Made by a program: the position numbers and the translations under genes. A DNA stretch of 64,000 nt. Source: Bactericera cockerelli. Its lineage: Eukaryota > Arthropoda > Insecta > Hemiptera > Triozidae. Shown here one piece after another: positions 1-64,000 of this stretch (within the stretch, counting starts at the first letter, position 1; each line of letters begins with the position of its first letter). The stretch spans positions 25,033,165-25,097,164 of the forward strand of contig CM044965.1 of the NCBI GenBank assembly GCA_024516035.1. The letters are read 5' to 3'. Under the pieces are notes generated by a model that saw only the letters and a program-made list of their open reading frames with translations, searched no databases and was not told the DNA's origin.

Positions 1-735
1 TTAGAATAGAATGGCATGTATTAGCCATGGGTTGCATTATATAAAAATGATACCTACTCTCGTTTTTGAGGGAAAAGGTGCCATTTTGCTCGCTCGGACT
101 AAAAGTTTCTAAAGAGTAAAAGTTTTTGACCATAATTATTTTTAGAAAAGAAGTTTAAAAGTGTCCAGAATATAAAATAGTCAAAACAATGTAAGCTTTC
201 ATTTGAGATAAACTTAAAGACAAAATACTGAGCCGTTCCGGAGTTACGGCTCCGAAGCCTCGCTCACCAGCCAAAAATCGCGATTTTTCCAAACTTTGAG
301 CGCCTAGCGGCAATTTATTTTAATATCTGGATAGACTGCACACTTTGTAGGGTTGGTAGATAAAACATTCTGACATTGATTTTTTAAAACCACCCTAAAT
401 GTGCACCTTCCAAATGATCCATTATGGCAAAGTCCAATTCATCATCATTTATTTCACCTATCTTATTCAGAAAAAAAAGTGCTTCTTCAATTGACATAAT
501 TACACAGAATATAAAAAACTGTTAACACAGATAAAACAGAAAAAAATGCAGATAAAAGAGAAAAAATAATACCTACTTGCCAAAAAAATCTTAAATTTAT
601 CAGAATTAAAATGTAAAAATTAATTCTACTGTATGTAAAAAACTGAGCACGAAGGTTTAGTATTACCTATATTTATATATTTTTTGAAATCACGCGGTAT
701 TTTGAGTCAAAATTTTCTTTATCGTTTACGAAGAG
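1..735. other. No gene seen; unclassified AT-rich DNA
   Basis: No exon or known family recognised. A short hairpin lies at 230-252 (GAGCCGT / ACGGCTC). The GC-richer part at 225-330 has the look of a retroposon end but matches nothing else in the window. Confidence 0.5.
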
Positions 736-738
736 AGA

Positions 739-911
739 ACCCCATAATCCACTCGAATTATGGGGATCCCGATAACCATAACCAAACTCCGATAATTTTT
801 GTCATGCGCAGAGACGCAAATTCGAGACTTTATCGTTATGGGGATAGGTTATCGGGTCCCCATAACTTTGCGAAATCTTACTAATAATAATGATATCGCC
901 TTATGGGGAAA
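739..911. repeat. Inverted-repeat cluster (possible MITE)
   Basis: The motif TTATGGGG or its complement occurs five times. Arms 758-777 and 847-865 pair (GGTTATCGGG..CCCCATAA) with one indel, and a smaller hairpin lies at 740-764. Outer ends ACCCCATAA and TTATGGGG could be short terminal inverted repeats; no target duplication is clear. Confidence 0.5.
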
Positions 912-939
912 ACCGATGCTAGACAATGATTTTTTTTAA

Positions 940-1237
940 CACTTTCAGCGCCAGGTGATACATGGAAGTATCACCTGGCTCTGCGCTAGTATGAACATGG
1001 TGATACTTCAAAGTATCACCCACAGAGTCTTCTATAAGACGCAGAGTCTTGTGAGTAACACTTTCTATATGTTTAACATGAGGAATGTGTTGCTCTGGCC
1101 TAGCAGTATCCACGAACATGTCAAATTTTTGTCAAAATCTCTTCCCTAGGCCAGTGATACTTTGAAGTATCACCACATCAAAATCACGCCTGGCCTATGA
1201 ATGAAAATAGTCGAAAGTACAGTTGGCGGTGAAAGTG
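940..1237. mobile_element. piggyBac-like MITE with TTAA target sites
   Basis: 298-bp element flanked by TTAA (936-939 and 1238-1241), with inverted ends CACTTTCAGCGCCA and TGGCGGTGAAAGTG (one mismatch). Inside are three hairpins: 951-978 (11-bp arms, CCAGGTGATAC), 999-1020 and 1154-1173 (GTGATACTT arms). No transposase; a non-autonomous element. The TTAA site is the hallmark of piggyBac transposition. Confidence 0.85.
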
Positions 1238-1241
1238 TTAA

Positions 1242-1803
1242 AAGGAGATATGGTAAATTCTGTAGACGAACACTAGATTGTACCCTAATGAACAGTCTGA
1301 CTACTGAGATGCGGACAACAGTGCATCATCCTCACTAAAAGCCACCTCTACCCTTAAACAACTAAACATATGATCCTGGAACCGCTCAAAACATTACATC
1401 GATTCAGTTATCGATTTTGTATATTAATTTCGCCCATATTGCTTGTTCTTATACAGTTCGTAACGTTTTCTAATTGCAAATATTTTTGAAATGAATATCG
1501 CGCATCGCCACTATTAAAACAATTCAAAAATAAGTAAAATTATTGCTCCTGTGTAGGGGACATATTCTGGATTCTATTTTCGTATCAAGTATTATTTTCT
1601 TTTCCGTTTGAATCTTATTGCCCGCATCTGGTCCAGAGGAGAGCACGCTTGCCGTTAAAACTGGAGATCGCAGGTTCGAATTCCACCCAGGACAGCTAAA
1701 TATCTAGATAAATGAAATTAGGTACCTAAATTTCATCGTATATAAACATTTCAGGCTAAATATTTACTATATTTTTTTAAATGAACATTAATTATTTAAA
1801 GAG
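1242..1803. other. No gene; weak tRNA-like remnant near 1620-1697
   Basis: Mostly unclassified AT-rich DNA. The segment around 1620-1697 contains GGTTCGAATTCC, a B-box-like sequence, and ends in an acceptor-like CCAGGAC, so it is probably an eroded tRNA-derived SINE head. Confidence 0.35.
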
Positions 1804-1804
1804 A

Positions 1805-2140
1805 CAGCCTCCGTGGCGTAACGGTTGTGACTACTGCCCGAACTCCAGAGATCCTGAGTTCGATCCCCGGTCGGAGCAGATTTTTCGCACAGAAAATTCT
1901 GTTCCCTCCGAACACGTGAAGCTGGCAATTCCGGCCCTACCCAGGCGGGGTGAGGTTAATGTGGGTAGCTGGTACGATTCCCAGCGAATGGAGGGTAAAA
2001 CTCCCGTCCTTATCCAGAACGTTCAATCAAAATAAAATGTGCCAAAGCCGTAAAAAATGTGCCAAAACCCACCAACCTGAACCATGAGGATGAACAAGGT
2101 CGACCCTGGACAGAGTAAAATAAGAAGAAAAATTAATTAA
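1805..2140 (+). mobile_element. Family D SINE (tRNA head, shared body)
   Basis: The head has a tRNA-like A box (GTGGCGTAACGG) and B box (GAGTTCGATCC). It is followed by a body (CCGGCCC..CCAGGC..GAGGTTAATGTGGGTAGC..GCGAATGGAGGGTAAAA) that is also the body of the 5S-headed F family, and a private tail rich in AAAATGTGCC. Confidence 0.8.
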
Positions 2141-2150
2141 AGAGAGGTCT

Positions 2151-2350
2151 GCCAGCGTCGCTGGCGTGTTGAATGCACCGGTTAAGCAACGTCCAGCGAG
2201 GTGAAGATTTCGTGATGCTGGCATTCCGGCCTCACCCAGGCTAGGTGAGGTGGCAGGTGTGTGTGAATTTCCTGCGAATGGAGGGTAACACCACACCGTC
2301 GTGATATGACCATACAGTTGAAAGCGACGTTAAAATCAAATCAAAAAATA
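2151..2350 (+). mobile_element. Family F SINE (5S rRNA head), deleted copy
   Basis: Head resembles 5S rRNA (GTTGAATGCACCGGTT, AAGCAACG), but the middle of the 5S part is deleted. Then comes the shared body and a tail ending GTTGAAAGCGACGTTAAA with A-rich end. Confidence 0.75.
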
Positions 2351-2850
2351 AAAAAAGAGCAACTACTCTGATTGTTAAGTCTCCTCTGTAAATAAATATT
2401 ATTTTTTTAAATAATAAAAATAAAATAAAAGAAGAACAAGTTCTGTTATTTTGAAAAAAGGTTTCTTTGTATTTATTCAATAGTTTAGAAAAACCAAGAC
2501 ATCGAAAAGCGATAAACAAATAAAGTGGGGAGTATAAAAGATGTATTAAAAAAACTATAAAAAATGTAAATGAATAACATTTTAATAAATCGGACCTTTT
2601 TTTAAATAGATAGTAAAATAAAAAGAGATTTTACAGTCAGGATTTGTAAAATATTTAACAACTGATTTTGGTAAGTAGATAGGCAACTAAATATAATTGA
2701 CAGATTTTAGCACTTGAAATTAAACATAAATATGTATAGTAAACATTTCAACTGTTGAAAGCGAAGAACTTATATTTCCAGAGACTTATGAGTTCCAGTA
2801 GTTGTATTGGTGTCATTAATAGGTGGTCAAATTCTCAAATAGGTAAATGA
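2351..2850. other. No gene seen; AT-rich
   Basis: Roughly 500 bp of AT-rich sequence with no family or exon recognised. Confidence 0.5.
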
Positions 2851-3222
2851 AGAAAAATCGTACATTGGGAGGAATCCGAACCAATACCTCCCTAGACCAC
2901 CTGGGTTACCACACCAGCGCCCTAACCACTTACACTTACGTAACTGTAACCACCTAGACTCTAAAATATCTTTCAATTTCCTTGCTCGACTTGTAAGGTA
3001 AATAATCTAGCGCGTGCATCTATGGTTCCGATCCCACCCAATGCTTGGTTTTTTCCTCATTTATTTGAGTAGGTACATACGTGACATTGTGACCACATAA
3101 TAAAAGTGTGACCACATAAGACTCTGAGTGATAATAAGTAATAAGACTCTGAGGTTTAGGTGGTAGAAAATGTGTTGAGCATTAACCCAACCTGGTGGTA
3201 ACACTCAACTAAAGAGTATTAT
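2851..3222. mobile_element. Eroded family B SINE pieces
   Basis: A diverged minus-strand B head (2851-2950, GGAATCCGAACC) and a plus-strand B tail (3117-3222, AAGACTCTGAGG to TAAAGAGTATTATTAT) lie 170 bp apart in opposite orientation, so they are two separate broken copies. Confidence 0.6.
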
Positions 3223-3281
3223 TATACAAAAGATTGTTTTTCATTCTAAAATTATTTTAACTTTGTTTTTTTTTTTTACAG

Positions 3282-3433
3282 ATCCAATGAATCAGAACTC
3301 CAGATACAAAACAGGAGCATTTCCTTGGGCTCTTATATGCACACTTGTGCACAGTCCTCCGATCAATTCCGAATAATACCGAACACCTCCGGATATTTCC
3401 GAACACTTCCGAAGTGTGCGGATTTCGGGAGAG
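3282..3433 (+). other. Exon-like open segment, unassigned
   Basis: A T-rich tract and TTTTTTTTACAG precede 3282. An open frame runs about 64 codons from 3283, and AG/GTAATC follows 3433. The body repeats the pattern TTCCGAA five times with changes. No protein family recognised; it may be a chance open frame. Confidence 0.2.
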
Positions 3434-3737
3434 GTAATCACCTTTCCGAGACTAACAAACAACATGGAAGAACTACATGAAATTTTGTTTTTCCATAATC
3501 CTTGTATGACTTTCAAAATCTAATTTTGTTCTTATTTCCTTCATAACTTCATATTTAAGTACCTTTTTTATTATTTTTTATAAGAAATCTATCATTCAGA
3601 AGATAATTTTTTCTCAATATTATCTTATGTTGAGTGTAAAATCTCACGTATGAATCCGTAAAACCTATTTTTTTTTTTATTAATTATTTGAAATCCATCA
3701 TCCAGAAGATAATTTTTTCTCGATATAATCTTATGCT
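3434..3737. other. No gene; duplicated AT-rich segment
   Basis: Contains a direct repeat of about 40 bp (AGAAGATAATTTTTTCTC at 3598 and 3703). Nothing else recognised. Confidence 0.45.
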
Positions 3738-3738
3738 C

Positions 3739-3944
3739 TGTCCCGGTAGCTCAGTGGTAAAGGCGGCACTCTGTGAATCTAGAGAATCCAGATGTCGTGG
3801 GTTCGAAACCCAGCCGGGACATCACAAGTTATCCTCCCATTTGGGGTTTTACCACATAATAATATGTCTTGGGCTTACTGCTGGAATAATGGGACTTTAA
3901 CAGTCTTAATCGGGCAGTATAAATAAGGCGATATTATTATTATG
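3739..3944 (+). mobile_element. Family C SINE, complete
   Basis: tRNA-like head from TGTCCCGGTAGCTCAGTGG (A box) to GTGGGTTCGAAACCC (B box) and GGGACA. The tail runs TTGGGCTTACTGCTGGAATA, then GGCGATATTATTATTAT. This is the best copy for defining family C. Confidence 0.88.
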
Positions 3945-4379
3945 CTCAGTTTTAAATCTCAAAAATCTCACGTATGAATCTGTAAAACCTATTTTTTAAT
4001 TAAATATTTTAAAATAAATAAGGCTAAACGTTTAAAAGTTTCACACATTCGCTTGAAAATAAATAATAAAGCTTCTTAAAAAATAAAGACAATTTATAGC
4101 AGGATTTTCATTCAAAGAGAGACTTAAAAATAAATAAGTATCAAATTATATAAAAGCGATAGAAAATTTTTTAGACACAGATTTTTTTTCTTCAATAAAT
4201 ATTAAAATAAATAAGGTTTGTTATTATAATATATTTTCTTTTCCCTGAATAAAAATTTTGAGTGGCGGATTTTCTTCTAAAAAATATATACAATACATGA
4301 TAGCTCAATCATTCTCAGTTGTAAAGCTTAAAAAAGCACGTTTTGTATAGAAGTAGATGTTTCACAGATGATATAGTAA
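3945..4379. other. No gene seen; AT-rich
   Basis: AT-rich sequence without a recognisable element or exon. Confidence 0.5.
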
Positions 4380-4491
4380 GTTATCATATTTGTGTTCATC
4401 ACTTTCGTGATTATGCTGAAACCGAGACTTGAACCACCGACCTCCAGGTTACAAGTCCGCGGCCTTATCCATCAAGCTACTGAGATTGGTT
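4380..4491 (-). mobile_element. Family A SINE, internally deleted
   Basis: Has the tRNA-like head read on the minus strand (GGTTCAAGTCTC B box) and tail (AACACAAATATGATAAC), but lacks the ~40-bp AGTTTGAGTAGTTGTGATA segment of full copies. Confidence 0.8.
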
Positions 4492-4842
4492 AAAAATTTA
4501 TATAGGTAGTATATAATATAGTATTTAGGTATTTAAGGTCATTACTTTCCACATAAAGAGGTACATAGCCAATGTATATTTAGGCACATAATACAGGTAC
4601 ATTCCCTTAGGTGACGGCCTAATTTTTCCAAGATTTTTCACAGATATTATTTTTACATTTGACTTTGTACATGAAATGCAATTTGAAAATAAATTGGTGA
4701 CAATTTTGTCACTTTCAATTTCATAAGTCCCTATCTTGTTTTTTTGTTGTTGTTGAAATTTCTCACCGTTCTTCCAGATTTTCAACTGATGTGAAATCCA
4801 GTCCCATTACAATAATGAACATTAATTACATTTTTTATTTAG

Positions 4843-4980
4843 TTAACATATTTGTGTTAATCACTTTTGTGATAACACAACTAATCAAACTCGCTTTACT
4901 ACATCTACGCTGAAACCGGGACTTGAAACACCGACCTTCAGGTTACAAGTCCGCCGCCTTATCGATCGAGCTACAGGTTG
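4843..4980 (-). mobile_element. Family A SINE
   Basis: Nearly full length: head AGCTCGATCGATAAGGCGG on the minus strand, tail with GTGATTAACACAAATATG. The first ten bases of the head are altered. Confidence 0.82.
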
Positions 4981-5224
4981 TTAAAAGTGACCCATATTTC
5001 CAAAGATACAGGGTCTCCATACGACCCGTTCAAATGAGACCACCATAAACGTATTCAGAGTTTATTCACCGTAATTCCTAAATGAAGAATGAGTTTTTGA
5101 TTTTATTTCGGGGTATCCGGTCTCAATAATATCAATTTTGAATACAGCGTTCATAAGGCTTCATACCATTTGGTCCATTCTATTCGAAAAACGTTAGAAT
5201 TTTATACAGGGTGCATGCTTAAAC

Positions 5225-5375
5225 CTGGCTGGGGGATTATAAACAGGGAGTAGACCAGCATTGGCTTGGTTCTGGGGGACCTTGTCAATTATAAGCCTCC
5301 TTGTAAAGACAGTGGTAGAAGTGCTGAGTCATTCCTCCACTGTCTGGCTACCATCGTTCACGATAACGCCACCCT
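5225..5375 (-). mobile_element. Family H repeat inserted in CRE array
   Basis: Full H element on the minus strand, from AGGGTGGCGTTATCGTGAAC to CCCCCAGCCAG. It is flanked by ATGCTTAAAC (5215) and ATGCATAAAC (5379), a target duplication of array sequence, so H inserted after the array had formed. Confidence 0.8.
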
Positions 5376-5697
5376 ATGATGCATAAACCTATTAACGGTC
5401 GTTCTTTTAAATGCACAATGTCACGTCATTTGTTGCGATGTGTCGATGACGTCATGAATATACAGGGTGCAATCGGTGCATGTATAAACCTATTAACGGT
5501 CGTTTTTAAATGCCCAATGTCACGTCATTTGTTACGGTGTGTCGATGACGTCATGAATATACAGGGTGCATGTATAAACCTATTAACGGTCGTTTTTAAA
5601 TGCACAATGTCACGTCATTTGTTGCGGTGTGTCGATGACGTCATGAATGTACAGGGCGGTGTGTCGATGACGTCACGAATATACAGGGTGGTTCAGA
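5376..5697 (-). repeat. 92-101-bp array with CRE palindromes, 3' of MARVEL gene
   Basis: Three full units and one short unit. Each ends with the palindrome TGACGTCA (5447, 5546, 5636, 5668), and the full units also carry the half-type CACGTCATTTGTTGCGG or a close variant. It starts 10 bp past the stop codon of the MARVEL gene, so it is 3' UTR or immediate downstream DNA. An H repeat has inserted in the outermost unit. Confidence 0.9.
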
Positions 5698-5706
5698 AGG
5701 CACTGT

Positions 5707-5781
5707 TTAGATTCCTTTGTAGGACTTGTACGCGAGGACCGCACTCACAATGTAGAGGGCGGATACGATGAGACCCAGGAC
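5707..5781 (-). CDS. MARVEL-domain protein, last coding exon with stop
   Basis: Encodes residues 142-165 and the TAA stop (5707-5709). It holds membrane helix 4 (VLGLIVSALYIVSAVLAY) and a short cytoplasmic end KSYKGI. A CTCTCTTTCAG acceptor precedes 5781, phase 0. The total of 165 residues is normal for the CMTM/MAL group. The 3' flank runs straight into a tandem array carrying CRE palindromes (5376-5697). I see no convincing AATAAA on the minus strand in the first few hundred bases, so the 3' end of the transcript is unknown. Confidence 0.88.
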   Translation of the reverse strand, partial: VLGLIVSALYIVSAVLAYKSYKGI

Positions 5782-6217
5782 CTGAAAGAGAGAGAAGAAA
5801 GATTTATAAATAACGAGCCGTTTTTTTCCCAATAATTTTATTATATTTTATTTTAATATTCATACATATCCTTCATTTATTATTTAATAGTTACTGCAAT
5901 CCAATGTACTTTTCAGTATGTGGTACCGTTTGCCCGTACTTCGCAACGGTACTAAATTTCAAATTTACTAAGGCATGGCCGTACTGCTGGACAGTCATGC
6001 CTTTTTGAATAATTTTTCTGGGTAATGCGATAATGGTGTTGGAGGGGTTGATTCTCATGAAAATAAATTGTGATATCTGTTACCGTTTGGGCTGTGGTAT
6101 TGTAAACAGACACCCCCCAATAGATACATAGTCAACTGTAGCCAAGCTGGCTACAACAACAACAATTTTTTTTTTGTTGCTTCTGTCAACACTTTAATCA
6201 GAACCAAAATTCCGACC

Positions 6218-6473
6218 GCCAGCGTCGATGGCATGTTGAATACACCGGTTCCCTTCAGAACACCGAAGTTAAGCGACATCCAGCGAGGTTAAGACTTGGA
6301 TGGGTGACCATTCAAATTCTAATTCTCGTGACGCTGGCTTTTCCCGGCCCCACTCAGGCTGGGTCAATGTGAGTAGTAGGTTTGTGAGTTTCCTGCGAAT
6401 GGAGGGTAAAACCCCCGTCGTGATATGACCATGGCAGTTGAAAGCGACGTTAAACCCCACTTTAAAAAAAAAA
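6218..6473 (+). mobile_element. Family F SINE (5S rRNA head), complete with target duplication
   Basis: The first ~120 bp follow 5S rRNA: TTGAATACACCGGTTC, CACCGAAGTTAAGCGACATC, ACTTGGATGGGTGACC, covering the internal promoter boxes. Then the body shared with family D and a poly(A). The 12-bp AAAATTCCGACC flanks both sides (6206-6217 and 6474-6485), showing LINE-type integration. Confidence 0.93.
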
Positions 6474-6607
6474 AAAATTCCGACCAAAGCAATGCCTGAC
6501 AGAAATATTGGCGTAAACTATAAAAGATCTGGTTTCTTGGTCATGTTATGGTAAGTGTTCATTGCACAAACTGGTGGGGATTTCAGTAAAAAAGTATCAA
6601 ATTCACA

Positions 6608-6851
6608 AATCACCGGTTCTCGTTGGAACACCGAAGTTAAGCGACATCCAGCGAGGTTAAGACTTGGATGGGTGACCATTCAAATTCTAATTCTCGTGAC
6701 GCTGGCTTTTCCCGGCCCCACTCAGGCTGGGTGAGGTCAATGTGAGTAGCAGGTTTGTGAGTTTCCTGCGAATGGAGGGTAAAACCCCCGTCGTGATATG
6801 ACCATGGCAGTTGAAAGCGACGTTAAACCCCACTTAAAAAAAAAAAAAAAG
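6608..6851 (+). mobile_element. Family F SINE, 5'-truncated
   Basis: Starts within the 5S-like head at CACCGGTTCTCG and is otherwise almost identical to the copy at 6218-6473, with poly(A) at 6835-6851. It ends 46 bp from the donor of MARVEL exon 3. Confidence 0.9.
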
Positions 6852-6897
6852 GTTTAGAAAGGCCTCAACCATGCTGATGGCAGGAAGCAATACTCAC

Positions 6898-7017
6898 AGA
6901 GATGACGAAGTAAGGTCTCTGGTAGTGGGTGTTATACTTGTCGTTGCTGACCTCCAGGAGGAGAATGCAGGAGGCGATGAGGTAGAAAATGAAGGCACCT
7001 CCATGATAGATGAATTC
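6898..7017 (-). CDS. MARVEL-domain protein, coding exon 3
   Basis: Exactly 40 codons, residues 102-141, phase 0 at both ends. It carries membrane helix 3 (FIYHGGAFIFYLIASCILL) and a hydrophilic loop ending in YFVIS. The acceptor is TCTCTCCAG before 7017 and the donor GTGAGT is at 6892-6897. The order of helices and the short loop between helices 3 and 4 fit the MARVEL fold. No partial copies of this exon are visible nearby, unlike its neighbours. Confidence 0.88.
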
Positions 7018-7169
7018 CTGGAGAGACAGAAATAAATAAGTTTAATAATAATAATGCTCGGTATACGGGTACATTTACTAACGGAATAATACCTAAATAA
7101 GGGGCAAGGACTTCGATTGTTATAGACCTCTCTTTAAATAAATTTTCATACAATACCTAAATAAAGAGG

Positions 7170-7240
7170 TGCTTTGTTAAACTGTTGGCATAATGGGACT
7201 ACCTGTCGTGCGCTGACAGTCTAAATAAAGCACTACTTAT
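7170..7240 (+). mobile_element. C-type tail variant
   Basis: Tail only: TGTTGGCATAATGGGACTAC then AATAAAGCACTACTTATAC. The same variant occurs at 21853-21920, 31329-31385 and (minus) 58556-58640. Confidence 0.7.
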
Positions 7241-7470
7241 ACTTATACCTTTATACAAATTATTATACATGTCAAAAAACAAATTAAAAGGAACAATGTA
7301 AACACAATTTAGAGAGAGAGAGGGCTGGTTGATATTTTTTAAATTAAAAACTATCGACTGGGGTATTGTATGAGAGGTCTCGATGTCCTCATGCCTGATT
7401 GAACATTTATAAATTGATAGTTGAATCTGTGTGAGGTCTACAGTTCACAGAACTACTAGTTATTATGCTG

Positions 7471-7566
7471 ACTCAACTTACAAAATTGTGGTCTTAGCTA
7501 TGATGGAGGCTGTGCTGATCGATATGAGACATGACACGAGCAGCAAAAAGCTACCCAAATACCCAT
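7471..7566 (-). pseudogene. Donor-side half copy of MARVEL exon 2 (older)
   Basis: About 90 nt similar to the donor side of the exon at 8110-8298, with an ACTTAC donor and several substitutions plus a small indel. It ends at a CATCTCTCACAC segment shared with the next copy. Confidence 0.85.
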
Positions 7567-7634
7567 CTCTCACACAAGGAATTATTATAATAATAATATA
7601 ATAATAATGCCTTTTCTTTGTGTTATTATGTCAC

Positions 7635-7889
7635 AATTTTAGTGGGTAGCGCAGAATCACAGTACTTTACCACTTTAATTTACAATATCTTGTATTATTT
7701 TTTTTGCCTAAGATTCTGCCACTGGTCGCTGCTTCACATTAAAGCAGCTACTCATTTTTCCTCACGAGGTATGAGTGGACCCCGCACATCCAAGTACAGA
7801 GCGGAAAAAATCCTCCCCCGCTGGGAATCGAACCCAGGTCACCATGTGTGCAATGCCTAGCGCGCTAACTCGCTCTGCCACAGTGACTA
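7635..7889 (-). mobile_element. Family J SINE, complete
   Basis: The minus-strand head is tRNA-like (GCAGAGCGAGTTAGCGCGCTAG; B box GGTTCGATTCCC). The body carries ATACCTCGTGAGGAAAAATG and the CACTAAAATTGTGACATA end. It separates the two decayed copies of MARVEL exon 2. Confidence 0.8.
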
Positions 7890-7897
7890 CAAGGAAT

Positions 7898-8006
7898 TAT
7901 TAATATGCTGACTCAACTTACAAACGTGGTCTTAGCTATGATAGAGGCTATGCTGATCAAGATAAGGTATGAAAGAAGCAGTAGAAAGCTGCCCAGATGC
8001 CCATCT
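7898..8006 (-). pseudogene. Donor-side half copy of MARVEL exon 2 (second)
   Basis: Same exon half and donor as the copy at 7471-7566, but with different substitutions (ATAGAGGCTATGCTGATC). It lies 100 bp downstream of the true donor; a family J SINE separates the two copies. Confidence 0.87.
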
Positions 8007-8109
8007 CACACACTCGGAAATATTATTATGCTGATACAACTTAGAGAAAGCTGCGAAGGCCGCGGTGAAATAAATGAATGAATGGCAAGACTTTGCTGAC
8101 TAAACTTAC

Positions 8110-8298
8110 AAACGTGGTCTTGGCTATGATGGAGGCTGTGCTGATCGAGATGAGGCATGACAGGAGGAGCAGAAAGCTGCCCAGAAAGAAGGCGGTGGCT
8201 ATGCAGATGAAGAAAGCCTCGGGTCGGTTGGAGGTAAAGTTGTGAAAGTAGACGTCTGAGTTGTAAATGTAGATACCGAGGATGATGGCGCCGATTAT
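8110..8298 (-). CDS. MARVEL-domain protein, coding exon 2
   Basis: Encodes residues 39-101 and continues the frame of the first coding exon in phase 0. It completes membrane helix 1 (IIGAIILGIYIY), then an outer loop with an Asn-Phe-Thr glycosylation sequon at about residue 58, then helix 2 (AFFICIATAFFLGSFLLLL, about residues 66-88). The CAG acceptor is at 8299-8301 and the GTAAGT donor at 8104-8109. It is separated from the first coding exon by an 8950-bp intron full of SINEs, GA repeats and tandem arrays. Two diverged copies of its donor-side half lie downstream at 7471-7566 and 7898-8006. Confidence 0.9.
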
Positions 8299-8369
8299 CT
8301 GAAAGCAACGGAAAAGAAATAAAATTAACCAAAAACCACCAATACGTCTTTTTCTTTATAGTTTTTAAA

Positions 8370-8569
8370 CTCTTTAGTGGAAGATAACCACCAGGCGAGG
8401 TTAATGCTCAAACCATTTTGTACACTAACCCTCAGAGACTTATTATTATGTGGTCACAAACTCAGATTGATGAGGAAAAATTCATGCACTGGGTGGAATT
8501 CGAACCAACGGATCCCTACGGTCCCTGGAATGCCAGACTAGCGCGTTAACCACTTGACTACCAGTGCAC
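8370..8569 (-). mobile_element. Family B SINE, complete
   Basis: tRNA-like head with a long variable-arm look on the minus strand (ACTGGTAGTCAAGTGGTTAA; B box GGTTCGAATTCC). The tail runs TTTGTGACCACATAATAATA to CCACTAAAGAG. Confidence 0.88.
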
Positions 8570-9340
8570 AAGTAAGATTCCAATAGACATTTCTTGGCTC
8601 TGGATAAATATGAGTTATTTACTTTACTTTCCGTGTCCATGTGTGATGTCATGGTGGTGGAAGGATCGATATGGGTGAACCCTTTGGACACCCAGAACTA
8701 GTGTTCTGGGCTCCTTCCGTGTGTCCAGTGTATGGTGTATGTGTAGTGTGTTGAAATAATGCACTTAAAAAATAACATGAGTTTAACATAATAATCCGAT
8801 TGTTTTTTTTTTTTTGGTTGAAGGGAAAAATCTTTTAAAGACACCCAGGTCATTCTGACTTGGGGTGTGGGATTTCCACCCACTAAAAAACCACCTTCTC
8901 AAAGAGCTAACCGCACCTGGAACCGAAAAATATCATTACTTCAAGTGCTCTGATTGTTACACTCAATAAGTTTGTGAACACTTGAACAGCACTGATATAA
9001 TGAAATATGTATCACACATTGCATACACAATAGTTAACAGGCGAACATACGATTATAATATTTCTTTATTATAATAAATGTCGATAAAAAATAATGTATT
9101 TAATTTGTATGCACATAGGTAATTCCTCATTGGCTTCAAGTTTACCGTGTATTTTGTCAAAGGTATATGATACAAGTGACACAGTGATATATGTATGATA
9201 CGAGTGACACAGTGTCCAGACTACCACTAGTACAATATGACCCTACTGACTCAACTCATATTATCCTGCACACCTTGTACCGAGGACCTATGACTCATGG
9301 CGTGAGTCACAGAGTAGGCACTAGGCAGTTCCTCCCGAGA
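8570..9340. other. No gene seen in intron 1 stretch
   Basis: Contains a 20-bp palindrome at 8690-8712 (CCAGAACTAGTGTTCTGG). The rest is unclassified AT-rich DNA with a duplicated ATGATACAAGTGACACAGTG piece near 9166-9212. Confidence 0.5.
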
Positions 9341-9412
9341 CCTCCGTGGCTCAGTGGTTAAGAGCACTGGTTACTGACCCGGAGGTTGCGGGTTCGAATC
9401 CCGGCCAGAGAG
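9341..9412 (+). mobile_element. tRNA-like head of a SINE
   Basis: Reads CCTCCGTGGCTCAGTGGTTA (A box) to GCGGGTTCGAATCCCGGCC (B box), then AGAAAAATTCTGACC. A related minus-strand copy is at 61980-62096. No paired acceptor stem, so not a working tRNA gene. Confidence 0.7.
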
Positions 9413-9469
9413 AAAAATTCTGACCTAGTTTTTTGAATTTTGAAAATTCTGTGCACCATCATTTATTAT

Positions 9470-9905
9470 TTTTTTCTTAATTTTATATTACTATTGAATT
9501 CTTTATAAATAGGACATATTTATTATGTACAAACAGGGAATGATAAAAATTAAAATACAAAATTGAGAACAATTTAAACAAGAAAAAAAGATAAACAACA
9601 TAGATAAAATATATACAGATGGCCTAACTAAAGCGGGGTTATTGCCTATGGCAGGGGTGACCAACCTTTACAGTAGAAGATCTACTATAAAGTCTCAGAT
9701 GATCAACGCGATCGACCACAAAACCTCGTTCACAATCATTTTGTACTTTAGAGATCTAGACTTTTAGAGCGTCATCTCACCTCTCTGGACGTGATCAACC
9801 CAAAATCACTCCGCGATCGACTGGTTGGGCAGCCCTGATGGCAATCTCTTCCACCTAACCATGTATACTGTAAATATTGTACATTACTTTGACCTCCTAA
9901 TAAAG
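9470..9905 (-). mobile_element. Family G retroposon, host of a hAT insertion
   Basis: Minus-strand G element (CTAACTAAAGCGGGGTTATT, GCAATCTCTTCC) interrupted at 9652-9837. After the interruption it runs into a second, oppositely placed G end (CCTAATAAAGATTTAAATAA). Confidence 0.75.
9652..9837. mobile_element. Short hAT-type element (CAGGGGTGACCAACC ends)
   Basis: 186 bp with inverted ends CAGGGGTGACCAACC and GGTTGGGCAGCCCTG, a widely shared hAT terminal pattern, and repeated GATCGA / GATCAAC motifs inside. ATGG flanks both sides (9648-9651, 9838-9841); a full 8-bp duplication is not evident. Non-autonomous. Confidence 0.8.
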
Positions 9906-10185
9906 ATTTAAATAATACAATAGTCGGTCAGATGTTTTGCCGGTCAGATACAATACAGATGGTCAGATGTTTTGTGGTACAATTAGACCGAAAGGGTTTT
10001 TCGTTATGACGCCACAATCACATGAATATATTAGTTGGAGAGTTACACTTATGCATGTGGGCGTGGCCCGTGTATACATTACTGCGTTTCCTCTCGAGAA
10101 CATGGAATAATAAAAAAAAACGAAATAAAAAATCTGCTACTCAGCTGAATACACTGTTCCCGTCCATGGCTAATCTTTATTATTA

Positions 10186-10310
10186 TTAAACACTTTTTTG
10201 GATATAAAAAGACATATGTACAATACAAGGAATAGAAAAATATATATAAATATATGTCCTAACTAAAGGGCGGGGTTATTGCCTATGGAAATCTCTATGG
10301 CAGCCTATGG
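10186..10310 (-). mobile_element. Family G retroposon
   Basis: Minus-strand copy with TTAAACACTTTTTTGGATAT, ATGTCCTAACTAAAGGGCGG and GGTTATTGCCTATGG; 3' part truncated. Confidence 0.75.
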
Positions 10311-10690
10311 TAAAAAGCAAAATCTTGTTCACAGATTGAAAATTTGAAGGTATGCTGATAATTGGAGAAATTTCTCAAAACCTACATATACATTAAATAC
10401 ACATACATCTATTCTTATACCATTTAAAAAGTAATACCATTTAAAAATTGATTGACTTGATTGAGTTGCTCCAAAAAAAGGCGAAATTTTCAAACAAATT
10501 CCAGAATATTTCTTAAACAACTCCCAGAGTATCAGTGGCGGATTTCTCAACTGGAAGCAACACTCTGATTTCTTAACCATCTTACTATTATTATTCCTCT
10601 TTGTCTACTTAGACAGGGATAAGCACGGATAAGAAATTATTCCAAATTTAACTCTTTAACTCCTCTCCGCTAAAGATGATTTCACAAGAA
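10311..10690. other. No gene seen
   Basis: AT-rich intron DNA with a short direct repeat of ATACCATTTAAAAA; no exon recognised. Confidence 0.5.
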
Positions 10691-10704
10691 TTTGGGTAGA
10701 CAAA

Positions 10705-10826
10705 GAGAGAGTGTGTGTGTGAGAGAGAGAAGGAAATTGAGTATGTATGTGTGTGAGAGAGAGAGAAAAGAGAGAGAGATAAGGAAATTGAGTATGTATG
10801 TGTGATAGAGAGAGAGAAAAGAGAGA

Positions 10827-10882
<56 letters not shown>

Positions 10883-11008
10883 CAGTGAGTGAGTAGATAA
10901 ATAAAAAAGAAAACAAGTTTGACCTAAATTTTTGTTCAATTTCATGGACATAAGTTTCTCTATGTCCCTTTCTCTCCTCTCTCTCTCTCTCTTTATCCGG
11001 TGCATAAT

Positions 11009-11044
<36 letters not shown>

Positions 11045-11430
11045 GAGACAAAGAAGGAGAAGGACAGAGAGACTCAGAGTTATTGAGGAAAAGTGAGAGA
11101 GAGAGAGAATATAATAGGATAAAAAGAGAGAATGGGACAAGGATAGAGAGAAAAAGAGGGGTAGAGAAGAGGTAGGAGGAAGAAGAAAAGAGAGGAGAAT
11201 GAGACAGAGATATAGAGAGAGAGGGTGAAGGAGAGAGAGTATAAAAGAGTGGTAGAGAAAATTTAGGAGGAGGAAGAAAAGAGAGAAGATATAGAGGATA
11301 GGAGGGAGAGGGGAAGGGGAAGGGGGAGAGAAAGATGGAGAGAGAGAGAGAAAGAGAGGGGGAGATAGAGAGATGGAGAGAGAGAAATAAAAAAGATTGA
11401 GAGAGATAGGGAGAGAAAAAGGAGGTACTT
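10705..11430. repeat. GA-rich microsatellite tract
   Basis: More than 700 bp of interrupted (GA)n, with a (GT)n block at 10831-10859 and TATGTATGTGTG pieces. Long Ser/Leu- and Glu/Arg-coding frames across it are artefacts of composition. Confidence 0.95.
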
Positions 11431-11606
11431 GGCATTATAATTAGAACGAAGTGACCCCGTTTTCTCTTCTCTTTACTCTCACTCACAAGAATTGTGAAGC
11501 AATTGCCCTTATTATCTTGGTTTTATTTTTGGATTACTTTCTTCATCTTGAATACCATAATCCACATCATTTAATATTTACTTTTTTTTTTTTAAACCAA
11601 ACGTCA

Positions 11607-11748
11607 CCTCAGTAGCTTGATCGATAAGGCGGCGAACTATGTAACCTGGAGGTCGGTGGTTCAAGTCCCAAGTTGATCAGAAATTTAGTGAATCGAATTT
11701 GATTAGTTTTGACACATCACGAATGTGATTAACACAAATTTTATTATT
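11607..11748 (+). mobile_element. Family A SINE
   Basis: Head ACCTCAGTAGCTTGATCGAT, B box GGTTCAAGTCC, tail GTGATTAACACAAATTTT. It is followed by several degenerate repeats of ATCCTATTATTTCCTCAA (11757-11905). Confidence 0.83.
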
Positions 11749-11749
11749 T

Positions 11750-11905
11750 CCTTAAAATCCTATCATTTCCTCAAAAATACCTTAGGTATTATTTGCTCAA
11801 AATCCCATTATATCCTCAAAAGTACGAATTATTTCCAGAATCCTATTATTTCCTCAACATCCTATTATTTCCTTAAAAAACTTATTATTTCCTCAAAATC
11901 CTAAT
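11750..11905 (+). repeat. Degenerate TTATTTCCTCAAAATCCTA array
   Basis: About seven loose copies of a 17-28 bp unit, apparently grown from the end of the adjacent A SINE. Confidence 0.7.
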
Positions 11906-11969
11906 TAAATAATTAACAAGACCCACAAATAACCGTCCCTCGTATTCTTCGCGTGTTGTACACATCTAA

Positions 11970-11993
11970 CCCCCCCCCCCCCCCCCCCCCCCC
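11970..11993. repeat. 24-base C run
   Basis: Uninterrupted run of 24 C on the plus strand, rare in this AT-rich window; its length may be unreliable in any assembly. Confidence 0.95.
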
Positions 11994-12160
11994 GGCCTGA
12001 TACCTCTTAACACAAAGGTAACAAAGGAAATGTAAAGTTTGACCCTCCCCGCCCTGCTATTTTCAAAGGTCAATAGCCTTTAGCCTGACGATAAGCTACA
12101 GGAGCGGACATTTTTGAATGGAAACAAAACGCAGTCGAAATAGTTGAGGCGTTGAGGAGC

Positions 12161-12285
12161 CGACCTCAGTAGCTTGATCGATAAGGCGGCGGACTTGTAA
12201 CCGGGAGTTCGGTGGTTCGAGTCCCGGTTTCAGCGTGGATTTAGTATAGCGAGTTTGAGCAGTTCAGTGTAGATTTAGTAAAGTG
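12161..12285 (+). mobile_element. Family A SINE
   Basis: Good head (CGATAAGGCGGCGGACTTG, B box GGTTCGAGTCC); the tail is rearranged, with a partial repeat of TGTAGATTTAGTAAAGTGAG. Confidence 0.83.
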
Positions 12286-12655
12286 AGTAACAGTTCCAGG
12301 GTACTGAGATTAGATAGAGAGGAGGATGTTTGGTGGGTATGGCACATGGTTTTCACTGCCTAAACCTCACACTGTCCACCAGAGCCAGAGATGGTCCTGG
12401 TGTTCGTCTTGAATAGCAAGAAGATTGACCTCCTCTGTAGAAAGAAATGGCTACGAAAAAAGGCCATAAAAGACTCATTTTTTTCTTCTTTTTTTTTTCT
12501 TTTTTGAAGGTTTGCGATACCAACATTCATAGTAAGGACATGAGGATTTCGAAAAACATTCATATTGAACCTTTTGAATAACTGCCAACTTAGTCCTTGT
12601 TAAGGTAGGTACATAGGTAGTATAGGATACCATCTACTATCATCATCATCATCAT
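12286..12655. other. Intron stretch with an exon-like island on the minus strand
   Basis: 12371-12434 reads on the minus strand as acceptor TTCTTTCTACAG, a 64-nt stop-free segment, then GTGAGG. It is GC-richer than its surroundings, but its length would shift the MARVEL frame. The rest is unclassified. Confidence 0.3.
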
Positions 12656-12656
12656 A

Positions 12657-12837
12657 GGGTGGCGTCATCGTGAACGATGGTAGCCAGACAGTGGAGGAAT
12701 GACTCAGCACTGCTACCACTGTCTTTAGAAGGAGGCTCATAATTGACAGAACCAAGTCAATGCTGGTTTACTCCCTGTTTATAGTCCCCCAGCCAGACTG
12801 CTGGTCTACTCCATGTTTATAGACCCCCAGCCAGACT
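12657..12837 (+). mobile_element. Family H repeat
   Basis: Preceded by (CAT)n. Runs AGGGTGGCGTCATCGTGAAC to CCCCAGCCAGACT, with the last ~37 bp (GCTGGTCTACTCC..) duplicated once. Confidence 0.85.
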
Positions 12838-13181
12838 AAAGTTCTCATTAGTAATCAATATTCGATTTTGCAATGATGAAAACAACTCATCACATATTCC
12901 ACTTTATAATCAATAATATAAATTGGTAATCAATATTCCTTCCAACATACTACCCCCCATGCTGATTTCACTGATTTGGCTCATTTCACTTATTCGGCTC
13001 ACTTCAGAGAACAATACACTGTAGGTAGCTAAACGAGTCATTATAGTTCCATAATAGATAAATTATTAATATTTAATTGATTGATTGTGCAATATACAGG
13101 GTGTCAAATTATTTGTTTGTCGCCAATTCTTGTTCTGAGCAGGGTAGACAGTGTTTAACTTCAGTGCTAATAATAATACTA

Positions 13182-13379
13182 CTCTTTAGTGGAAGGTAAC
13201 CACCAGGCGAGGTTAATGCTCAATCATTTTCGACCACCTAACCCTCAGAGTCTTATTATTATGTAATCACAAACTCGAATTAATGAGGAAAAATTCATGC
13301 ACTGGGTGGGATTCGAACCAACGGATCTCTGCGCTAGCTGGATTACCAGACTAGCGCGTTAACCACTTGACTACCAGTG
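13182..13379 (-). mobile_element. Family B SINE, complete
   Basis: Head read on minus (CACTGGTAGTCAAGTGG; GGTTCGAATCCC), tail to CCACTAAAGAGTAGTATT. Confidence 0.88.
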
Positions 13380-13449
13380 ATCAGATGAGAGAGGGTTTTA
13401 TTTAACGTGCCATTTTGACTAGCTGTCAGGTTATTTCGTTTTTCTTCTT

Positions 13450-13562
13450 TTTTTAAACGTCGCTTTCAACTGCATGGTGATATCACGACGGCGTTTTACA
13501 TTTGCAGAAAACTCACAAAAATGCTACCCACATTAACCTCACCCAGCCTGGGTTGGGCCGCA
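13450..13562 (-). mobile_element. Family F SINE tail
   Basis: Only the body and 3' end (AACGTCGCTTTCAACTGCAT on the plus strand, CCCAGCCTGGGTTGGGCCG); 5S-like head missing. Confidence 0.75.
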
Positions 13563-13593
13563 ATACAAAAGTCTATTTTTTATTTTATTTTTA

Positions 13594-13770
13594 AGATGTG
13601 TTTCACAGCCGTTTTTATTTTGTAGCCATATAAGAGGAGCTACTGTAGACGATTGTGGTCTGTGTTGTAGCCTACCCATCCCGTAGTAGGTATGCCTCCC
13701 CTCTGATGGGCGAGAAGTGACACAATACTTCCCAATTAGGTGCTGGGTCAACACGTCAATTCGGTTCTCA
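13594..13770 (-). mobile_element. Family E SINE body
   Basis: Minus-strand E body (GATGGGCGAGAAGTGACAC and CATAAGAGGAGCTACTGTAG on the plus strand), without the tRNA-like head. Confidence 0.8.
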
Positions 13771-14243
13771 CTTTCTTTTTTTTAAGCTAAAATCAAGGTG
13801 TAATACATAATATGTAGGTATATCCTCGTTGTATACCTACTTTCATTGTTAGATATTGCTCTATCCATCTTGTTGTTGTTGTGATAAGATGTTTGTTTGT
13901 TCTGTTGTTGTTGTAGATGTTTATGTTGTTGATTTTGTTGTTGATGTTGTTAATAATAATATTTGTGTTGTACATAGGTATATTATTTGTTAATATTTTG
14001 CGATCCGAACCACTCCAAGACAAACCTTAAATAGTCAACGACATTCTTGTAGCATCTACTCATGAATATACTGGGTGTGCTGGATGCAGAAACTTTTGTA
14101 ATGTCCTCCAAAATAACGCGGGCATCAGTTGGTTCGAATCCCACCAAATGGTTGAGTTTTTCTTCGGTCATTTGAGAACTTTGATCACATGATAATAGCA
14201 CCAAAGCAACTGCAGGAATACATAATGGATCTCTTTAGTTAAA

Positions 14244-14360
14244 GTTATCATATTTGTGTTAATCATCTTTCGTGTTATCACAACTACTCAAACTCGCTTT
14301 ACTAAATCCACGAAGATTTTGAGTAGGCATAACGTTTTTTTTTTTTTTTTTTTTTTTTTG
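14244..14360 (-). mobile_element. Family A SINE tail plus T run
   Basis: Tail fragment only (AGTTTGAGTAGTTGTGATAA on minus), followed by a 22-base T run at 14335-14359. Confidence 0.7.
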
Positions 14361-14435
14361 AAGATCAGTGAATGTACTTTTATTTCTCTCATGCTGTTCC
14401 TGTCACATGCGGTTATGTGGTTTCTTAATAATAAT

Positions 14436-14633
14436 AATAATAACCACCAGGCGAGGTTAATTCTCAAAGCATTTTCTACCATTTTATATGAGAGTCTTAT
14501 TATCATGTAGTCACAAACTCAAATTAATGAGGAAAAATTCATGTAGGTACTGGGTGGGATTCGAACCAATGGATCCCTACGCTACCTGGATTACCAGACT
14601 AGCGCGTTAACCACTTGACTATACCAGTGCACG
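14436..14633 (-). mobile_element. Family B SINE, complete
   Basis: Full minus-strand copy with an (AAT)n end at 14426-14441. Confidence 0.87.
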
Positions 14634-15380
14634 GTTTTGTATAACTTTAACCACACCCGGTAGTCAACCATGGTGCTAGGATAGGAGTAAGAAGGTCATT
14701 TACAGTAAGGTCACAGTCATAAAGCCAAATATACAGTCATATTATATTACCCATTCAATTACTTACGTATTATTCTGCAGTGAACAGTTGGAACCCAATC
14801 GCGCTTCATTCCGAGAAAAGCTTACAAATCAATTATTGAATTCTCAGTTATCAAGGACCAATATGGAACATTTACATTATTATTAAATCATTTAATAGAT
14901 ATAAAAAGACATACGGATAGTGCAAATAAATATTACAAAAATTAAAAAAATGGAAACAATATAGAAAAGAGTTTATCCGTTGGTTCGAATCTCTGCACTA
15001 CCTGGATTACCAGACTAGCGCATTAACCACTTAACTTGATACAATTAATGGTACAAACGTAATAAAATGAGTAAGTATAAGTGTGCGAGTAAATATAAGT
15101 GTGTGAGTAAGTAAGTATAAGTGTGCGAGTATAAGTGTAATATTCTCGACCTAGCAATGCACCAGCAGGTTTTCCTTTGAATGATGACTAATAGTAATAA
15201 TTTTACTAGTACTGAACTCTGCTGAAGCGATAAGGTATTTTCTCAATTGCCACTTGATAACTTGATAAGGCGTTAGTACTGAACGAACGTTAAACAGATC
15301 TTGTACCAGGGTCTCTTTCAGACATTAGCCTGAGTGGGGCCGGGAATTATGCACGAGGGTTCGAAATGGAAGGCCTCGCT
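14634..15380. other. No gene; G and B fragments
   Basis: Holds a truncated minus-strand G element (14872-14965), a short B head fragment (14978-15040), and a loose (AAGTATAAGTGTGCGAGT)n repeat at 15070-15135. No exon seen. Confidence 0.55.
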
Positions 15381-15386
15381 CCGGTA

Positions 15387-15572
15387 AGCATTATTATGTG
15401 GTTATTATTGTGTGGTCATTATTATGTGGTCATTATTGTGTGGTCATTATTGTGTGGTCATTATTGTGTGGTCATTATTGTGTGGTCATTATTGTGTGGT
15501 TATTATTATGTGGTCATTATTGTGTGGTCATTATTATGTGGTCATTATTGTGTGGTCATTATTATGTGGTCA
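15387..15572 (-). repeat. 14-bp array grown from a family B tail
   Basis: About 13 units of GTGGTCATTATTGT. It merges into TCAAATTAATGAGG, so the unit comes from the CCACATAATAAT part of a minus-strand B SINE. The 14-bp period makes all three frames open with a 14-residue periodic peptide; not coding. Confidence 0.9.
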
Positions 15573-15719
15573 TATCCTCAAATTAATGAGGAATTTTTCA
15601 ACTGTCAAATTTCGTTCAAATAAACCAATCAGAGCGCAGTTAAAAGGAAGATTTGCGGATTATGAGGGTGAGAAAGCTTTCTGGTTTCTGGTTCGAGGTT
15701 TTCAAATTCGAACCCTCTT

Positions 15720-15850
15720 TATGTTGGCTATTCCCGGCCCACTCAGGCTGGCTCAGGTTAATTGGAGTGGTTGGTGTGTGAGTTTCCTGCGAATGGACGG
15801 TAAAAACCTTGTCGTGCTATGCATTTGTGATATGTCCACTGTGACTAGTA
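15720..15850 (+). mobile_element. Family F SINE body fragment
   Basis: TTCCCGGCCCACTCAGGCTGG to AACCTTGTCGTGCTATG; no 5S-like head. Confidence 0.7.
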
Positions 15851-15947
15851 AAATTCACACCCTCGTGATGCTAGCTTTTCCCAGCCTAACTCAATTTCTA
15901 GCAATAAAAATGTTTAAAACCAAAATTGAAACTCCCGCCTCGTCGAG

Positions 15948-16167
15948 GCTAGCGTCGATGGCGCGTTGAAAGCACCGGTTCTCGCAGGATCACCGAAGTT
16001 TAGTAACGTTTAGAGAGGTGAAGACTTCATTACGACCCAACCCAGGCTGGGTGCAATTAATGTGGCTAGCAGGTTTGTGAGTTTCCTGCGAATGGAGGGT
16101 AACACCCCTGTAGTGATGTGACCATGTAGTTGAAAGCAACGTTAAACCCAATTTAAAAAAAAAAACA
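15948..16167 (+). mobile_element. Family F SINE, nearly complete
   Basis: Head GTTGAAAGCACCGGTTCTCG then CACCGAAGTTTAGTAACG; the last third of the 5S part is deleted; poly(A) at 16157-16166. Confidence 0.82.
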
Positions 16168-16261
16168 CTTAAGTCGACTTCACGATTGACCGCCGATGAT
16201 CGACCGCCGATTTTTTTGTGTAATAGGTATAGGTATAAGTAGTGTGCATTGTTGATTCGAT

Positions 16262-16336
16262 CTGAGGGTTAGTGGTAGAAAATGCTTTGAGCATTAAGCT
16301 CGCCTGGTGGTTACCTTCCACTAAAATGTGTTATTA
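16262..16336 (+). mobile_element. Family B SINE tail
   Basis: Tail only, CTGAGGGTTAGTGGTAGAAA to CCACTAAAATGTG. Confidence 0.7.
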
Positions 16337-16446
16337 CATATTATTATTATCATATAGGTTCGTACTGCGTGCGTGGGACGGAACTTGATCTAGTGCACTG
16401 CCGTGATTTTGTTTTTCTAAGTAGGTGTATATTATTTTCTGTGCTT

Positions 16447-16975
16447 TCTATTCTACTTACAACTTGTGCCAGCTTGAGTAGGCCGGGCAGAGTCTTGAGG
16501 TAGTCTATTCTATTCTATTCTACTTACAACTTGTGCCAGCTTGAGTAGGCCGGGCAGAGTCTTGAGGTAGTCTATTCTATTATATTCTACTTACAACTTG
16601 TGCCAGCTTCAGTAGGCTGGGCAGAGTCTTGAGGTAGTCTATTCTATTCTACTTACAACTTGTGCCAGCTTGAGTAGGCCAGGCAGAGTCTTGAGGTAGT
16701 CTATTCTATTCTATTCTACTTACAACTTGTGCCAGCTTGAGTAGGCCGGGCAGAGTATTGAGGTAGTCTATTCTATTCTACTTACAACTTGTGCCAGCTT
16801 GAGTAGGCCGGGCCGAGTCTTGAGGTAGTCTATTCTATTCTATTCTACTTACAACTTGTGCCAGCTTGAGTAGGCCGGGCCGAGTCTTGAGGTAGTCTAT
16901 TCTATTCTACTTACAAATTGTGCCAGCTTGATTAGGCCGGACACAGTCTTGAGGTAGTCAATTCTATTCTACTAA
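16447..16975 (-). repeat. 62-67-bp array copied from donor edge of MARVEL first exon
   Basis: Eight units, each with the last ~45 nt of the coding exon at 17249-17373 (ACTTGTGCCAGCTTGAG on the plus strand), an intact GTAAGT donor and a (TATTC)n linker. It lies in intron 1 about 270 bp downstream of the true donor. The last unit is the most diverged. Confidence 0.92.
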
Positions 16976-17248
16976 AGTGGCCTAACACATGCTTTGCATT
17001 ATTGGCCACTTAAACTTGCCATGTTAAGTCTCCTCTGTAAATAAATATCATTTAAAAAAAAAAAAAAAAAAAAAAAAAACTTGCCATATTTTAGTGTTCG
17101 GAAGTATTGTGTTCGTTTTTGTAAAAAAAAAATATTTTTTGCTCCGATTTCAATTTTTTTACATTTAAATTTTATTTATGAAGATGAAAGAATTTGTTGA
17201 ATAAAAAATAATCTTTTGAAGGTACTAAAAAAAAAAAAAAAAACTTAC

Positions 17249-17373
17249 CACTTGTGCCAGCTTGAGGAGGCCGGGCAGAGTCTTGAGGTAGCCGGTGTTG
17301 AGGATGATGGCGGAGGTGGTGGTGGAGGTGGTGGTGCGAGTCACGGTGACGGTGTGGGACATGTTGGCGTGAT
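17249..17373 (-). CDS. MARVEL-domain (CMTM/MAL-like) protein, first coding exon
   Basis: Starts the 165-residue, four-pass MARVEL-domain protein; the ATG is at 17360-17362 and encodes residues 1-38. The N-terminus is a Thr-rich tail (MSHTVTVTRTTTSTTTS) followed by a segment ending GLLKLAQV that leads into the first membrane helix. The exon ends with a GTAAGT donor (17243-17248) in phase 0. A CAG acceptor (17374-17376) lies 11 nt before the ATG, so a non-coding 5' exon must exist upstream. MARVEL proteins of the CMTM/MAL/plasmolipin group are small tetraspanning proteins of membrane apposition and vesicle traffic; the Thr-rich start resembles insect CMTM4-like proteins. Both edges of this exon are copied into arrays (16447-16975 and 17385-18430). 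The family call is firm; the exact ortholog is not. Confidence 0.9.
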
Positions 17374-17384
17374 CTGTGGAGGTG

Positions 17385-18430
17385 AAGAGGAGGAGAGAAT
17401 TCGCATGAACCACCCTGTATGTTTCATAGATTTAAAAACAAGTGCACTGGTAGTGACGGCGTTGGGAAGAGGAGAGTATTCGCATGAACCACCCTGTATG
17501 TTTCATAGATTTAAAAACAAGTGCACTGGTAGTGACGGTGTGGGGAAGAGGAGAGTATTCGCATGAACCACCCTGTATTTTCCATAGATTTAAAAACAAA
17601 GTTAAAAACAAGTGCACTGGTAGTCAAGTGGTTAACGCGGTAGTCTATTATAATAGTGTTACAAATTTAAAATGATAGGATAGTCCCTTTTCTCAACGGT
17701 GTGGGACATGTTGGCGTGATCTGTGGAGGGGAAGAGGAGAGTATTCGAATCATGAACCACCCTGTATTTTTCATAGATTTAAAAACAAGTGCAATGCTAG
17801 TCAAGTGGCGCGGTAGTCTATTATAATAGTGTTACAAATTTAAAATGATAGGATAGTCCTCTTTCTCAACGGTGTGGGACATGTTGGCGTGATCTGTGGA
17901 GGGGAAGAGGAGAGTATTCGCATGAACCACCCTGTATTTTTCATAGATTTATTAACAAATTAAGTTAAAAACAAGTGCACTGGCAGTCAAGTGTTTGGCG
18001 TGATCTGTGGAGGGGGAAGAGGAGAGTATTCGCATCATGAACCACCCTGTATTTTTCATAGATTTAAAAACAAATTAAGTTAAAAACAAGTGCACTGATA
18101 GTCAAGTGTTTGGCGTGATCTGTGGAGGGGGAAGAGGAGAGTATTCGCATGAACCACCCTGTATGTTTCATAGATTTAAAAACAAGTGCACTGGTAGTGA
18201 CGATGTGGGGAAGAGGAGAGTATTCGCATGAACCACCCTGTATTTTTCATAGATTTAAAAACAAATTAAGTTAAAAACAAGTGCACTGGTAGTCAAGTGT
18301 TTGGCGTGATCTGTGGAGGGGGAAAAGGAGAGTATTTGAGTGGAAGAGCTCACTTGTGAGAACCCTGCCACTTTAAAGAAAGCCATAATAAAAAAAAAAG
18401 TATTCGCATGAACCACCCTGTATTTTTCAT
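17385..18430 (-). repeat. Array copied from acceptor/ATG edge of MARVEL first exon
   Basis: About nine repeats of a unit with CATGAACCACCCTGTAT, TTTAAAAACAAGTGCACTGG and, in several (17699, 17871, 17993, 18000, 18109, 18300), the exon's acceptor side. Two include the duplicated start codon region (GGACATGTTGGCG). Pieces of a B SINE head (GTAGTCAAGTG) have been swept into the unit. Confidence 0.85.
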
Positions 18431-18694
18431 AGATTAAAAAACAAAAACTAGTGCACTGCATGGTGTTCAAGTGGTTAACGCGGTAGTTCATTATAATAGT
18501 GTTACAAATATAAAATGATAGGATAGTACCCTTTCTCAAAGTTAAAAAAAAAACTGTGTTCAGAAATTTCTAATACTACTACACTATCTCAATAGACCGT
18601 CGAACCTGGATATAATAAGATAACTCAAGGGACAGGAATTTTTTCTCCCTTATATTCAGGTTTCTCTTATAAAGAGGTTATTTTCCCGGATTGT

Positions 18695-18884
18695 GATTAA
18701 CGCGCTAGTCTGGAAATTCAGGTAACATAGGGATCCGTTAGTTCGAATCCCACCCAGTGCATGAATTTTCCTCACTAATTTTAATTTATGACTACATAAT
18801 AATAAGACTCTGAGGGTTAGGTGGTAGAAAATGCTTTGAGCATTAACCTCGGCTGATGGTTACCTTCCACTAAAGAGTGTTATT
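18695..18884 (+). mobile_element. Family B SINE
   Basis: Starts inside the head at GATTAACGCGCTAGTCTGG and runs to the normal end. Confidence 0.85.
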
Positions 18885-18949
18885 ATTATTATCGTTATTC
18901 ATAGATTTAAAAACCAGACTAGCGCCTAAACCACTTGACCACACAAATA

Positions 18950-19060
18950 GTCAAGTGGTTAACGCGCTAGTCTGGAAATTTAGGTAGCGTAGGGATCCGT
19001 TAGTTATGAAACCCACCCAGTGCATGAATTTTGCTCATTGGAATTTTCCTCATTTCCTCA
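18950..19060 (+). mobile_element. Family B SINE, truncated
   Basis: Head and start of body only, ending near TTTCCTCATTTCCTC. Confidence 0.78.
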
Positions 19061-19097
19061 GAGGAGATACCGTGAGCAATGATAATAATAATAAAAA

Positions 19098-19240
19098 GTT
19101 ATCATTTTTGTGTTAATCACTTACGTGATATTACAACTACTCATACTCGCTTTACGAAATCTACGCTGAAACCGGGACTTGAACCACCGACCTTCAGGTT
19201 ACAAGTCCGCTGCCTTATCGATCAAGCTACTGAGGTCGGT
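19098..19240 (-). mobile_element. Family A SINE, complete
   Basis: Full-length minus-strand copy followed by (TAA)n at 19240-19267. Confidence 0.87.
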
Positions 19241-19267
19241 TAATAATAATAATAATAATAATAATAT

Positions 19268-19895
19268 TAATGTGTTAGTCACTTACAACCCCTGACGGCG
19301 CTGATATTACTCATGTTTCACAGAAGTCTTTTACAAATTTTAATGTAACAGAAAAGAAGAAAATCTCTTTGGTTTTATCAGTTTTTTTTTTATCAGTACT
19401 TGAAAAAAAAAAAAGTTTTTCTCTCTCACAATTTATAAAAGTTCATATTAGGTACTCTTGTTATACTTAATTGTAAATACAATGAAACATAATATTAATT
19501 TATTATACAAATACATTTTCCCACCGGCCGCGCCTTGTTATCAGGTAAATATGTTTTTTAAATGTTCAAATTACATGTAATAAAGTTTCCGAAAGAAGAC
19601 GCGGATTCTATTCTTGAGTAATTAACAATGGTTTTAACATTTAATTATTCTTATCATTTTTTATTTTGCTAATTTTACCATAAATTACACGTCACCACGG
19701 AAAAAACGATAATTTTACAGATCAAGAAAGAAGAAGAAAAAAAAAAAAGAAAATGAAATATTAAAATAAAACTGGATTCGCTTGTGATTTATATTCCAGA
19801 CGTACAGAATTGTTGATTGTTTTTCGCAAAAACGTGAGGTATTGTGAGCTATAACTATTTGTAAAAACTACTATTAAAATAAACAAACAAAAATT
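19268..19895. other. No gene; hAT-like end fragment at 19521-19538
   Basis: CCACCGGCCGCGCCTTG matches the right end of the elements at 22237 and 36024, without a partner end here. Otherwise AT-rich and unclassified. Confidence 0.5.
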
Positions 19896-20019
19896 AATTT
19901 CGTGATATCACAACTACTCAAACTCGCTTCATTAAATCTACGCTGAATCTGGGGACTTGAACCACCGACCTCCACGTTACAAGTCCGCCGCCTTATCGAT
20001 CAAGCTACTGAGGTCAGTT
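19896..20019 (-). mobile_element. Family A SINE, tail truncated
   Basis: Head intact on minus (GACCTCAGTAGCTTGATCG); lacks the last ~20 bp. Confidence 0.84.
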
Positions 20020-20850
20020 TTTAATTTTAATTTTATTTATTTCATTTCTCTATAAAGAAAAATTTATACAAAGGTACTTCTCCTAAGCTTTGAAGGACTT
20101 CTAACAGTGATAACTTAAGTAATACAATTATTTAATTAAGAAGATATTTGACGACTGACTCAGGAAATATGGACGACTGATTAATATTGACGATTTTTTT
20201 TACCTTTGATAATGGTTATTTAGGGTAGATTCAACATATTTAGCCATTTATTTTTCATGTATTTATAATTACTAGTAGGTAATAAATTTTTTCAATATTA
20301 TTTTGATGTTATTTGAATGACTTGTGTTAACAATTTATGTAAATTAATAAACATTAATAAAGCCTTGATTTGATTTGATTTGACCGAGAGAAGAACTGTT
20401 GATGACTGTGCTAATTTGCTTAGTATTGAAAATATTGACGACTGCTTGAAAAACTTAAGTTGACGCGTGAATACAATATTGGAACGGATTATCGAGAATA
20501 GAAAACTGAATTCGCAAATTCCTCAATGTACATTATATGTTTTATTCGCCTGTATGTATTGTTTGTTTAGTATGCATATTTTGTGATGTATTAATCTGTA
20601 TACGATAACACACGTATTGATAAGATTTGTGTAGAGGTATAAGTACATAATTGTGTTGTGTATACAACTAGCTGTTTCACTCGTGCTTCGCCACGACGTA
20701 TTCTTACTGAATCATAACTCTGGATTCACAGACTGCCGCGTTTACCACTGAGCTACCGAAGATAAGGGACGAAGTTGGTGGAGAATCCAACTTGAGGGGA
20801 GGACTAAGCTTATCTTTGTTGTATTCTTATTTTATAATTTGGCCCTAAAC
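20020..20850. other. No gene seen; RTE-like end near 20668
   Basis: AT-rich, with AACTAGCTGTTTCACTCGTG at 20667-20687, a sequence seen at the ends of RTE-type retroposons of insects, and a related one at 24098-24128. Confidence 0.45.
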
Positions 20851-20972
20851 CGACCTCAGTAGCATGCTCGATAAGGCGGCGGAATTGTAACCTGTGGAGG
20901 TCGGTGGTTCAAGTCCCGGTTTCGGCGTAGATTTTGTAAAACGAGTTTGAGTAGTTGTGACTTCATGAATGT
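20851..20972 (+). mobile_element. Family A SINE
   Basis: Head with small changes (AGCATGCTCGATAAGG); tail facing a second, broken minus-strand A copy at 21048-21130. Confidence 0.82.
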
Positions 20973-21326
20973 CACAACTACTCAAACAATTTTTAACATT
21001 AAAAAAAAACAATTTTTAACAAACAAAAAAGATTAACACAAATATGATAACTTTTGTTTATAACTTGCTTTACTAAATTTTTGCTTAACTTGGGACTCAA
21101 ACCACCGACCTTCAAATTATAAGTCCGTTCAAGGTCCGTTCAACCACCCAGTATATCTCTTATCAACTTCTCATCCACATAGGTTCCCTCTGTATCAGCA
21201 AGCCTAGCTCCAGCCTTGTTTACGTCTGTCAGTTATGAATGAGTCAAGACTGTTGAGAACATGTTATAAGTGTTATAATAATAATATGTTTGGTATAACA
21301 ATTATTGATATACATATTTATGTATA

Positions 21327-22040
21327 CAGAGTGTCTCAAAAGTCCTAGCAGGAGACATAACTTTTGAACGGAAAGGAATTTTGAAGTTTCAAACTTAAGA
21401 CTGTTTATACTAGCAACTAGCTGCTATGTTATATTTAAATATAATAATTATGTTTTGCAAGATAAAATTATTATATATAAGACAAAGCTACCTACCAAAT
21501 TTCAGCTTCCTAGGACTTACCAGGTCGGAGAAACAGTGACGAATCAATCAGTCAGTCAGTGAGTGAAACTCTCTTTTATAAGTATAGATTTTTTTGTATA
21601 CAGTGTGTCCCAAAAGTCCTAAGGGAGGACCTCTGATTTTTAAAGGCTAGGAATTTCTATTATAACATACAGGAATGTATGTTATAATAAATAGGTATGT
21701 ACAATATGTTTTGTATAAAAAATAATAATATACATAGGTACACATTTATATACAGAGTAAACAAAAGCCCTAGCAGAAGACTTATAATAAGTTTCAAACT
21801 TAAAATTCTTAAGAGTATAGGTATGTTTTAATAAATACAATTTGTTTTGTATATAACTGTTAGCGTAATGGGAGGGACTTCCTGTCTCGAGCCGACATTC
21901 CGAATAAAGCACTACTAATACTAAAAATTAATAATATAATTATTTATGTATACAGTGTATCTCAAAAGTCCTAGCAGAAGACTAATAACTTTTGCACGGC
22001 TAGAAAACTGTCGCAAACATGGTGAATCACCCTGTATAAT
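21327..22040 (+). repeat. Dispersed motif CAGAGTGTCTCAAAAGTCCTA, four copies
   Basis: The motif (TATACAGNGTNTCNCAAAAG) recurs at about 21327, 21600, 21752 and 21952. RTE-like text (GACAAAGCTACCTACCAAAT..CAGTCAGTCAGTGAG) lies at 21481-21570, like that at 59402-59500. It looks like layered copies of one transposon end. Confidence 0.6.
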
Positions 22041-22236
22041 TTACGTCGTATGAATATGTACGCATAATACACGTCTTTATGTATGTAATGTTTGTATAGG
22101 TATAGGGTATATGTACCTCTCCAAATACATACTATCAACTTGAACATAACAAAAGTGAGTCAGTGGGCAGAAATATACTTTTCCAGTAAAAAAAAATGAA
22201 TGCATAAAACATCACATGTATACTGTGGGTAGGTAC

Positions 22237-22794
22237 CAGGGACGGTCGGTTTCAGGGTACTGCCACAAAAACCGGACTAAAATGGGATTTATGGAGTCAG
22301 TATCTACCTAAAGAGTTTGAGTTTGTTTACCATTCCAATAATAATAATTATGCATTAAATATTCTAGAAAATTAAAAATGTGTGATGATTTTCATTGTGT
22401 ACGACCTAAGACTTGAGAAAATCCTGTCTTTTTTTAAAAAGATGAGTGTTTCACAGCCGTTTTTATTTCGTAGCCATGAAACAGGAGCTACTGTAGACGC
22501 TTGTGGTCTGTGTTGTAGCCAACCCATCCCGTATATGCCTCCTCTCTGATGGGCGAGAAGTGAGACAATACTTCCCAATTAGGTGCTGGGTCAACAAGAG
22601 CGCACCGGAGGGTATACCTTACAAACAATTGTAACCAAATTTTGAATACAAATTTTTGTCGGCACGGGGGATCGAACCCGGGACCTTCCGCATGGCAAGC
22701 GAGTGCTTAACCACTGAGCTAATTGCGCGCTCTTTTTTCATTTTCGTCTGGGGGTGCTGCAGTTCCGCAGCTCCTTAGCACCGGCCACGCCTTG
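22237..22794. mobile_element. hAT-like MITE hosting a family E SINE
   Basis: Ends CAGGGACGGTCGG and CCGGCCACGCCTTG are inverted and diverged; flanks GTAGGTAC and GTAGGTAA agree at 7 of 8 bases. Interior (ACCGGACTAAAATGGGATTT, TCGTCTGGGGGTGCTGCAG) matches the element at 36024-36466. A family E SINE sits at 22440-22732. Confidence 0.78.
22440..22732 (-). mobile_element. Family E SINE, complete, nested
   Basis: Minus-strand tRNA-like head (GCTCAGTGGTTAAGCACTCG; B box GGTTCGATCCCC) then GACAAAAATTTGTATTCAAA and the body to GGCTGTGAAACACTCATC. Confidence 0.88.
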
Positions 22795-23221
22795 TAGGTA
22801 AACTCCCAAGTTTGCAAAATACAGAGAAGTCATTAGAGCACTTATTCATACTCTCCATTGCCCAAAATGGTTTCGGAAAGGATTGATTTGTTTACAAAAT
22901 ATAGGCCGAAAAGGGTAGTCCCATTTTCGGCCAACATTGGTTGTTGATTGCACATCTGATTTAGGGCGAAAAAGTTATCGTAGCTATGTTAATTTTGATG
23001 TGACACCACATTTACAAATTGGTAATCTATTGCACTCAAAAGTGAGGGGGCTAGGATGCTCTAGCCCCTTCATAAAGGGTGGCAAAAGATGTCAGTTTTT
23101 AACTTCATCCTTCGAGCGTAGATGTAAAGGTAAAAAAAGGGGTTTAGTTAATCTAGTGATATGATATCACGATTTGATGGTCTATTTTGCACTTAAAAAT
23201 AGGGGCCTAGGATGCTCTTTA
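22795..23221. other. No gene; unclassified repeat-like text
   Basis: CTAGGATGCTC occurs at 23051 and 23208 in two related blocks with CTAGCCCC, so it is probably a worn retroposon end. No exon seen. Confidence 0.4.
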
Positions 23222-23416
23222 TCATTATTATTATTATTATTATTTTATGCTTTATTATTTAAGACAAATTAAAATATATTCAGTACAATACAATGAAATT
23301 ATAAATAAAAAATAAATAGATTGAACAATGAAACAATAACAAAAGAGTGAGTAAAGCTAATGTCCCACCTAAAGGGCGGGGTTCTTGCTGTGGCAATCTC
23401 TTCCACCCAACTCTAT
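23222..23416 (-). mobile_element. Family G retroposon
   Basis: Minus-strand copy; CCCACCTAAAGGGCGGGGTT, GGCAATCTCTTCCACCCAAC. Confidence 0.78.
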
Positions 23417-23749
23417 TTTGCTGTTTTTATCAGAATTTTGTTGTTAATAACATAAAACTAACATTATTAGCATAGATGACTCCATGGGCTATGTCCCTAT
23501 GCTCGTTTAAGAATCTGATATAAGGATAAAAGTCAAAAGTTATCACATTTGTCGAAAACTGGATGTGATATATTACAATTGTTAATCAAACTGGCTTTCC
23601 TAAAGTTTTACTGAACTAGGGACTCGAACCAACGACCTCCCGTTACGAGATAGTAGGACATATAGGGGGAGGGGTCGAAACCGCGACCTTTGGATTACCA
23701 GACCAACGTCTTGACCACTGCAGGACTCAGCTACCAGAACATGTGTAAT

Positions 23750-23888
23750 TGTTATTATATTTGTATTTATCACTTTCGTGATATCACAACTACTCAAAAT
23801 CGCTTAACTAAATCTACGCTGAATCTGGGGACTGGAACCACCGACCTCCAGGTTACAAGTCCACCGTCTTATCGATCTGAGGTCGGTA
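23750..23888 (-). mobile_element. Family A SINE
   Basis: Nearly complete minus-strand copy with a short gap in the head (CGATCTGAGGTCGG). A second, more diverged tRNA-like remnant lies just before it (23600-23735). Confidence 0.82.
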
Positions 23889-24278
23889 ATTGTCTGGATA
23901 TTGGATATGTTTCAAACAATATTCAAAATATTATTATAGATCTGCCACTGATCAGTAATTGCAATTAACAGGTAATATTATAATGTTTGGTATTTCTGGG
24001 AACGTCGGAAACCAACTTGGAAAACCAAATTCTGACGGACCTACTTTGGTTTCCGACCACCCACCATATTCCATATTGGCTAAAGTAATTAATTCATGTA
24101 CTATCTGTTTCACCCGTGCTTCGCTACTTTTATTTTATTGGACCAGAAAATCCCGATATGTTGAAAATAGTAATATATAATTATATTTCAATTTTGATCA
24201 TTTTTTAGGCAGTTTGAAGGTGGCAGTTTGACATATAGTCAGCGTATAGAGATTGGGAATGTTGGACAATTGGTTTGA

Positions 24279-24492
24279 TTGGTAGTCAATTGGTTAAGGC
24301 TGTAGTCTGGTAATCCAGGTAGCATAGGGATCCGTTAGTTTGAATCCCACCCAGAGCATGAATTTTTCCTCATTAATTTGAGTTTGTAACCACATAATAA
24401 TAAGTCTTAAGACTCTGAGGGTTAGGTGGTAGGTGGTAGAACATGCTTTTAGCATTAACCTCGCCTGGTGGTTACCTTCCACTAAAGAGTGT
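24279..24492 (+). mobile_element. Family B SINE, complete
   Basis: Full plus-strand copy with a small duplication GTTAGGTGGTAGGTGGTAGA in the tail. Confidence 0.87.
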
Positions 24493-24507
24493 TATCTATA
24501 TGTATGA

Positions 24508-24690
24508 TTTTATTTGTGGTGAAGCACAAGTCCTCTTCATAATTTTTGTGGGTAGCGCAGCATTACTAAGAGTCTCCTATATTTTTTCGAATAATTCTAT
24601 TCCATTAATTTCTTTTTACTCTGGTAATGCTGCCACTGGTCGTTACTCATACAAGTGACTACTAATTTTTCCTCACGAGGTATAGAAAGT
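24508..24690 (-). mobile_element. Family J SINE body
   Basis: Same body as 7635-7889 and 49672-49880 (GTGGGTAGCGCAGCATTACT, CTCACGAGGTAT), without the tRNA-like head. Confidence 0.7.
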
Positions 24691-25033
24691 ATTATTATTT
24701 GAGTGCGAAAATGGTAATCTATTTATCTATCACAGTAACCCCGCCCTTTAGTTAGGACATATGTTTTTATATATTTTTCTATTTATTGTATATGGTATTT
24801 TTTTTTTTTTTTTTTTTAGAATAATTTGTTTTATTAGAGGAAGATTTAACAATTCAAGTCCTACCTTCCTAATTATAGTAAAAATTAACATATTTTATAT
24901 GATACAATAATGATACAAATTAGATGAAAATACAAGAAATTTCCTACAAAATTATTTTAAAATAGATACGAATTCCAATTGGTGCTTAAGCATGATTTTG
25001 AATCATGCTAATTAAATTTTGAAATTATACTTT

Positions 25034-27158
25034 TTAAATTTTATTTAATAGATCGGCATCAGAAAGATATGCCAAGCATTTCTCTAATGAGTCTGTGTTG
25101 TCTTCTAATAATTCCTTTATTGAGGAACTTAAATTATGTTTGCGTCTCAGGTGTCTTAGTCCAGGGCAATCAATGAGAATGTGTTTCACAGTTAGGGGGG
25201 TCGTCCCGCATTTTTCACAAGTAGGAGGATCTCGTCGATCCAGTAAGAATTTATGAGTTGCCAGGGTGTGGCCTATTCTTAACCTGCATATAACTATTTC
25301 TTTATTCCTGTTCTGCCAGTGAGATGATTTCCACGGGAACACATGATCTTTTATTTTTCTCAATTTATTTGTTAAAGCTAGATTTTTCCAATCATTCATC
25401 CAATTTTGCTTAATTGCTCTCTTGATGTAATTTCTAAAATCTTCATAGGTACACAATGGTAGGAGTGCTGAATTATGCGATGTTCTAGCTGCTATGTCAA
25501 CTATCTCGTTTTCTTTTATTCCTATGTGGCTTGGTATCCAGAGGAACCGAATTCTATATCCGAGAGTATTGATGTTAGTTATCATGAATAATATTTTCCG
25601 CACAATTATAGTAGAGCTGAAAATATTCTTGATCGCTAGGAGTGAACTCTTTGAGTCGGAACAAATAATGAAATTTTTTGTACTGAAAGATTCCTGTGTA
25701 AATAAATAGATCGACTCTAAGCATTTAAGAATGGCTGTAAGTTCAGCTGTATAAACAGAACACATAGGGTTTAGTTTAAACTGGTGTACGGTGCCGTTCA
25801 GTAAGTAGGCACCGCCTGTGTTATGTTCGGTCCTGGAACCGTCAGTGTAGCATAAGATATTGTCCTTGTTATGCTCGTTCCGGAATTCAAGATGACGCTG
25901 AATTATGCCTTGCGGTATCATCGAACTTTTGGATCCGGTTGTTAGCATTTCGACATTTGGTGGAGTGATACACCACGGAGCTTCCTCGCTTGTTTCTTTG
26001 TAGATCAACCTAGGATTCAGAGGTGTATTACATGTCTCAGTAAGTTTTTGGAATCTTAAAATCAGGCTTTTAGGTAGATTATTATTGGTAATGTTGATTC
26101 TTAATAAATTATTGAAGAATATATCATAACATGGATGATCCGGGTTGCTTGCAACTTTACACACATAGTTTGTCATGAGTAGGTTTCTTCTAATGTCGAG
26201 AGATGGCTGTCCACATTCTACTAATATGCTAACTATGGGGGAAGTGCGAAAAGCTCCAGTTATCATTCTGAGCGCTGAATTGTGCACAACGTTGATTTTG
26301 TTTAATTTCTTTTCTCTTGCTGATCCGTACAAACAACAGCCATAGTCTAGGATAGGTAACACGAAAGCTTGGTAAAGTTTAAGCAAGGTGTGTCTTCGCA
26401 GTCCCCAGTTTCGATTACATAAAATTTTCATTATATTTAAAGCTCTTAGACTTTTACTTTTTACTTCTGTAATATGATTATCCCAAGATAGTTTGGGGTC
26501 AAGATGTAAGCCTAACCATTTAGTTTTCTTTTCAAAATTAATTCTCACATTTTGGAATGATAGTCGAGGTTTTGGAGTGAAATTTTTTCTTGTGAAAATT
26601 AACCCCATTGTCTTTTCAGGCGAAAATGATAAGCCATTCGTATCTGACCAAGATGATAATTTGTCCAGTGTTTCTTGTAATTTTCTTTCCAAAATATACA
26701 TGTCAGGACCTCGTACGTATATTACTAAATCATCTACAAACATCCCGTGCATCACATCATGGGGGATGAAAGAAGATATATCACAAGTAGCTACATTACA
26801 TAAATCTCCCGATAACGAAGATCCTTGACGGATACCATTGTCTAGCTTCTGAATGGATGATAAGTGATTTTCTATCTTTACCGCTATTTGGGGTTGGTCT
26901 AAGAAATTTTTTACATACTTATACATGGGTCCACCTATGTTTTTCTCCATGAACTTCTTTAATATAGTGATCTTACATATACGATCAAAAAATTTATTTA
27001 CATCTAAAAATATAGCTACCACATCTTCTTTTTGATTGAAAGCTGTAACAACCTCGTGCTCTAACATTAATAAGTTATCCATTGTTGATCTTTGCTTTCT
27101 ATTTCCACTTTGGTATGAATCTACTAGGCTTTTCTGTTCAAGTAACCATTTTAGTCTC
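25034..27158 (-). pseudogene. LINE RT (palm/thumb), RNase H and C-terminal zinc knuckle
   Basis: An uninterrupted frame of more than 700 codons. In order: RT palm with the catalytic FVDD (MFVDDLVIY, about residue 114 from the first Met at 27082; FADD is usual), a thumb with WLGLHLDPKLSW, RNase H with D (YTDGSRT), E (YTAELTAIL), D (CSDSKSS) and H..D (IPSHIGIKENEIVDIA), and a C-x2-C-x8-H-x4-C knuckle near the end. No stop or shift in this half, so the element decayed by truncation and insertion rather than point mutation. The first Met is not a real start; the frame runs on to the insertion at 27160. Confidence 0.88.
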
Positions 27159-27161
27159 TTA

Positions 27162-29171
27162 CACTGAAAAAAATTTTAGGTTCGTTTTTACTAAACAGTT
27201 TTGTAAAGGATTTTTAATCAAAAATTTCGTTAAAATAACAAGAAATTGATTAATCCCACTAATAGTCATTTGAGATTTTACTTGGGCGTTCGTAAGAATA
27301 ATCAATCAATTCTTGTAAATCGTCTGATCGTAAAACCAACTAACGTGTTAATTACCGTAATCAGAACAGTAGTTATGCTTACCAAGTTCTGTTTTGCTGG
27401 ATCTATTACCAATATATTGGTAAGATTTACAAAAAGTTTGGTTAAATCTAATAAAATTATTCTGTTAAAAATACCACCTGATTAGTACATGTCTGATAAT
27501 TAACAAACAAAATCGTTACTCTTACCAGATTTATATATGATAAAATACACAAAACAGTATTCGTTGGTTTAATAAGATTTTATCTAAAATTACAAAACAT
27601 GTTTGTTAAATGAACCATACGGTTTCATATTTCTGACAGACTTGTTTAGCTAAGTTTACTAAACTTTTTTGTAAAACTCGGTCGTTATGAAAATCATTTG
27701 TAGTCCCAACGAAAGTTTTGTTAATCACCCCTAGTCAATGACGGTTACAAGACTCTTTGATTAGATTTACTAAACAGAATTGTAGATTGAACAAAATTCT
27801 TGCTAAAACACGTGTGTCGAGAGACGAGAGAGACAAAAGATCTACAACAATTAATAGATACCGAAATCAATTTCAGATTCAGTTGTTTTATGTTGATTGA
27901 TGGTCCTGTGATTATTACGTCATATCTTTTTAAAATAGTATAGTTGTTTTTTTTTCAAAATCAAATTGATTTATTTATTTAAATATTAACGTCCACTGGA
28001 GAACGTTAATTTCTAAATACACAGTTAATTTTAATATTTACACAATTAATATTATAATAATGTCATGTTTGGGTTTATTCGTAGATGTTTTGTGTGGTTT
28101 GGGTTCATAGGTATTGTGAAAGTTTAGTTATTGGGTGTTTTGTGTAAGTCTGGATTTGGTTGATAGGTGGTGTGAGATTTTGGTTATTTGATGTGTTGTC
28201 TAAGTCTGTGTTTGTTTGTTTGTTATGTGAATGTGGTTGATGTGTACTTAGTGTGTTGTGTAAGTGAGCCGTGTGAATTTGTGTGGTTGGTGATTCTTTT
28301 TTATTTATTTAATGCAAGTATTTCATCATTTAAAACTTTAATTGTATGTATTTTAAATGTCTCTTAATGTATTTTAAATGTTTTCAACAAATTAATCTGT
28401 ATTTTTAAATAAAAGCGTTGCATACATGCATATTTTTAAATTATTTCAATTATATTTTGAATTATTTTCTCATAATAAATTAGTTACTGAAATTGTTGTA
28501 AAAGTTTACTTCAGGCGTTTCTGAAGTTCACTATGATTTTCAGTGAAGTTTACTGAGGTTATCAGTGAAGATTACTGAGGTTATCAGTGAAGTTTACTGA
28601 AACTATCATTAAAATTTACTAGTATTGTTCGTAAGGTTTACTAGACGAGTCAATAGTGTGAACGAAATGGGTTGCTTAAACTTACTAAACAGTTCAGTAG
28701 ATTTAACCAATCCCTGGCGTAAGCAATAACAAGTCTGGTTGTTAAATCAACTATTACTATGTTTAAAATTACAAAACACTATCATAAGCCATACTGAGTC
28801 GATTGAATGGACTAATGAAGTATTTTGTAAACTTTACTAAACAGTATAGTAAATTCAACAAATTGAAAGAAACAACCTTAAAAACATAACAAGATGATTC
28901 GTAAGCATTATGAATGCATGCTTGAGATCTTACTAAATACTTTAGTAAAGACAATGGAATTTTTCTTGTCAAAAATACAATCATGAGTTTAGTAAAAGTA
29001 ACTAAACACAAATTTGTTGGATAAACGAAAGATATCATTATCTTTACTAAATAGAGTTTACGAAATTTGATTTGTAATCTTAACAAAACGTTTTGCTGTC
29101 ACTAAATCAACCCTAAGACTTGTGAAATTTACTAAAGTTTTAGTAAGCCCTACAATAAATTTTTTTCAGTG
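27162..29171. mobile_element. 2.0-kb non-autonomous DNA transposon, TA target site
   Basis: 2010 bp with inverted ends CACTGAAAAAAATTTA (16 bp), flanked by TA on both sides (27160-27161, 29172-29173). The LINE reading frame proves the TA duplication. No transposase frame. Both arms are filled with copies of TTTACTAAACAGTTTTGTAA and its inverse (27187, 27655, 27765, 28614, 28678, 28834, 28926, 29038, 29131), many as loose palindromes TTTACTA-N7-TAGTAAA. The centre (28070-28290) is a T/G-rich strand-biased tract. Confidence 0.85.
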
Positions 29172-29173
29172 TA

Positions 29174-29671
29174 CTAATCATTTTTTCTAGTATTTTATTG
29201 GTACAAGACAATAGAGATATTGGTCTATAACTGACTGGGTCCAATGTATTTTTATGTGGTTTTAATATAGGTATGACCAGAGCGGTTTTCCAAAGTGAAG
29301 GAAATTTACCACTTGTCCACACGTAATTATATATTTGCAATAATTTTTCAAGAGCATCCATTGGTAAGTACATTATCATTTGGTAGCAAATATTATCTAT
29401 TCCCCCGGCTGAAGATTTACATGTCTTAAACGTGGCTAGCAGTTCTGTCATGGTAAAAGGTAAATTATAAATTTCATTCTCCGTGTTTAATGGGCATTTT
29501 AATAAAGTTTCGTGGGCGAGTTTGAATTTTCTAAATGTTTCATTATATACAGAATTTGCAGAATTTTTTAAGTAAGATTGAACTAGTATTTCTGATATTT
29601 GTTTTTTATCTGTCGTTAAAATAGTATATGGTATATTGTTTCCATTTTTTTCATTGTTTAAATAATTATTT
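29174..29671 (-). pseudogene. LINE RT N-terminal part (fingers)
   Basis: Open frame with the RT motifs SSAGGIDNICYQMI and WKTALVIPILKP..YRPISLLS, ending at the transposon junction (29171). Removing the transposon and one TA leaves the frame open into the other half. The Met at 29691 lies in the neighbouring G repeat and is not the element's start. Confidence 0.85.
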
Positions 29672-29735
29672 ACTTTGTACATTATGTCCATTTATATCTA
29701 ATAAAGTGTAAAATAATAATGTATAATAATAAATA

Positions 29736-30408
29736 CTTCCGATTTCTAATATTACAAATTTATCGGAATTAAAATCCGGGCCACGGTGAAGGCAAGCCTC
29801 AGGCGTTCTCTGCCACTTAACCCCGATACGATACAACATGTCATAGGGCACGTTCACAACAATGTCGTAGGGCACGTTCACATCATTCATATAACTCATG
29901 TAGAATAGTAATTAATTGTTTTGAGTAACAGAGCAGGTAACAACTACTAGACTTTTGCCTTAAGAGTAGAGAAGTCCTTCAAGAGATGTCTATCCTAAAC
30001 ATGCTGATCTATAAACTGTACTTATAATTTTTCTCTACTTTTTCTTTCTTAATTGCTTGCTTTATTATTATCTGACCTGATTGCAGGGTTTTTGGTGAAA
30101 CCCTAACAATAATAATTTATTAACACTGCGACCTAATTAGATCTTTTGTGCCTAGTCGATTCTCTCGGTTTTAAAGTCCTGATGGAGATAGAAAGTCAGG
30201 GCGAGGGTTTTACCCTCCATTCGCTGGGAATCGTACCAGGTTCGATGGTATGCTCTATTTTTAACATCTACCAGACAGAACTAGACCAAACCATTATACT
30301 AGCCATACTTAGCGTAGCTTAGCCCCCAGCCGTCTGGCTGGAACCAACTAGCCAACCCCAACAAGCCAACTTGCAGTTCCTCATGGGTTTAATAATTTAT
30401 ACAGATAA
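29736..30408. other. No gene; repeat fragments
   Basis: Contains a short piece of the 40-kb LINE-like end (ACTTCCGATTTCTAATATTA), a duplicated ATAGGGCACGTTCACA segment (29846, 29867), and minus-strand D body (30180-30245). Confidence 0.5.
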
Positions 30409-30409
30409 C

Positions 30410-30566
30410 CAGCCTCCGTGGCGTAACGGTTGTGACTACTGCCCGTAGTCCAACGATCCTGAGATTGATCCCCGGTCGGAGCAAACTTTTCACACAGAAA
30501 ATTCTGTTCAATCCGTACATGTGAGGCTGGCATTTCCGACCCTACCCTGGCTGGTTGAGGTTAATG
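30410..30566 (+). mobile_element. Family D SINE, 3' truncated
   Basis: tRNA-like head and start of the shared body, ending in GGTTGAGGTTAATGT, where an inverted family E head (30586-30650) takes over. Confidence 0.8.
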
Positions 30567-30585
30567 TACCCACATTAACCTCAAC

Positions 30586-30650
30586 CAGCGGGGGTTCAAA
30601 CCCGAGACCTTCCGCATGGCAAGCGAGCACTTAACCACTGAGCTATTGAT
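30586..30650 (-). mobile_element. Family E SINE head fragment
   Basis: Minus-strand head only (AGCTCAGTGGTTAAGTGCTC; GGTTTGAACCCCC). Confidence 0.75.
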
Positions 30651-30929
30651 TTTTTTTTAAACGCGAAGAGGCGTCTAAAGGGCTAGGATGATAGGATGAC
30701 CTCAGAGTTCTGAATTGAAGCATGGGCGTATATGATGTCATCTCGAGAAGTGGAATTTAGTAGAATGAGCAATAAAACTAAAACTCGATTCCAATTTGTT
30801 GTTCAATTTGTATTTTTCTGCCGGATTCTGACTGATCTTGAGATATTCAAGATCTTTATCCTCTCAAAAACGCATGTTGTGTGGTGAAAATGTGCCAAGA
30901 AAATGATGTAAAATCGATTAATCTATTAC

Positions 30930-31275
30930 ATTTTTTTTTTTTTTTTTGAGATTTTATATTGTATATTTTATTAAACATAAAAAACATTATTCAGGTCATC
31001 ATCATTTGGGTGACAACCCAAAACACTTGCAGCATTGCCTCGTTGAACTGCAAGGCTTATCTGTTGCAGTAAATAATTTCCCGATCTTGGGTCTCCAGTC
31101 TTTTTTACAATGGATCTTTTCGGTTCTTCTAGCCATTGTTTAGCTTCTTTACAAATCGGCCCCATTGTTTCAATCGCAAAAGCTTTCAAAATGTAATTCT
31201 GTCGTTCTAGATGGAGATATTTTCTATGTTTATTTACACATGCTCTCTCTGCGGCTGCTCCAGCATTACATTTGG
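30930..31275 (-). mobile_element. 5'-truncated retroelement 3' end
   Basis: Minus-strand open frame with KAFAIETMGPICKEAKQWL and SLAVQRGNAASVLG, a C-terminal pattern common to a group of invertebrate and fish retroelement polyproteins, ending by a poly(A) (T run 30930-30947). Only about 100 codons remain. Confidence 0.7.
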
Positions 31276-31415
31276 TAAGCCGAAGGTTTGAGGGTATTAC
31301 ATTGATTCATCATGGATTATTCTATTACCAGTTGGCATAATGGGACTACCTGTCTTGCGCTGACAGTCTAAATTAAGCACTACTTACCGATTGATCTATT
31401 ATCAATTCATCTGTT

Positions 31416-31530
31416 TTTTTTATATATTATTATTAGACAGTAAAAGGAAAAAGAAAAGAAAAATATAGATAAACATATGGCCTAACTAAAGGGCGGGGTT
31501 ATTGCCTATGGCAATCTCTTCCTATTATCT
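31416..31530 (-). mobile_element. Family G retroposon
   Basis: Minus-strand copy (CATATGGCCTAACTAAAGGG, CAATCTCTTCC). A C-type tail variant lies just before it at 31329-31385. Confidence 0.75.
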
Positions 31531-31880
31531 TACTATCTTACTAGTTGACAAGAATGACAAGTAAATATAAGTCTTGTAGGTAGTTACTACTGGAATAATG
31601 GGACTTTCATCAGGAAATATAAATAAAGCGATATTGTTATTATCAAAAACAATAATGTCAAACTAACGTGCTGTTTTCACTCACAAATGCGATATTATTA
31701 TTATTATTATCTTAAAAATACAATAATTTTATTTCAAACTAACGTGCTTTTTTGCTAACATATATTTTGTAACAACTTTTTAGACCTCCTGTCCCCAGCG
31801 CACACTTCATCGCTATGCTAACCTTGTCTCATGACATCATAGACCAGTGATTCCTTATTTGGCCCGCCTGACCTACTTAC

Positions 31881-31957
31881 GGGGACGAGATGGTGATGTT
31901 GCTTCTACTGATGGAGCTGGTGATGATGAAGATAGGGTGCATGTACCAATTATTGGA
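31881..31957 (-). other. Orphan splice-donor island, possible 5' exon
   Basis: GC-richer non-repeat segment ending in a consensus GTAAGT (31875-31880 on the minus strand). A 21-codon open frame starting with ATG runs into the donor. No family recognised; could be an alternative 5' exon of the MARVEL gene, 14 kb upstream of its first coding exon. Confidence 0.25.
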
Positions 31958-32030
31958 CACTGGTAGTCAAGTGGTTAACGCGCTAGTCTGGTAATCCAAG
32001 TACTTCACGGATCCGTTGGTTCGAATATGT
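31958..32030 (+). mobile_element. Family B SINE head
   Basis: Head only, ACACTGGTAGTCAAGTGG to GTTGGTTCGAATATG. Confidence 0.75.
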
Positions 32031-32080
32031 AAGTTTTTCTTTTTCTTTGTATTTTATGATATTTTTTTTTTTTTTTTTTT

Positions 32081-32332
32081 AAAGTGGGGTTTAACGTCGC
32101 TTTCAACTGCCATGGTCATATCACGACGGGGGTTTTACCCTCCATTCGCAGGAAACTCACAAACCTGCTACTCACATTGACCTCACCCAGCCTGAGTGGG
32201 GCCGGGGAAAAGGAAGCGTCACGAGAATTAGAATTTGAATGGTCACCCATCCAAGTCTTAATCTCGCTGGATGTCGCTTAACTTCGGTGTTCTGAAGGGA
32301 ACCGGTGTATTCAACATGCCATCGACGCTGGC
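32081..32332 (-). mobile_element. Family F SINE (5S head), complete with target duplication
   Basis: Full minus-strand element almost identical to 6218-6473, with poly(A) as T run 32062-32080. A 13-bp TTTATGATATTTT duplication lies at 32053-32065 and 32333-32345. Confidence 0.93.
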
Positions 32333-32360
32333 TTTATGATATTTTGTGTAATAATAATAA

Positions 32361-32571
32361 CACTCTTTAGTGGAAGGTAACCAGCAGGCGAGGTTAATGC
32401 TCAAAGCACTTTCTACCACCTAATCCTCAGAGTCTTACTCGTATTATTATGTGGTCACAAGGTCAAATTAATTATGAAAAATTCATGCACTGGGTGGGAT
32501 TCGAACCAACGGATCCCTACGCTACCTGGATTACCAGACTAGCGCGTTAACCACCTGACTACCAGTGCACT
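32361..32571 (-). mobile_element. Family B SINE, complete
   Basis: Full minus-strand copy beginning at the ATT-rich end and finishing with the CAGTGCAC head edge. Confidence 0.87.
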
Positions 32572-32587
32572 GGTAGATGAGCCCTAC

Positions 32588-33315
32588 TCTCTCTCTCTTT
32601 CTTTCTCTCTCTTCTTGTTTAGCTCTACTTAATAGATGTTGCAAGACGTAAGAAGAAGTATGTATATTGTATATGTATAGATGCCTAATGAGTGAGAAAG
32701 AAAGTGAGATGATATTAATTAACTGTGACGAAATCTTAAATGAAGGGAGACATAGTGAGAGGAGGAGAGAGGGAGAGAGAGGAGGAGAGAGGGAGGGAGG
32801 GAGAGGAGGAGAGAGGGAGGGAGGGAGAGGAGGAGAGAGGGAGGGAGGGAGAGGAGGAGAGAGAAGGAGGGAAAGTGAGAGGGAGAGAAAGGAGGAGAGA
32901 GGGAGGAAGGCAGGGACAGTGAGAGGGAGGGAAGAAGAGAGAGAAGGAGGAAGAGGTAGAATGTGTAGGAGTGAGGGAGAGAGTGAGTGAGTGAGTATGT
33001 AGGAGAGAAGGAGGGGCTGAAAGGGGGAGAGGAGAGAGAAGGAGGGAGAGGTAGACACAGTGAAAGTGAATGTGTAGAAGAGAGGGAGGGAGATAGAGAG
33101 AGGGAAAGAGGGAAAGAGGAATAGAGAGAGAGAGAGAGAGGAGAGGACAGGAGAGGGAGGGAGGAAGAGAAGTAGGAGGAAAGAGGGAGGGAGAGAGTGA
33201 AAAAGAAAGAGTGAGAGTTAATGTGAAGGAGTGAGAGAGAGAGGGAGACATTGTGAGAGGGGGGATGGAGAGAGAGAGAAAGTGAAAGTAAAAGAAAGAG
33301 AGAGTGAGCGAAAAA
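32588..33315. repeat. GA-rich microsatellite with 27-bp GGGAGGGAGGGAGAGGAGGA units
   Basis: Interrupted (GA)n/(GGGA)n tract of about 700 bp; the part at 32760-32865 is regularly periodic. Ser/Pro/Leu frames on the minus strand are composition artefacts. Confidence 0.95.
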
Positions 33316-33559
33316 TTAGAGAGAGTTAAGAGTGTGTAAAAGAAGCGAAAGATAAGTGCATTAATTTTACATGACACGTTCAGATCTTGGCCTTGTTCGA
33401 ACATTTTATAAATCTGGGGAGAGAATAATATATCGTGGGCGATGGCCTAATTCTTAGGAAAAAAATTAAATATTCCAGACGAGTAATTATTTTTTAATAG
33501 AATTTTGGGAAAGACTTCATGTGTTCCAATATAAATCTTTTGCTTTACAAAAAAAACAT

Positions 33560-33700
33560 ATATTATTATTATTTAACACTTTATTGGTAAACCACATGAT
33601 ACATACATAGGACATGAAATAAAAAAGAACACAATAGAATATGTATAGTGAACCAAGGGGCAAGGTTAAAGCCTGTGGCTTTCTCTTCCACCGAACCCCA
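33560..33700 (-). mobile_element. Family G retroposon, diverged
   Basis: TTTAACACTTTATTGGTAAA to GTGGCTTTCTCTTCCACCG on the plus strand; GGGGCAAGG replaces GGGCGGGG. Confidence 0.7.
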
Positions 33701-33702
33701 TT

Positions 33703-33930
33703 GAATGCAAGGTTCTCGTAGAATCACCGAAGTTAAGCAACGTCCGACGAAGTGAACTACATGGTCATATTGGCCATATCACGACGGGGGTGTTACCCTT
33801 CTCATTCGTATTATTAGGAAGCACACTAACCTGATGCTACCCACATTAACCTCACCCAGCCTGGGTTGGGCCGGACTGCCAACATCACGAAGTCTTCACC
33901 TCGCTCGAGGTTGCTTCACTCTTCTCTTGG
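33703..33930. mobile_element. Two family F fragments head to head
   Basis: A plus-strand piece of the 5S-like head (33711-33755, CACCGAAGTTAAGCAACG) joins a minus-strand body and head (33756-33930) with no spacer. Confidence 0.7.
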
Positions 33931-34044
33931 TGAGTGTATTTCATCCTAAAATATATTGGTCTCCTCTCCATTATATTCCTCTCTTCACCGGCCTCGGCCT
34001 AAAAGTTTTACTACCCGTGCGAGACTGATGGCATTATAGAAGCA

Positions 34045-34145
34045 GGGGGGAGGGGGATAGGAGGCGGTTGGGGGGGGGGGGGGGGTAGGAGGGGTTTGGG
34101 GGGAGGGGGGGTAGGAAGGGGGGAGGTAGGGGAGGAGTGGGGGCA
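34045..34145 (+). repeat. G-rich tract with quadruplex potential
   Basis: Over 100 bp almost wholly G on the plus strand, with at least six runs of four or more G (a run of about 17 near 34071). Strongly against the AT-rich background. Confidence 0.9.
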
Positions 34146-34222
34146 TATAGGCGCCACGACGCCACACTATTTTGGGGGAGAGAAACTGAGTCATACATTT
34201 ATACTCGTTCCTCCTCCCATTA

Positions 34223-34995
34223 TTCACTCCTCGGTGAAATACTGAATGCTTTCTCATTCTATTTGGCCCTGAATATTGTAGATAATACTGAATGTTTTCT
34301 CATTCTATTTGGCCCTGAATATTGTAGATAATACTGAATGTTTTCTTATTCTATTTGGCCCTGAATATTGTAAATAATACTGAATGTTTTCTCATTCTAT
34401 TTGGCCCTGAATATTGTAGATAATACTGAATGTTTTCTTCTTCTATTTGGCCCTGAATATTGTAAATAATACTGAATGTTTTCTTCTTCTATTTGGCCCT
34501 GAATATTGTAGATAATACTGAATGTTTTCTCATTCTTTTTTTCCCTGAATATTGAAAATAATACTGAATGTTTTCTTATTCTATTTGGCCCTGAATATTG
34601 AAAATAATACTGAATGTTTTCTTATTCTATTTGGCCCTGAATATTGTAAATAATACTGAATGTTTTCATATTCTATTTGGCTCTGAATATTGTAAATAAT
34701 ACTGCATGTTTTCTCATTCTATTTGGCCCTGAATATTGTAAATAATACTGAATGTTTTCTCATTCTATTTGGCCCTGAATAGTGTAAATAATACTGAATG
34801 TTTTCTTATTCTATTTGGCCCTGAATATTGAAAATAATATTGAATGTTTTCTTATTCTATTTGGCCCTGAATATTGTAAATAATACTGAATGTTTTCTCA
34901 TTCTATTTGGCCCTGAATAGTGTAAATAATACTGAATGTTTTCTTATTCTATTTGGCCCTGAATATTGAAAATAATACTGAATATTTTCTTATTC
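34223..34995 (+). repeat. 46-bp minisatellite
   Basis: About 17 units of AATACTGAATGTTTTCT + CATTCTATTTGGCCCTGAAT + ATTGTAAAT, with A/T and C/T variants. It joins a family A SINE at 34996. Two outlying units lie at 35577-35655, again joined to an A SINE. Confidence 0.93.
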
Positions 34996-35108
34996 TATTA
35001 TATCACAACTATTACTCAAACTAGCTTTATGAAATCTTTGCTGAACTTGGGATTTGAACCACCGACCTCCAGGTTTCAAGTCCGCCGCCTTATCGATCAA
35101 GCTACGTT
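34996..35108 (-). mobile_element. Family A SINE
   Basis: Minus-strand copy; tail replaced by the end of the 46-bp minisatellite. Confidence 0.82.
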
Positions 35109-35265
35109 ATTATTACATGAATTGAAAATTCATATAATTTTTAATTATATTAAAAAACGAAGTTTTCGCAGGTTCAACTAGTACCTACAATACCTACATA
35201 CACCTACAATTTTACCGGATACGCCTGACCCCCCAAATACAGCCTTGGCTTTGCTGTAATAATGG

Positions 35266-35342
35266 TTTTCAAAATTGGGACTCGAACCACCGACCTCCTG
35301 ATTGCAAGTCCGCGGCCTTATCGATCGAGCTACTCACGTCGG
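35266..35342 (-). mobile_element. Family A SINE head
   Basis: Head only on minus (GAGTAGCTCGATCGATAAGG; GGTTCGAGTCCC). Confidence 0.78.
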
Positions 35343-35654
35343 TTGCCAAAATGCATCAGTCAGTGAATGTCTATTTTCTGATGTTATCTGTACAAGTAAA
35401 TTAAATTTACATGAACATTTAGATGATTTAACCATGTTGATGATGAATAAAGTGATGAGTGATGAGAAGGCTATGTTTAGGTGCTCCGGAAATCTTTTCA
35501 ATATAAACGGTGATGAGTTTTGCTTCGAAAAAAATTGCAGTAAAAATATAATTTTTCATTTTTCAACTTATAGAGAAAATAATACTGAATGTTTTCTCAT
35601 AATATTTGGCCCTGATTTTTGTACTATTGAAAATAATACTGAACATTTTCTTAT
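35343..35654. other. Non-repeat insert between A SINEs
   Basis: An open plus-strand frame runs 35302-35685, but it starts within the SINE and no family is recognised. No splice sites stand out. Confidence 0.3.
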
Positions 35655-35777
35655 TCTATTACATCACAACTATTACTCAAACTAGGTTTATGAAATCTTT
35701 GCTGAACTTGGGACTCAAACCACCGACCTCCAGGTTACAAGTCCGCCGCCTTATCGATCAAGCTACTGAGGTCGGTT
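35655..35777 (-). mobile_element. Family A SINE
   Basis: Near duplicate of the copy at 34996-35108, including the same CTAGCTTT/CTAGGTTT change, so the SINE-minisatellite join was duplicated as a block. Confidence 0.84.
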
Positions 35778-36023
35778 AATTTTTTTGTTAATAACATAGC
35801 ACTAACATTATTAGCATAGATGACTCCATGGGCTGTGTCGCTAGGTCGTTTAAGAAAATAATTTATATTTTATGCTTACATTTTTCCAAGATTCTTGTTC
35901 AAAATACTCGTATGACGTTATAGCGTTTTAGTGCCCCGCGGCGCTTTAAGTATAGTGAGATCATGACATACATAGGTAGGTATATAATATTATGTACATA
36001 TAATTATGTATATACGAGTATGT

Positions 36024-36466
36024 CAGGCGCGGCCGGTGGGAAAATGTTTTGGGGGTGCCGCCACATAAACTGGACTAAAATGGGATTTATAGAATCGCTC
36101 TTTCAGTATGTAAAGAGTTAGAGTTTGCTTACCATGCCAATCATAATAATTATTATGCATTAATTATTCTAGAAATGTGTGATAATTTTCCTTATCATTA
36201 TTATTTTTTTACACATTATTAATAAGTACATATATACAACACAGATAATTATTACAAATTAATACACAATATAAGAGAAGTAAAAAGAGAAAAAAAAAAT
36301 AAGAAAAAATAAATATATATACATAATTATGTCCTAACTAAAGGGCGGGGTTATTGCCTTAGGCAATCTCTTCCAGCCGACCCTTATTGTGTACGAGCTA
36401 GAAACTTATCTTCTTTTCGTCTGGGGGTGCTGTAGTTCCCTAGCTCCTTAGCACCGGCCGCGCCTG
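36024..36466. mobile_element. hAT-like MITE hosting a family G element
   Basis: Perfect 15-bp inverted ends CAGGCGCGGCCGGTG / CACCGGCCGCGCCTG; flanks GAGTATGT and GTGTATGT agree at 7 of 8 bases, as for hAT. Interior as in 22237-22794. A minus-strand G repeat is nested at 36185-36382. Confidence 0.85.
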
Positions 36467-37640
36467 GTGTATGTAAATGTGTAGGATGATGTGTCTGGTT
36501 TGAGGGTGGTGTCACGTATGATGATAAATTAATAAATTCCAAGTAGTATGACTTTGTACTTGAATTTTGTCCATGATATCTAGAGTTGGTCTATCTCAAG
36601 ATTCTGAAGGTTGGATCGACCAAATTACCTGACTCTATTAAGGTTGATAATATGATAATAACAACCCACTGATAATAATAACCCGACACTTAGGTCAAAC
36701 ATTTTACTTCCGATAAATTTCTAATATTAGAAATCTAAAGTATTGTGTTCGTTTTTCTAAAAATAATACCTAATATTTTTTTGCTCTGATTTCAATGATT
36801 TTTTCTTCAATTTTTAATATTTCTGGACGTTTCATAACCTCCTGAGCAACTTTGGTTTTGAGTCTATCTGTCGATGTCGGTCTGATACATTCCTTGTGAC
36901 GCGCGAATCTCAGAAACTACTGAACGGATTTTGACAACATTTTTGTTGTTAAAATATGTATAGGTACAGCCAGAATTCGTCTGATGAACCATGGGCGTAG
37001 CTAAGGGGGGGGGGGCAGCTTCCCCCCCCCTAGAAAACTACAGGGAGTATGCAACACTAGGTATTATTGATTGTTCACTAGGTAGGTATTATTGATTTTC
37101 CTTATCAGCTACCCCCCTAGCCAAAATCTGGGCTACGCCCATGTGATGAGGTATATTTAATTTGTATTAATTATAATAATGTACACAATTTAATAGTGAC
37201 AAATATCTAATGCTGCTACCCCACACAAAGGGGATACAGTCCTCTTGTCCTGTGGGGTAGTTCTTACCTGGCCATTCAGAGGGGGAATGCAGCCAGCATT
37301 GCGGGCTCATTCCCTTTCACAAATTCTCTGAATGAAGTGTTTGTAATATAGTTAATGTTAAAAAAAAATAAAAAAATAATTCTATATTCGCAAGACAACT
37401 ACAATTTTTAGCACTTCGTTAAAAAAAATACATAATTATATTTTTATTGTTTCTCTCTACTTTTCTACAATATTTACCTGGCTTGGTTGAAAAATAATAT
37501 CCGAGGTATTAACGCCTATTTTTGGGTTTCAGTTAAAAATCAAGCACAAATAAAAATATTCGAACACTCAACGAACCAGAATTTCCGGAATATTATTTTA
37601 ATTTAATTATTGTTATTACCTATTATTATTATTATTACAG
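36467..37640. other. No gene; LINE-like end and unclassified DNA
   Basis: 36735-36960 is a minus-oriented copy of the repeat at 39960-40605 (TTTCTGGACGTTTCATAACC). 37010-37040 has a C/G-run hairpin (GGGGGGGGGGG / CCCCCCCCCC). 37206-37335 is GC-richer with CCCCACA repeats, unclassified. Confidence 0.5.
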
Positions 37641-37727
37641 GATCACGAGATGCAACGGATGCATTTCGGACATGAAACCAGCCAACGAATTATTAACTCT
37701 GTTCAGGAATCTTTAGGATATGTCCTG
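37641..37727 (+). other. Exon-like 29-codon segment, unassigned
   Basis: Preceded by TTATTATTATTACAG, followed by GTATGA, and exactly 87 nt with one clear open frame (DHEMQRMHFGHETSQRII then NSVQESLGYVL). GC and codon use differ from flanks. No family recognised; it would be a plus-strand gene, opposite to both known genes, or an exon relic. Confidence 0.35.
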
Positions 37728-37788
37728 GTATGAACTTTAGTTTCTGGTGCCTACTTCTTCAATCCTCTTGGGATCTGAGAAATATAAA

Positions 37789-37933
37789 AAGTTATCATAT
37801 TTGTGTTAATCACATTCGTGATATCACAACTACTCACACTCGCTTTACTAAATCTACTCTGAAACCGGGACTTGAACCACCGACCTCCAGGTTACGAGTC
37901 CGCCGCCTTATCGATCAAGCTACTGAGGTCGGT
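37789..37933 (-). mobile_element. Family A SINE, complete
   Basis: Full-length minus-strand copy, followed by (GGATATAAGAGAAACCT)n repeats at 37965-38120. Confidence 0.88.
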
Positions 37934-38144
37934 GTATATGAAGAAAAAAAAAAAGCTTGTGCTGTCGAACCTAGATATAAGAGAAATCTGGATAAAAGAG
38001 AAACCTGGATATAAGAGAAATCTGGATATAAGAGAACAATTTTCAGGTCCCAGTTACCTCGCTATGTAGGTATAAGGGAAAATAACCTCTTTATGAAAGA
38101 AACCTGGATATAAGAGAAAAAAGAAAAATTAAAATTTGGGTTGA

Positions 38145-38320
38145 GTGGAAAAGATTGCCATATGCAATAACCCCGCCCTTTAGTTAGGCCATTTGTATGT
38201 ATTTTATCTATGTTGTTTATCTTTTCTTTTCTTGTTTACATTAAATTTTGTATTATAATTTTTATAATATTATACTTGTGTTGTACATAGGTATGTCCTA
38301 TCAATAATAATTAATGAAAT
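38145..38320 (+). mobile_element. Family G retroposon
   Basis: Plus-strand copy, GAAAAGATTGCCATATGCAA to a TAATTAATG end. Confidence 0.75.
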
Positions 38321-38499
38321 AATAGTAAAATTTATACTACATCTCTTTACTTAATTGGAGAGAGGGGAATTGTCTATCATTTACATCTGGGGTAAATTCC
38401 GCCGACTTAGACTTATGAAGAGACTATAATGAATTTTAGTTACTGATCTACTGATCAAACACCTCGGCCGAGGTATGAAGAAAGCCGATACAAAGGTTG

Positions 38500-38675
38500 G
38501 GTGGAAGAGATTGCCATAGACAATAACCCCGCCCTTTAGTTAGGACATTTGTATTTATTTTTCTATTTTTTCTCCTTATTTTGTTCTTATGTATTGTTTA
38601 CATGTTAAATTTTTTTATAATAATTTTTTGTAATGTACATATTTCTTATCTAATAAAGTATTTAATAATAATAAT
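38500..38675 (+). mobile_element. Family G retroposon, complete
   Basis: GGTGGAAGAGATTGCCATAG, AACCCCGCCCTTTAGTTAGG, to CTAATAAAGTATTTAATAAT. The recurring AATAAAG near the end may be its own poly(A) signal. Confidence 0.8.
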
Positions 38676-38826
38676 ATACTTAGAAAGAGACAGCGCGGCA
38701 GAGTGTAAGGTACTTTATACTGGACTGAGTTAGGCCAGATACTGAAGAGGTTATAATTATCCCCACGTGGTAGGCTGGTAGCTAGGTGTATCAGTAGAAC
38801 CACAAGAAACAATAGTCCTACATCCT

Positions 38827-38828
<2 letters not shown>

Positions 38829-38878
<50 letters not shown>

Positions 38879-38905
38879 TCTCTCTCTCTCTATCTATCTT
38901 TCTCT
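38829..38905. repeat. CT microsatellite
   Basis: (CT)n with a (TATC)n end. Confidence 0.95.
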
Positions 38906-39146
38906 TTTCATCTCTATAATTATTATTATTATTCTTAGAAGCCAAATAAAAATGTCTTAGGATGGGTCCTCTGTATAAAAAAAGAAATGAAAAATAAAAC
39001 AAATGATTTATCATTATTATTATTATATTATAGGTACACTTTATTAATAAGGACATATATTTATTAAAACAGATAGTTACAAATTAATATACAAAATTGG
39101 AAACAGTATAAGAAAAAAAGAAAACAGAAAAAATGGGAAAGCTCTA

Positions 39147-39275
39147 TTTCTCTCTCTCTCTTTCTTTCTCTCTCTCGCTCTCTTTCTTTCGTTCTCTCTC
39201 TTTCTTGCTCCTTTTAGCTCTATATCTCTCTCTCTTTCTTTATCTCTCTCTCTCTCTCCTTTTATCTCTCTCTTA
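39147..39275. repeat. CT/CTTT microsatellite next to a broken G repeat
   Basis: Interrupted (CT)n and (CTTT)n; a partial minus-strand G repeat (39012-39120) lies just before it. Confidence 0.9.
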
Positions 39276-39955
39276 CATTCAACCCTCGAATAAAAGTTGG
39301 CGGACCCCATTTCACTAGGGTGAGTGAGCTTCTGTTTGAATGAGTGTGAGCACGCGATCTATTCATCAGTGAATGGGTGTGTATGTTGCCAAGGTAGGAA
39401 GAGGCATTAACGGGTCTGATTTTATAACTTACTAATCAGTAGTAGAATAGAATAGAATAGAATAAAAATATAATTGTATTTCTCAATAAGAGTTTACAAT
39501 AGAGATTGGGATGCAGGTTATTTAAACATAATTCTAAAATTACATAATAAATTTTTAAAAAACAATTACTTCATGCTATAATTTTGCAGTGCTATCAGTA
39601 GTAATCAGTATAAACAGAAAAGTGAGATGTTGTACTAGATGTACATGAATATCAGAACATACCTGGACAGCTGTTCCGAGATTATTTGATCTCATCAGCA
39701 GGTAATAGTTCTGATTATCCATGCCATCAACTAACTTCTCTTTTTTAATCAATATAAACAGAAAAGTGAGAAAATAATGCCTTATGAATGTCCAAAACAA
39801 CGAACTAAAGTACATTACCTACATGTATAAGATACACGGGTAGATGCTTGGGTAACTCTGAGTAAATAGACTAATAATGAGAACGCAGATAATATAAAAA
39901 CACTGCCGATTATGGTCACAATACTTCCTCGTGATTGCTTCACATTGTAAACACG
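39276..39955. other. No gene seen
   Basis: Contains (AATAG)n at 39444-39465 and a direct repeat TATAAACAGAAAAGTGAGA (39610, 39745); otherwise unclassified. Confidence 0.45.
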
Positions 39956-40605
39956 TGCCAAATTTGAGATTTTTTTAGAAAAAAAATCTTGTATCTCTAA
40001 AACGGCTCAACCGATTTTCTTCAAATTTGTTTTATATGGTAGAATATTGTTTTTTATACATTCTAGATTCTACAAAAAATTCTGTATCGGCAAGTCGTGA
40101 TCCTTATTTTTTGACTTCTTTGTCCAAAATTTCGGATTTTCTTAAATATCAGAGTCAAATCATTATTAATTTAAAAATAAATATAAAAAGCCTATGAAAA
40201 ATAATAATATGCATAACCATACAAAATTTCATCAAAATCGAGTGTACCGTTCACGAGATATCAGCGTTTAAGTAAAAAGTTAGTGGTCAGGCGGTTCTTT
40301 CACCAAGAACCGCTAGTACGAATTCGATGAATTTAAAATGGGACCATCTGTAGAATGTCTCCTAGATGTGTGCAAAATTTCATCAAAATCGGTAGAGTAG
40401 TTTCCGAGATTTGCGCGTTACAAGGAATCGTTTTAACAGACCGACAGACCGACGGACCGACAGACAGACACAAAACCAAATTTGCTCAGGAGGTTATGAA
40501 ACGTCCAGAAATATGAAATCGGAGCAAAAAAATATTTTTTTTTACAAAAACGAACACAATACTTCCGATTTCTAATATTAGAAATTTCTCGGAAGTAAAA
40601 AGAGT
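39956..40605 (+). mobile_element. Retroposon-end repeat with ACAGACCGACGG motif
   Basis: Has AAATTTCATCAAAATCGGTA twice with changes, ACAGACCGACAGACCGACGG, and GTTATGAAACGTCCAGAAAT near the end. Related pieces lie at 17090-17180, 29740-29775 and 36735-36960. Non-coding; of a type seen at ends of insect transposons. Confidence 0.55.
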
Positions 40606-40611
40606 AATAAA

Positions 40612-40795
40612 GTGCACTGGTAGTCAAGTGGTGAACGCGCTAGTCTGGTAATCCAGGTAGCGTAGGGGTCCGTTGGTTCGAATCCCACCCAGTGCATGAA
40701 TTTTGCCTCATTAATTAGAGTTTGTAATATAATAATAAGACTCTGAGGGTTAGGTGGTGGACAATGCTTTGAGCATTAACCTTGCCTGGTGGATC
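40612..40795 (+). mobile_element. Family B SINE
   Basis: Full head and body; last ~20 bp missing. Confidence 0.86.
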
Positions 40796-40817
40796 TGAGT
40801 ATAGATAGAGTAGAAAT

Positions 40818-41036
40818 GCCAGCGTCGATGGCGCGTTGAATGCACCGGTTTTCGTAGGAACACCGAAGTTAAGCAACGTCCAGTGAAGTGAATACTTCGT
40901 GATGCTGGCCTTCCGGCCCAACCCAGGCTAGGTGAGGTTAATGTGGGTAGCAGGATTCTGTTCCTACGAATGTAGGGTAACACCCCCGTCGTAATATGAC
41001 CATGCAGTTGAAAGCGACGTTGAACCAAAAAAAGTA
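40818..41036 (+). mobile_element. Family F SINE
   Basis: 5S-like head (GTTGAATGCACCGGTTTTCG, CACCGAAGTTAAGCAACG) with the 3' part of the 5S sequence deleted; shared body; short A tail. Confidence 0.83.
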
Positions 41037-41049
41037 TTAATATTAATAA

Positions 41050-41236
41050 CAATATCGCCTTATTTATACTGTCTGACTGAGACTAATGAGTCCCATTATT
41101 CCAGCAGTAAGTCCAAGACGTATTATTATGTGGTCAAAATCCCAAATGGGAGGATGTCGTGTTCTGGTTGGGTTTTGAACCCGCGACCTCTGCATTACCA
41201 GTCAGACGCCTTGACCAATGGGCTACCGTGATAGCC
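41050..41236 (-). mobile_element. Family C SINE, diverged
   Basis: Minus-strand copy; head B box GGTTCAAAACCCAACC and tail TTGGACTTACTGCTGGAATA. Confidence 0.78.
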
Positions 41237-41349
41237 TGTACCTGAAGGTGAAAATAAATCTCCCTATTCAGTTTAAGCCTTAAAATCGTCAGATATAATA
41301 TAAGCATAGGAAAAAAATACAAGCATGAAAATTAGAAAAAAAAACTTAC

Positions 41350-41640
41350 CAACAACTTTCGGGGAGAGATCACAAAAAACTCACAAAACAGTGGTACTTC
41401 ACACGAAAAAAACAGAAAAATTCCGAACTTCACAAAAAAATTACCGACTAGATGTTAACAAAGTTCAATAGAAGCGACCTGTGAACACTATGAAGTGTAT
41501 CTGAAAATAAAACTTAGTCAACCAACGCACTAGAGTATTTTTTGCTAGAGAAATTATACGGTGAAGAGAAAAATGTTTGAGAGATATGGTGAGTCTAGCT
41601 GGTGAGATGATTACACGATACACTGCCCACCCAACTTTGA
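41350..41640 (-). other. Candidate 5' UTR exon / promoter region
   Basis: Non-repeat segment ending in GTTGTTG/GTAAGT (donor at 41344-41349 on the minus strand), with the TTGTGAAG-rich look of an arthropod 5' UTR and no ATG-started long frame. The MARVEL first coding exon needs an upstream non-coding exon on this strand, and TMEM245 ends above it, so the position fits. Start of transcription not identified. Confidence 0.3.
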
Positions 41641-41894
41641 CACACAAACAAACAGTTTTTTATTATTATTTTTTACACAAAATAAATAAAAATATTTGCT
41701 ATGTGAAGAGGGACGAGAATGAACGCGATTTGATTAAAAAACAAGAGAGAAATTACTTGATTTTTTTTTAATTTTACTTGGTTTAAATTTAAAAAAAAAT
41801 ATTTGTTTATATTCTACTTGTTTCTTTGTTGATATTCAGATAAATATGTTTTTTTCTTTCTTTTGTTGGATGCTGTGTAGAATAAGGGTTGTGC

Positions 41895-42068
41895 GAAAGA
41901 GACTGTCGCAGGCAATTACCCCGCCCTTTAGTTATGCCATTAGTATTCTTTTCTTCTTTGTTATTTATTTTTTTCAATCTATTTTATTTATTTTTTTTCT
42001 TAATTTTATACTGTAAATATTGCACATTACTTTGTCCTCCTAATATAGATTTATTATAATTAAAAAAT
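41895..42068 (+). mobile_element. Family G retroposon
   Basis: Plus-strand; GAGACTGTCGCAGGCAATTA to CCTCCTAATATAGATTTATT. Confidence 0.75.
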
Positions 42069-42590
42069 AAGAGTTTAAAACGGCTGTAATTCGACAGTCA
42101 AATAATATAAAGGAAAAAGTATTATCTATTTGTTAAATAATTCTTTTGAACATTTTCCGCTTCTTTTTCTCTTTTTTTCTGTACATACATATGAACATAT
42201 TGTACCTACATACATACACATTGAAGTATAAAGAATAAAGAACTGCCGTAACATGATAATAAAAGAATATATTTAGAAAAGAGTATTTAAATCTATTTGT
42301 TTAATTCTCTTGAACATTTTCCACTTCTTTTTCTGAACATAGCGGTACAAAAATTATAAAACGGGTGTAACATGATGATCGAAAAAAGTAATTAGATGTA
42401 GGTACCTACTTCAAACTATTCAATGTTTTTTTTGTGAGATAAAAAAATACGTCAATTTGAAATTGAAAAAATAGATTTTTTTAATAACATTTTTTTTTCT
42501 TTAATTACGGTCATCGTTACAAAACGTGATTTTAATTTTTTTTTGATTTTATGATTTCAAATTTTCTGCAAGACACGTTATTGTTTTAAG
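42069..42590. other. No gene; duplicated AT-rich block
   Basis: A block of about 150 bp (TGAACATTTTCCGCTTC..AACATGATAATAAAAG) is repeated twice around 42140 and 42310. Nothing coding. Confidence 0.45.
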
Positions 42591-42591
42591 G

Positions 42592-42765
42592 GTTGGGTGG
42601 AAGAGATTGCCACAGGCAATAACCCCGACCCTTAGTTAGAACATTAGCTTATTTCTCTTTTTTTTTGTTCTAGTATCTTTGCTCAATCTTTTTGTTTTTC
42701 TATATAATTTCATTGTATTTTACTGTATATATTTTTGTTCTACCTAATAAAGCTTACTATAATAA
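42592..42765 (+). mobile_element. Family G retroposon, complete
   Basis: GGGTGGAAGAGATTGCCACA to CTACCTAATAAAGC. Confidence 0.8.
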
Positions 42766-43042
42766 TAATATATTGTTCCGTAGAAAGTGAATTTATATTT
42801 GCATGTGTCATAAAAAATATGACCTCTCATTAAGTTGTGGTTATTTGTGATGTAATGTCTCTGAATAACGCATTGGCATATCTCAAATTCTTTGCATGCT
42901 ACCTATCAAGTTCTTTTTTTTGGGTAGTTTTTTTCGAATTCAACTGTGGAATTTTCCAATATCCAAGTAGGGTCAAACATTAGAACATGTAGTGTAGCTA
43001 TTCAGGTATTCCAATTAAAAAAAAAAAACATCATCATCATCA

Positions 43043-43259
43043 TAGGGTAGCGTCAGCGTGAACGATGGTAGCCAGACAGTGGAGGAATGACTGAGCAGTT
43101 CTACCACTGTCTTAATTGACAAGTGCCCCCAGAACCAAGCTAATGCTGGTCTACTCCCTGTTTATAGTCCCCCAGCCAGACTGCTGGTCTACTCCCTGTT
43201 TATAGTCCCTCAGCCAGACTGCTGGTCTACTCTCTGTTTGTAGTCCCCCAGCCAGACTA
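43043..43259 (+). mobile_element. Family H repeat with triplicated end
   Basis: Full H after (CAT)n; the last ~36 bp (CTGGTCTACTCCCTGTTTAT) occur three times. AACATCAT flanks both sides (43029 and 43259), a target duplication. Confidence 0.85.
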
Positions 43260-43816
43260 ACATCATTTAGTTAAAATAAGTAAATAAAAAGATAAGTACA
43301 AAATTATTGAAAAATGTGTAAATAAATAAAAGATATGGTTTTTTGGTAAAAAATAAAATGGTAAAATATTTATTTGAGTATAAAAATATATAAAAAGCAT
43401 TGCAACATATGAAATAGTAAGCCTTCTGTACACAAAGATAATCTCACTCAAACTACAAAGGAAATAATTTTAAGGTACTATCAAACTATCATGTATAATG
43501 GGTTGATTTTGTCTATTTCATTAAAAAAAAGAAGGATTTACATAAATATATTTCTAAGCCGTACACTGGTAGTAAATTTTTGGTAATTTTAGAATCTCCA
43601 CTCATAGTACTCTTACTAATATTAACCCATCAGTAGCTAGATCCTGTGACTAGTGTACTGGTAGTCAAGTGGTTAATGCGCTAGTCTGGTAATCCAAATA
43701 GCGTAGGGATCCGTTGGTTCGAATCCCAATTTTACCTCCTTCATTTGAGTTTGTGACCACATAATAATAAGACTCTGAGGGTTAGGTGGCAGAAAATGCT
43801 TTGAGCATTAACCTCA

Positions 43817-43949
43817 AAGAGAGGAGACAATTTTGGTAGTATTCGACTGACTTTATTAAATGAACTGAACATTACTCAGAACTGGCCAACCATGGATGGC
43901 AGTCCAACTACATGGCCAATTGGCCACAATGATCCTTGAAACTCTAACA
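43817..43949 (-). repeat. Copia 3' LTR
   Basis: Begins TGTTAGAG on the minus strand and ends CTCTCTT. Same sequence as the LTR at 47846-47978. Confidence 0.92.
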
Positions 43950-43956
43950 CGCCCCC

Positions 43957-45634
43957 TCAAGGGTAATTGTCACTTTTGATAAGTTTGAGGGAAACTTGAT
44001 GAATAGCAAAAATACATCTCCCTAGTGGTTTGGTCATAATATCTGCAATGTTCTCCTTTGATTCCACATATTGAATAAGAATAAGTTTCTTTTGAACTGA
44101 ATCTTTCAGAAAATGATATTTCATATCTATGTGTTTGCTACGTTTTGAATTTTCATAGTTCTGTGAAATTTTAATAGCTCCTTGATTGTCCATAAGAAGT
44201 ACAGTATCAACATCTTGATTAGTGAGATCCTTGACAATTCCTTTTAATGCTATTAATTCTGCACTAACAAGTGACCCTGCAACATATTCGGCTTCAGTAG
44301 AACATAGAGTAACACAATTCTGTTTCTTTGAAAACCACGTCACTGGATTACCACAGAAAAATATTACACTACCAGAAAAAACTTTTTCTATCAGTGATAT
44401 CTGCAGCCAAATCCGAGTCAGAATATCCACACAGTTGCATATTTTCAGTTTTCTCATACACAATTGACATAAACTTAGTAGCTTGTAAATATCTCAAAAC
44501 TCTTTTTGCGGCTACCCAAACTTTCTTGTTAGGTTTATCGAGATACCGACTTAAATATGACACAGCGAACGTCACGTCGGGTCTTGACCCCATTGAAATA
44601 TACATTAAACTTCCAATCAGTTCACGATAGGGAACATCAACAAGTTCCAGTTCATCTTCTCTTGTCACAAGGAAGTTAGGTTCTAATGGTGTGCTTGCTC
44701 CATTACACTGTGACATACCAAATTTTTCCAAAATCTTGTTGATCATTGATTTTTGAGAAAATAGAAGTTTATCTCCTTTGTACTCAAACTCAATCCCCAG
44801 AAATGTTGACAAGATTCCCATGTCTCTAGTATTGAACTGTTTTTCCAGTTCCAAAACAGTCTAGTCTGTTTCTTCACCAATCAGCAAAATATCGTCAACA
44901 TATAGAACCATTATACACTTTTCTTTTGTGTATAAACAAACATCATGTTTGGAACGAGTAAATCCAATGTTTTCAGCAAAATTGTTAAAAGTTTCATTCC
45001 AACATTTGGGAGCTACTTTTAGACCATAGAGTGCTCTGCTTAGCTTTAGGACTTTACCTTTGCAGTTTTTTAAACCATTTGGAATTTTAATATAAACAGG
45101 TTTCTCAAGTTTACCGTTTAGAAATGCTGTTGGTACATCCATTTGTGTTACTTTCCAATTCTTTTGAACAGAAAGAGAGAGAAGTGATCGCACTGTAAAT
45201 AATTTGGCAACAGGAGAATAAATTGGCTCCTCAACTTTTTCTTGATAGCCCTTTGCTACAAGTCTTGCCTTTTTGACATTGTTTTCTTTTGTACGGAAAA
45301 CCCATTTTGTATCAATTGGACGATGGTCTTTAGGCACATCATCACATTCTTCCCAAGTTTTCATTTTTTCATGAGCATCCAACTCATTATTTATGGCATC
45401 TGTCCATTCTTCTGACTGAATGGCATCTTCATACGTGACTGGATCATCACAAATGAACATACAACAAGCTTCGTACGTTTCATATTCATCAAAACCAAAA
45501 CGTACCGGTCTCTTTTTTACTCTTGAACTTTGTCTGAGTTCTTTTTCCGGAATTTCATTTTGCACATCATAGAATTTTTCAATATCATGTTTATCTTCAT
45601 AGGATTTTTCAATGTCATTTTCACCATCGTTAAA
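43957..45634 (-). pseudogene. Copia reverse transcriptase and RNase H, broken
   Basis: After the first stop the frame continues: RT with YVDDILLIG just before a TAG at 44861-44863, then the RT connection, then a +1 change in a T run near 44378-44384 that moves RNase H (CSTEAEYVA, MDNQGAI) into another frame, ending at 43957. All domains needed for a full polyprotein are present but split in three places, so the copy cannot make one on its own. Confidence 0.9.
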
Positions 45635-47800
45635 TTAATTTTCAATATCATGTTGATCATCATAGGACTTTTCAATGTCATTTTCACCATCATTATATTC
45701 ATTTTCTTCTTTCGTTTTATTTTTCAATAAATCAAAGTAATCGGGAACCAATTTCATATCATTAGAACTGTTGTTTCCTTCTTGAAATATAATATCACGA
45801 GCCACATGAACAACATTGGTTTTTATATCTAACACTCGATATCCATTATCCATATATCCCAAGAGTCTTCCTTCTGCAGCACGATCATCAAGTTTACCAC
45901 GCTTTGGTAGAATTGAGTACCAAAGTTTACAACCAAATACTCTGATTTTACTTAAATCAGTTTCTCCATACCATCTGTCCGATGGTGTTTTTCCATTCAA
46001 AGCATTTGTAGGGGACCGATTTAATAAGTAAGCAGCACTTTTAACTGCATAACCCCACATTTTCTTGGATAAATCGGAATCAGATATCATACATCGGGTT
46101 TTATCAAGAAGAGTCCTGTTCATTCTTTCACTTACACCATTTTGTTGGCTGGTATAAGGTACTGTTGTTTGAAGTCGAATCCCTTTCTGTGATGTAAATT
46201 GTAGAAGAAAATTGCTTAAGAATTCTCCCCCATTGTCACAACGAATCTTGAAAACTCGTGTACCATGTTCAGCTTCAATACTGTTCACATAGTTGATAAC
46301 ATTTTTAGTAGCCTCATTTTTCTGTTTAAGAAGAAAAACTTTTGTAAAGTGTGAGTAGTCATCCACTATGACTTGAAAATACCTTTCTCCATTAGTCGTT
46401 GGAGGATTAATTGGTCCACACAAATCTGTGTGTATAAGTTCGCCAATACGATGTGAGCGTGGCAGTTTACAACTTATGAATGGTAATCTTGTAGCTTTAC
46501 CTTTTCTACATTCTGAACAGACTTCATCACTTACTGGGAGCTTCATTCTTTGAAGACTTCGTCTATTCAAATGTCCCATACGTCTATGCCACAATGTTAA
46601 ATCAACATTATTTGTGTTTAATGCTTGACCAGAATTATGTAGAATAAGATCAAATGCAATTTTATATATTTTCCCGATTTTATTTAAGATTAAATCGAGA
46701 GAATCAATTTTGATTGTAGCTTTATTATCTTTAAATATCACTTCAAGTCCTTTTCTAGTGAGTTGGTTGACTGATATGAGATTCACAGATAGATTCGGCA
46801 CCAATAGAGCTTCAATTGAAATTTTGGTTTTCTCATGTTTTATGTTTAAACGTCCTTTTTTCGTTGCAATCATACGCTCGCCATTTGCTATAAAAATGGA
46901 AATCGGTTTCTCGAGCATTTTCACTTCACTCATTAAGTCTTCATATTCTGATGACACCATATGATCAGAAGCTCCGGAGTCCAGAAGAAAATTTATTTTC
47001 TCTCCAATATGCTGTGAATTTAAAGCATAATACTCGTTAACTGCTGTGAATGTCTCACCATCTTCTGCGTTTGATACGTGACTTATAGTATTTCTACCAT
47101 TTTGATTTTGGCGTTTGAAGTATGTTTTTCTATTTGGACATTGGAATTTTTTATGGCCTTTCTTCCCACATCCATAGCACATAAGAAAACTTGATTCTTG
47201 TACAGATACATCTTCAAGTTCTTCTTCTTTATCATCTTCATTTGACTCTTGTTTCAATTCAAACTCAAGTAAACGGGTTTTAACAAAGTCCAGCTTCAAA
47301 TCTGAATTTATTGTTTCCAAAGCAGTCACCACGCTGTCAAAACTGTTAGGAAGAGTGAGGAATAAATGGCAAACTTTGTCTTCTTCCTCCAGTCTTCCAT
47401 TTGAAACATTTTCCAACTCGCGTATCAATTTGTCGAAATTAAGAAAATGATCCTCTAGCTTCATTTTTGGTTTAAGTTTCTGACCAAGTAACTTTTTCTT
47501 AAGATATAACTTATTTATCACACTTTTTCTTTGAAACACTTGACTCAATGCATCCATCATATCTTTTGCTGTCTTTTTGTCCCTTACATACTCTATATAT
47601 TTATCAGAGATACATTGAATGATGATGGACCTGGCTGTAGCATCTTCTTTTTTCTTGAAGTCTTTCGAATCGCTGGGAATAGTAAGGACTGCATCAACTC
47701 CTCTGGCTTCCAACAAAGTTTCGACGCGAAATTGCCAATTTGAATAATTTTCGCCATCAAATATGGGAAGTTTTTTGAAATCTTCCATTTCAAATGTCAA
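45635..47800 (-). pseudogene. Copia gag-protease-integrase part
   Basis: 721 codons from ATG 47800. In order: Gag, CCHC knuckle CYGCGKKGHKKFQC (208-221), aspartic protease LLDSGASDHMV (about 272-282), integrase HHCC (HRRMGHLNRR..CSECRKGK, near 405-440) and the D,D,E core (HTDLCG, CDNGGEF, QQNGVSERMN). It ends at a premature TAA in an acidic repeat of NDGENDIEKSY type that is duplicated across the stop. Confidence 0.92.
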
Positions 47801-47845
47801 ACAGGAACAAATTTAAACGAGAACGAGATAGGCCCATAACCTATT

Positions 47846-47978
47846 AAGAGAGGAGACAATTTTGGTAGTATTCGACTGACTTTATTAAATGAACTGAACA
47901 TTACTCAGAACTGGCCAACCATGGATGGCAGTCCAACTACATGGCCAATTGGCCACAATGATCCTTGAAACTCTAACA
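47846..47978 (-). repeat. Copia 5' LTR
   Basis: Transcription would begin here on the minus strand. The tRNA-Met-complementary primer site follows directly. Confidence 0.92.
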
Positions 47979-48084
47979 GCCTGGTGGTAACCACTAAAGA
48001 GTATTATTATTAATAATATCGAGGTTTCTCTTATAGGTTCAACTGTTGTTTTTCTCTATATATATTTTTTTTTTTTTTTTTTTT

Positions 48085-48440
48085 TCAGTCTCGAACATTC
48101 GTTAGCGAAATTAATAGACAAAATCGATAACATAAGTCATTGCTTAGCATCGGGTTTCCCCATCTAAGATAGCACGCAATCCACGACTTAGCTCCACAGA
48201 GGTATTACAAAAACGTCTATTAATTTCACACTGTTCCTGTTAGTGCATTTAAGTTTAGTAACAACTAGCATGGTTAAAAAGTAAGAGGAACGTCCCAAAT
48301 CGCTAACAATTTCTGGCGAAATCAGTAGAAAAAATCGAGATCTTAAGTCATGACTTAGCTTTGGTTTTCCCCATCTAAGACAATACACAAAATCTAGAAT
48401 TAGCTTCACAGAGGAATTACAAAAACGTCTAATAATGGAT
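48085..48440. repeat. Two diverged ~150-bp direct repeats
   Basis: TTCCCCATCTAAGATAGCAC..TTACAAAAACGTCTA at 48151-48222 recurs at 48369-48432, and the preceding AAATTAATAGACAAAATCGA at 48107 has a partner at 48318. Unclassified family. Confidence 0.7.
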
Positions 48441-48529
48441 AAAAAACGTCTAAATGAACACAGTACTGTAGATGTTGTGTCGCTTAAATATACAAAAGGC
48501 TTCAATTTAGAGGTACATAATGCGTAATA

Positions 48530-48638
48530 GTTATCATATTTCTGCTAATCACTTCTGTGATATCACAACTACTCAAGCTCGATTAACTAAATCCACGCTG
48601 AAACCGGGACTTGGAACCACCGACCTCCAGGTTACAAA
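48530..48638 (-). mobile_element. Family A SINE joined to B
   Basis: Minus-strand A truncated inside its head (ends CCTCCAGGTTACAA), then directly a minus-strand B head (48657-48749). Confidence 0.8.
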
Positions 48639-48656
48639 GAAAAAAATAACTAAGGA

Positions 48657-48749
48657 AAAATTCACGCACTGGGTGGGATTCGAACCAACGGATCCGTACC
48701 CTACCTGGATTACCAGACTAGCGCTTTAACCACTTGACAACCAGTGCAC
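48657..48749 (-). mobile_element. Family B SINE head
   Basis: Head part only, GGTTCGAATCCCACCC B box region on the minus strand. Confidence 0.8.
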
Positions 48750-49490
48750 ATTATTTCAATTTTCATGTATTAAATTTTCTTTTCAGAATTCATAACACGA
48801 GTACAGTTTTTCCTTAAATTATTAGAACTTAAGAATAATTATGTAAAAGAAACAATGTTCTTATACAACCAGAAATGTTATCAGCTCAATTTGTAAAAAA
48901 GTGACCGATTACAGTACTTTCTATACCTTATAGGTAATATAAAAAAAAATAGTTAATGAAAAAATAGCTTAAACAGAAACGTCTTTGACGCGTAGGATAA
49001 AGCTTGGTAAAATATAAACAAACGAGTTACTGAAGCATTAATATCATTTACAACTATTTTTTTTATATATAGAAAAATAATACGAGAAAACATTGGTTAA
49101 AATGTTCTCAAATTATTTTTATAAGAATTTTTTTTATGTTAAAAAATATGAGAAAATATTGGTTAAAGTTTGGAGTTTTGGTTATTTGGTTAAAATGTTC
49201 TCATATTATTTTTATGAGATTTTTTTATGTTAAAAAATATGAGAAAATATTGGTTAAAGTTTGGAGTTTTGGTTTTTTTTAAACTGATAATGTAACTTTA
49301 GCCCCGGGCGCTAAATTTTTTCGGAAGATACGAAATGTGTGCGTTAGAATTACAATTTTTCCCTGAGAATACATGCATCATTACTTTAAGAAAATTCAAA
49401 ATCTTGATGCTTTGAAGAAAGGCGCTTGACTGCATTTTTTTTTTGTTTTTTTGTTTTTTTTTTTTTTTCGAAGTAAAGACAGTTTTAAAA
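48750..49490. other. No gene; AT-rich duplication
   Basis: 49075-49275 holds about 2.5 copies of an ~85-bp AT-rich unit (ATGAGAAAATATTGGTTAAA). T runs at 49433-49468. Confidence 0.5.
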
Positions 49491-49492
49491 AA

Positions 49493-49634
49493 GTTATCAT
49501 ATTTGTGTTGATCACTTTCGTAATATCACAACTACTCAAACTAGCTTTACTAAATCCACGCTGAAACGGGGACTTGAACCACCGATCTCCAGATCACAAG
49601 TCCGCCGCCTTATCGATCAAGCTACTGAGATCGG
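49493..49634 (-). mobile_element. Family A SINE, complete
   Basis: Full-length minus-strand copy. Confidence 0.88.
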
Positions 49635-49671
49635 TTACTTACTCCAGCAGTATATGTGTATTTAATATGTA

Positions 49672-49880
49672 TGTATGGTTTTATTTGTGGTGAAGCACAA
49701 GGCCTCTTCACAATTTTGGTGGGTAGCGCAGCATTACTATGAGCCTCCTTTACTTTCCGAATTATTCTATTACATTAATTTTTTTTACTCTGGTAATGCC
49801 GCCACTGGTCGTTACTCATACAATTAACTTCTCATTTTTCCTCACGAGGTATGAGTGGACCCCAAACATCCAAGTACAGA
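49672..49880 (-). mobile_element. Family J SINE body
   Basis: GGTGAAGCACAAGGCCTCTT, CCTCACGAGGTATGAGTGGA on the plus strand; ends 25 bp before the TMEM245 last-exon array. Confidence 0.75.
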
Positions 49881-49904
49881 GCAGGTCTCGGTTACTATCG
49901 GAAG

Positions 49905-50189
49905 TAAAAGAGACAGCGCGGTAGAGTGGGTTACCTACACCACGGAAGGAGTGGACAAGGCATTCTCTCGCATGATAGCAGTGGCAGAGTGGGTTACCTA
50001 AGGCATTCTCTCGCATGATAGCAGTGGCAGAGTGGGTTACCTAAGGCATTCTCTCGCATGATAGCAGTGACAGAGTGGGTTACCTAAGCCACGGAAGGAG
50101 TGGACAAGGCATTCTCTCGCATGATAGCAGTGGTAGAGTGGGTGACCTAAGGCATTCTCTCCCATGATAGCAGTGGCAGAGTGGGTTAC
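49905..50189 (-). repeat. Array copied from TMEM245 last exon, past the stop
   Basis: Five partial copies (units about 40-75 bp) of the C-terminal coding edge (GCATTCTCTCGCATGATAGC on the plus strand), stop and GTAACC flank. They lie in what should be the 3' UTR and would be transcribed but not translated. Confidence 0.9.
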
Positions 50190-50355
50190 CTACGCCACGG
50201 AAGGAGTGGACAAGGCATTCTCTCGCATGATAGCAGTGGACATGTTGACGATGACGAAGAGACAGCAGAGGAGCAGAGGTCCTATGATGGCGCCCTCCAT
50301 CCCCAGCCAGAACACACCCCCCGCCACTGATAGGCCGGTCAGATAGGGGTGACCT
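50190..50355 (-). CDS. TMEM245: TMEM245 last exon with stop
   Basis: Completes a Gly codon, then 54 codons and TAG (50190-50192). Encodes GHPYLTGLSVAGGVFWLGME and the helix AIIGPLLLCCLFVIVNMS, then a short tail MRENALSTPSVA. Acceptor CTTGCAG. The vertebrate protein continues some 40-50 residues past this point, so this tail is short. The stop is followed at once by GTAACC, which could be a donor, but the stop precedes it in frame. The tail, stop and flank are repeated five times at 49905-50189. Confidence 0.88.
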
Positions 50356-50390
50356 CTGCAAGATAAACACAGAAATTAACATAAATTCTT

Positions 50391-50612
50391 AGGGTGGTAT
50401 GCAGAGTCCTCACTGTAGGGATGCCTGGGTCATTTGTCCCTTCAGCTGATTTTGTTATTCAGAGACGTTTGTTTAAAGCGTCTGTGCGCATGTGCATTCA
50501 GATGTTTCTTTAATAAATAATTCTCAAGGTCGAAGTATTCCCTATAGCAAGCTCGAGACCACCCTACAGTGAACCCTGCAGGGATTACAAAATCGTCTCT
50601 GCATACCAGCCT
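50391..50612. mobile_element. Possible MITE in TMEM245 last intron
   Basis: 222 bp with inverted ends AGGGTGGTATGCAGAG and CTCTGCATACCAGCCT (15 of 16 match). Its left end lies 35 bp upstream of the last exon's acceptor. No clear target duplication. Confidence 0.55.
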
Positions 50613-50934
50613 TGATAATAATAATATCACCTTATTTAAGCCGTATTTTTTTTTCTAACCTGGAATTTAGATTAAACTGGTGGATTCAACTGGAATAAAA
50701 TGAACGAACTGGAAGAAAATCATTTTTCTTTTGGAAGAGGAAAAATCTTCTTCCAGTTTGGTTAACCAAAGTGGATTTATAAAATTCTTGCTTCCATTTC
50801 TTTTATAGGTTCCATTGTTTATCTTTAAAGGTACCGAAGCGCATTTTTCTTTCACGAATAGTGGGGAAGCTAAACTGGAAATATTTGGAAATACCGAACA
50901 TAGAAAAAATATTATCCAAAAGAAAAATACACCT

Positions 50935-51103
50935 TTATACTGCCCGATTAGGACTATTAAGTCCCGTTATTTCAGCAGTAAGCCCAAGAAGCAATATTAG
51001 GTAGAGAATAACTTATCCCAAATAAGAGAATAACTTGTCATGTCCCGGCTGGGTTTCGAACTCGCGACCTCTGGAACCTCTGGATTCACAGAGTGCCGGG
51101 ATT
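50935..51103 (-). mobile_element. Family C SINE
   Basis: Minus-strand; head partly duplicated (CCTCTGGAACCTCTGGA), tail TTGGGCTTACTGCTGAAATA. Confidence 0.8.
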
Positions 51104-51125
51104 CACAGAATTAAAAGTTAAAAAA

Positions 51126-51234
51126 GTTATCATATTTGTGTTAATCACTTTCGTGATATTACAACTACTCAAACTAGCTTTACTAAATCTACGCTGAACC
51201 CGGGACTAGAACCAGCCACCTCTGGGTTATAAGT
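51126..51234 (-). mobile_element. Family A SINE, head truncated
   Basis: Tail and B-box side only; stops at CCTCTGGGTTATAAG. Confidence 0.78.
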
Positions 51235-51432
51235 TACTATCTATATTCATCCTTATGTATTGAATTAGATATATATCCTATGTATTTCTTATATACTTCA
51301 TAACTTCAATATTGTACCTTTCTACCAACTTAACCTATCAATAAATTGTAAAATGTCTAGAAAATAAGGAGACATTGTAGTAAATAAATATAATAAAATA
51401 AAATAAAGTTAATAATGTGTTATTCGTCTCAC

Positions 51433-51607
51433 CCTTGTATTTCATTAAAAATGGCCGTGTCTACGAAGAAGGTGGGTAGTATTTGGAACATGAGTAGCAG
51501 TAGGGCTTTGAACCCATTGTCTTGTGCTAGGTACAGATCCAGGACCCCCGGAATACACGCCCAGTAGGGACCCAGGATGGGAATAGCTGCTAGAATTGAA
51601 GCTATGG
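51433..51607 (-). CDS. TMEM245: TMEM245 exon 6 of window
   Basis: Two bases completing Ala, 57 codons and two trailing bases (phase 2). Encodes the most conserved part of the family: AAIPILGPYWACIPGVLDLYL, then a helix KALLLLMFQILPTFFVDTA. Acceptor GTTTCAG, donor GTGAGA (51427-51432). No exon-edge copies are visible here. A minus-strand LINE reverse-transcriptase fragment lies in the upstream intron (51770-51995). Confidence 0.92.
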
Positions 51608-51769
51608 CTGAAACCAAAAAAATAGAAGTTGAATTAATAATAATAATGTATTTTTTATTGTGGAAAAATTACAAAATTTGTAAGTACACAACGTCAATCT
51701 TATTCTACCTTAACTACTTACATCTATCTTAATAGCTACTTATTATTTAAAATTTATTTTTCTTATCAC

Positions 51770-51995
51770 AAATAGAAGTGGCCAGGCGATTTGGAATGGA
51801 GACTGACTAGATTCAAGAATTAGGGTACAGTGTAAGTTGGCCATAGAATGTGAGAATATTGTGTTTTTGAAAATAAGGTTTTAAATGAGTCTGTCTGTGT
51901 AATCCCAAGGCTGCTCGAACTGCCTTCTTCTGAGCAATGAAAATGCTCTGTGTTCCTCTAGCAAAACCCCAATAACATATCGCATAGCTTAATAA
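51770..51995 (-). mobile_element. LINE reverse-transcriptase fragment
   Basis: Minus-strand reading YAICYWGFARGTQSIFIAQKK then AVRAALG..LKPYFQKHNILT, the RT thumb pattern of CR1/Jockey-like elements. About 60 codons left; 3' part to 51650. Confidence 0.65.
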
Positions 51996-52089
51996 TTAAA
52001 AAAAAAAGAAATGTATAAGTTCTCAGGAAAAACTTATAATCATAAAACAACTCTTGGTAAAACAAATGTCTTTAAATGTCGATAAAAAA

Positions 52090-52298
52090 ATGGTTACAGT
52101 TGTTTGTAAGGGATACCTTACGGTGCGCTCGTGTTGACCCAGCACCTAAATGGGAAGTATTGTGTCACTTCTTGCCCATCAGAGGGGAGGCACACTACGG
52201 GATGGGCAAGCTACAACATAGACCACAAGCGTCTACAGTAGCTCCTGTTTCATGGCTACGAAATAAAAAAGGCTGTGAAACACTTGTCTTTTTAATTA
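52090..52298 (+). mobile_element. Family E SINE, no head
   Basis: Starts GTTACAGTTGTTTGTAAGGG; body complete to GGCTGTGAAACACTTGTC. Confidence 0.83.
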
Positions 52299-52553
52299 TT
52301 TTTTTTTAATAAATGGGTAATATTTTTAACCCAAGTAGCAGGAGTTTTATTATCCTGTGTTAGGTATAGATCCCACCCATAGCATTAATTCAAATTTCAG
52401 CCAATGCATGCATTTTCCTCATAAATTTGAGATTAATCGGACCTGGAAAGATTTCTTTTATGTTGTTGTTTCTCTTACATCCAGTTCTCTTACATCCAGG
52501 TTCAACTGTACTAGTCATGCTCAGTGTAGCTTAACTTCAGAGCAAAGAGGTCT

Positions 52554-53227
52554 CACCTGAAGGTATGTAAACCAGTTGCACTTGGAACAGGATATGGATC
52601 AGCCAAGTCCACAGGCCATAGAATAGAGCCAGCTTAACAATCCTGTGATACTAGTCATGCTCAGTGTAGCTTAACTTCAGAGCAAAGTAATCTCACCTGA
52701 AGGTATGTAAACCAGTTGCACTTGGAACAGGATATGGATCAGCCAAGTCCACAGGCCATAGAATAGAGCCAGCTTAACAATCCTGTGATACTAGTCATGC
52801 TCAGTGTAGCTTAACTTCAGAGCAAAGTGATCTCACCTGAAGGTATGTAAACGATGGTCTCCAACCAACTTTATTTCAAAATTGGCTTGTTCTGAACCAC
52901 ATATTTCTATGTGCGATCAACCATCGCATCGTGAGAACTTGGACTTTTCCTGTATAAGTCATTCAACCCTTAGGAAACTGAGAGCTAGCTTGGCTTGCTA
53001 GGGTTGGCTAGTCTGTTCTCTGTTTAGAGTCCTCTAGTGAGACACTGGTCTTCTCCCTGTTTAACATTAACTTTAGTATAGCCTCACCTGAAGGTATGTA
53101 AACCAGTTGCACTTGGAACAGGATATGGATCAGCCAGGTCCACAGGCCATAGAATAGAGCCAGCTTAACAATCCCGTGAGACTAGTCATGCTCAGTGTAG
53201 CTTAACTTCAGAGCAAAGTAATCTCAC
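52554..53227 (-). repeat. 139-bp array copied from TMEM245 exon 5 edge
   Basis: Copies at 52554-52692, 52693-52831, a fragment at 52832-52850 and one at 53083-53221, each with the last 86 nt of the exon at 53228-53358, the CAG/GTGAGA donor and about 50 bp of intron. A family I retroposon (52851-53070) interrupts one unit. Copies are nearly identical. Confidence 0.92.
52851..53070 (+). mobile_element. Family I repeat inside exon-5 array
   Basis: GATGGTCTCCAACCAACTTT to CTGGTCTTCTCCCTGTTTAA. Its end resembles family H (TCTACTCCCTGTTTATAG). The array text TCACCTGAAGGTATGTAAAC stands on both sides. Confidence 0.75.
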
Positions 53228-53358
53228 CTGAAGGTATGTAAACCAGTTGCACTTGGAACAGGATATGGATCAGCCAAGTCCACAGGCCATAGAATAGAGC
53301 CAGCTTAAACGAGGCAGTTAGGACTTCGTGCACAGCTGTTTCTATGGCAACGGCTAGT
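53228..53358 (-). CDS. TMEM245: TMEM245 exon 5 of window
   Basis: One base completing Lys, 43 codons, one trailing base (phase 1). Encodes AVHEVLTASFKLALFYGLW and the following helix WLIHILFQVQLVYIPS, a highly characteristic TMEM245 stretch. Acceptor TTTTCCAG, donor GTGAGA (53222-53227). A 5S-derived SINE (53384-53600) sits only about 25 bp upstream of the acceptor. The last 86 nt and donor recur in four downstream copies (52554-53221). Confidence 0.91.
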
Positions 53359-53383
53359 CTGGAAAAGAGAAGAGAAGTGTGAT

Positions 53384-53600
53384 TGCCAGACTCGATGGCG
53401 CGTTGAATGCGCCGATTCTCGTAGGATCACCGAAGTTAAGCAACGTTCAGCGAGGTGAAGACTTCGTGATGCTGGCTTTCCGGCACAACCCAGGCTGGGT
53501 GAGGTTAATGTGGGTAGCAGGTTTGTGAGTTTCCTGCGAATGAGTAACACCCCGCTCGTGATATGACCATTCAGTTGAAAGCGACGTTAAAGTCCCCGAA
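53384..53600 (+). mobile_element. Family F SINE next to TMEM245 acceptor
   Basis: 5S-like head with the 3' 5S part deleted as in 40818-41036, shared body; antisense to the gene, 25 bp upstream of the exon-5 acceptor. Confidence 0.83.
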
Positions 53601-53620
53601 AAAGTGTGATTTAATGTCCC

Positions 53621-53801
53621 TGTCCCAGCTTAGTGGTATAGGCATATTTATTATTCCAGAGGTCGCGGGTTCAAAACCCTGCCGGGATATGACAAGTTAT
53701 CCTTCCATTTGGTATTTTTACCCCATAATACTACGGCTTGGGCTTACTGCTGCAATAATGGGACTTCATTGTCCTAATCGAGCAGTAGAAATAAAGCATT
53801 A
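53621..53801 (+). mobile_element. Family C SINE
   Basis: Head somewhat degraded (CCAGCTTAGTGGTATAGG; B box GGGTTCAAAACCC); tail complete. Confidence 0.82.
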
Positions 53802-54144
53802 TTATTAAATACTATGTGACAGCGTTCTCAAACTTGTGGTGTCTTTTCGAACTTGAACAAACCTTCGTCTTCAAAGGTTGTAATTACTAAATAAAATAAT
53901 TATTAATAATTATTTATTATTAATCCCTAAATCTATGATTAATGATATTGTTGTCACAGCTATTCGCGGTTCTTGTCGCATAATTCATAACGACCTGTAC
54001 AAACCATCCTGAAAATAACCATCGTCATTATCTACTTCAAAATCAAGCAAGCATCGATAGTGATGTCACTTGTTTGTGAATAAATTTTAATTTCTTTCTC
54101 TCTGTAAAAAAAATATTAATGTTGTTGTTGTAGCCAGCTTGGTT

Positions 54145-54380
54145 ACAGCTGGAGGGGTGAGTGATGGTCTCTAGCCAACTTTATTTCAAAGTTGGCTCGT
54201 CCTGAACCACATATTTCTATGTGCGATCAACCATCATGAGGACTTGGACTTTTTTTTATAAGCCATTAAACCCTTAGGAAACTGCAAGCTAGCCTGGCTT
54301 GTAAGAGTTGGCTAGTCTGTTCTCTGTTTATAGTCCTCTAGCGAGACACTTCGCCCTGTTGAACGTCCCCCAGCTAGACT
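54145..54380 (+). mobile_element. Family I repeat
   Basis: GGTCTCTAGCCAACTTTATT to CCCCCAGCTAGACT; ends 36 bp from the donor of exon 4. Confidence 0.72.
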
Positions 54381-54415
54381 AAAAAAAAGTATTAATAATA
54401 ATTCTTAGTTCTCAC

Positions 54416-54516
54416 TTGTTTCCATAGACAGGACTCACTGATGTGATGATCTGAACTGGTTTATACAACTTTCCACTGGAGCTTAGGAGGTAGAATAGAC
54501 CCGTCAGGAATACAAC
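54416..54516 (-). CDS. TMEM245: TMEM245 exon 4 of window
   Basis: 33 codons plus two bases. It encodes a membrane helix and the family signature VVFLTGLFYLLSSS followed by YKPVQIITSVSP. Acceptor CTGTCAG precedes 54516; donor GTGAGA is at 54410-54415, phase 2, which completes a Lys codon with the next exon. A roughly 95-bp AT-rich unit is repeated about 2.5 times immediately on the acceptor side (54536-54765), but it does not include exon sequence. Confidence 0.9.
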
Positions 54517-54535
54517 CTGACAGACAGTGAACAGA

Positions 54536-54765
54536 ATTTTAAATTACAAAATTATTTTTAAGCTTAAAAAACAGTAGCTTAAACTGGCGCAGTTTTTTTT
54601 TACAATTAAATAAAATTTTCATCCAGAAATTTGAAATTACAAAAAATTAAGCTTAAAAAATAATAGCTTAAACTGGCGCAGTTTCTTTTACAATTCAATC
54701 AAATGTTTATCCAGAATTTAAAATTACAAAAAAAATTAAGCTTAAAAACAATAGCTTAAACTGCT
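54536..54765. repeat. ~95-bp AT-rich tandem repeat beside exon 4
   Basis: About 2.5 units with AGCTTAAACTGGCGCAG, beginning 20 bp upstream of the exon-4 acceptor. It ends in a C-family tail (54768-54810). Confidence 0.85.
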
Positions 54766-54810
54766 GGAATAATGGGACTTTAACTGTCCTATTCGGGCAG
54801 TATATTATTA

Positions 54811-55340
54811 TTATATTATTATTATTATGAGAGTCAATATCTTTATATTATGTATGATTTCTTCAATACTTATATTTGATATTCACTTTTTTTGTATCTT
54901 TAGGTACATTATTTACATGTTTTATTTTTTATTATACATTGTGAGTGACAATGTTATTGGCGGGTGTTGATACTTGTAACATCATCTAGCTGTTTTGTTT
55001 ATTCACACAAATAAATTCAAATTCAAATTATCATCATTTGTTTGTAAATAAATAAAAATTTGTCTTGGGCTTACTGCTGGAGTAATGGGACTTTAACTGT
55101 CCTATTCGGGCAGTATAAATAAGGCGATATTATTATTATGTTTGATTTAATTCTCAGGTTTTTTCCTGGATATCTTTATGATAATGTACGGGATTTCTCC
55201 AAGCACAATCATCATTCAATTCCTATTATTATTATTATTATTATCAATATTCCCCATTTATTGTGAGGGAATCAATCAACTGTTTGTTTTTCACTTTAAA
55301 TAAATAAATTCAAATTTGTAAATAAATAAATTGTTTGTCT
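54811..55340. other. No gene; C tail and AT-rich DNA
   Basis: A C-family tail at 55063-55137; otherwise (TAA)-rich intron DNA with no further exon. Confidence 0.5.
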
Positions 55341-55345
55341 CTTAC

Positions 55346-55480
55346 GATGTTGATGAAGAAGTTGAGCACCGCGAAGCCGCTCTCACACACGAGAGACACG
55401 AGAGTGGTGAGCGCCTGGATGGCGAGGCCAAGGTTGGCTTTCATCAGGAGCCACAGGGACTCGAGGCCAGAGCTCAGCAT
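55346..55480 (-). pseudogene. Donor-side half copy of TMEM245 exon 3
   Basis: 135 nt identical to the donor-side part of the exon at 56687-56871, including a CTTAC donor on the plus strand, then broken off at CAGCAT. It lies 1.2 kb downstream in the intron and lacks an acceptor of its own. Confidence 0.92.
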
Positions 55481-56640
55481 TCACTGTATTTTACTGTATA
55501 TATTTTACTTTGTCTTACCCTCTTTCTTCCCAATGTGCATCTGAATGCACATTTTTTTGGTAATGCTATCATCCCAAGACAAAATTGTCCCACCTATAAT
55601 AACGCACAGAGTTCTCCTTCCTTTGAAAAAAACTCTGTGGTAAAGATCCGTTCAAATTAAAGATTAAAATCAACATGAGTCCAGAAAAGTTTTTGTACAT
55701 TTGAATGCATCTTGGGAAGATACCATTACAAACTATATATTGCGATGGGGAAGATAACACTACTCAGAAAATGTGCATTTGGATGCACATCGGACAGGTA
55801 CCACTACAAATGATAAAAGCGCTTGGGAAGGAAGAGGTTACCTGTATCTTCTTTTTCTTTTACTCGGTCTTATCCCGCTCAAGCAGGGTCGACGTTGTTC
55901 AACCTCATGGTTGAGATTGGTTGTTGGTTTTGGCACATTTTTTACGGCTGGATTCCCCTTCCTAAAGCCAACGATCCTATTTGATTGAACGTCCTGGATT
56001 AGGACTGGGGTTTTACCCTCAATTCGCTGGGAATCGTACCAGCTACCCACATTATATATTACAATAAAAAAGTAAAAATGTTTTTTTTTCGTACTCAAGT
56101 ATTGAATAGTATACTGTGCTTTTAGTAACTCTGAAAAAGAGTAGTATCATTTGTAAATAAATAAATTGTTTGTCTCTTCTCTCTTATGATGTTGACCCTC
56201 AATTTTACTTCTTTTTTCAAAAGAAAAAAGAAGTAAAATTGCTTTTTTGTACTACAAGTATTGAATTTAGTACTACAAGTTTTAGTAAGCCTGAAAGAGA
56301 GTAGTATCATTTGTAAATATATAAATTGTTTGTCTCCTCAGAAGTTAGACTTAGCTTATAGGAGATGTATTGTTTGTAATATCAGTATTGTACAAATAAA
56401 TAAAAGTATTCAATTAAAAAATTAAATTCAATTAAAAAGAGGGCAGCAAATGTCAGTGCTGGTTTTAACTTCACTTGATTTTTTTTCTTTTCTTTTTTTA
56501 ACTTCACTTGATTTTTTTTTATTTATATAACTGTGATATGATTGTTTTTAAACCTCTCTTATGTGATATATTCATGTTATTTGTTTTCTGTTTGTAAATA
56601 GAGCTAGGCTCGTAAATATACACCCGTGCTGCGGGCATTT
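55481..56640. other. No gene; fragments
   Basis: Small hairpins of AATGTGCATCTGAATGCACA type (55527, 55772), a minus-strand D-type body at 55860-56060, and a repeated GTAGTATCATTTGTAAATA block (56138, 56300). Confidence 0.5.
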
Positions 56641-56686
56641 ATTTATTATTATTTATTATTATTATTAAAAAAAAAAAATCGCTTAC

Positions 56687-56871
56687 GATGTTGATGAAGA
56701 AGTTGAGCACCGCGAAGCCGCTCTCACACACGAGAGACACGAGAGTGGTGAGCGCCTGGATGGCGAGGCCAAGGTTGGCTTTCATCAGGAGCCACAGGGA
56801 CTCGAGGCCAGAGCTCAGCATAGCCATGTTGTTGTTCAGGAGGAGGGAGATGGTCCTCATGTTCATGAGCT
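56687..56871 (-). CDS. TMEM245: TMEM245 exon 3 of window
   Basis: Two bases completing a Glu codon plus 61 codons, leaving phase 0. Acceptor CTCCTCAG, donor GTAAGC (56681-56686). It encodes amphipathic and membrane-associated segments (LESLWLLMKANLGLAIQ, then SGFAVLNFFINI). This matches the part of TMEM245 preceding the VVFLT..FYLLSSS helix of the next exon. It is the only full-length copy among five: a 135-nt donor-side copy at 55346-55480 is identical to it, and three acceptor-side copies lie at 57669-57795, 58038-58164 and 58407-58533. Confidence 0.9.
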
Positions 56872-57084
56872 CTGAGGAGGAGCAGAAGTACAGGGGCCGC
56901 CATTATTGTTATTATTATTTATTTACACTTTATTAATTCGACATATTATATACAACACAGATAATTACAAAATAAATTAAAGTTCTGAGGAGGAACAGAA
57001 GTACAGGGGCCGCCATTATTTTTAGGTGGAATAATTATTTAATCATATAAACAACTCACCCATTATCTCCCTCTCACACCCTTT

Positions 57085-57668
57085 CTTTCTCAGTATTTTT
57101 CTCTCACTCTCTCTCTATCTCTCTCTTTCTCTCCCTCCCTCTCTCTCTCTTTCTCTCTCTCTCTCTACTCTCCTCCTCTCTATCTCTCTCTTTCTCTATC
57201 TCTCTCTTTCTCTATCTCTCTCTTTCTCTATCTCTCTCTTTCTCTATCTCTCTTCTTTTCTCTCCCTCTTCTCTCTCTCTTTCTCTCCTCCCTCTCTCCT
57301 TAGCTAGGGAATATTTGTAAAATAATAAATAAAACAATTTATAATATTATCATCAATCAATCAATCTCTCTCTTTCTCTCTCTTCTCTCTTTCTCTCTCT
57401 TCTTTCTTCTTTCTCTCTTCTTTCTCTTTCTCTCTTTCTTTTCTTTCTTTCTTTCTTCTCTCTTCTCTCTCTCTTTCTCTCTCTCTTACTCTCTCTCTCT
57501 TTCTCTTTCTTTTTCTCTTTCTCTCTCTCTTTCTCTTTCTCTCTCTCTCTTTCTCTCTCTCTTCCTCTCCCTCTCTCTTCTCTTCTCCTCTCTCCTCTTC
57601 TCCTCTCTCTTCTCTCCTCTCCCTCTCTCTCTCTCTCCTCTCTCTTTCTTCTCTCTCTCTCTCTCTCC
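57085..57668. repeat. CT-rich microsatellite in TMEM245 intron
   Basis: Interrupted (CT)n with (CTATCTCTCTCTTT)n periods at 57180-57250. Forms one end of the exon-3 half-copy units. Confidence 0.95.
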
Positions 57669-57795
57669 GTTGTGAGCGCCTGGATGGCGAGGCCAATGTT
57701 GGCTTTCATCAGGAGCCACAGGGACTCGAGGCCAGAGCTCAGCATAGCCATGTTGTTGTTCAGGAGGAGGGAGATGGTCCTCATGTTCATCAGCT
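57669..57795 (-). pseudogene. Acceptor-side half copy 1 of TMEM245 exon 3
   Basis: Carries the acceptor (CCTCAG) and the first two thirds of the exon, then passes into CT repeats. One Leu-to-Ile type change (AATGTT for AAGGTT). The frame closes within the GA/CT tract before the next GTGAGT. Confidence 0.88.
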
Positions 57796-57870
57796 CTGAG
57801 GAGGAGCAGAAGTACAGGGTCTGCCATTATTGTTAGGTGGAATAATTATATAATCCTATAAACAACTCAC

Positions 57871-58164
57871 CCATTATCTCCCTCTCACACCCTTTCTTTC
57901 TCAGTCTCTCTCTCCCTCTTTCTCTTTCTCTCACTCTCTCTCTCTTTCTCTCACTCTCTCTCTCTTTCTCCCTCTCTTTCTGTCTCTCTCTTTCTCTCTC
58001 TCTCTTTCTCTCACTCTCTCTCTTTCTCTCTCTCTCTGTTGTGAGCGCCTGGATAGCGAGGCCAAGGTTGGCTTTCATCAGGAGCCACAGGGACTCGAGG
58101 CCAGAGCTCAGCATAGCCATGTTGTTGTTCAGGAGGAGGGAGATGGTCCTCATGTTCATCAGCT
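57871..58164 (-). other. Possible 294-nt cassette exon (half copy 2 of TMEM245 exon 3)
   Basis: Begins with the duplicated acceptor and 127 nt of exon 3, runs stop-free through an Arg/Glu-coding GA tract, and meets ATGG/GTGAGT (donor at 57865-57870). Its length is divisible by three and it is phase 1 at both ends, the same as the junction it would sit in. Its use as an exon is inference; nothing shows it is transcribed. Confidence 0.4.
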
Positions 58165-58239
58165 CTGAGGAGGAGCAGGAGTACAGGGTCTGCCATTATT
58201 GTTAGGTGGAATAATTATATAATCCTATAAACAACTCAC

Positions 58240-58533
58240 CCATTATCTCCCTCTCACACCCTTTCTTTCTCAGTCTCTCTCTCCCTCTTTCTCTTTCTCT
58301 CACTCTCTCTCTCTTTCTCTCACTCTCTCTCTCTTTCTCCCTCTCTTTCTGTCTCTCTCTTTCTCTCTCTCTCTTTCTCTCACTCTCTCTCTTTCTCTCT
58401 CTCTCTGTTGTGAGCGCCTGGATAGCGAGGCCAAGGTTGGCTTTCATCAGGAGCCACAGGGACTCGAGGCCAGAGCTCAGCATAGCCATGTTGTTGTTCA
58501 GGAGGAGGGAGATGGTCCTCATGTTCATCAGCT
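58240..58533 (-). other. Possible 294-nt cassette exon (half copy 3 of TMEM245 exon 3)
   Basis: Near-identical tandem copy, 369 bp upstream of the previous unit, with the same 294-nt length, phases, Arg/Glu-coding GA tract and GTGAGT donor (58234-58239). The two share an identical 108-residue open frame. Confidence 0.4.
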
Positions 58534-58939
58534 CTGAGGAGACAGGAGAGGAGTATAAGTATAAGTAGTGCTTTATTTAGACTGTCAGCGCAAGACCGGT
58601 AGTCCCATTATGCCAACAGTTTAACAAAGCACCTCTTTATTTATTTGAGTATAAATACAATTTAAATAAATTAGCAATTAGAGTAAAGATAATAAAAAAC
58701 AAGAAAAGGAAATAATAGCAGAAGATAGTGTAACTTTGATAGTGATTGTTTTCTTGCCAACAGATTCAATAAGGGAAGATCTAAATCGAAAGAAAGATTT
58801 ACAGTTGAGGATGGGGAGTGGAATGGAGCTCCAAAGGGCAATTGAGGATGACAGGAATTCCTTGTGATATGCTTCTGTTCAACAGGATGGGATTTCAAGG
58901 AGGAGGAGAGTAGAACTACAGGGTCTGCCATTATTGTTT

Positions 58940-59112
58940 ATTTATTTACACTTAATTAATTGGACCATATTATATACAACACAGATAATTACAAATTAAT
59001 ATACAATATAAGAGAAGAAAAATATAAAGAAAAAAATATATATATACATAATATATGTCCTAACTAAAGGGCGGGGTTATTGCCTTTGGCAATCTCTTCC
59101 ACCCAACCCTTA
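58940..59112 (-). mobile_element. Family G retroposon, complete
   Basis: Minus-strand copy; TATATGTCCTAACTAAAGGG, GGCAATCTCTTCCACCCAAC. Confidence 0.8.
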
Positions 59113-59125
59113 TTGTTAGGTGGAA

Positions 59126-59860
59126 GAGCGCACGAATAGCTCAGTGGTTAAGCACTCGCTTGCCATGCGGTCTTACATCCCCCTCCTACTCTTACCTACT
59201 CTTTCTCTCCACTTTTTCTCTGCCGCTCAATTTATTAACTTATCATCATTATATTATATCTTTATATTATATAGCAAATTATATTGGAACTAGCGGGCTG
59301 TCGCCCGCTTTGCGGGCCGTGAAAGAAAAAAATCCTTTTTCGCCAATGGCAGGTGTTGTAGTGGGAGTTTCGAAAAATCCCGTCTTATTGCACATCTAGA
59401 CTATAAGACAAAGCTACCTCCCAAATTTCAGCTTCCTAGGACTTACGGTTTGGGCTGTATAGCGATGATCAGTCAGTCAGTGGTCAGTCAGTCAGTGACT
59501 TTGCCATTTATATATTAAGATGTTAGTATATTATATTAGATTTAAGCAATTGTGTTCATAAAATATTGTATATTATCACAATAAATTTCAATTGAATTCA
59601 ATGCGGAAGGTCTCGGGTTCGAACCCCCGCGCCGACAAAAATTTGTATTCAAAACTTGGTTACAGTTGTTCGTAGGGGATACCTTCCGGTGCGCTCGTGT
59701 TGACCCAGCACCTAAATGGGAAGTATTGTGTCGCTTCTCGCCCATCGGAGGGGAGGCATACTACGTGATGGGCAGGCTACAACACAGACCACAAGCGTCT
59801 ACAGTAGCTCTTGTTTCATGGCTACAAAATAAAAAAGGCTGTGAAACACTCATCTTTTAA
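59126..59860 (+). mobile_element. Family E SINE split by an RTE-like insertion
   Basis: Head at 59126-59170 (AATAGCTCAGTGGTTAAGCA), rest at 59601-59860. The 6-bp ATGCGG stands at both junctions (59165-59170, 59601-59606). Confidence 0.88.
59171..59600 (+). mobile_element. RTE-like retroposon, 430 bp
   Basis: Contains AACTAGCGGGCTGTCGCCCG, GACAAAGCTACCTCCCAAAT, (CAGT)n and an AATTTCAATTGAATTCA end. Target duplication ATGCGG. Such text recurs at 20667 and 21481. Confidence 0.75.
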
Positions 59861-60533
59861 AAAAATATTAAAGTGGGTAATATTTTTAACCCAAGTAGCA
59901 GGAGTTTTACTATCCTGTGCTAGGTATAGATCCCACCTAAAGCATGATTTTTTCCTCTTGAATTTGATTTTGTGACCACATAATAATAAGACTCTGAGGA
60001 TCTTTAAAAAAATACTAGATTCCATATATCGTCAGCTGAAGGGTAAAACTGACTATCTGCATTTGGACAATTTTTCAGGAGAGCCGCGCAAAGTTTTGGC
60101 GTGGCGGGCCTTCCTGAAAAATCTTCCCGGTGGACTGTTTTGCACTCACAATTGAATTTTTCTACTTTATTGCATCGATAAAACCTTGATTTCACCAAAT
60201 GAATCTTATAATGTTGATTTCTTCATCGAAAAAAATCTCCACCAGTCTTTCAGGTAAAAATTGTTTTTCGCTTTTTCCTGCGGATATGTTTAAATACTAC
60301 CCAACTTTTGATTTTTAGCCAATAGTTAGGTTAATTTCCGACCAGAGTAACGAAGAATCGGAAAAATGACCAACTGTGACTTGGTCAGTTCTACCTTCTA
60401 ACAATCTAAACGACGATACATAATTTCTTAGAATGAGGATGGAGGATCTGACAACTGACTGAGAAGTGGTTTTCAGAGTTGCTTCTTTGCAAGAAAGAGT
60501 GGATTTTGGTATTATTATTATTCCCGGTCTGTC
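59861..60533. other. No gene; perfect-arm hairpin at 60070-60122
   Basis: Mostly unclassified intron DNA. ATTTTTCAGGA (60070-60080) pairs perfectly with TCCTGAAAAAT (60112-60122). Confidence 0.45.
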
Positions 60534-60534
60534 C

Positions 60535-60731
60535 TGTCCCGGTGGCTCAGTGGTAAAGGGTGGCACTCTGTGAATCCAGTGATTCCAGAGGTCGTGGGTT
60601 CGAAACCCAGCCGGGACATGACAAGTTGTCCTCTCATTTGGGATTTTTACCTCATAATAATACGTCTTGGGCTTACTGCTGGAATAATGGGACTGAAGAG
60701 TTCTAATCGGGCAGTATAAATACGGCGATAT
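60535..60731 (+). mobile_element. Family C SINE, complete
   Basis: TGTCCCGGTGGCTCAGTGG head, complete tail. A ~38-bp segment (AGAGTTGCTTCTTTGCA..GAGTGGATTTT) flanks it at 60476 and 60751. Confidence 0.87.
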
Positions 60732-60804
60732 TATTTATTTATTTATTTTTAGAGTTGCTTCTTTGCAACAAAGAGTGGATTTTTGATTTATTATTATTAC
60801 TAAC

Positions 60805-61284
60805 CCGGCGTCTTCTGTATGTGTTCCAGAAACTATTATTATTATTACTAACCCGGTGTCTTCTGTATATGTTCCAGGAATTATTATTATTACTACTAAC
60901 CCGGCGTCTTCTGTATGTGTTCCAGGAATTATTATTATTACTACTAACCCGGCGTCTTCTGTATGTGTTCCAGGAATTATTATTATTACTACTAACCCGG
61001 CGTCTTCTGTATGTGTTCCAGGAATTATTATTATTACTACTAACCCGGCGTCTTCTGTATATGTTCCAGGAATTATTATTATTACTACTAACCCGGCGTC
61101 TTCTGTATGTGTTCCAGGAATTATTATTATTACTACTAACCCGGCGTCTTCTGTATGTGTTCCAGGAATTATTATTATTACTACTAACCCGGCGTCTTCT
61201 GTATGTGTTCCAGGAATTATTATTATTACTACTAACCCGGCGTCTTCTGTATGTGTTCCAGGAATTATTATTATTACTACTAAC
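60805..61284 (-). repeat. 48-bp array copied from TMEM245 exon edge
   Basis: Ten head-to-tail 48-bp units, each with the last 28 nt of the exon at 61285-61483, its GTTAGT donor and a short (TAA)n intron piece. Spacing is exactly 48 bp from 60812 to the true exon edge at 61292. Because 48 is a multiple of three, long open frames run through it in other frames, but none is coding. Confidence 0.93.
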
Positions 61285-61483
61285 CCGGTGTCTTCTGTAT
61301 GTGTTCCAGGAAGCTGGTCCAGGACTGAGAGACAGCACCCGTGGACACCTTGGGCCCCATATCGCCGTCGTTCTCCAGCACCGAACTCAGCCACGCCTGG
61401 TAGATGCGGTCCCACAACTCGAGGACCGTGCTTTCGAACTCCGCCACCTTCTCTTTTTTCACGCCTTTCAGCAAATTACCCAC
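61285..61483 (-). CDS. TMEM245: TMEM245 exon 2 of window
   Basis: 66 codons plus one base (phase 0 in, phase 1 out). Acceptor GCTCAG precedes 61483; the donor is the weaker GTTAGT at 61279-61284. It carries a soluble linker with the conserved LELWDRIYQAW segment and ends SFLEHIQKTP. The phase-1 exit fits the phase-1 entry of the exon at 56687-56871 exactly. The 3' 28-nt edge, its donor and 20 bp of intron are repeated ten more times at 60805-61284. In the true frame, read-through past the donor meets TAG at once, so use of a later donor would truncate the protein. Confidence 0.88.
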
Positions 61484-61654
61484 CTGAGCAAAGGAATGAA
61501 AGATTTGAAACAAGTGGCAGACAATGCCCGAGGCATTAACTTCGCCCCGGAAATAAAATAAAGTGTAAATAAATAAAATACACTCTGCCGCGCTGTTTCT
61601 CTCTTTGTATAGGCGTTCTGCACACCTCGGCCGAGGTGTTTGATTATACTACAA

Positions 61655-61844
61655 AGGACCAACAGGCGAGGTTATAATGCTCAAAGCATTTTCTACCACC
61701 GAATCCTCAGAGTCTTATTATTATGTGGTCACAAACTCAAATGAATGAGGAAAAATTTATGCATTGGGGGGGATTCAAACCCAACGGATCTCTACGCTAC
61801 CTGGATTACCGGACTAGGGCGTTAACCACTTGACTACCAGTGCA
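61655..61844 (-). mobile_element. Family B SINE, complete
   Basis: Full minus-strand copy in the first TMEM245 intron of the window. Confidence 0.86.
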
Positions 61845-61979
61845 TAAAATATGATAACTTAAAAAAAAAACTTAAAAATCCTAAGAAATCTTTATAAAAA
61901 CTCGGAAATCTTTTAAAAAAAGGTAATTGTGCCCCGGCACCGCTTTCGCATGACTTCAGGGCACTTTACCTTAACATCC

Positions 61980-62096
61980 ATGCCATTCCGAAAACGGAAA
62001 AAAATCGGTCAGAATTTTCGGCTCCGACCGGGATTCGAACCCCCATCCTCCGGGTCAGCAACCAATGCTCTTGAACACTGAGCCACGGAGGTCGGC
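61980..62096 (-). mobile_element. tRNA-headed SINE, second copy of the 9341 type
   Basis: Minus-strand head CTCCGTGGCTCAGTGTTCAA; B box GGGTTCGAATCCCGGTC, then GAGCCGAAAATTCTGACC. Confidence 0.72.
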
Positions 62097-62145
62097 AAGA
62101 CATTTTATTTTATTTTAATAATATTGTAATAAATGGGAATACATA

Positions 62146-62290
62146 CCGACCTCAGTAACTCAATCGATAAGGCGGCGGACTCGTAACATGGAGGTCGGTG
62201 GTTCGAGTCCCAAGTTAAACATACATTTAGGAAGGTGAGTTTGATTAATAATTGTGACATCACATCGTGATTAACACAAATATGATAACT
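62146..62290 (+). mobile_element. Family A SINE, complete
   Basis: Plus-strand copy, head GACCTCAGTAACTCAATCGA. Confidence 0.86.
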
Positions 62291-62354
62291 TAAATGGGAA
62301 TACATCCCGTCAGTTCTTGTTAAAAAAATAAGACATCCTTCGAAACTCACCATC

Positions 62355-62517
62355 ACAGGGTGGCGTCATCGTGGACGATGGTAGCCAGACAGTGGAGGAA
62401 TGACTCGGCACTTCTACCACTGTCTTTACAATGAGGCTAATAATTGACAAGGGCCCCCAGAAACAAGCCAATGCTGGTCTACTCCCTGTTTATAGTCCCC
62501 CAACTAGACTATCTTAG
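62355..62517 (+). mobile_element. Family H repeat inside exon-edge array
   Basis: AGGGTGGCGTCATCGTGGAC to CCCCAACTAGACT. It splits an ACTCACCATCTTAGAA unit, with ATC at both junctions. Confidence 0.84.
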
Positions 62518-62822
62518 AAATCTCACCATGTTCAAAACTCACCATCTTAGAAAACTCACCATCTTAGAAAACTCACCATCTTAGAAAACTCACCATCTTA
62601 GAAACTCACCATCTTCGAAACTCACCATCTTAGAAACTCACCATCTTAGAAACTCACCATCTTCGAAACTCACCATCTTAGAAACTCACCATCTTAGAAA
62701 ACTCACCATCTTAGAAAACTTACCATCTTAGAAAGCTCACCATCTTAGAAAACTTACCATCTTAGAAAACTCACCATCTTAGAAATCCCCACCCGCCCAT
62801 ACGTGTACGTATTATTCAACTG
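62515..62822 (-). repeat. 16-bp array copied from donor edge of exon 63049-63345
   Basis: About 15 units of 15-17 bp (ACTCACCATCTTAGAA on the plus strand), which is the donor plus last exon bases of the neighbouring TMEM245 exon. It closes at 62784-62822 with a longer diverged copy of the same exon end (CCCGCCCATACGTGTACG). An isolated unit at 62340-62353 lies beyond an inserted H repeat (62355-62517), so the array once extended further. Confidence 0.88.
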
Positions 62823-62823
62823 G

Positions 62824-63014
62824 GGTGGAAGAGATTGTCATAGGCAATAACCCCGCCCTTTAGTTAGGACATATATTTTCAAATATTTTCTATTCTTTTT
62901 CATATTTATTGTATATATTGTTTTTTTTTTGTCATTTTTTCACTGTTAAAATTATTTTTTGTATGTACATAATGTCCTTTTGTATCTATTAAAAAATTGT
63001 ACAATAATAATAAT
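62824..63014 (+). mobile_element. Family G retroposon, complete
   Basis: GGTGGAAGAGATTGTCATAG to ACAATAATAATAATGA; ends 34 bp from the donor of exon 63049-63345. Confidence 0.82.
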
Positions 63015-63048
63015 GACTGAGGTCGGTAAGAAATCCTCAGAAACTCAC

Positions 63049-63345
63049 CATCTTAGAGATCCCCGCCCGCCCATACGTGTACGTATTGTTCAGCACCGCG
63101 TCCACCTTGCCCTCCCAGTCCTCGGGCAAATACTGCATCACCTCCGGGTTGTGAACCAGCGTACTGTTGATCAGACTGCCCGCCAGCTTCACCAGGTGGA
63201 ACGTCTCTCCGTACGCTTGCACAAGGAAAAAGAGCGACGCGAACACGAGAAGGACGCTGAGCGCTAGGATGACGAGAACCGACGCTACTGCGTCGCTACA
63301 TTCGCGAAACAGCGAGAGACACCAGAGACGCCAGGCCATGTTTAT
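63049..63345 (-). CDS. TMEM245: TMEM245-like multipass protein, internal exon (first in window)
   Basis: Encodes 99 codons, phase 0 at both ends; acceptor TTCCAG before 63345 and donor GTGAGT at 63043-63048. Contents: a long membrane helix (AVASVLVILALSVLLVFAS, codons 19-37 and beyond), then an outer segment with N-S-T and N-N-T sequons and the YLPEDWE motif. TMEM245 (C9orf5) is a multipass membrane protein distantly related to the bacterial AI-2E/PerM family; its biochemical role is not established. Although a Met codon is the third codon, the vertebrate protein is about 880 residues, so several N-terminal exons probably lie beyond 64000. The last bases of this exon and its donor seed a tandem array at 62515-62822. 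Confidence 0.9.
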
Positions 63346-63629
63346 CTGGAATAATAATAATAATTAATGCCTTATTTATTATTATTATTATTATATTATT
63401 TCGCAAACATTTTTGCTTTTTATTAAAAAAAATCAGTTTTTCTCCACTCATCTCCTTATTGAGCTTGTCCTCGAAACGCCTTCTTTGGATCTCATGTCTT
63501 CCTAGAATTTTGACTTGAAATTTTGATGCTTAAAATTTTAAAATTCTAGCAGGACTTTATGCTGCCCTACCAGCAGCATACTTTATTTATACTGCCCGAT
63601 TAGGGCTTGTTTATACTTATAAAAAAGCT

Positions 63630-63922
63630 GTGCGATTAGCTCAGTGGTTAAGCACTCGCTTGCCATGCGGAAGGTCAAGGGTTCGATCTCCCGAGCCGAC
63701 AAAAAATTGTATTCTAAAATTGGATACAGTTGTTTGTAAGGGATACCTTCCGGTGCACTCGTGTTGACCCAGCACCTAAAGGGGAAATATTGTTTCGCTT
63801 CTCGCCCATCAGAGGGGAGGCATAATACGGGATGGGCAGGCTACAACACAGACCACGAGCGTCTACAGTAGCTCCTGTTTCATGGCTACGAAATAAAAAA
63901 GGCTGTGAAACACTCATCTTTA
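63630..63922 (+). mobile_element. Family E SINE, complete
   Basis: Best uninterrupted plus-strand copy: head GTGCGATTAGCTCAGTGG, B box GGTTCGATCTCC, body to GGCTGTGAAACACTCATC. Confidence 0.88.
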
Positions 63923-63934
63923 AAAATTAAAATA

Positions 63935-64000
63935 AAATACTACCCGATTAGGACTAATGAGTCCCTAATATTTCAGCAGTAAGCTCAAGACGTATTATTA
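63935..64000 (-). mobile_element. Family C SINE, cut by window end
   Basis: Minus-strand tail only (TACTACCCGATTAGGACTAA on plus); head would lie beyond 64000. Confidence 0.75.

What the first reader, a model, noticed from the sequence alone, without database searches (positions are those of the whole stretch)
5376..63345. Exon edges copied into tandem arrays at most exons of two unrelated genes
Seven of eleven recognised coding exons (MARVEL exons at 17249 and 8110; TMEM245 exons at 63049, 61285, 56687, 53228 and 50190) have their splice-site or stop-codon edge duplicated into the neighbouring intron or 3' DNA, in 1 to about 15 copies with units of 16 to 370 bp. Donor-side copies always lie downstream and acceptor-side copies upstream, as expected if segments straddling an exon boundary duplicate in tandem and only one copy stays joined to a whole exon. 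I know of no described class of repeat that does this exon after exon. The caveat is that arrays also arise from SINE tails here (15387, 34223), so exons may just be where the origin is recognisable.
Basis: partly seen in the sequence, partly recalled or inferred. Interest (0 to 1): 0.9.

Follow-up and report, generated by a model that had tools for sequence, protein, structure and literature searches.

The report
Exon edges copied into intron repeats
In this eukaryotic genome the ends of many sampled coding exons are copied, splice site included, into repeat arrays in the neighbouring intron, about four times more often than at comparable positions, which hints at a mutation process tied to GC-rich exons.

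Summary
In detail: 7 of 11 exons (9 of 22 edges) have a splice-site or stop edge copied nearby. It is not peculiar to the window. In exon stretches from the window's own genome, fetched without looking for repeats, 13 of 69 kinase exon edges have a copy in the intron, against 3.7-4.1% of other positions under the same rule (under a looser rule 10.6-12.0%). With kinesin exons, leaving out one pre-noticed locus, it is 14 of 88: 4.2-fold, 95% 2.0-7.3. Kinesin alone (1 of 19) shows no excess. Donors and acceptors are alike (8/48, 6/40). The excess lies in multi-copy arrays (8.9-fold); single copies are 2.2-fold, P=0.08. It is confined to GC-rich exons: 13/52 edges against 1/36. Arrays differ between two copies of the locus. 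Best reading: short tandem duplications arise often at GC-rich exons; those inside exons are purged, those across an edge survive and grow into intronic minisatellites. The hot spot is inferred; species, RNA and raw reads could not be examined.

The parts
17249..17373 (-). MARVEL gene exon M1 (start codon exon)
   Evidence: splice sites and frame; Pfam PF01284 with M2, E=4e-4
16446..16971 (-). array of M1 donor edge (exon tail + GTAAGT), 64-67 bp x8
   Evidence: 87.8-95.9% to 17243-17291
17387..18445 (-). tandem copies of M1 acceptor/ATG edge and adjoining intron, 79-, 115- and 173-bp units
8110..8298 (-). MARVEL exon M2
7906..7997 (-). copy of M2 donor edge, 88%
7466..7557 (-). second copy of M2 donor edge, 88%
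6898..7017 (-). MARVEL exon M3, no edge copy
5707..5781 (-). MARVEL last exon M4; 90-bp array 5379-5661 lies just past its stop but holds no exon sequence
63049..63345 (-). TMEM245 exon E1
   Evidence: Pfam PF01594 on joined exons, 3.8e-6
62511..62785 (-). 17-bp x16.6 array of E1 donor edge (CTAAGATG|GTGAGTTTT)
62767..62818 (-). longer copy of E1 donor edge, 94%
61285..61483 (-). TMEM245 exon E2
60788..61312 (-). 48-bp x10.9 array of E2 donor edge, contiguous with the exon
56687..56871 (-). TMEM245 exon E3
55338..55480 (-). copy of E3 donor edge, 99.3%, about 1.3 kb downstream
57669..58541 (-). three copies of E3 acceptor edge in a 369-bp TC-rich unit
54416..54516 (-). TMEM245 exon E3b; 88-bp array at 54532-54763 lies beside it without exon sequence
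53228..53358 (-). TMEM245 exon E4
52509..53168 (-). 140-bp units of E4 donor edge (52509-52852, 53083-53168), 97-99%
51433..51607 (-). TMEM245 exon E5; single here, donor edge copied in the second copy of the locus
50190..50355 (-). TMEM245 last exon E6 with stop codon
49920..50239 (-). 43- and 106-bp units of E6 stop edge

Best explanation
GC-rich exons of this genome are hot spots for short (about 17-370 bp) tandem duplication. Duplications wholly inside an exon damage the protein and are purged; those with one end in the exon and one in the flanking intron leave a complete exon with a working splice site, plus a spare exon-edge/splice-site copy in the intron, and so are close to neutral. 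The spare copies then grow and shrink by unequal exchange or slippage into minisatellites that can be pushed away from the exon by transposon insertions. SHOWN here: the copies, their excess over matched positions in the pooled sample, symmetry of donors and acceptors, dependence on exon GC, predominance of multi-copy arrays, and difference in length or presence between two copies of this locus. INFERRED: that the excess is mutational (for example breaks repaired by fill-in and end joining, or meiotic breaks at GC-rich exons), that purging inside exons shapes the pattern, and that insertions moved some arrays away.
For: Kinase exon edges 13/69 against 4.1% (n=4000), 3.7% GC/complexity-matched (n=3500, P=1.2e-6), 3.7% on a dense grid (n=7894). 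Pooled 14/88, locus-level bootstrap 4.2-fold (2.0-7.3), P about 0.001. Stable over 12 threshold settings (12-15 of 88, P 3e-6 to 5e-4). GC step without exon: 4.1% of 2500. GC-rich edges 13/52 against 5.2-7.7% of comparably GC-rich non-exon positions; GC-poor 1/36, no excess. Multi-copy 9/88 against 1.15% (8.9-fold). Introns shared by the two locus copies have the same background (4.2%) as unshared ones (4.1%), so age of the position is not the reason. Differences between the two locus copies: donor edge of exon 63049 copied only in the window; donor edges of exon 51433 and of a putative exon just beyond the window copied only in the other; stop-edge array 0.3 kb against about 3 kb.
Against: The kinesin set alone is 1/19 without the pre-noticed locus (P=0.5; 3/21, P=0.04 with it). 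Under a looser rule that also counts positions inside arrays, background is 10.6% or 12.0% (matched) and the kinase excess only 1.6- to 1.8-fold. Single-copy duplicates are only 2.2-fold (5/88, P=0.08), which one-sided decay alone could give. Repeat coverage within 450 bp of exons is hardly above background: 13.9-16.3% in all (4.7-7.9% not touching the exon plus 6.8-10.9% anchored on it) against 13.2% (SE 1.7) in random stretches, so the excess is in where arrays start, not in how much repeat there is. The stop edge of exon 50190 is not a classical splice site. GC-rich non-exon controls are also raised (to 7.7%). Taking the highest single background stretch (7.1%) the per-exon excess is only P=0.035. 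No mutation rate was measured.
Confidence: 0.5

Rival explanations
1. Survivorship only: tandem duplication is uniform, but a copy whose partner is a conserved exon edge stays recognisable longer and can be lost only from one side, so exon-anchored pairs accumulate.
For: Single-copy edge duplicates are 2.2-fold over background, about the two-fold this predicts; repeat coverage near exons is hardly raised overall.
Against: Multi-copy arrays are 8.9-fold; pairs of 95% identity or more, too young for decay to matter, are 5/69 against 0.65-1.2%; GC-poor exons, equally coding, show none; shared and unshared intron positions have equal background. Homogenisation within arrays could make old arrays look young, so it is not excluded.
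Confidence: 0.25
2. Selection for arrays: spare splice sites help define the exon (extra U1 or U2AF binding) in long, repeat-rich introns, so arrays that carry an intact splice site are kept.
For: Units carry the splice site itself; the GT or AG was unchanged in 84 copies from 18 edges (0/168 against 205/2541 at other scanned positions).
Against: Copies are not independent and many scanned differences lie outside the units; counted by site in 16 of the 18 sets it is 0/32 against 22/301, P=0.09. A stop-codon edge is arrayed too. No RNA data.
Confidence: 0.1
3. Assembly artefact: false tandem expansions at exons.
For: The assembly holds many similar-scoring pairs of kinase genes on the same contig, so it is not clean; raw reads are not available here.
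Against: Different loci have their own units and unit variants; some arrays are separated from their exon by stretches with poly-A runs (M1, L027, L060); two copies of one locus have related arrays of different length; assembly errors more often shorten arrays than make them (general knowledge).
Confidence: 0.07
4. Composition: GC-rich islands in AT-rich DNA duplicate at their edges whether or not they are exons.
For: Excess only in GC-rich exons; GC-rich non-exon controls rise to 7.7%, and these may include unrecognised exons.
Against: GC-step controls stay at 4.1% (n=2500); GC-rich exon edges are still 3.3 to 4.8 times GC-rich controls.
Confidence: 0.12

Closest known systems
Variable internal tandem repeats at exon-intron boundaries of human segmentally duplicated genes (De Grassi and Ciccarelli 2009, PMC2812944; outline and passages read)
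   Same: Minisatellite-sized units at an exon-intron boundary; copy number varies between copies of a gene.
   Different: There: 27 intron modifications among genes in segmental duplications, discussed as making new introns from exon repeats. Here: about one exon edge in six sampled, in conserved kinase and kinesin genes, extra copies lying in introns beside complete exons, confined to GC-rich exons.
Intron gain by tandem duplication of coding sequence with a proto-splice site (Drosophila, PMC2891723; abstract and outline read)
   Same: Short tandem duplication that includes exon sequence, with one copy intronised.
   Different: There the duplication creates a new intron inside an exon; here it straddles the border of an intron beside a complete exon.
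Pseudogenic (decaying) exons in mammals (PMC2718932; abstract and outline read)
   Same: Exon copies decaying near the parent exon.
   Different: Disabled exon copies associated with 0.4-1.0% of genes; here only the edge is copied, often many times, at 11 of 50 sampled exons.
Small tandem duplications from fill-in and end joining at DNA breaks (PMC8355091; abstract and outline read)
   Same: A known route to short tandem duplications.
   Different: No link to exons in the abstract; breaks were not observed here.
Mutagenic repair of programmed meiotic breaks in the human germline (PMC7615360; start of abstract seen in the search listing only)
   Same: A known source of structural mutations at breaks.
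   Different: Human; whether breaks sit on GC-rich exons in this organism is unknown.

Membership tests
Minisatellite / VNTR | Head-to-tail array of units of about 10-100 bp or somewhat more | tested here: met
   TRF: 17-bp x16.6, 48-bp x10.9, 64-67-bp x8, 43/106-bp arrays
Minisatellite / VNTR | Copy number varies between alleles or paralogues | tested here: met
   E6 stop edge 0.3 kb against about 3 kb, M1 donor 8 against 24 plus 10 copies, E5 and a putative upstream exon copied only in the other copy; allelic status of the two copies not proven
Exon-intron boundary repeats (as in PMC2812944) | Unit contains coding-exon end plus adjoining intron across a splice site | tested here: met
Exon-intron boundary repeats (as in PMC2812944) | Alternative transcripts retain or splice out the repeat | not testable with these tools
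   no RNA data for this genome
Intron gain by tandem duplication | A new intron at a novel position inside a formerly continuous exon | tested here: inconclusive
   copies lie in introns beside complete exons whose joined reading frames need no new intron, but intron positions could not be compared with other species
Tandem duplication of whole exons (mutually exclusive exons) | Copy holds both splice sites and the whole exon | tested here: not met
   window copies hold one edge only; kinesin locus L093 may be an exception (three adjacent HMM matches)
Transposable element | Copies of the unit dispersed at unrelated loci | not tested
   the genome search for the E2 array did not complete; a 301-bp query over exon E1 found only this locus, its nearby edge copy and the second copy of the locus, in a search that skips common words

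The most novel reading that the evidence does not exclude
Exons themselves, specifically GC-rich ones, are germline hot spots of short tandem duplication in this organism, so that about one GC-rich exon edge in four carries a splice-site minisatellite or copy; introns next to exons are partly made of copies of those exons, and arrays can exchange sequence with the exon edge (M1 carries the array version of its own edge, with two silent differences, in one of two locus copies). This would be an exon-linked mutational process not found described in the papers searched.
Probability: 0.4. Interest if true: 0.85.

Novelty: new variant of a known kind. Interest (0 to 1): 0.7.

Why it matters
If the pooled excess holds genome-wide, about one exon edge in six in this organism carries a spare copy of its own splice site next door, in arrays that change length between copies of a locus. 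That would be a natural library of duplicated splice sites for asking how the spliceosome picks the right one, a source of pseudo-exons and mis-annotation, a class of highly variable gene-linked markers, and a hint that exons and not just introns set where short duplications arise. It makes a mutational question directly testable: are new tandem duplications centred on GC-rich exons?

Tried and rejected
Rejected: exon methylation and repair of deaminated CpG as cause, because edge-array exons have higher CpG observed/expected (0.81 in 11 against 0.57 in 41, P=0.009) and higher GC, not lower CpG. Rejected: position age (fast intron turnover leaves only exons old enough), because intron positions shared and not shared between the two locus copies have equal background. 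Rejected: composition or low complexity as detection bias. Rejected: mRNA retrocopies, because copies carry intron sequence and lie next to their own exon. My first, simple tests gave a smaller excess: about two-fold, P 0.025-0.08, 13/69 against 9.0-13.1% by group. They count positions deep inside arrays, which an exon edge cannot be, and were replaced by the rule, which I reasoned to be equivalent to asking whether an ancestral position was ever duplicated. All are reported.

Inconclusive: ends of 20 long-frame kinase matches at the first in-frame stop, 0/20 with an edge copy; two of the 20 (L066, L067) look like the same gene twice, the stops are not RNA-verified, and only 5 of 20 are GC-rich, so this does not decide between splice-specific and GC-linked models (0/20 has P=0.03 under the exon-edge rate; P=0.24 if only the five GC-rich count). 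Conservation of splice dinucleotides in copies: striking by copy, not significant by site (counted by hand, leaving out L047 and E4). Unit-end comparison of seven arrays was not informative about microhomology. Two edge arrays seen by eye are not in the strict counts: L027 donor (counted only at E 1e-3) and L035 acceptor (splice score 4.6). PMC6823432 (passages) was not relevant.

Not done: species or taxon (a PF02949 search was sent thirteen times and never answered); dispersal of the E2 array (not completed); homologous proteins (database switched off); sister species, RNA, raw reads; SINE-tail arrays.

Row selection: of 132 kinase matches I fetched 40 as exon stretches, chosen by hand before seeing any of their sequence: short open frames, no stop inside, one of each pair that looked alike by score and place; 20 further long-frame matches were used for gene ends. 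L093 was dropped from pooled counts because I had noticed three adjacent hits there before choosing it; with it the kinesin count is 3/21. Edges with splice score under 5 were dropped (16 of 104, L093 apart; none showed a copy by the rule). Two exons had no callable edge (50 of 52 count). Multi- and single-copy classes of the edges were set by hand.


Full report
WHAT IS THERE. The window lies at C11:25033165-25097164 of an unnamed 565-Mb, 1032-contig genome. That it is an animal is my inference from its genes and SINE-like repeats; the taxon search did not complete. Two genes lie on the minus strand: a four-exon MARVEL-domain gene (exons 17249-17373, 8110-8298, 6898-7017, 5707-5781) and the 3' part of a TMEM245-like gene (63049-63345, 61285-61483, 56687-56871, 54416-54516, 53228-53358, 51433-51607, 50190-50355); boundaries come from splice sites and a continuous reading frame and families from Pfam (PF01594 E=3.8e-6, PF01284 E=4e-4, both under Pfam's own cut-off). 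Nine of the 22 edges have a local copy that spans them (M1 donor and acceptor, M2 donor, E1, E2, E3 and E4 donors, E3 acceptor, E6 stop), in units of 17 to 369 bp.

IS IT MORE THAN CHANCE. Local repeats are common here: 17-21% of window positions lie in a same-strand copy pair no more than 1.5-2.5 kb apart. Against that, 9/22 edges is only a two-fold excess (circular-shift P 0.025-0.040; 8/22 and P 0.04-0.08 with a stricter overlap). That test is too lenient to the background, since an exon edge can only be in the outermost unit of an array. With the rule 'partner within 500 bp on the intron side and none on the exon side', the window has 7/22 edges against 4.2% of 973 other positions (P=2e-5).

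IS IT GENOME-WIDE. Because the window was picked for this feature, I went to exons picked for other reasons. Pfam PF00069 in the whole genome gave 132 matches; 40 internal-looking exons were fetched with 500 bp on each side. Of these 13 (18.8%) are spanned by a local copy in the intron. Background under the same rule: 4.1% of 4000 random positions (3.0% of 1107 in seven random 10-kb stretches), 3.7% of 3500 GC- and complexity-matched positions (P=1.2e-6), 3.7% of a 7894-position grid, 4.1% of 2500 positions at a GC step. Under a looser rule that lets positions inside arrays count, background is 10.6% or 12.0% (matched), so the kinase excess would be 1.6- to 1.8-fold. Thirteen kinesin exons gave 3/21 (P=0.04), or 1/19 (P=0.5) without L093, which I had noticed beforehand. 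Pooled without L093: 14/88, P=5e-6 by edge. Edges of one exon are not independent and background varies between stretches (0 to 7.1%); bootstrapping loci and stretches (the window's 2998 positions entered as six equal pseudo-stretches) gives 4.2-fold, 95% interval 2.0-7.3, P about 0.001; by exon 11/50, P=0.0003 at the mean background, 0.002 at 4.8% and 0.035 at the highest stretch. Twelve settings of filter, E-value and overlap give 12-15 of 88. Donors 8/48 and acceptors 6/40 are alike.

WHAT THE UNITS LOOK LIKE. Acceptor arrays repeat pyrimidine tract, AG and the first 7-15 bases of the exon (L049, L044, L062); donor arrays repeat the last 8-41 exon bases and the 5' splice site (L035, L047, L062). 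Some arrays touch the exon; others lie some 220-280 bp away beyond stretches with poly-A runs, which I take for insertions (window M1; L027, L060).

WHAT GOES WITH IT. Edge copies sit at GC-rich exons: 13/52 edges with at least 52% GC in the 100 bp inside against 1/36 below (Fisher P=0.006). GC-rich non-exon positions show 5.2% (GC at least 50%) to 7.7% (at least 54%), so GC explains part, not all. The excess is in multi-copy arrays (9/88 against 1.15%); single copies are 5/88 against 2.6% (P=0.08). Repeats that do not touch the exon are not denser near exons (4.7-7.9% against 13.2% for all repeats in random stretches). CpG observed/expected is higher, not lower, in array exons.

HOW FAST IT CHANGES. 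A second copy of the locus lies about 270 kb away on the same contig; 53% of the stretch 9957-63379 aligns in order at a mean 89% identity, and a run of 5000 N covers the place of E2 and of the E3 acceptor copies there (the listing was cut). Many kinase genes appear as similar-scoring pairs, so this may be an unpurged second haplotype, but a segmental duplication is not excluded. Exons comparable in both copies: M1, E1, E3, E3b, E4, E5, E6 and a putative next upstream exon just beyond the window. Copies in both: M1 donor and acceptor, E3 donor, E4 donor, E6 stop; only in the window: E1 donor (the N run begins about 1.1 kb from that exon, so a farther array would be hidden); only in the other copy: E5 donor (four in all, the exon's own included) and the upstream exon (three 43-bp units, the exon's own included); neither: E3b; E3 acceptor cannot be told. 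The E6 array is 0.3 kb in the window and about 3 kb in the other copy, the M1 donor array 8 against 24 plus 10 units. In the other copy the M1 exon carries the array version of its own end, with two silent differences.

MECHANISM. A duplication that straddles one edge leaves an intact exon and a spare edge in the intron, so it is nearly free of cost; one inside the exon is not. If events were uniform, an edge would be hit as often as any position. Longer persistence of pairs with one conserved member gives about two-fold, which fits the single copies; it does not give nine-fold for arrays, nor absence at GC-poor exons, nor an excess among pairs of 95% identity or more (5/69 against 0.65-1.2%). 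I therefore favour a duplication-prone state of GC-rich exons, filtered by selection, with later array growth. Which lesion is responsible is inference: break repair by fill-in and end joining makes short tandem duplications (PMC8355091, abstract), and meiotic break repair is mutagenic (PMC7615360, start of abstract in a listing). A role of the arrays in splicing is possible and untested.

LITERATURE. Ten searches of the held library found boundary minisatellites in human duplicated genes (PMC2812944) and intron gain by tandem duplication in Drosophila (PMC2891723); among the listed titles I saw none on genome-wide exon-edge arrays. Most subscription papers are not in that library, so absence from print is not claimed.

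LIMITS.

Noticed in passing
C11:25310001-25376000 (L004, L005, L012-L016), about 270 kb from the window on the same contig: A second copy of most of this locus, 53% of window 9957-63379 alignable at about 89% mean identity; many kinase and kinesin genes also occur as similar-scoring pairs on one contig, mostly 0.1-0.8 Mb apart and some farther, suggesting unpurged second haplotypes in the assembly.
   Followed up: partly
L012-L013 (C11:25319700-25319800): In the second copy the M1 exon end carries the array version of its sequence (two silent differences), as if array and exon exchanged sequence.
   Followed up: no
C11:8013127-8013937 (L093): Kinesin motor exon with three adjacent HMM matches to nearly the same model positions: a tandem run of larger exon pieces.
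   Followed up: partly
window 5379-5661 and 54532-54763: Arrays that begin about 15 bp outside an exon edge (after the M4 stop, counting the related 32-bp repeat to 5692; before the E3b acceptor) without containing exon sequence.
   Followed up: partly
window 12761-12837, 43144-43258 and about 62472-62510: A 38-bp unit (TGCTGGTCTACTCCCTGTTTATAGTCCCCCAGCCAGAC) in one to three copies at scattered places, apparently part of an interspersed repeat.
   Followed up: no
window 6218-6339, 32211-32332, 40818-40910: 5S rRNA-like matches over Rfam cut-off and, elsewhere, six tRNA-like matches, probably SINE heads.
   Followed up: no
exons of L024-L096 (kinase and kinesin exons, 52 of them): Exon CpG observed/expected spreads from 0 to 1.2, as in animals with mosaic gene-body methylation (the comparison is recalled).
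   Followed up: partly
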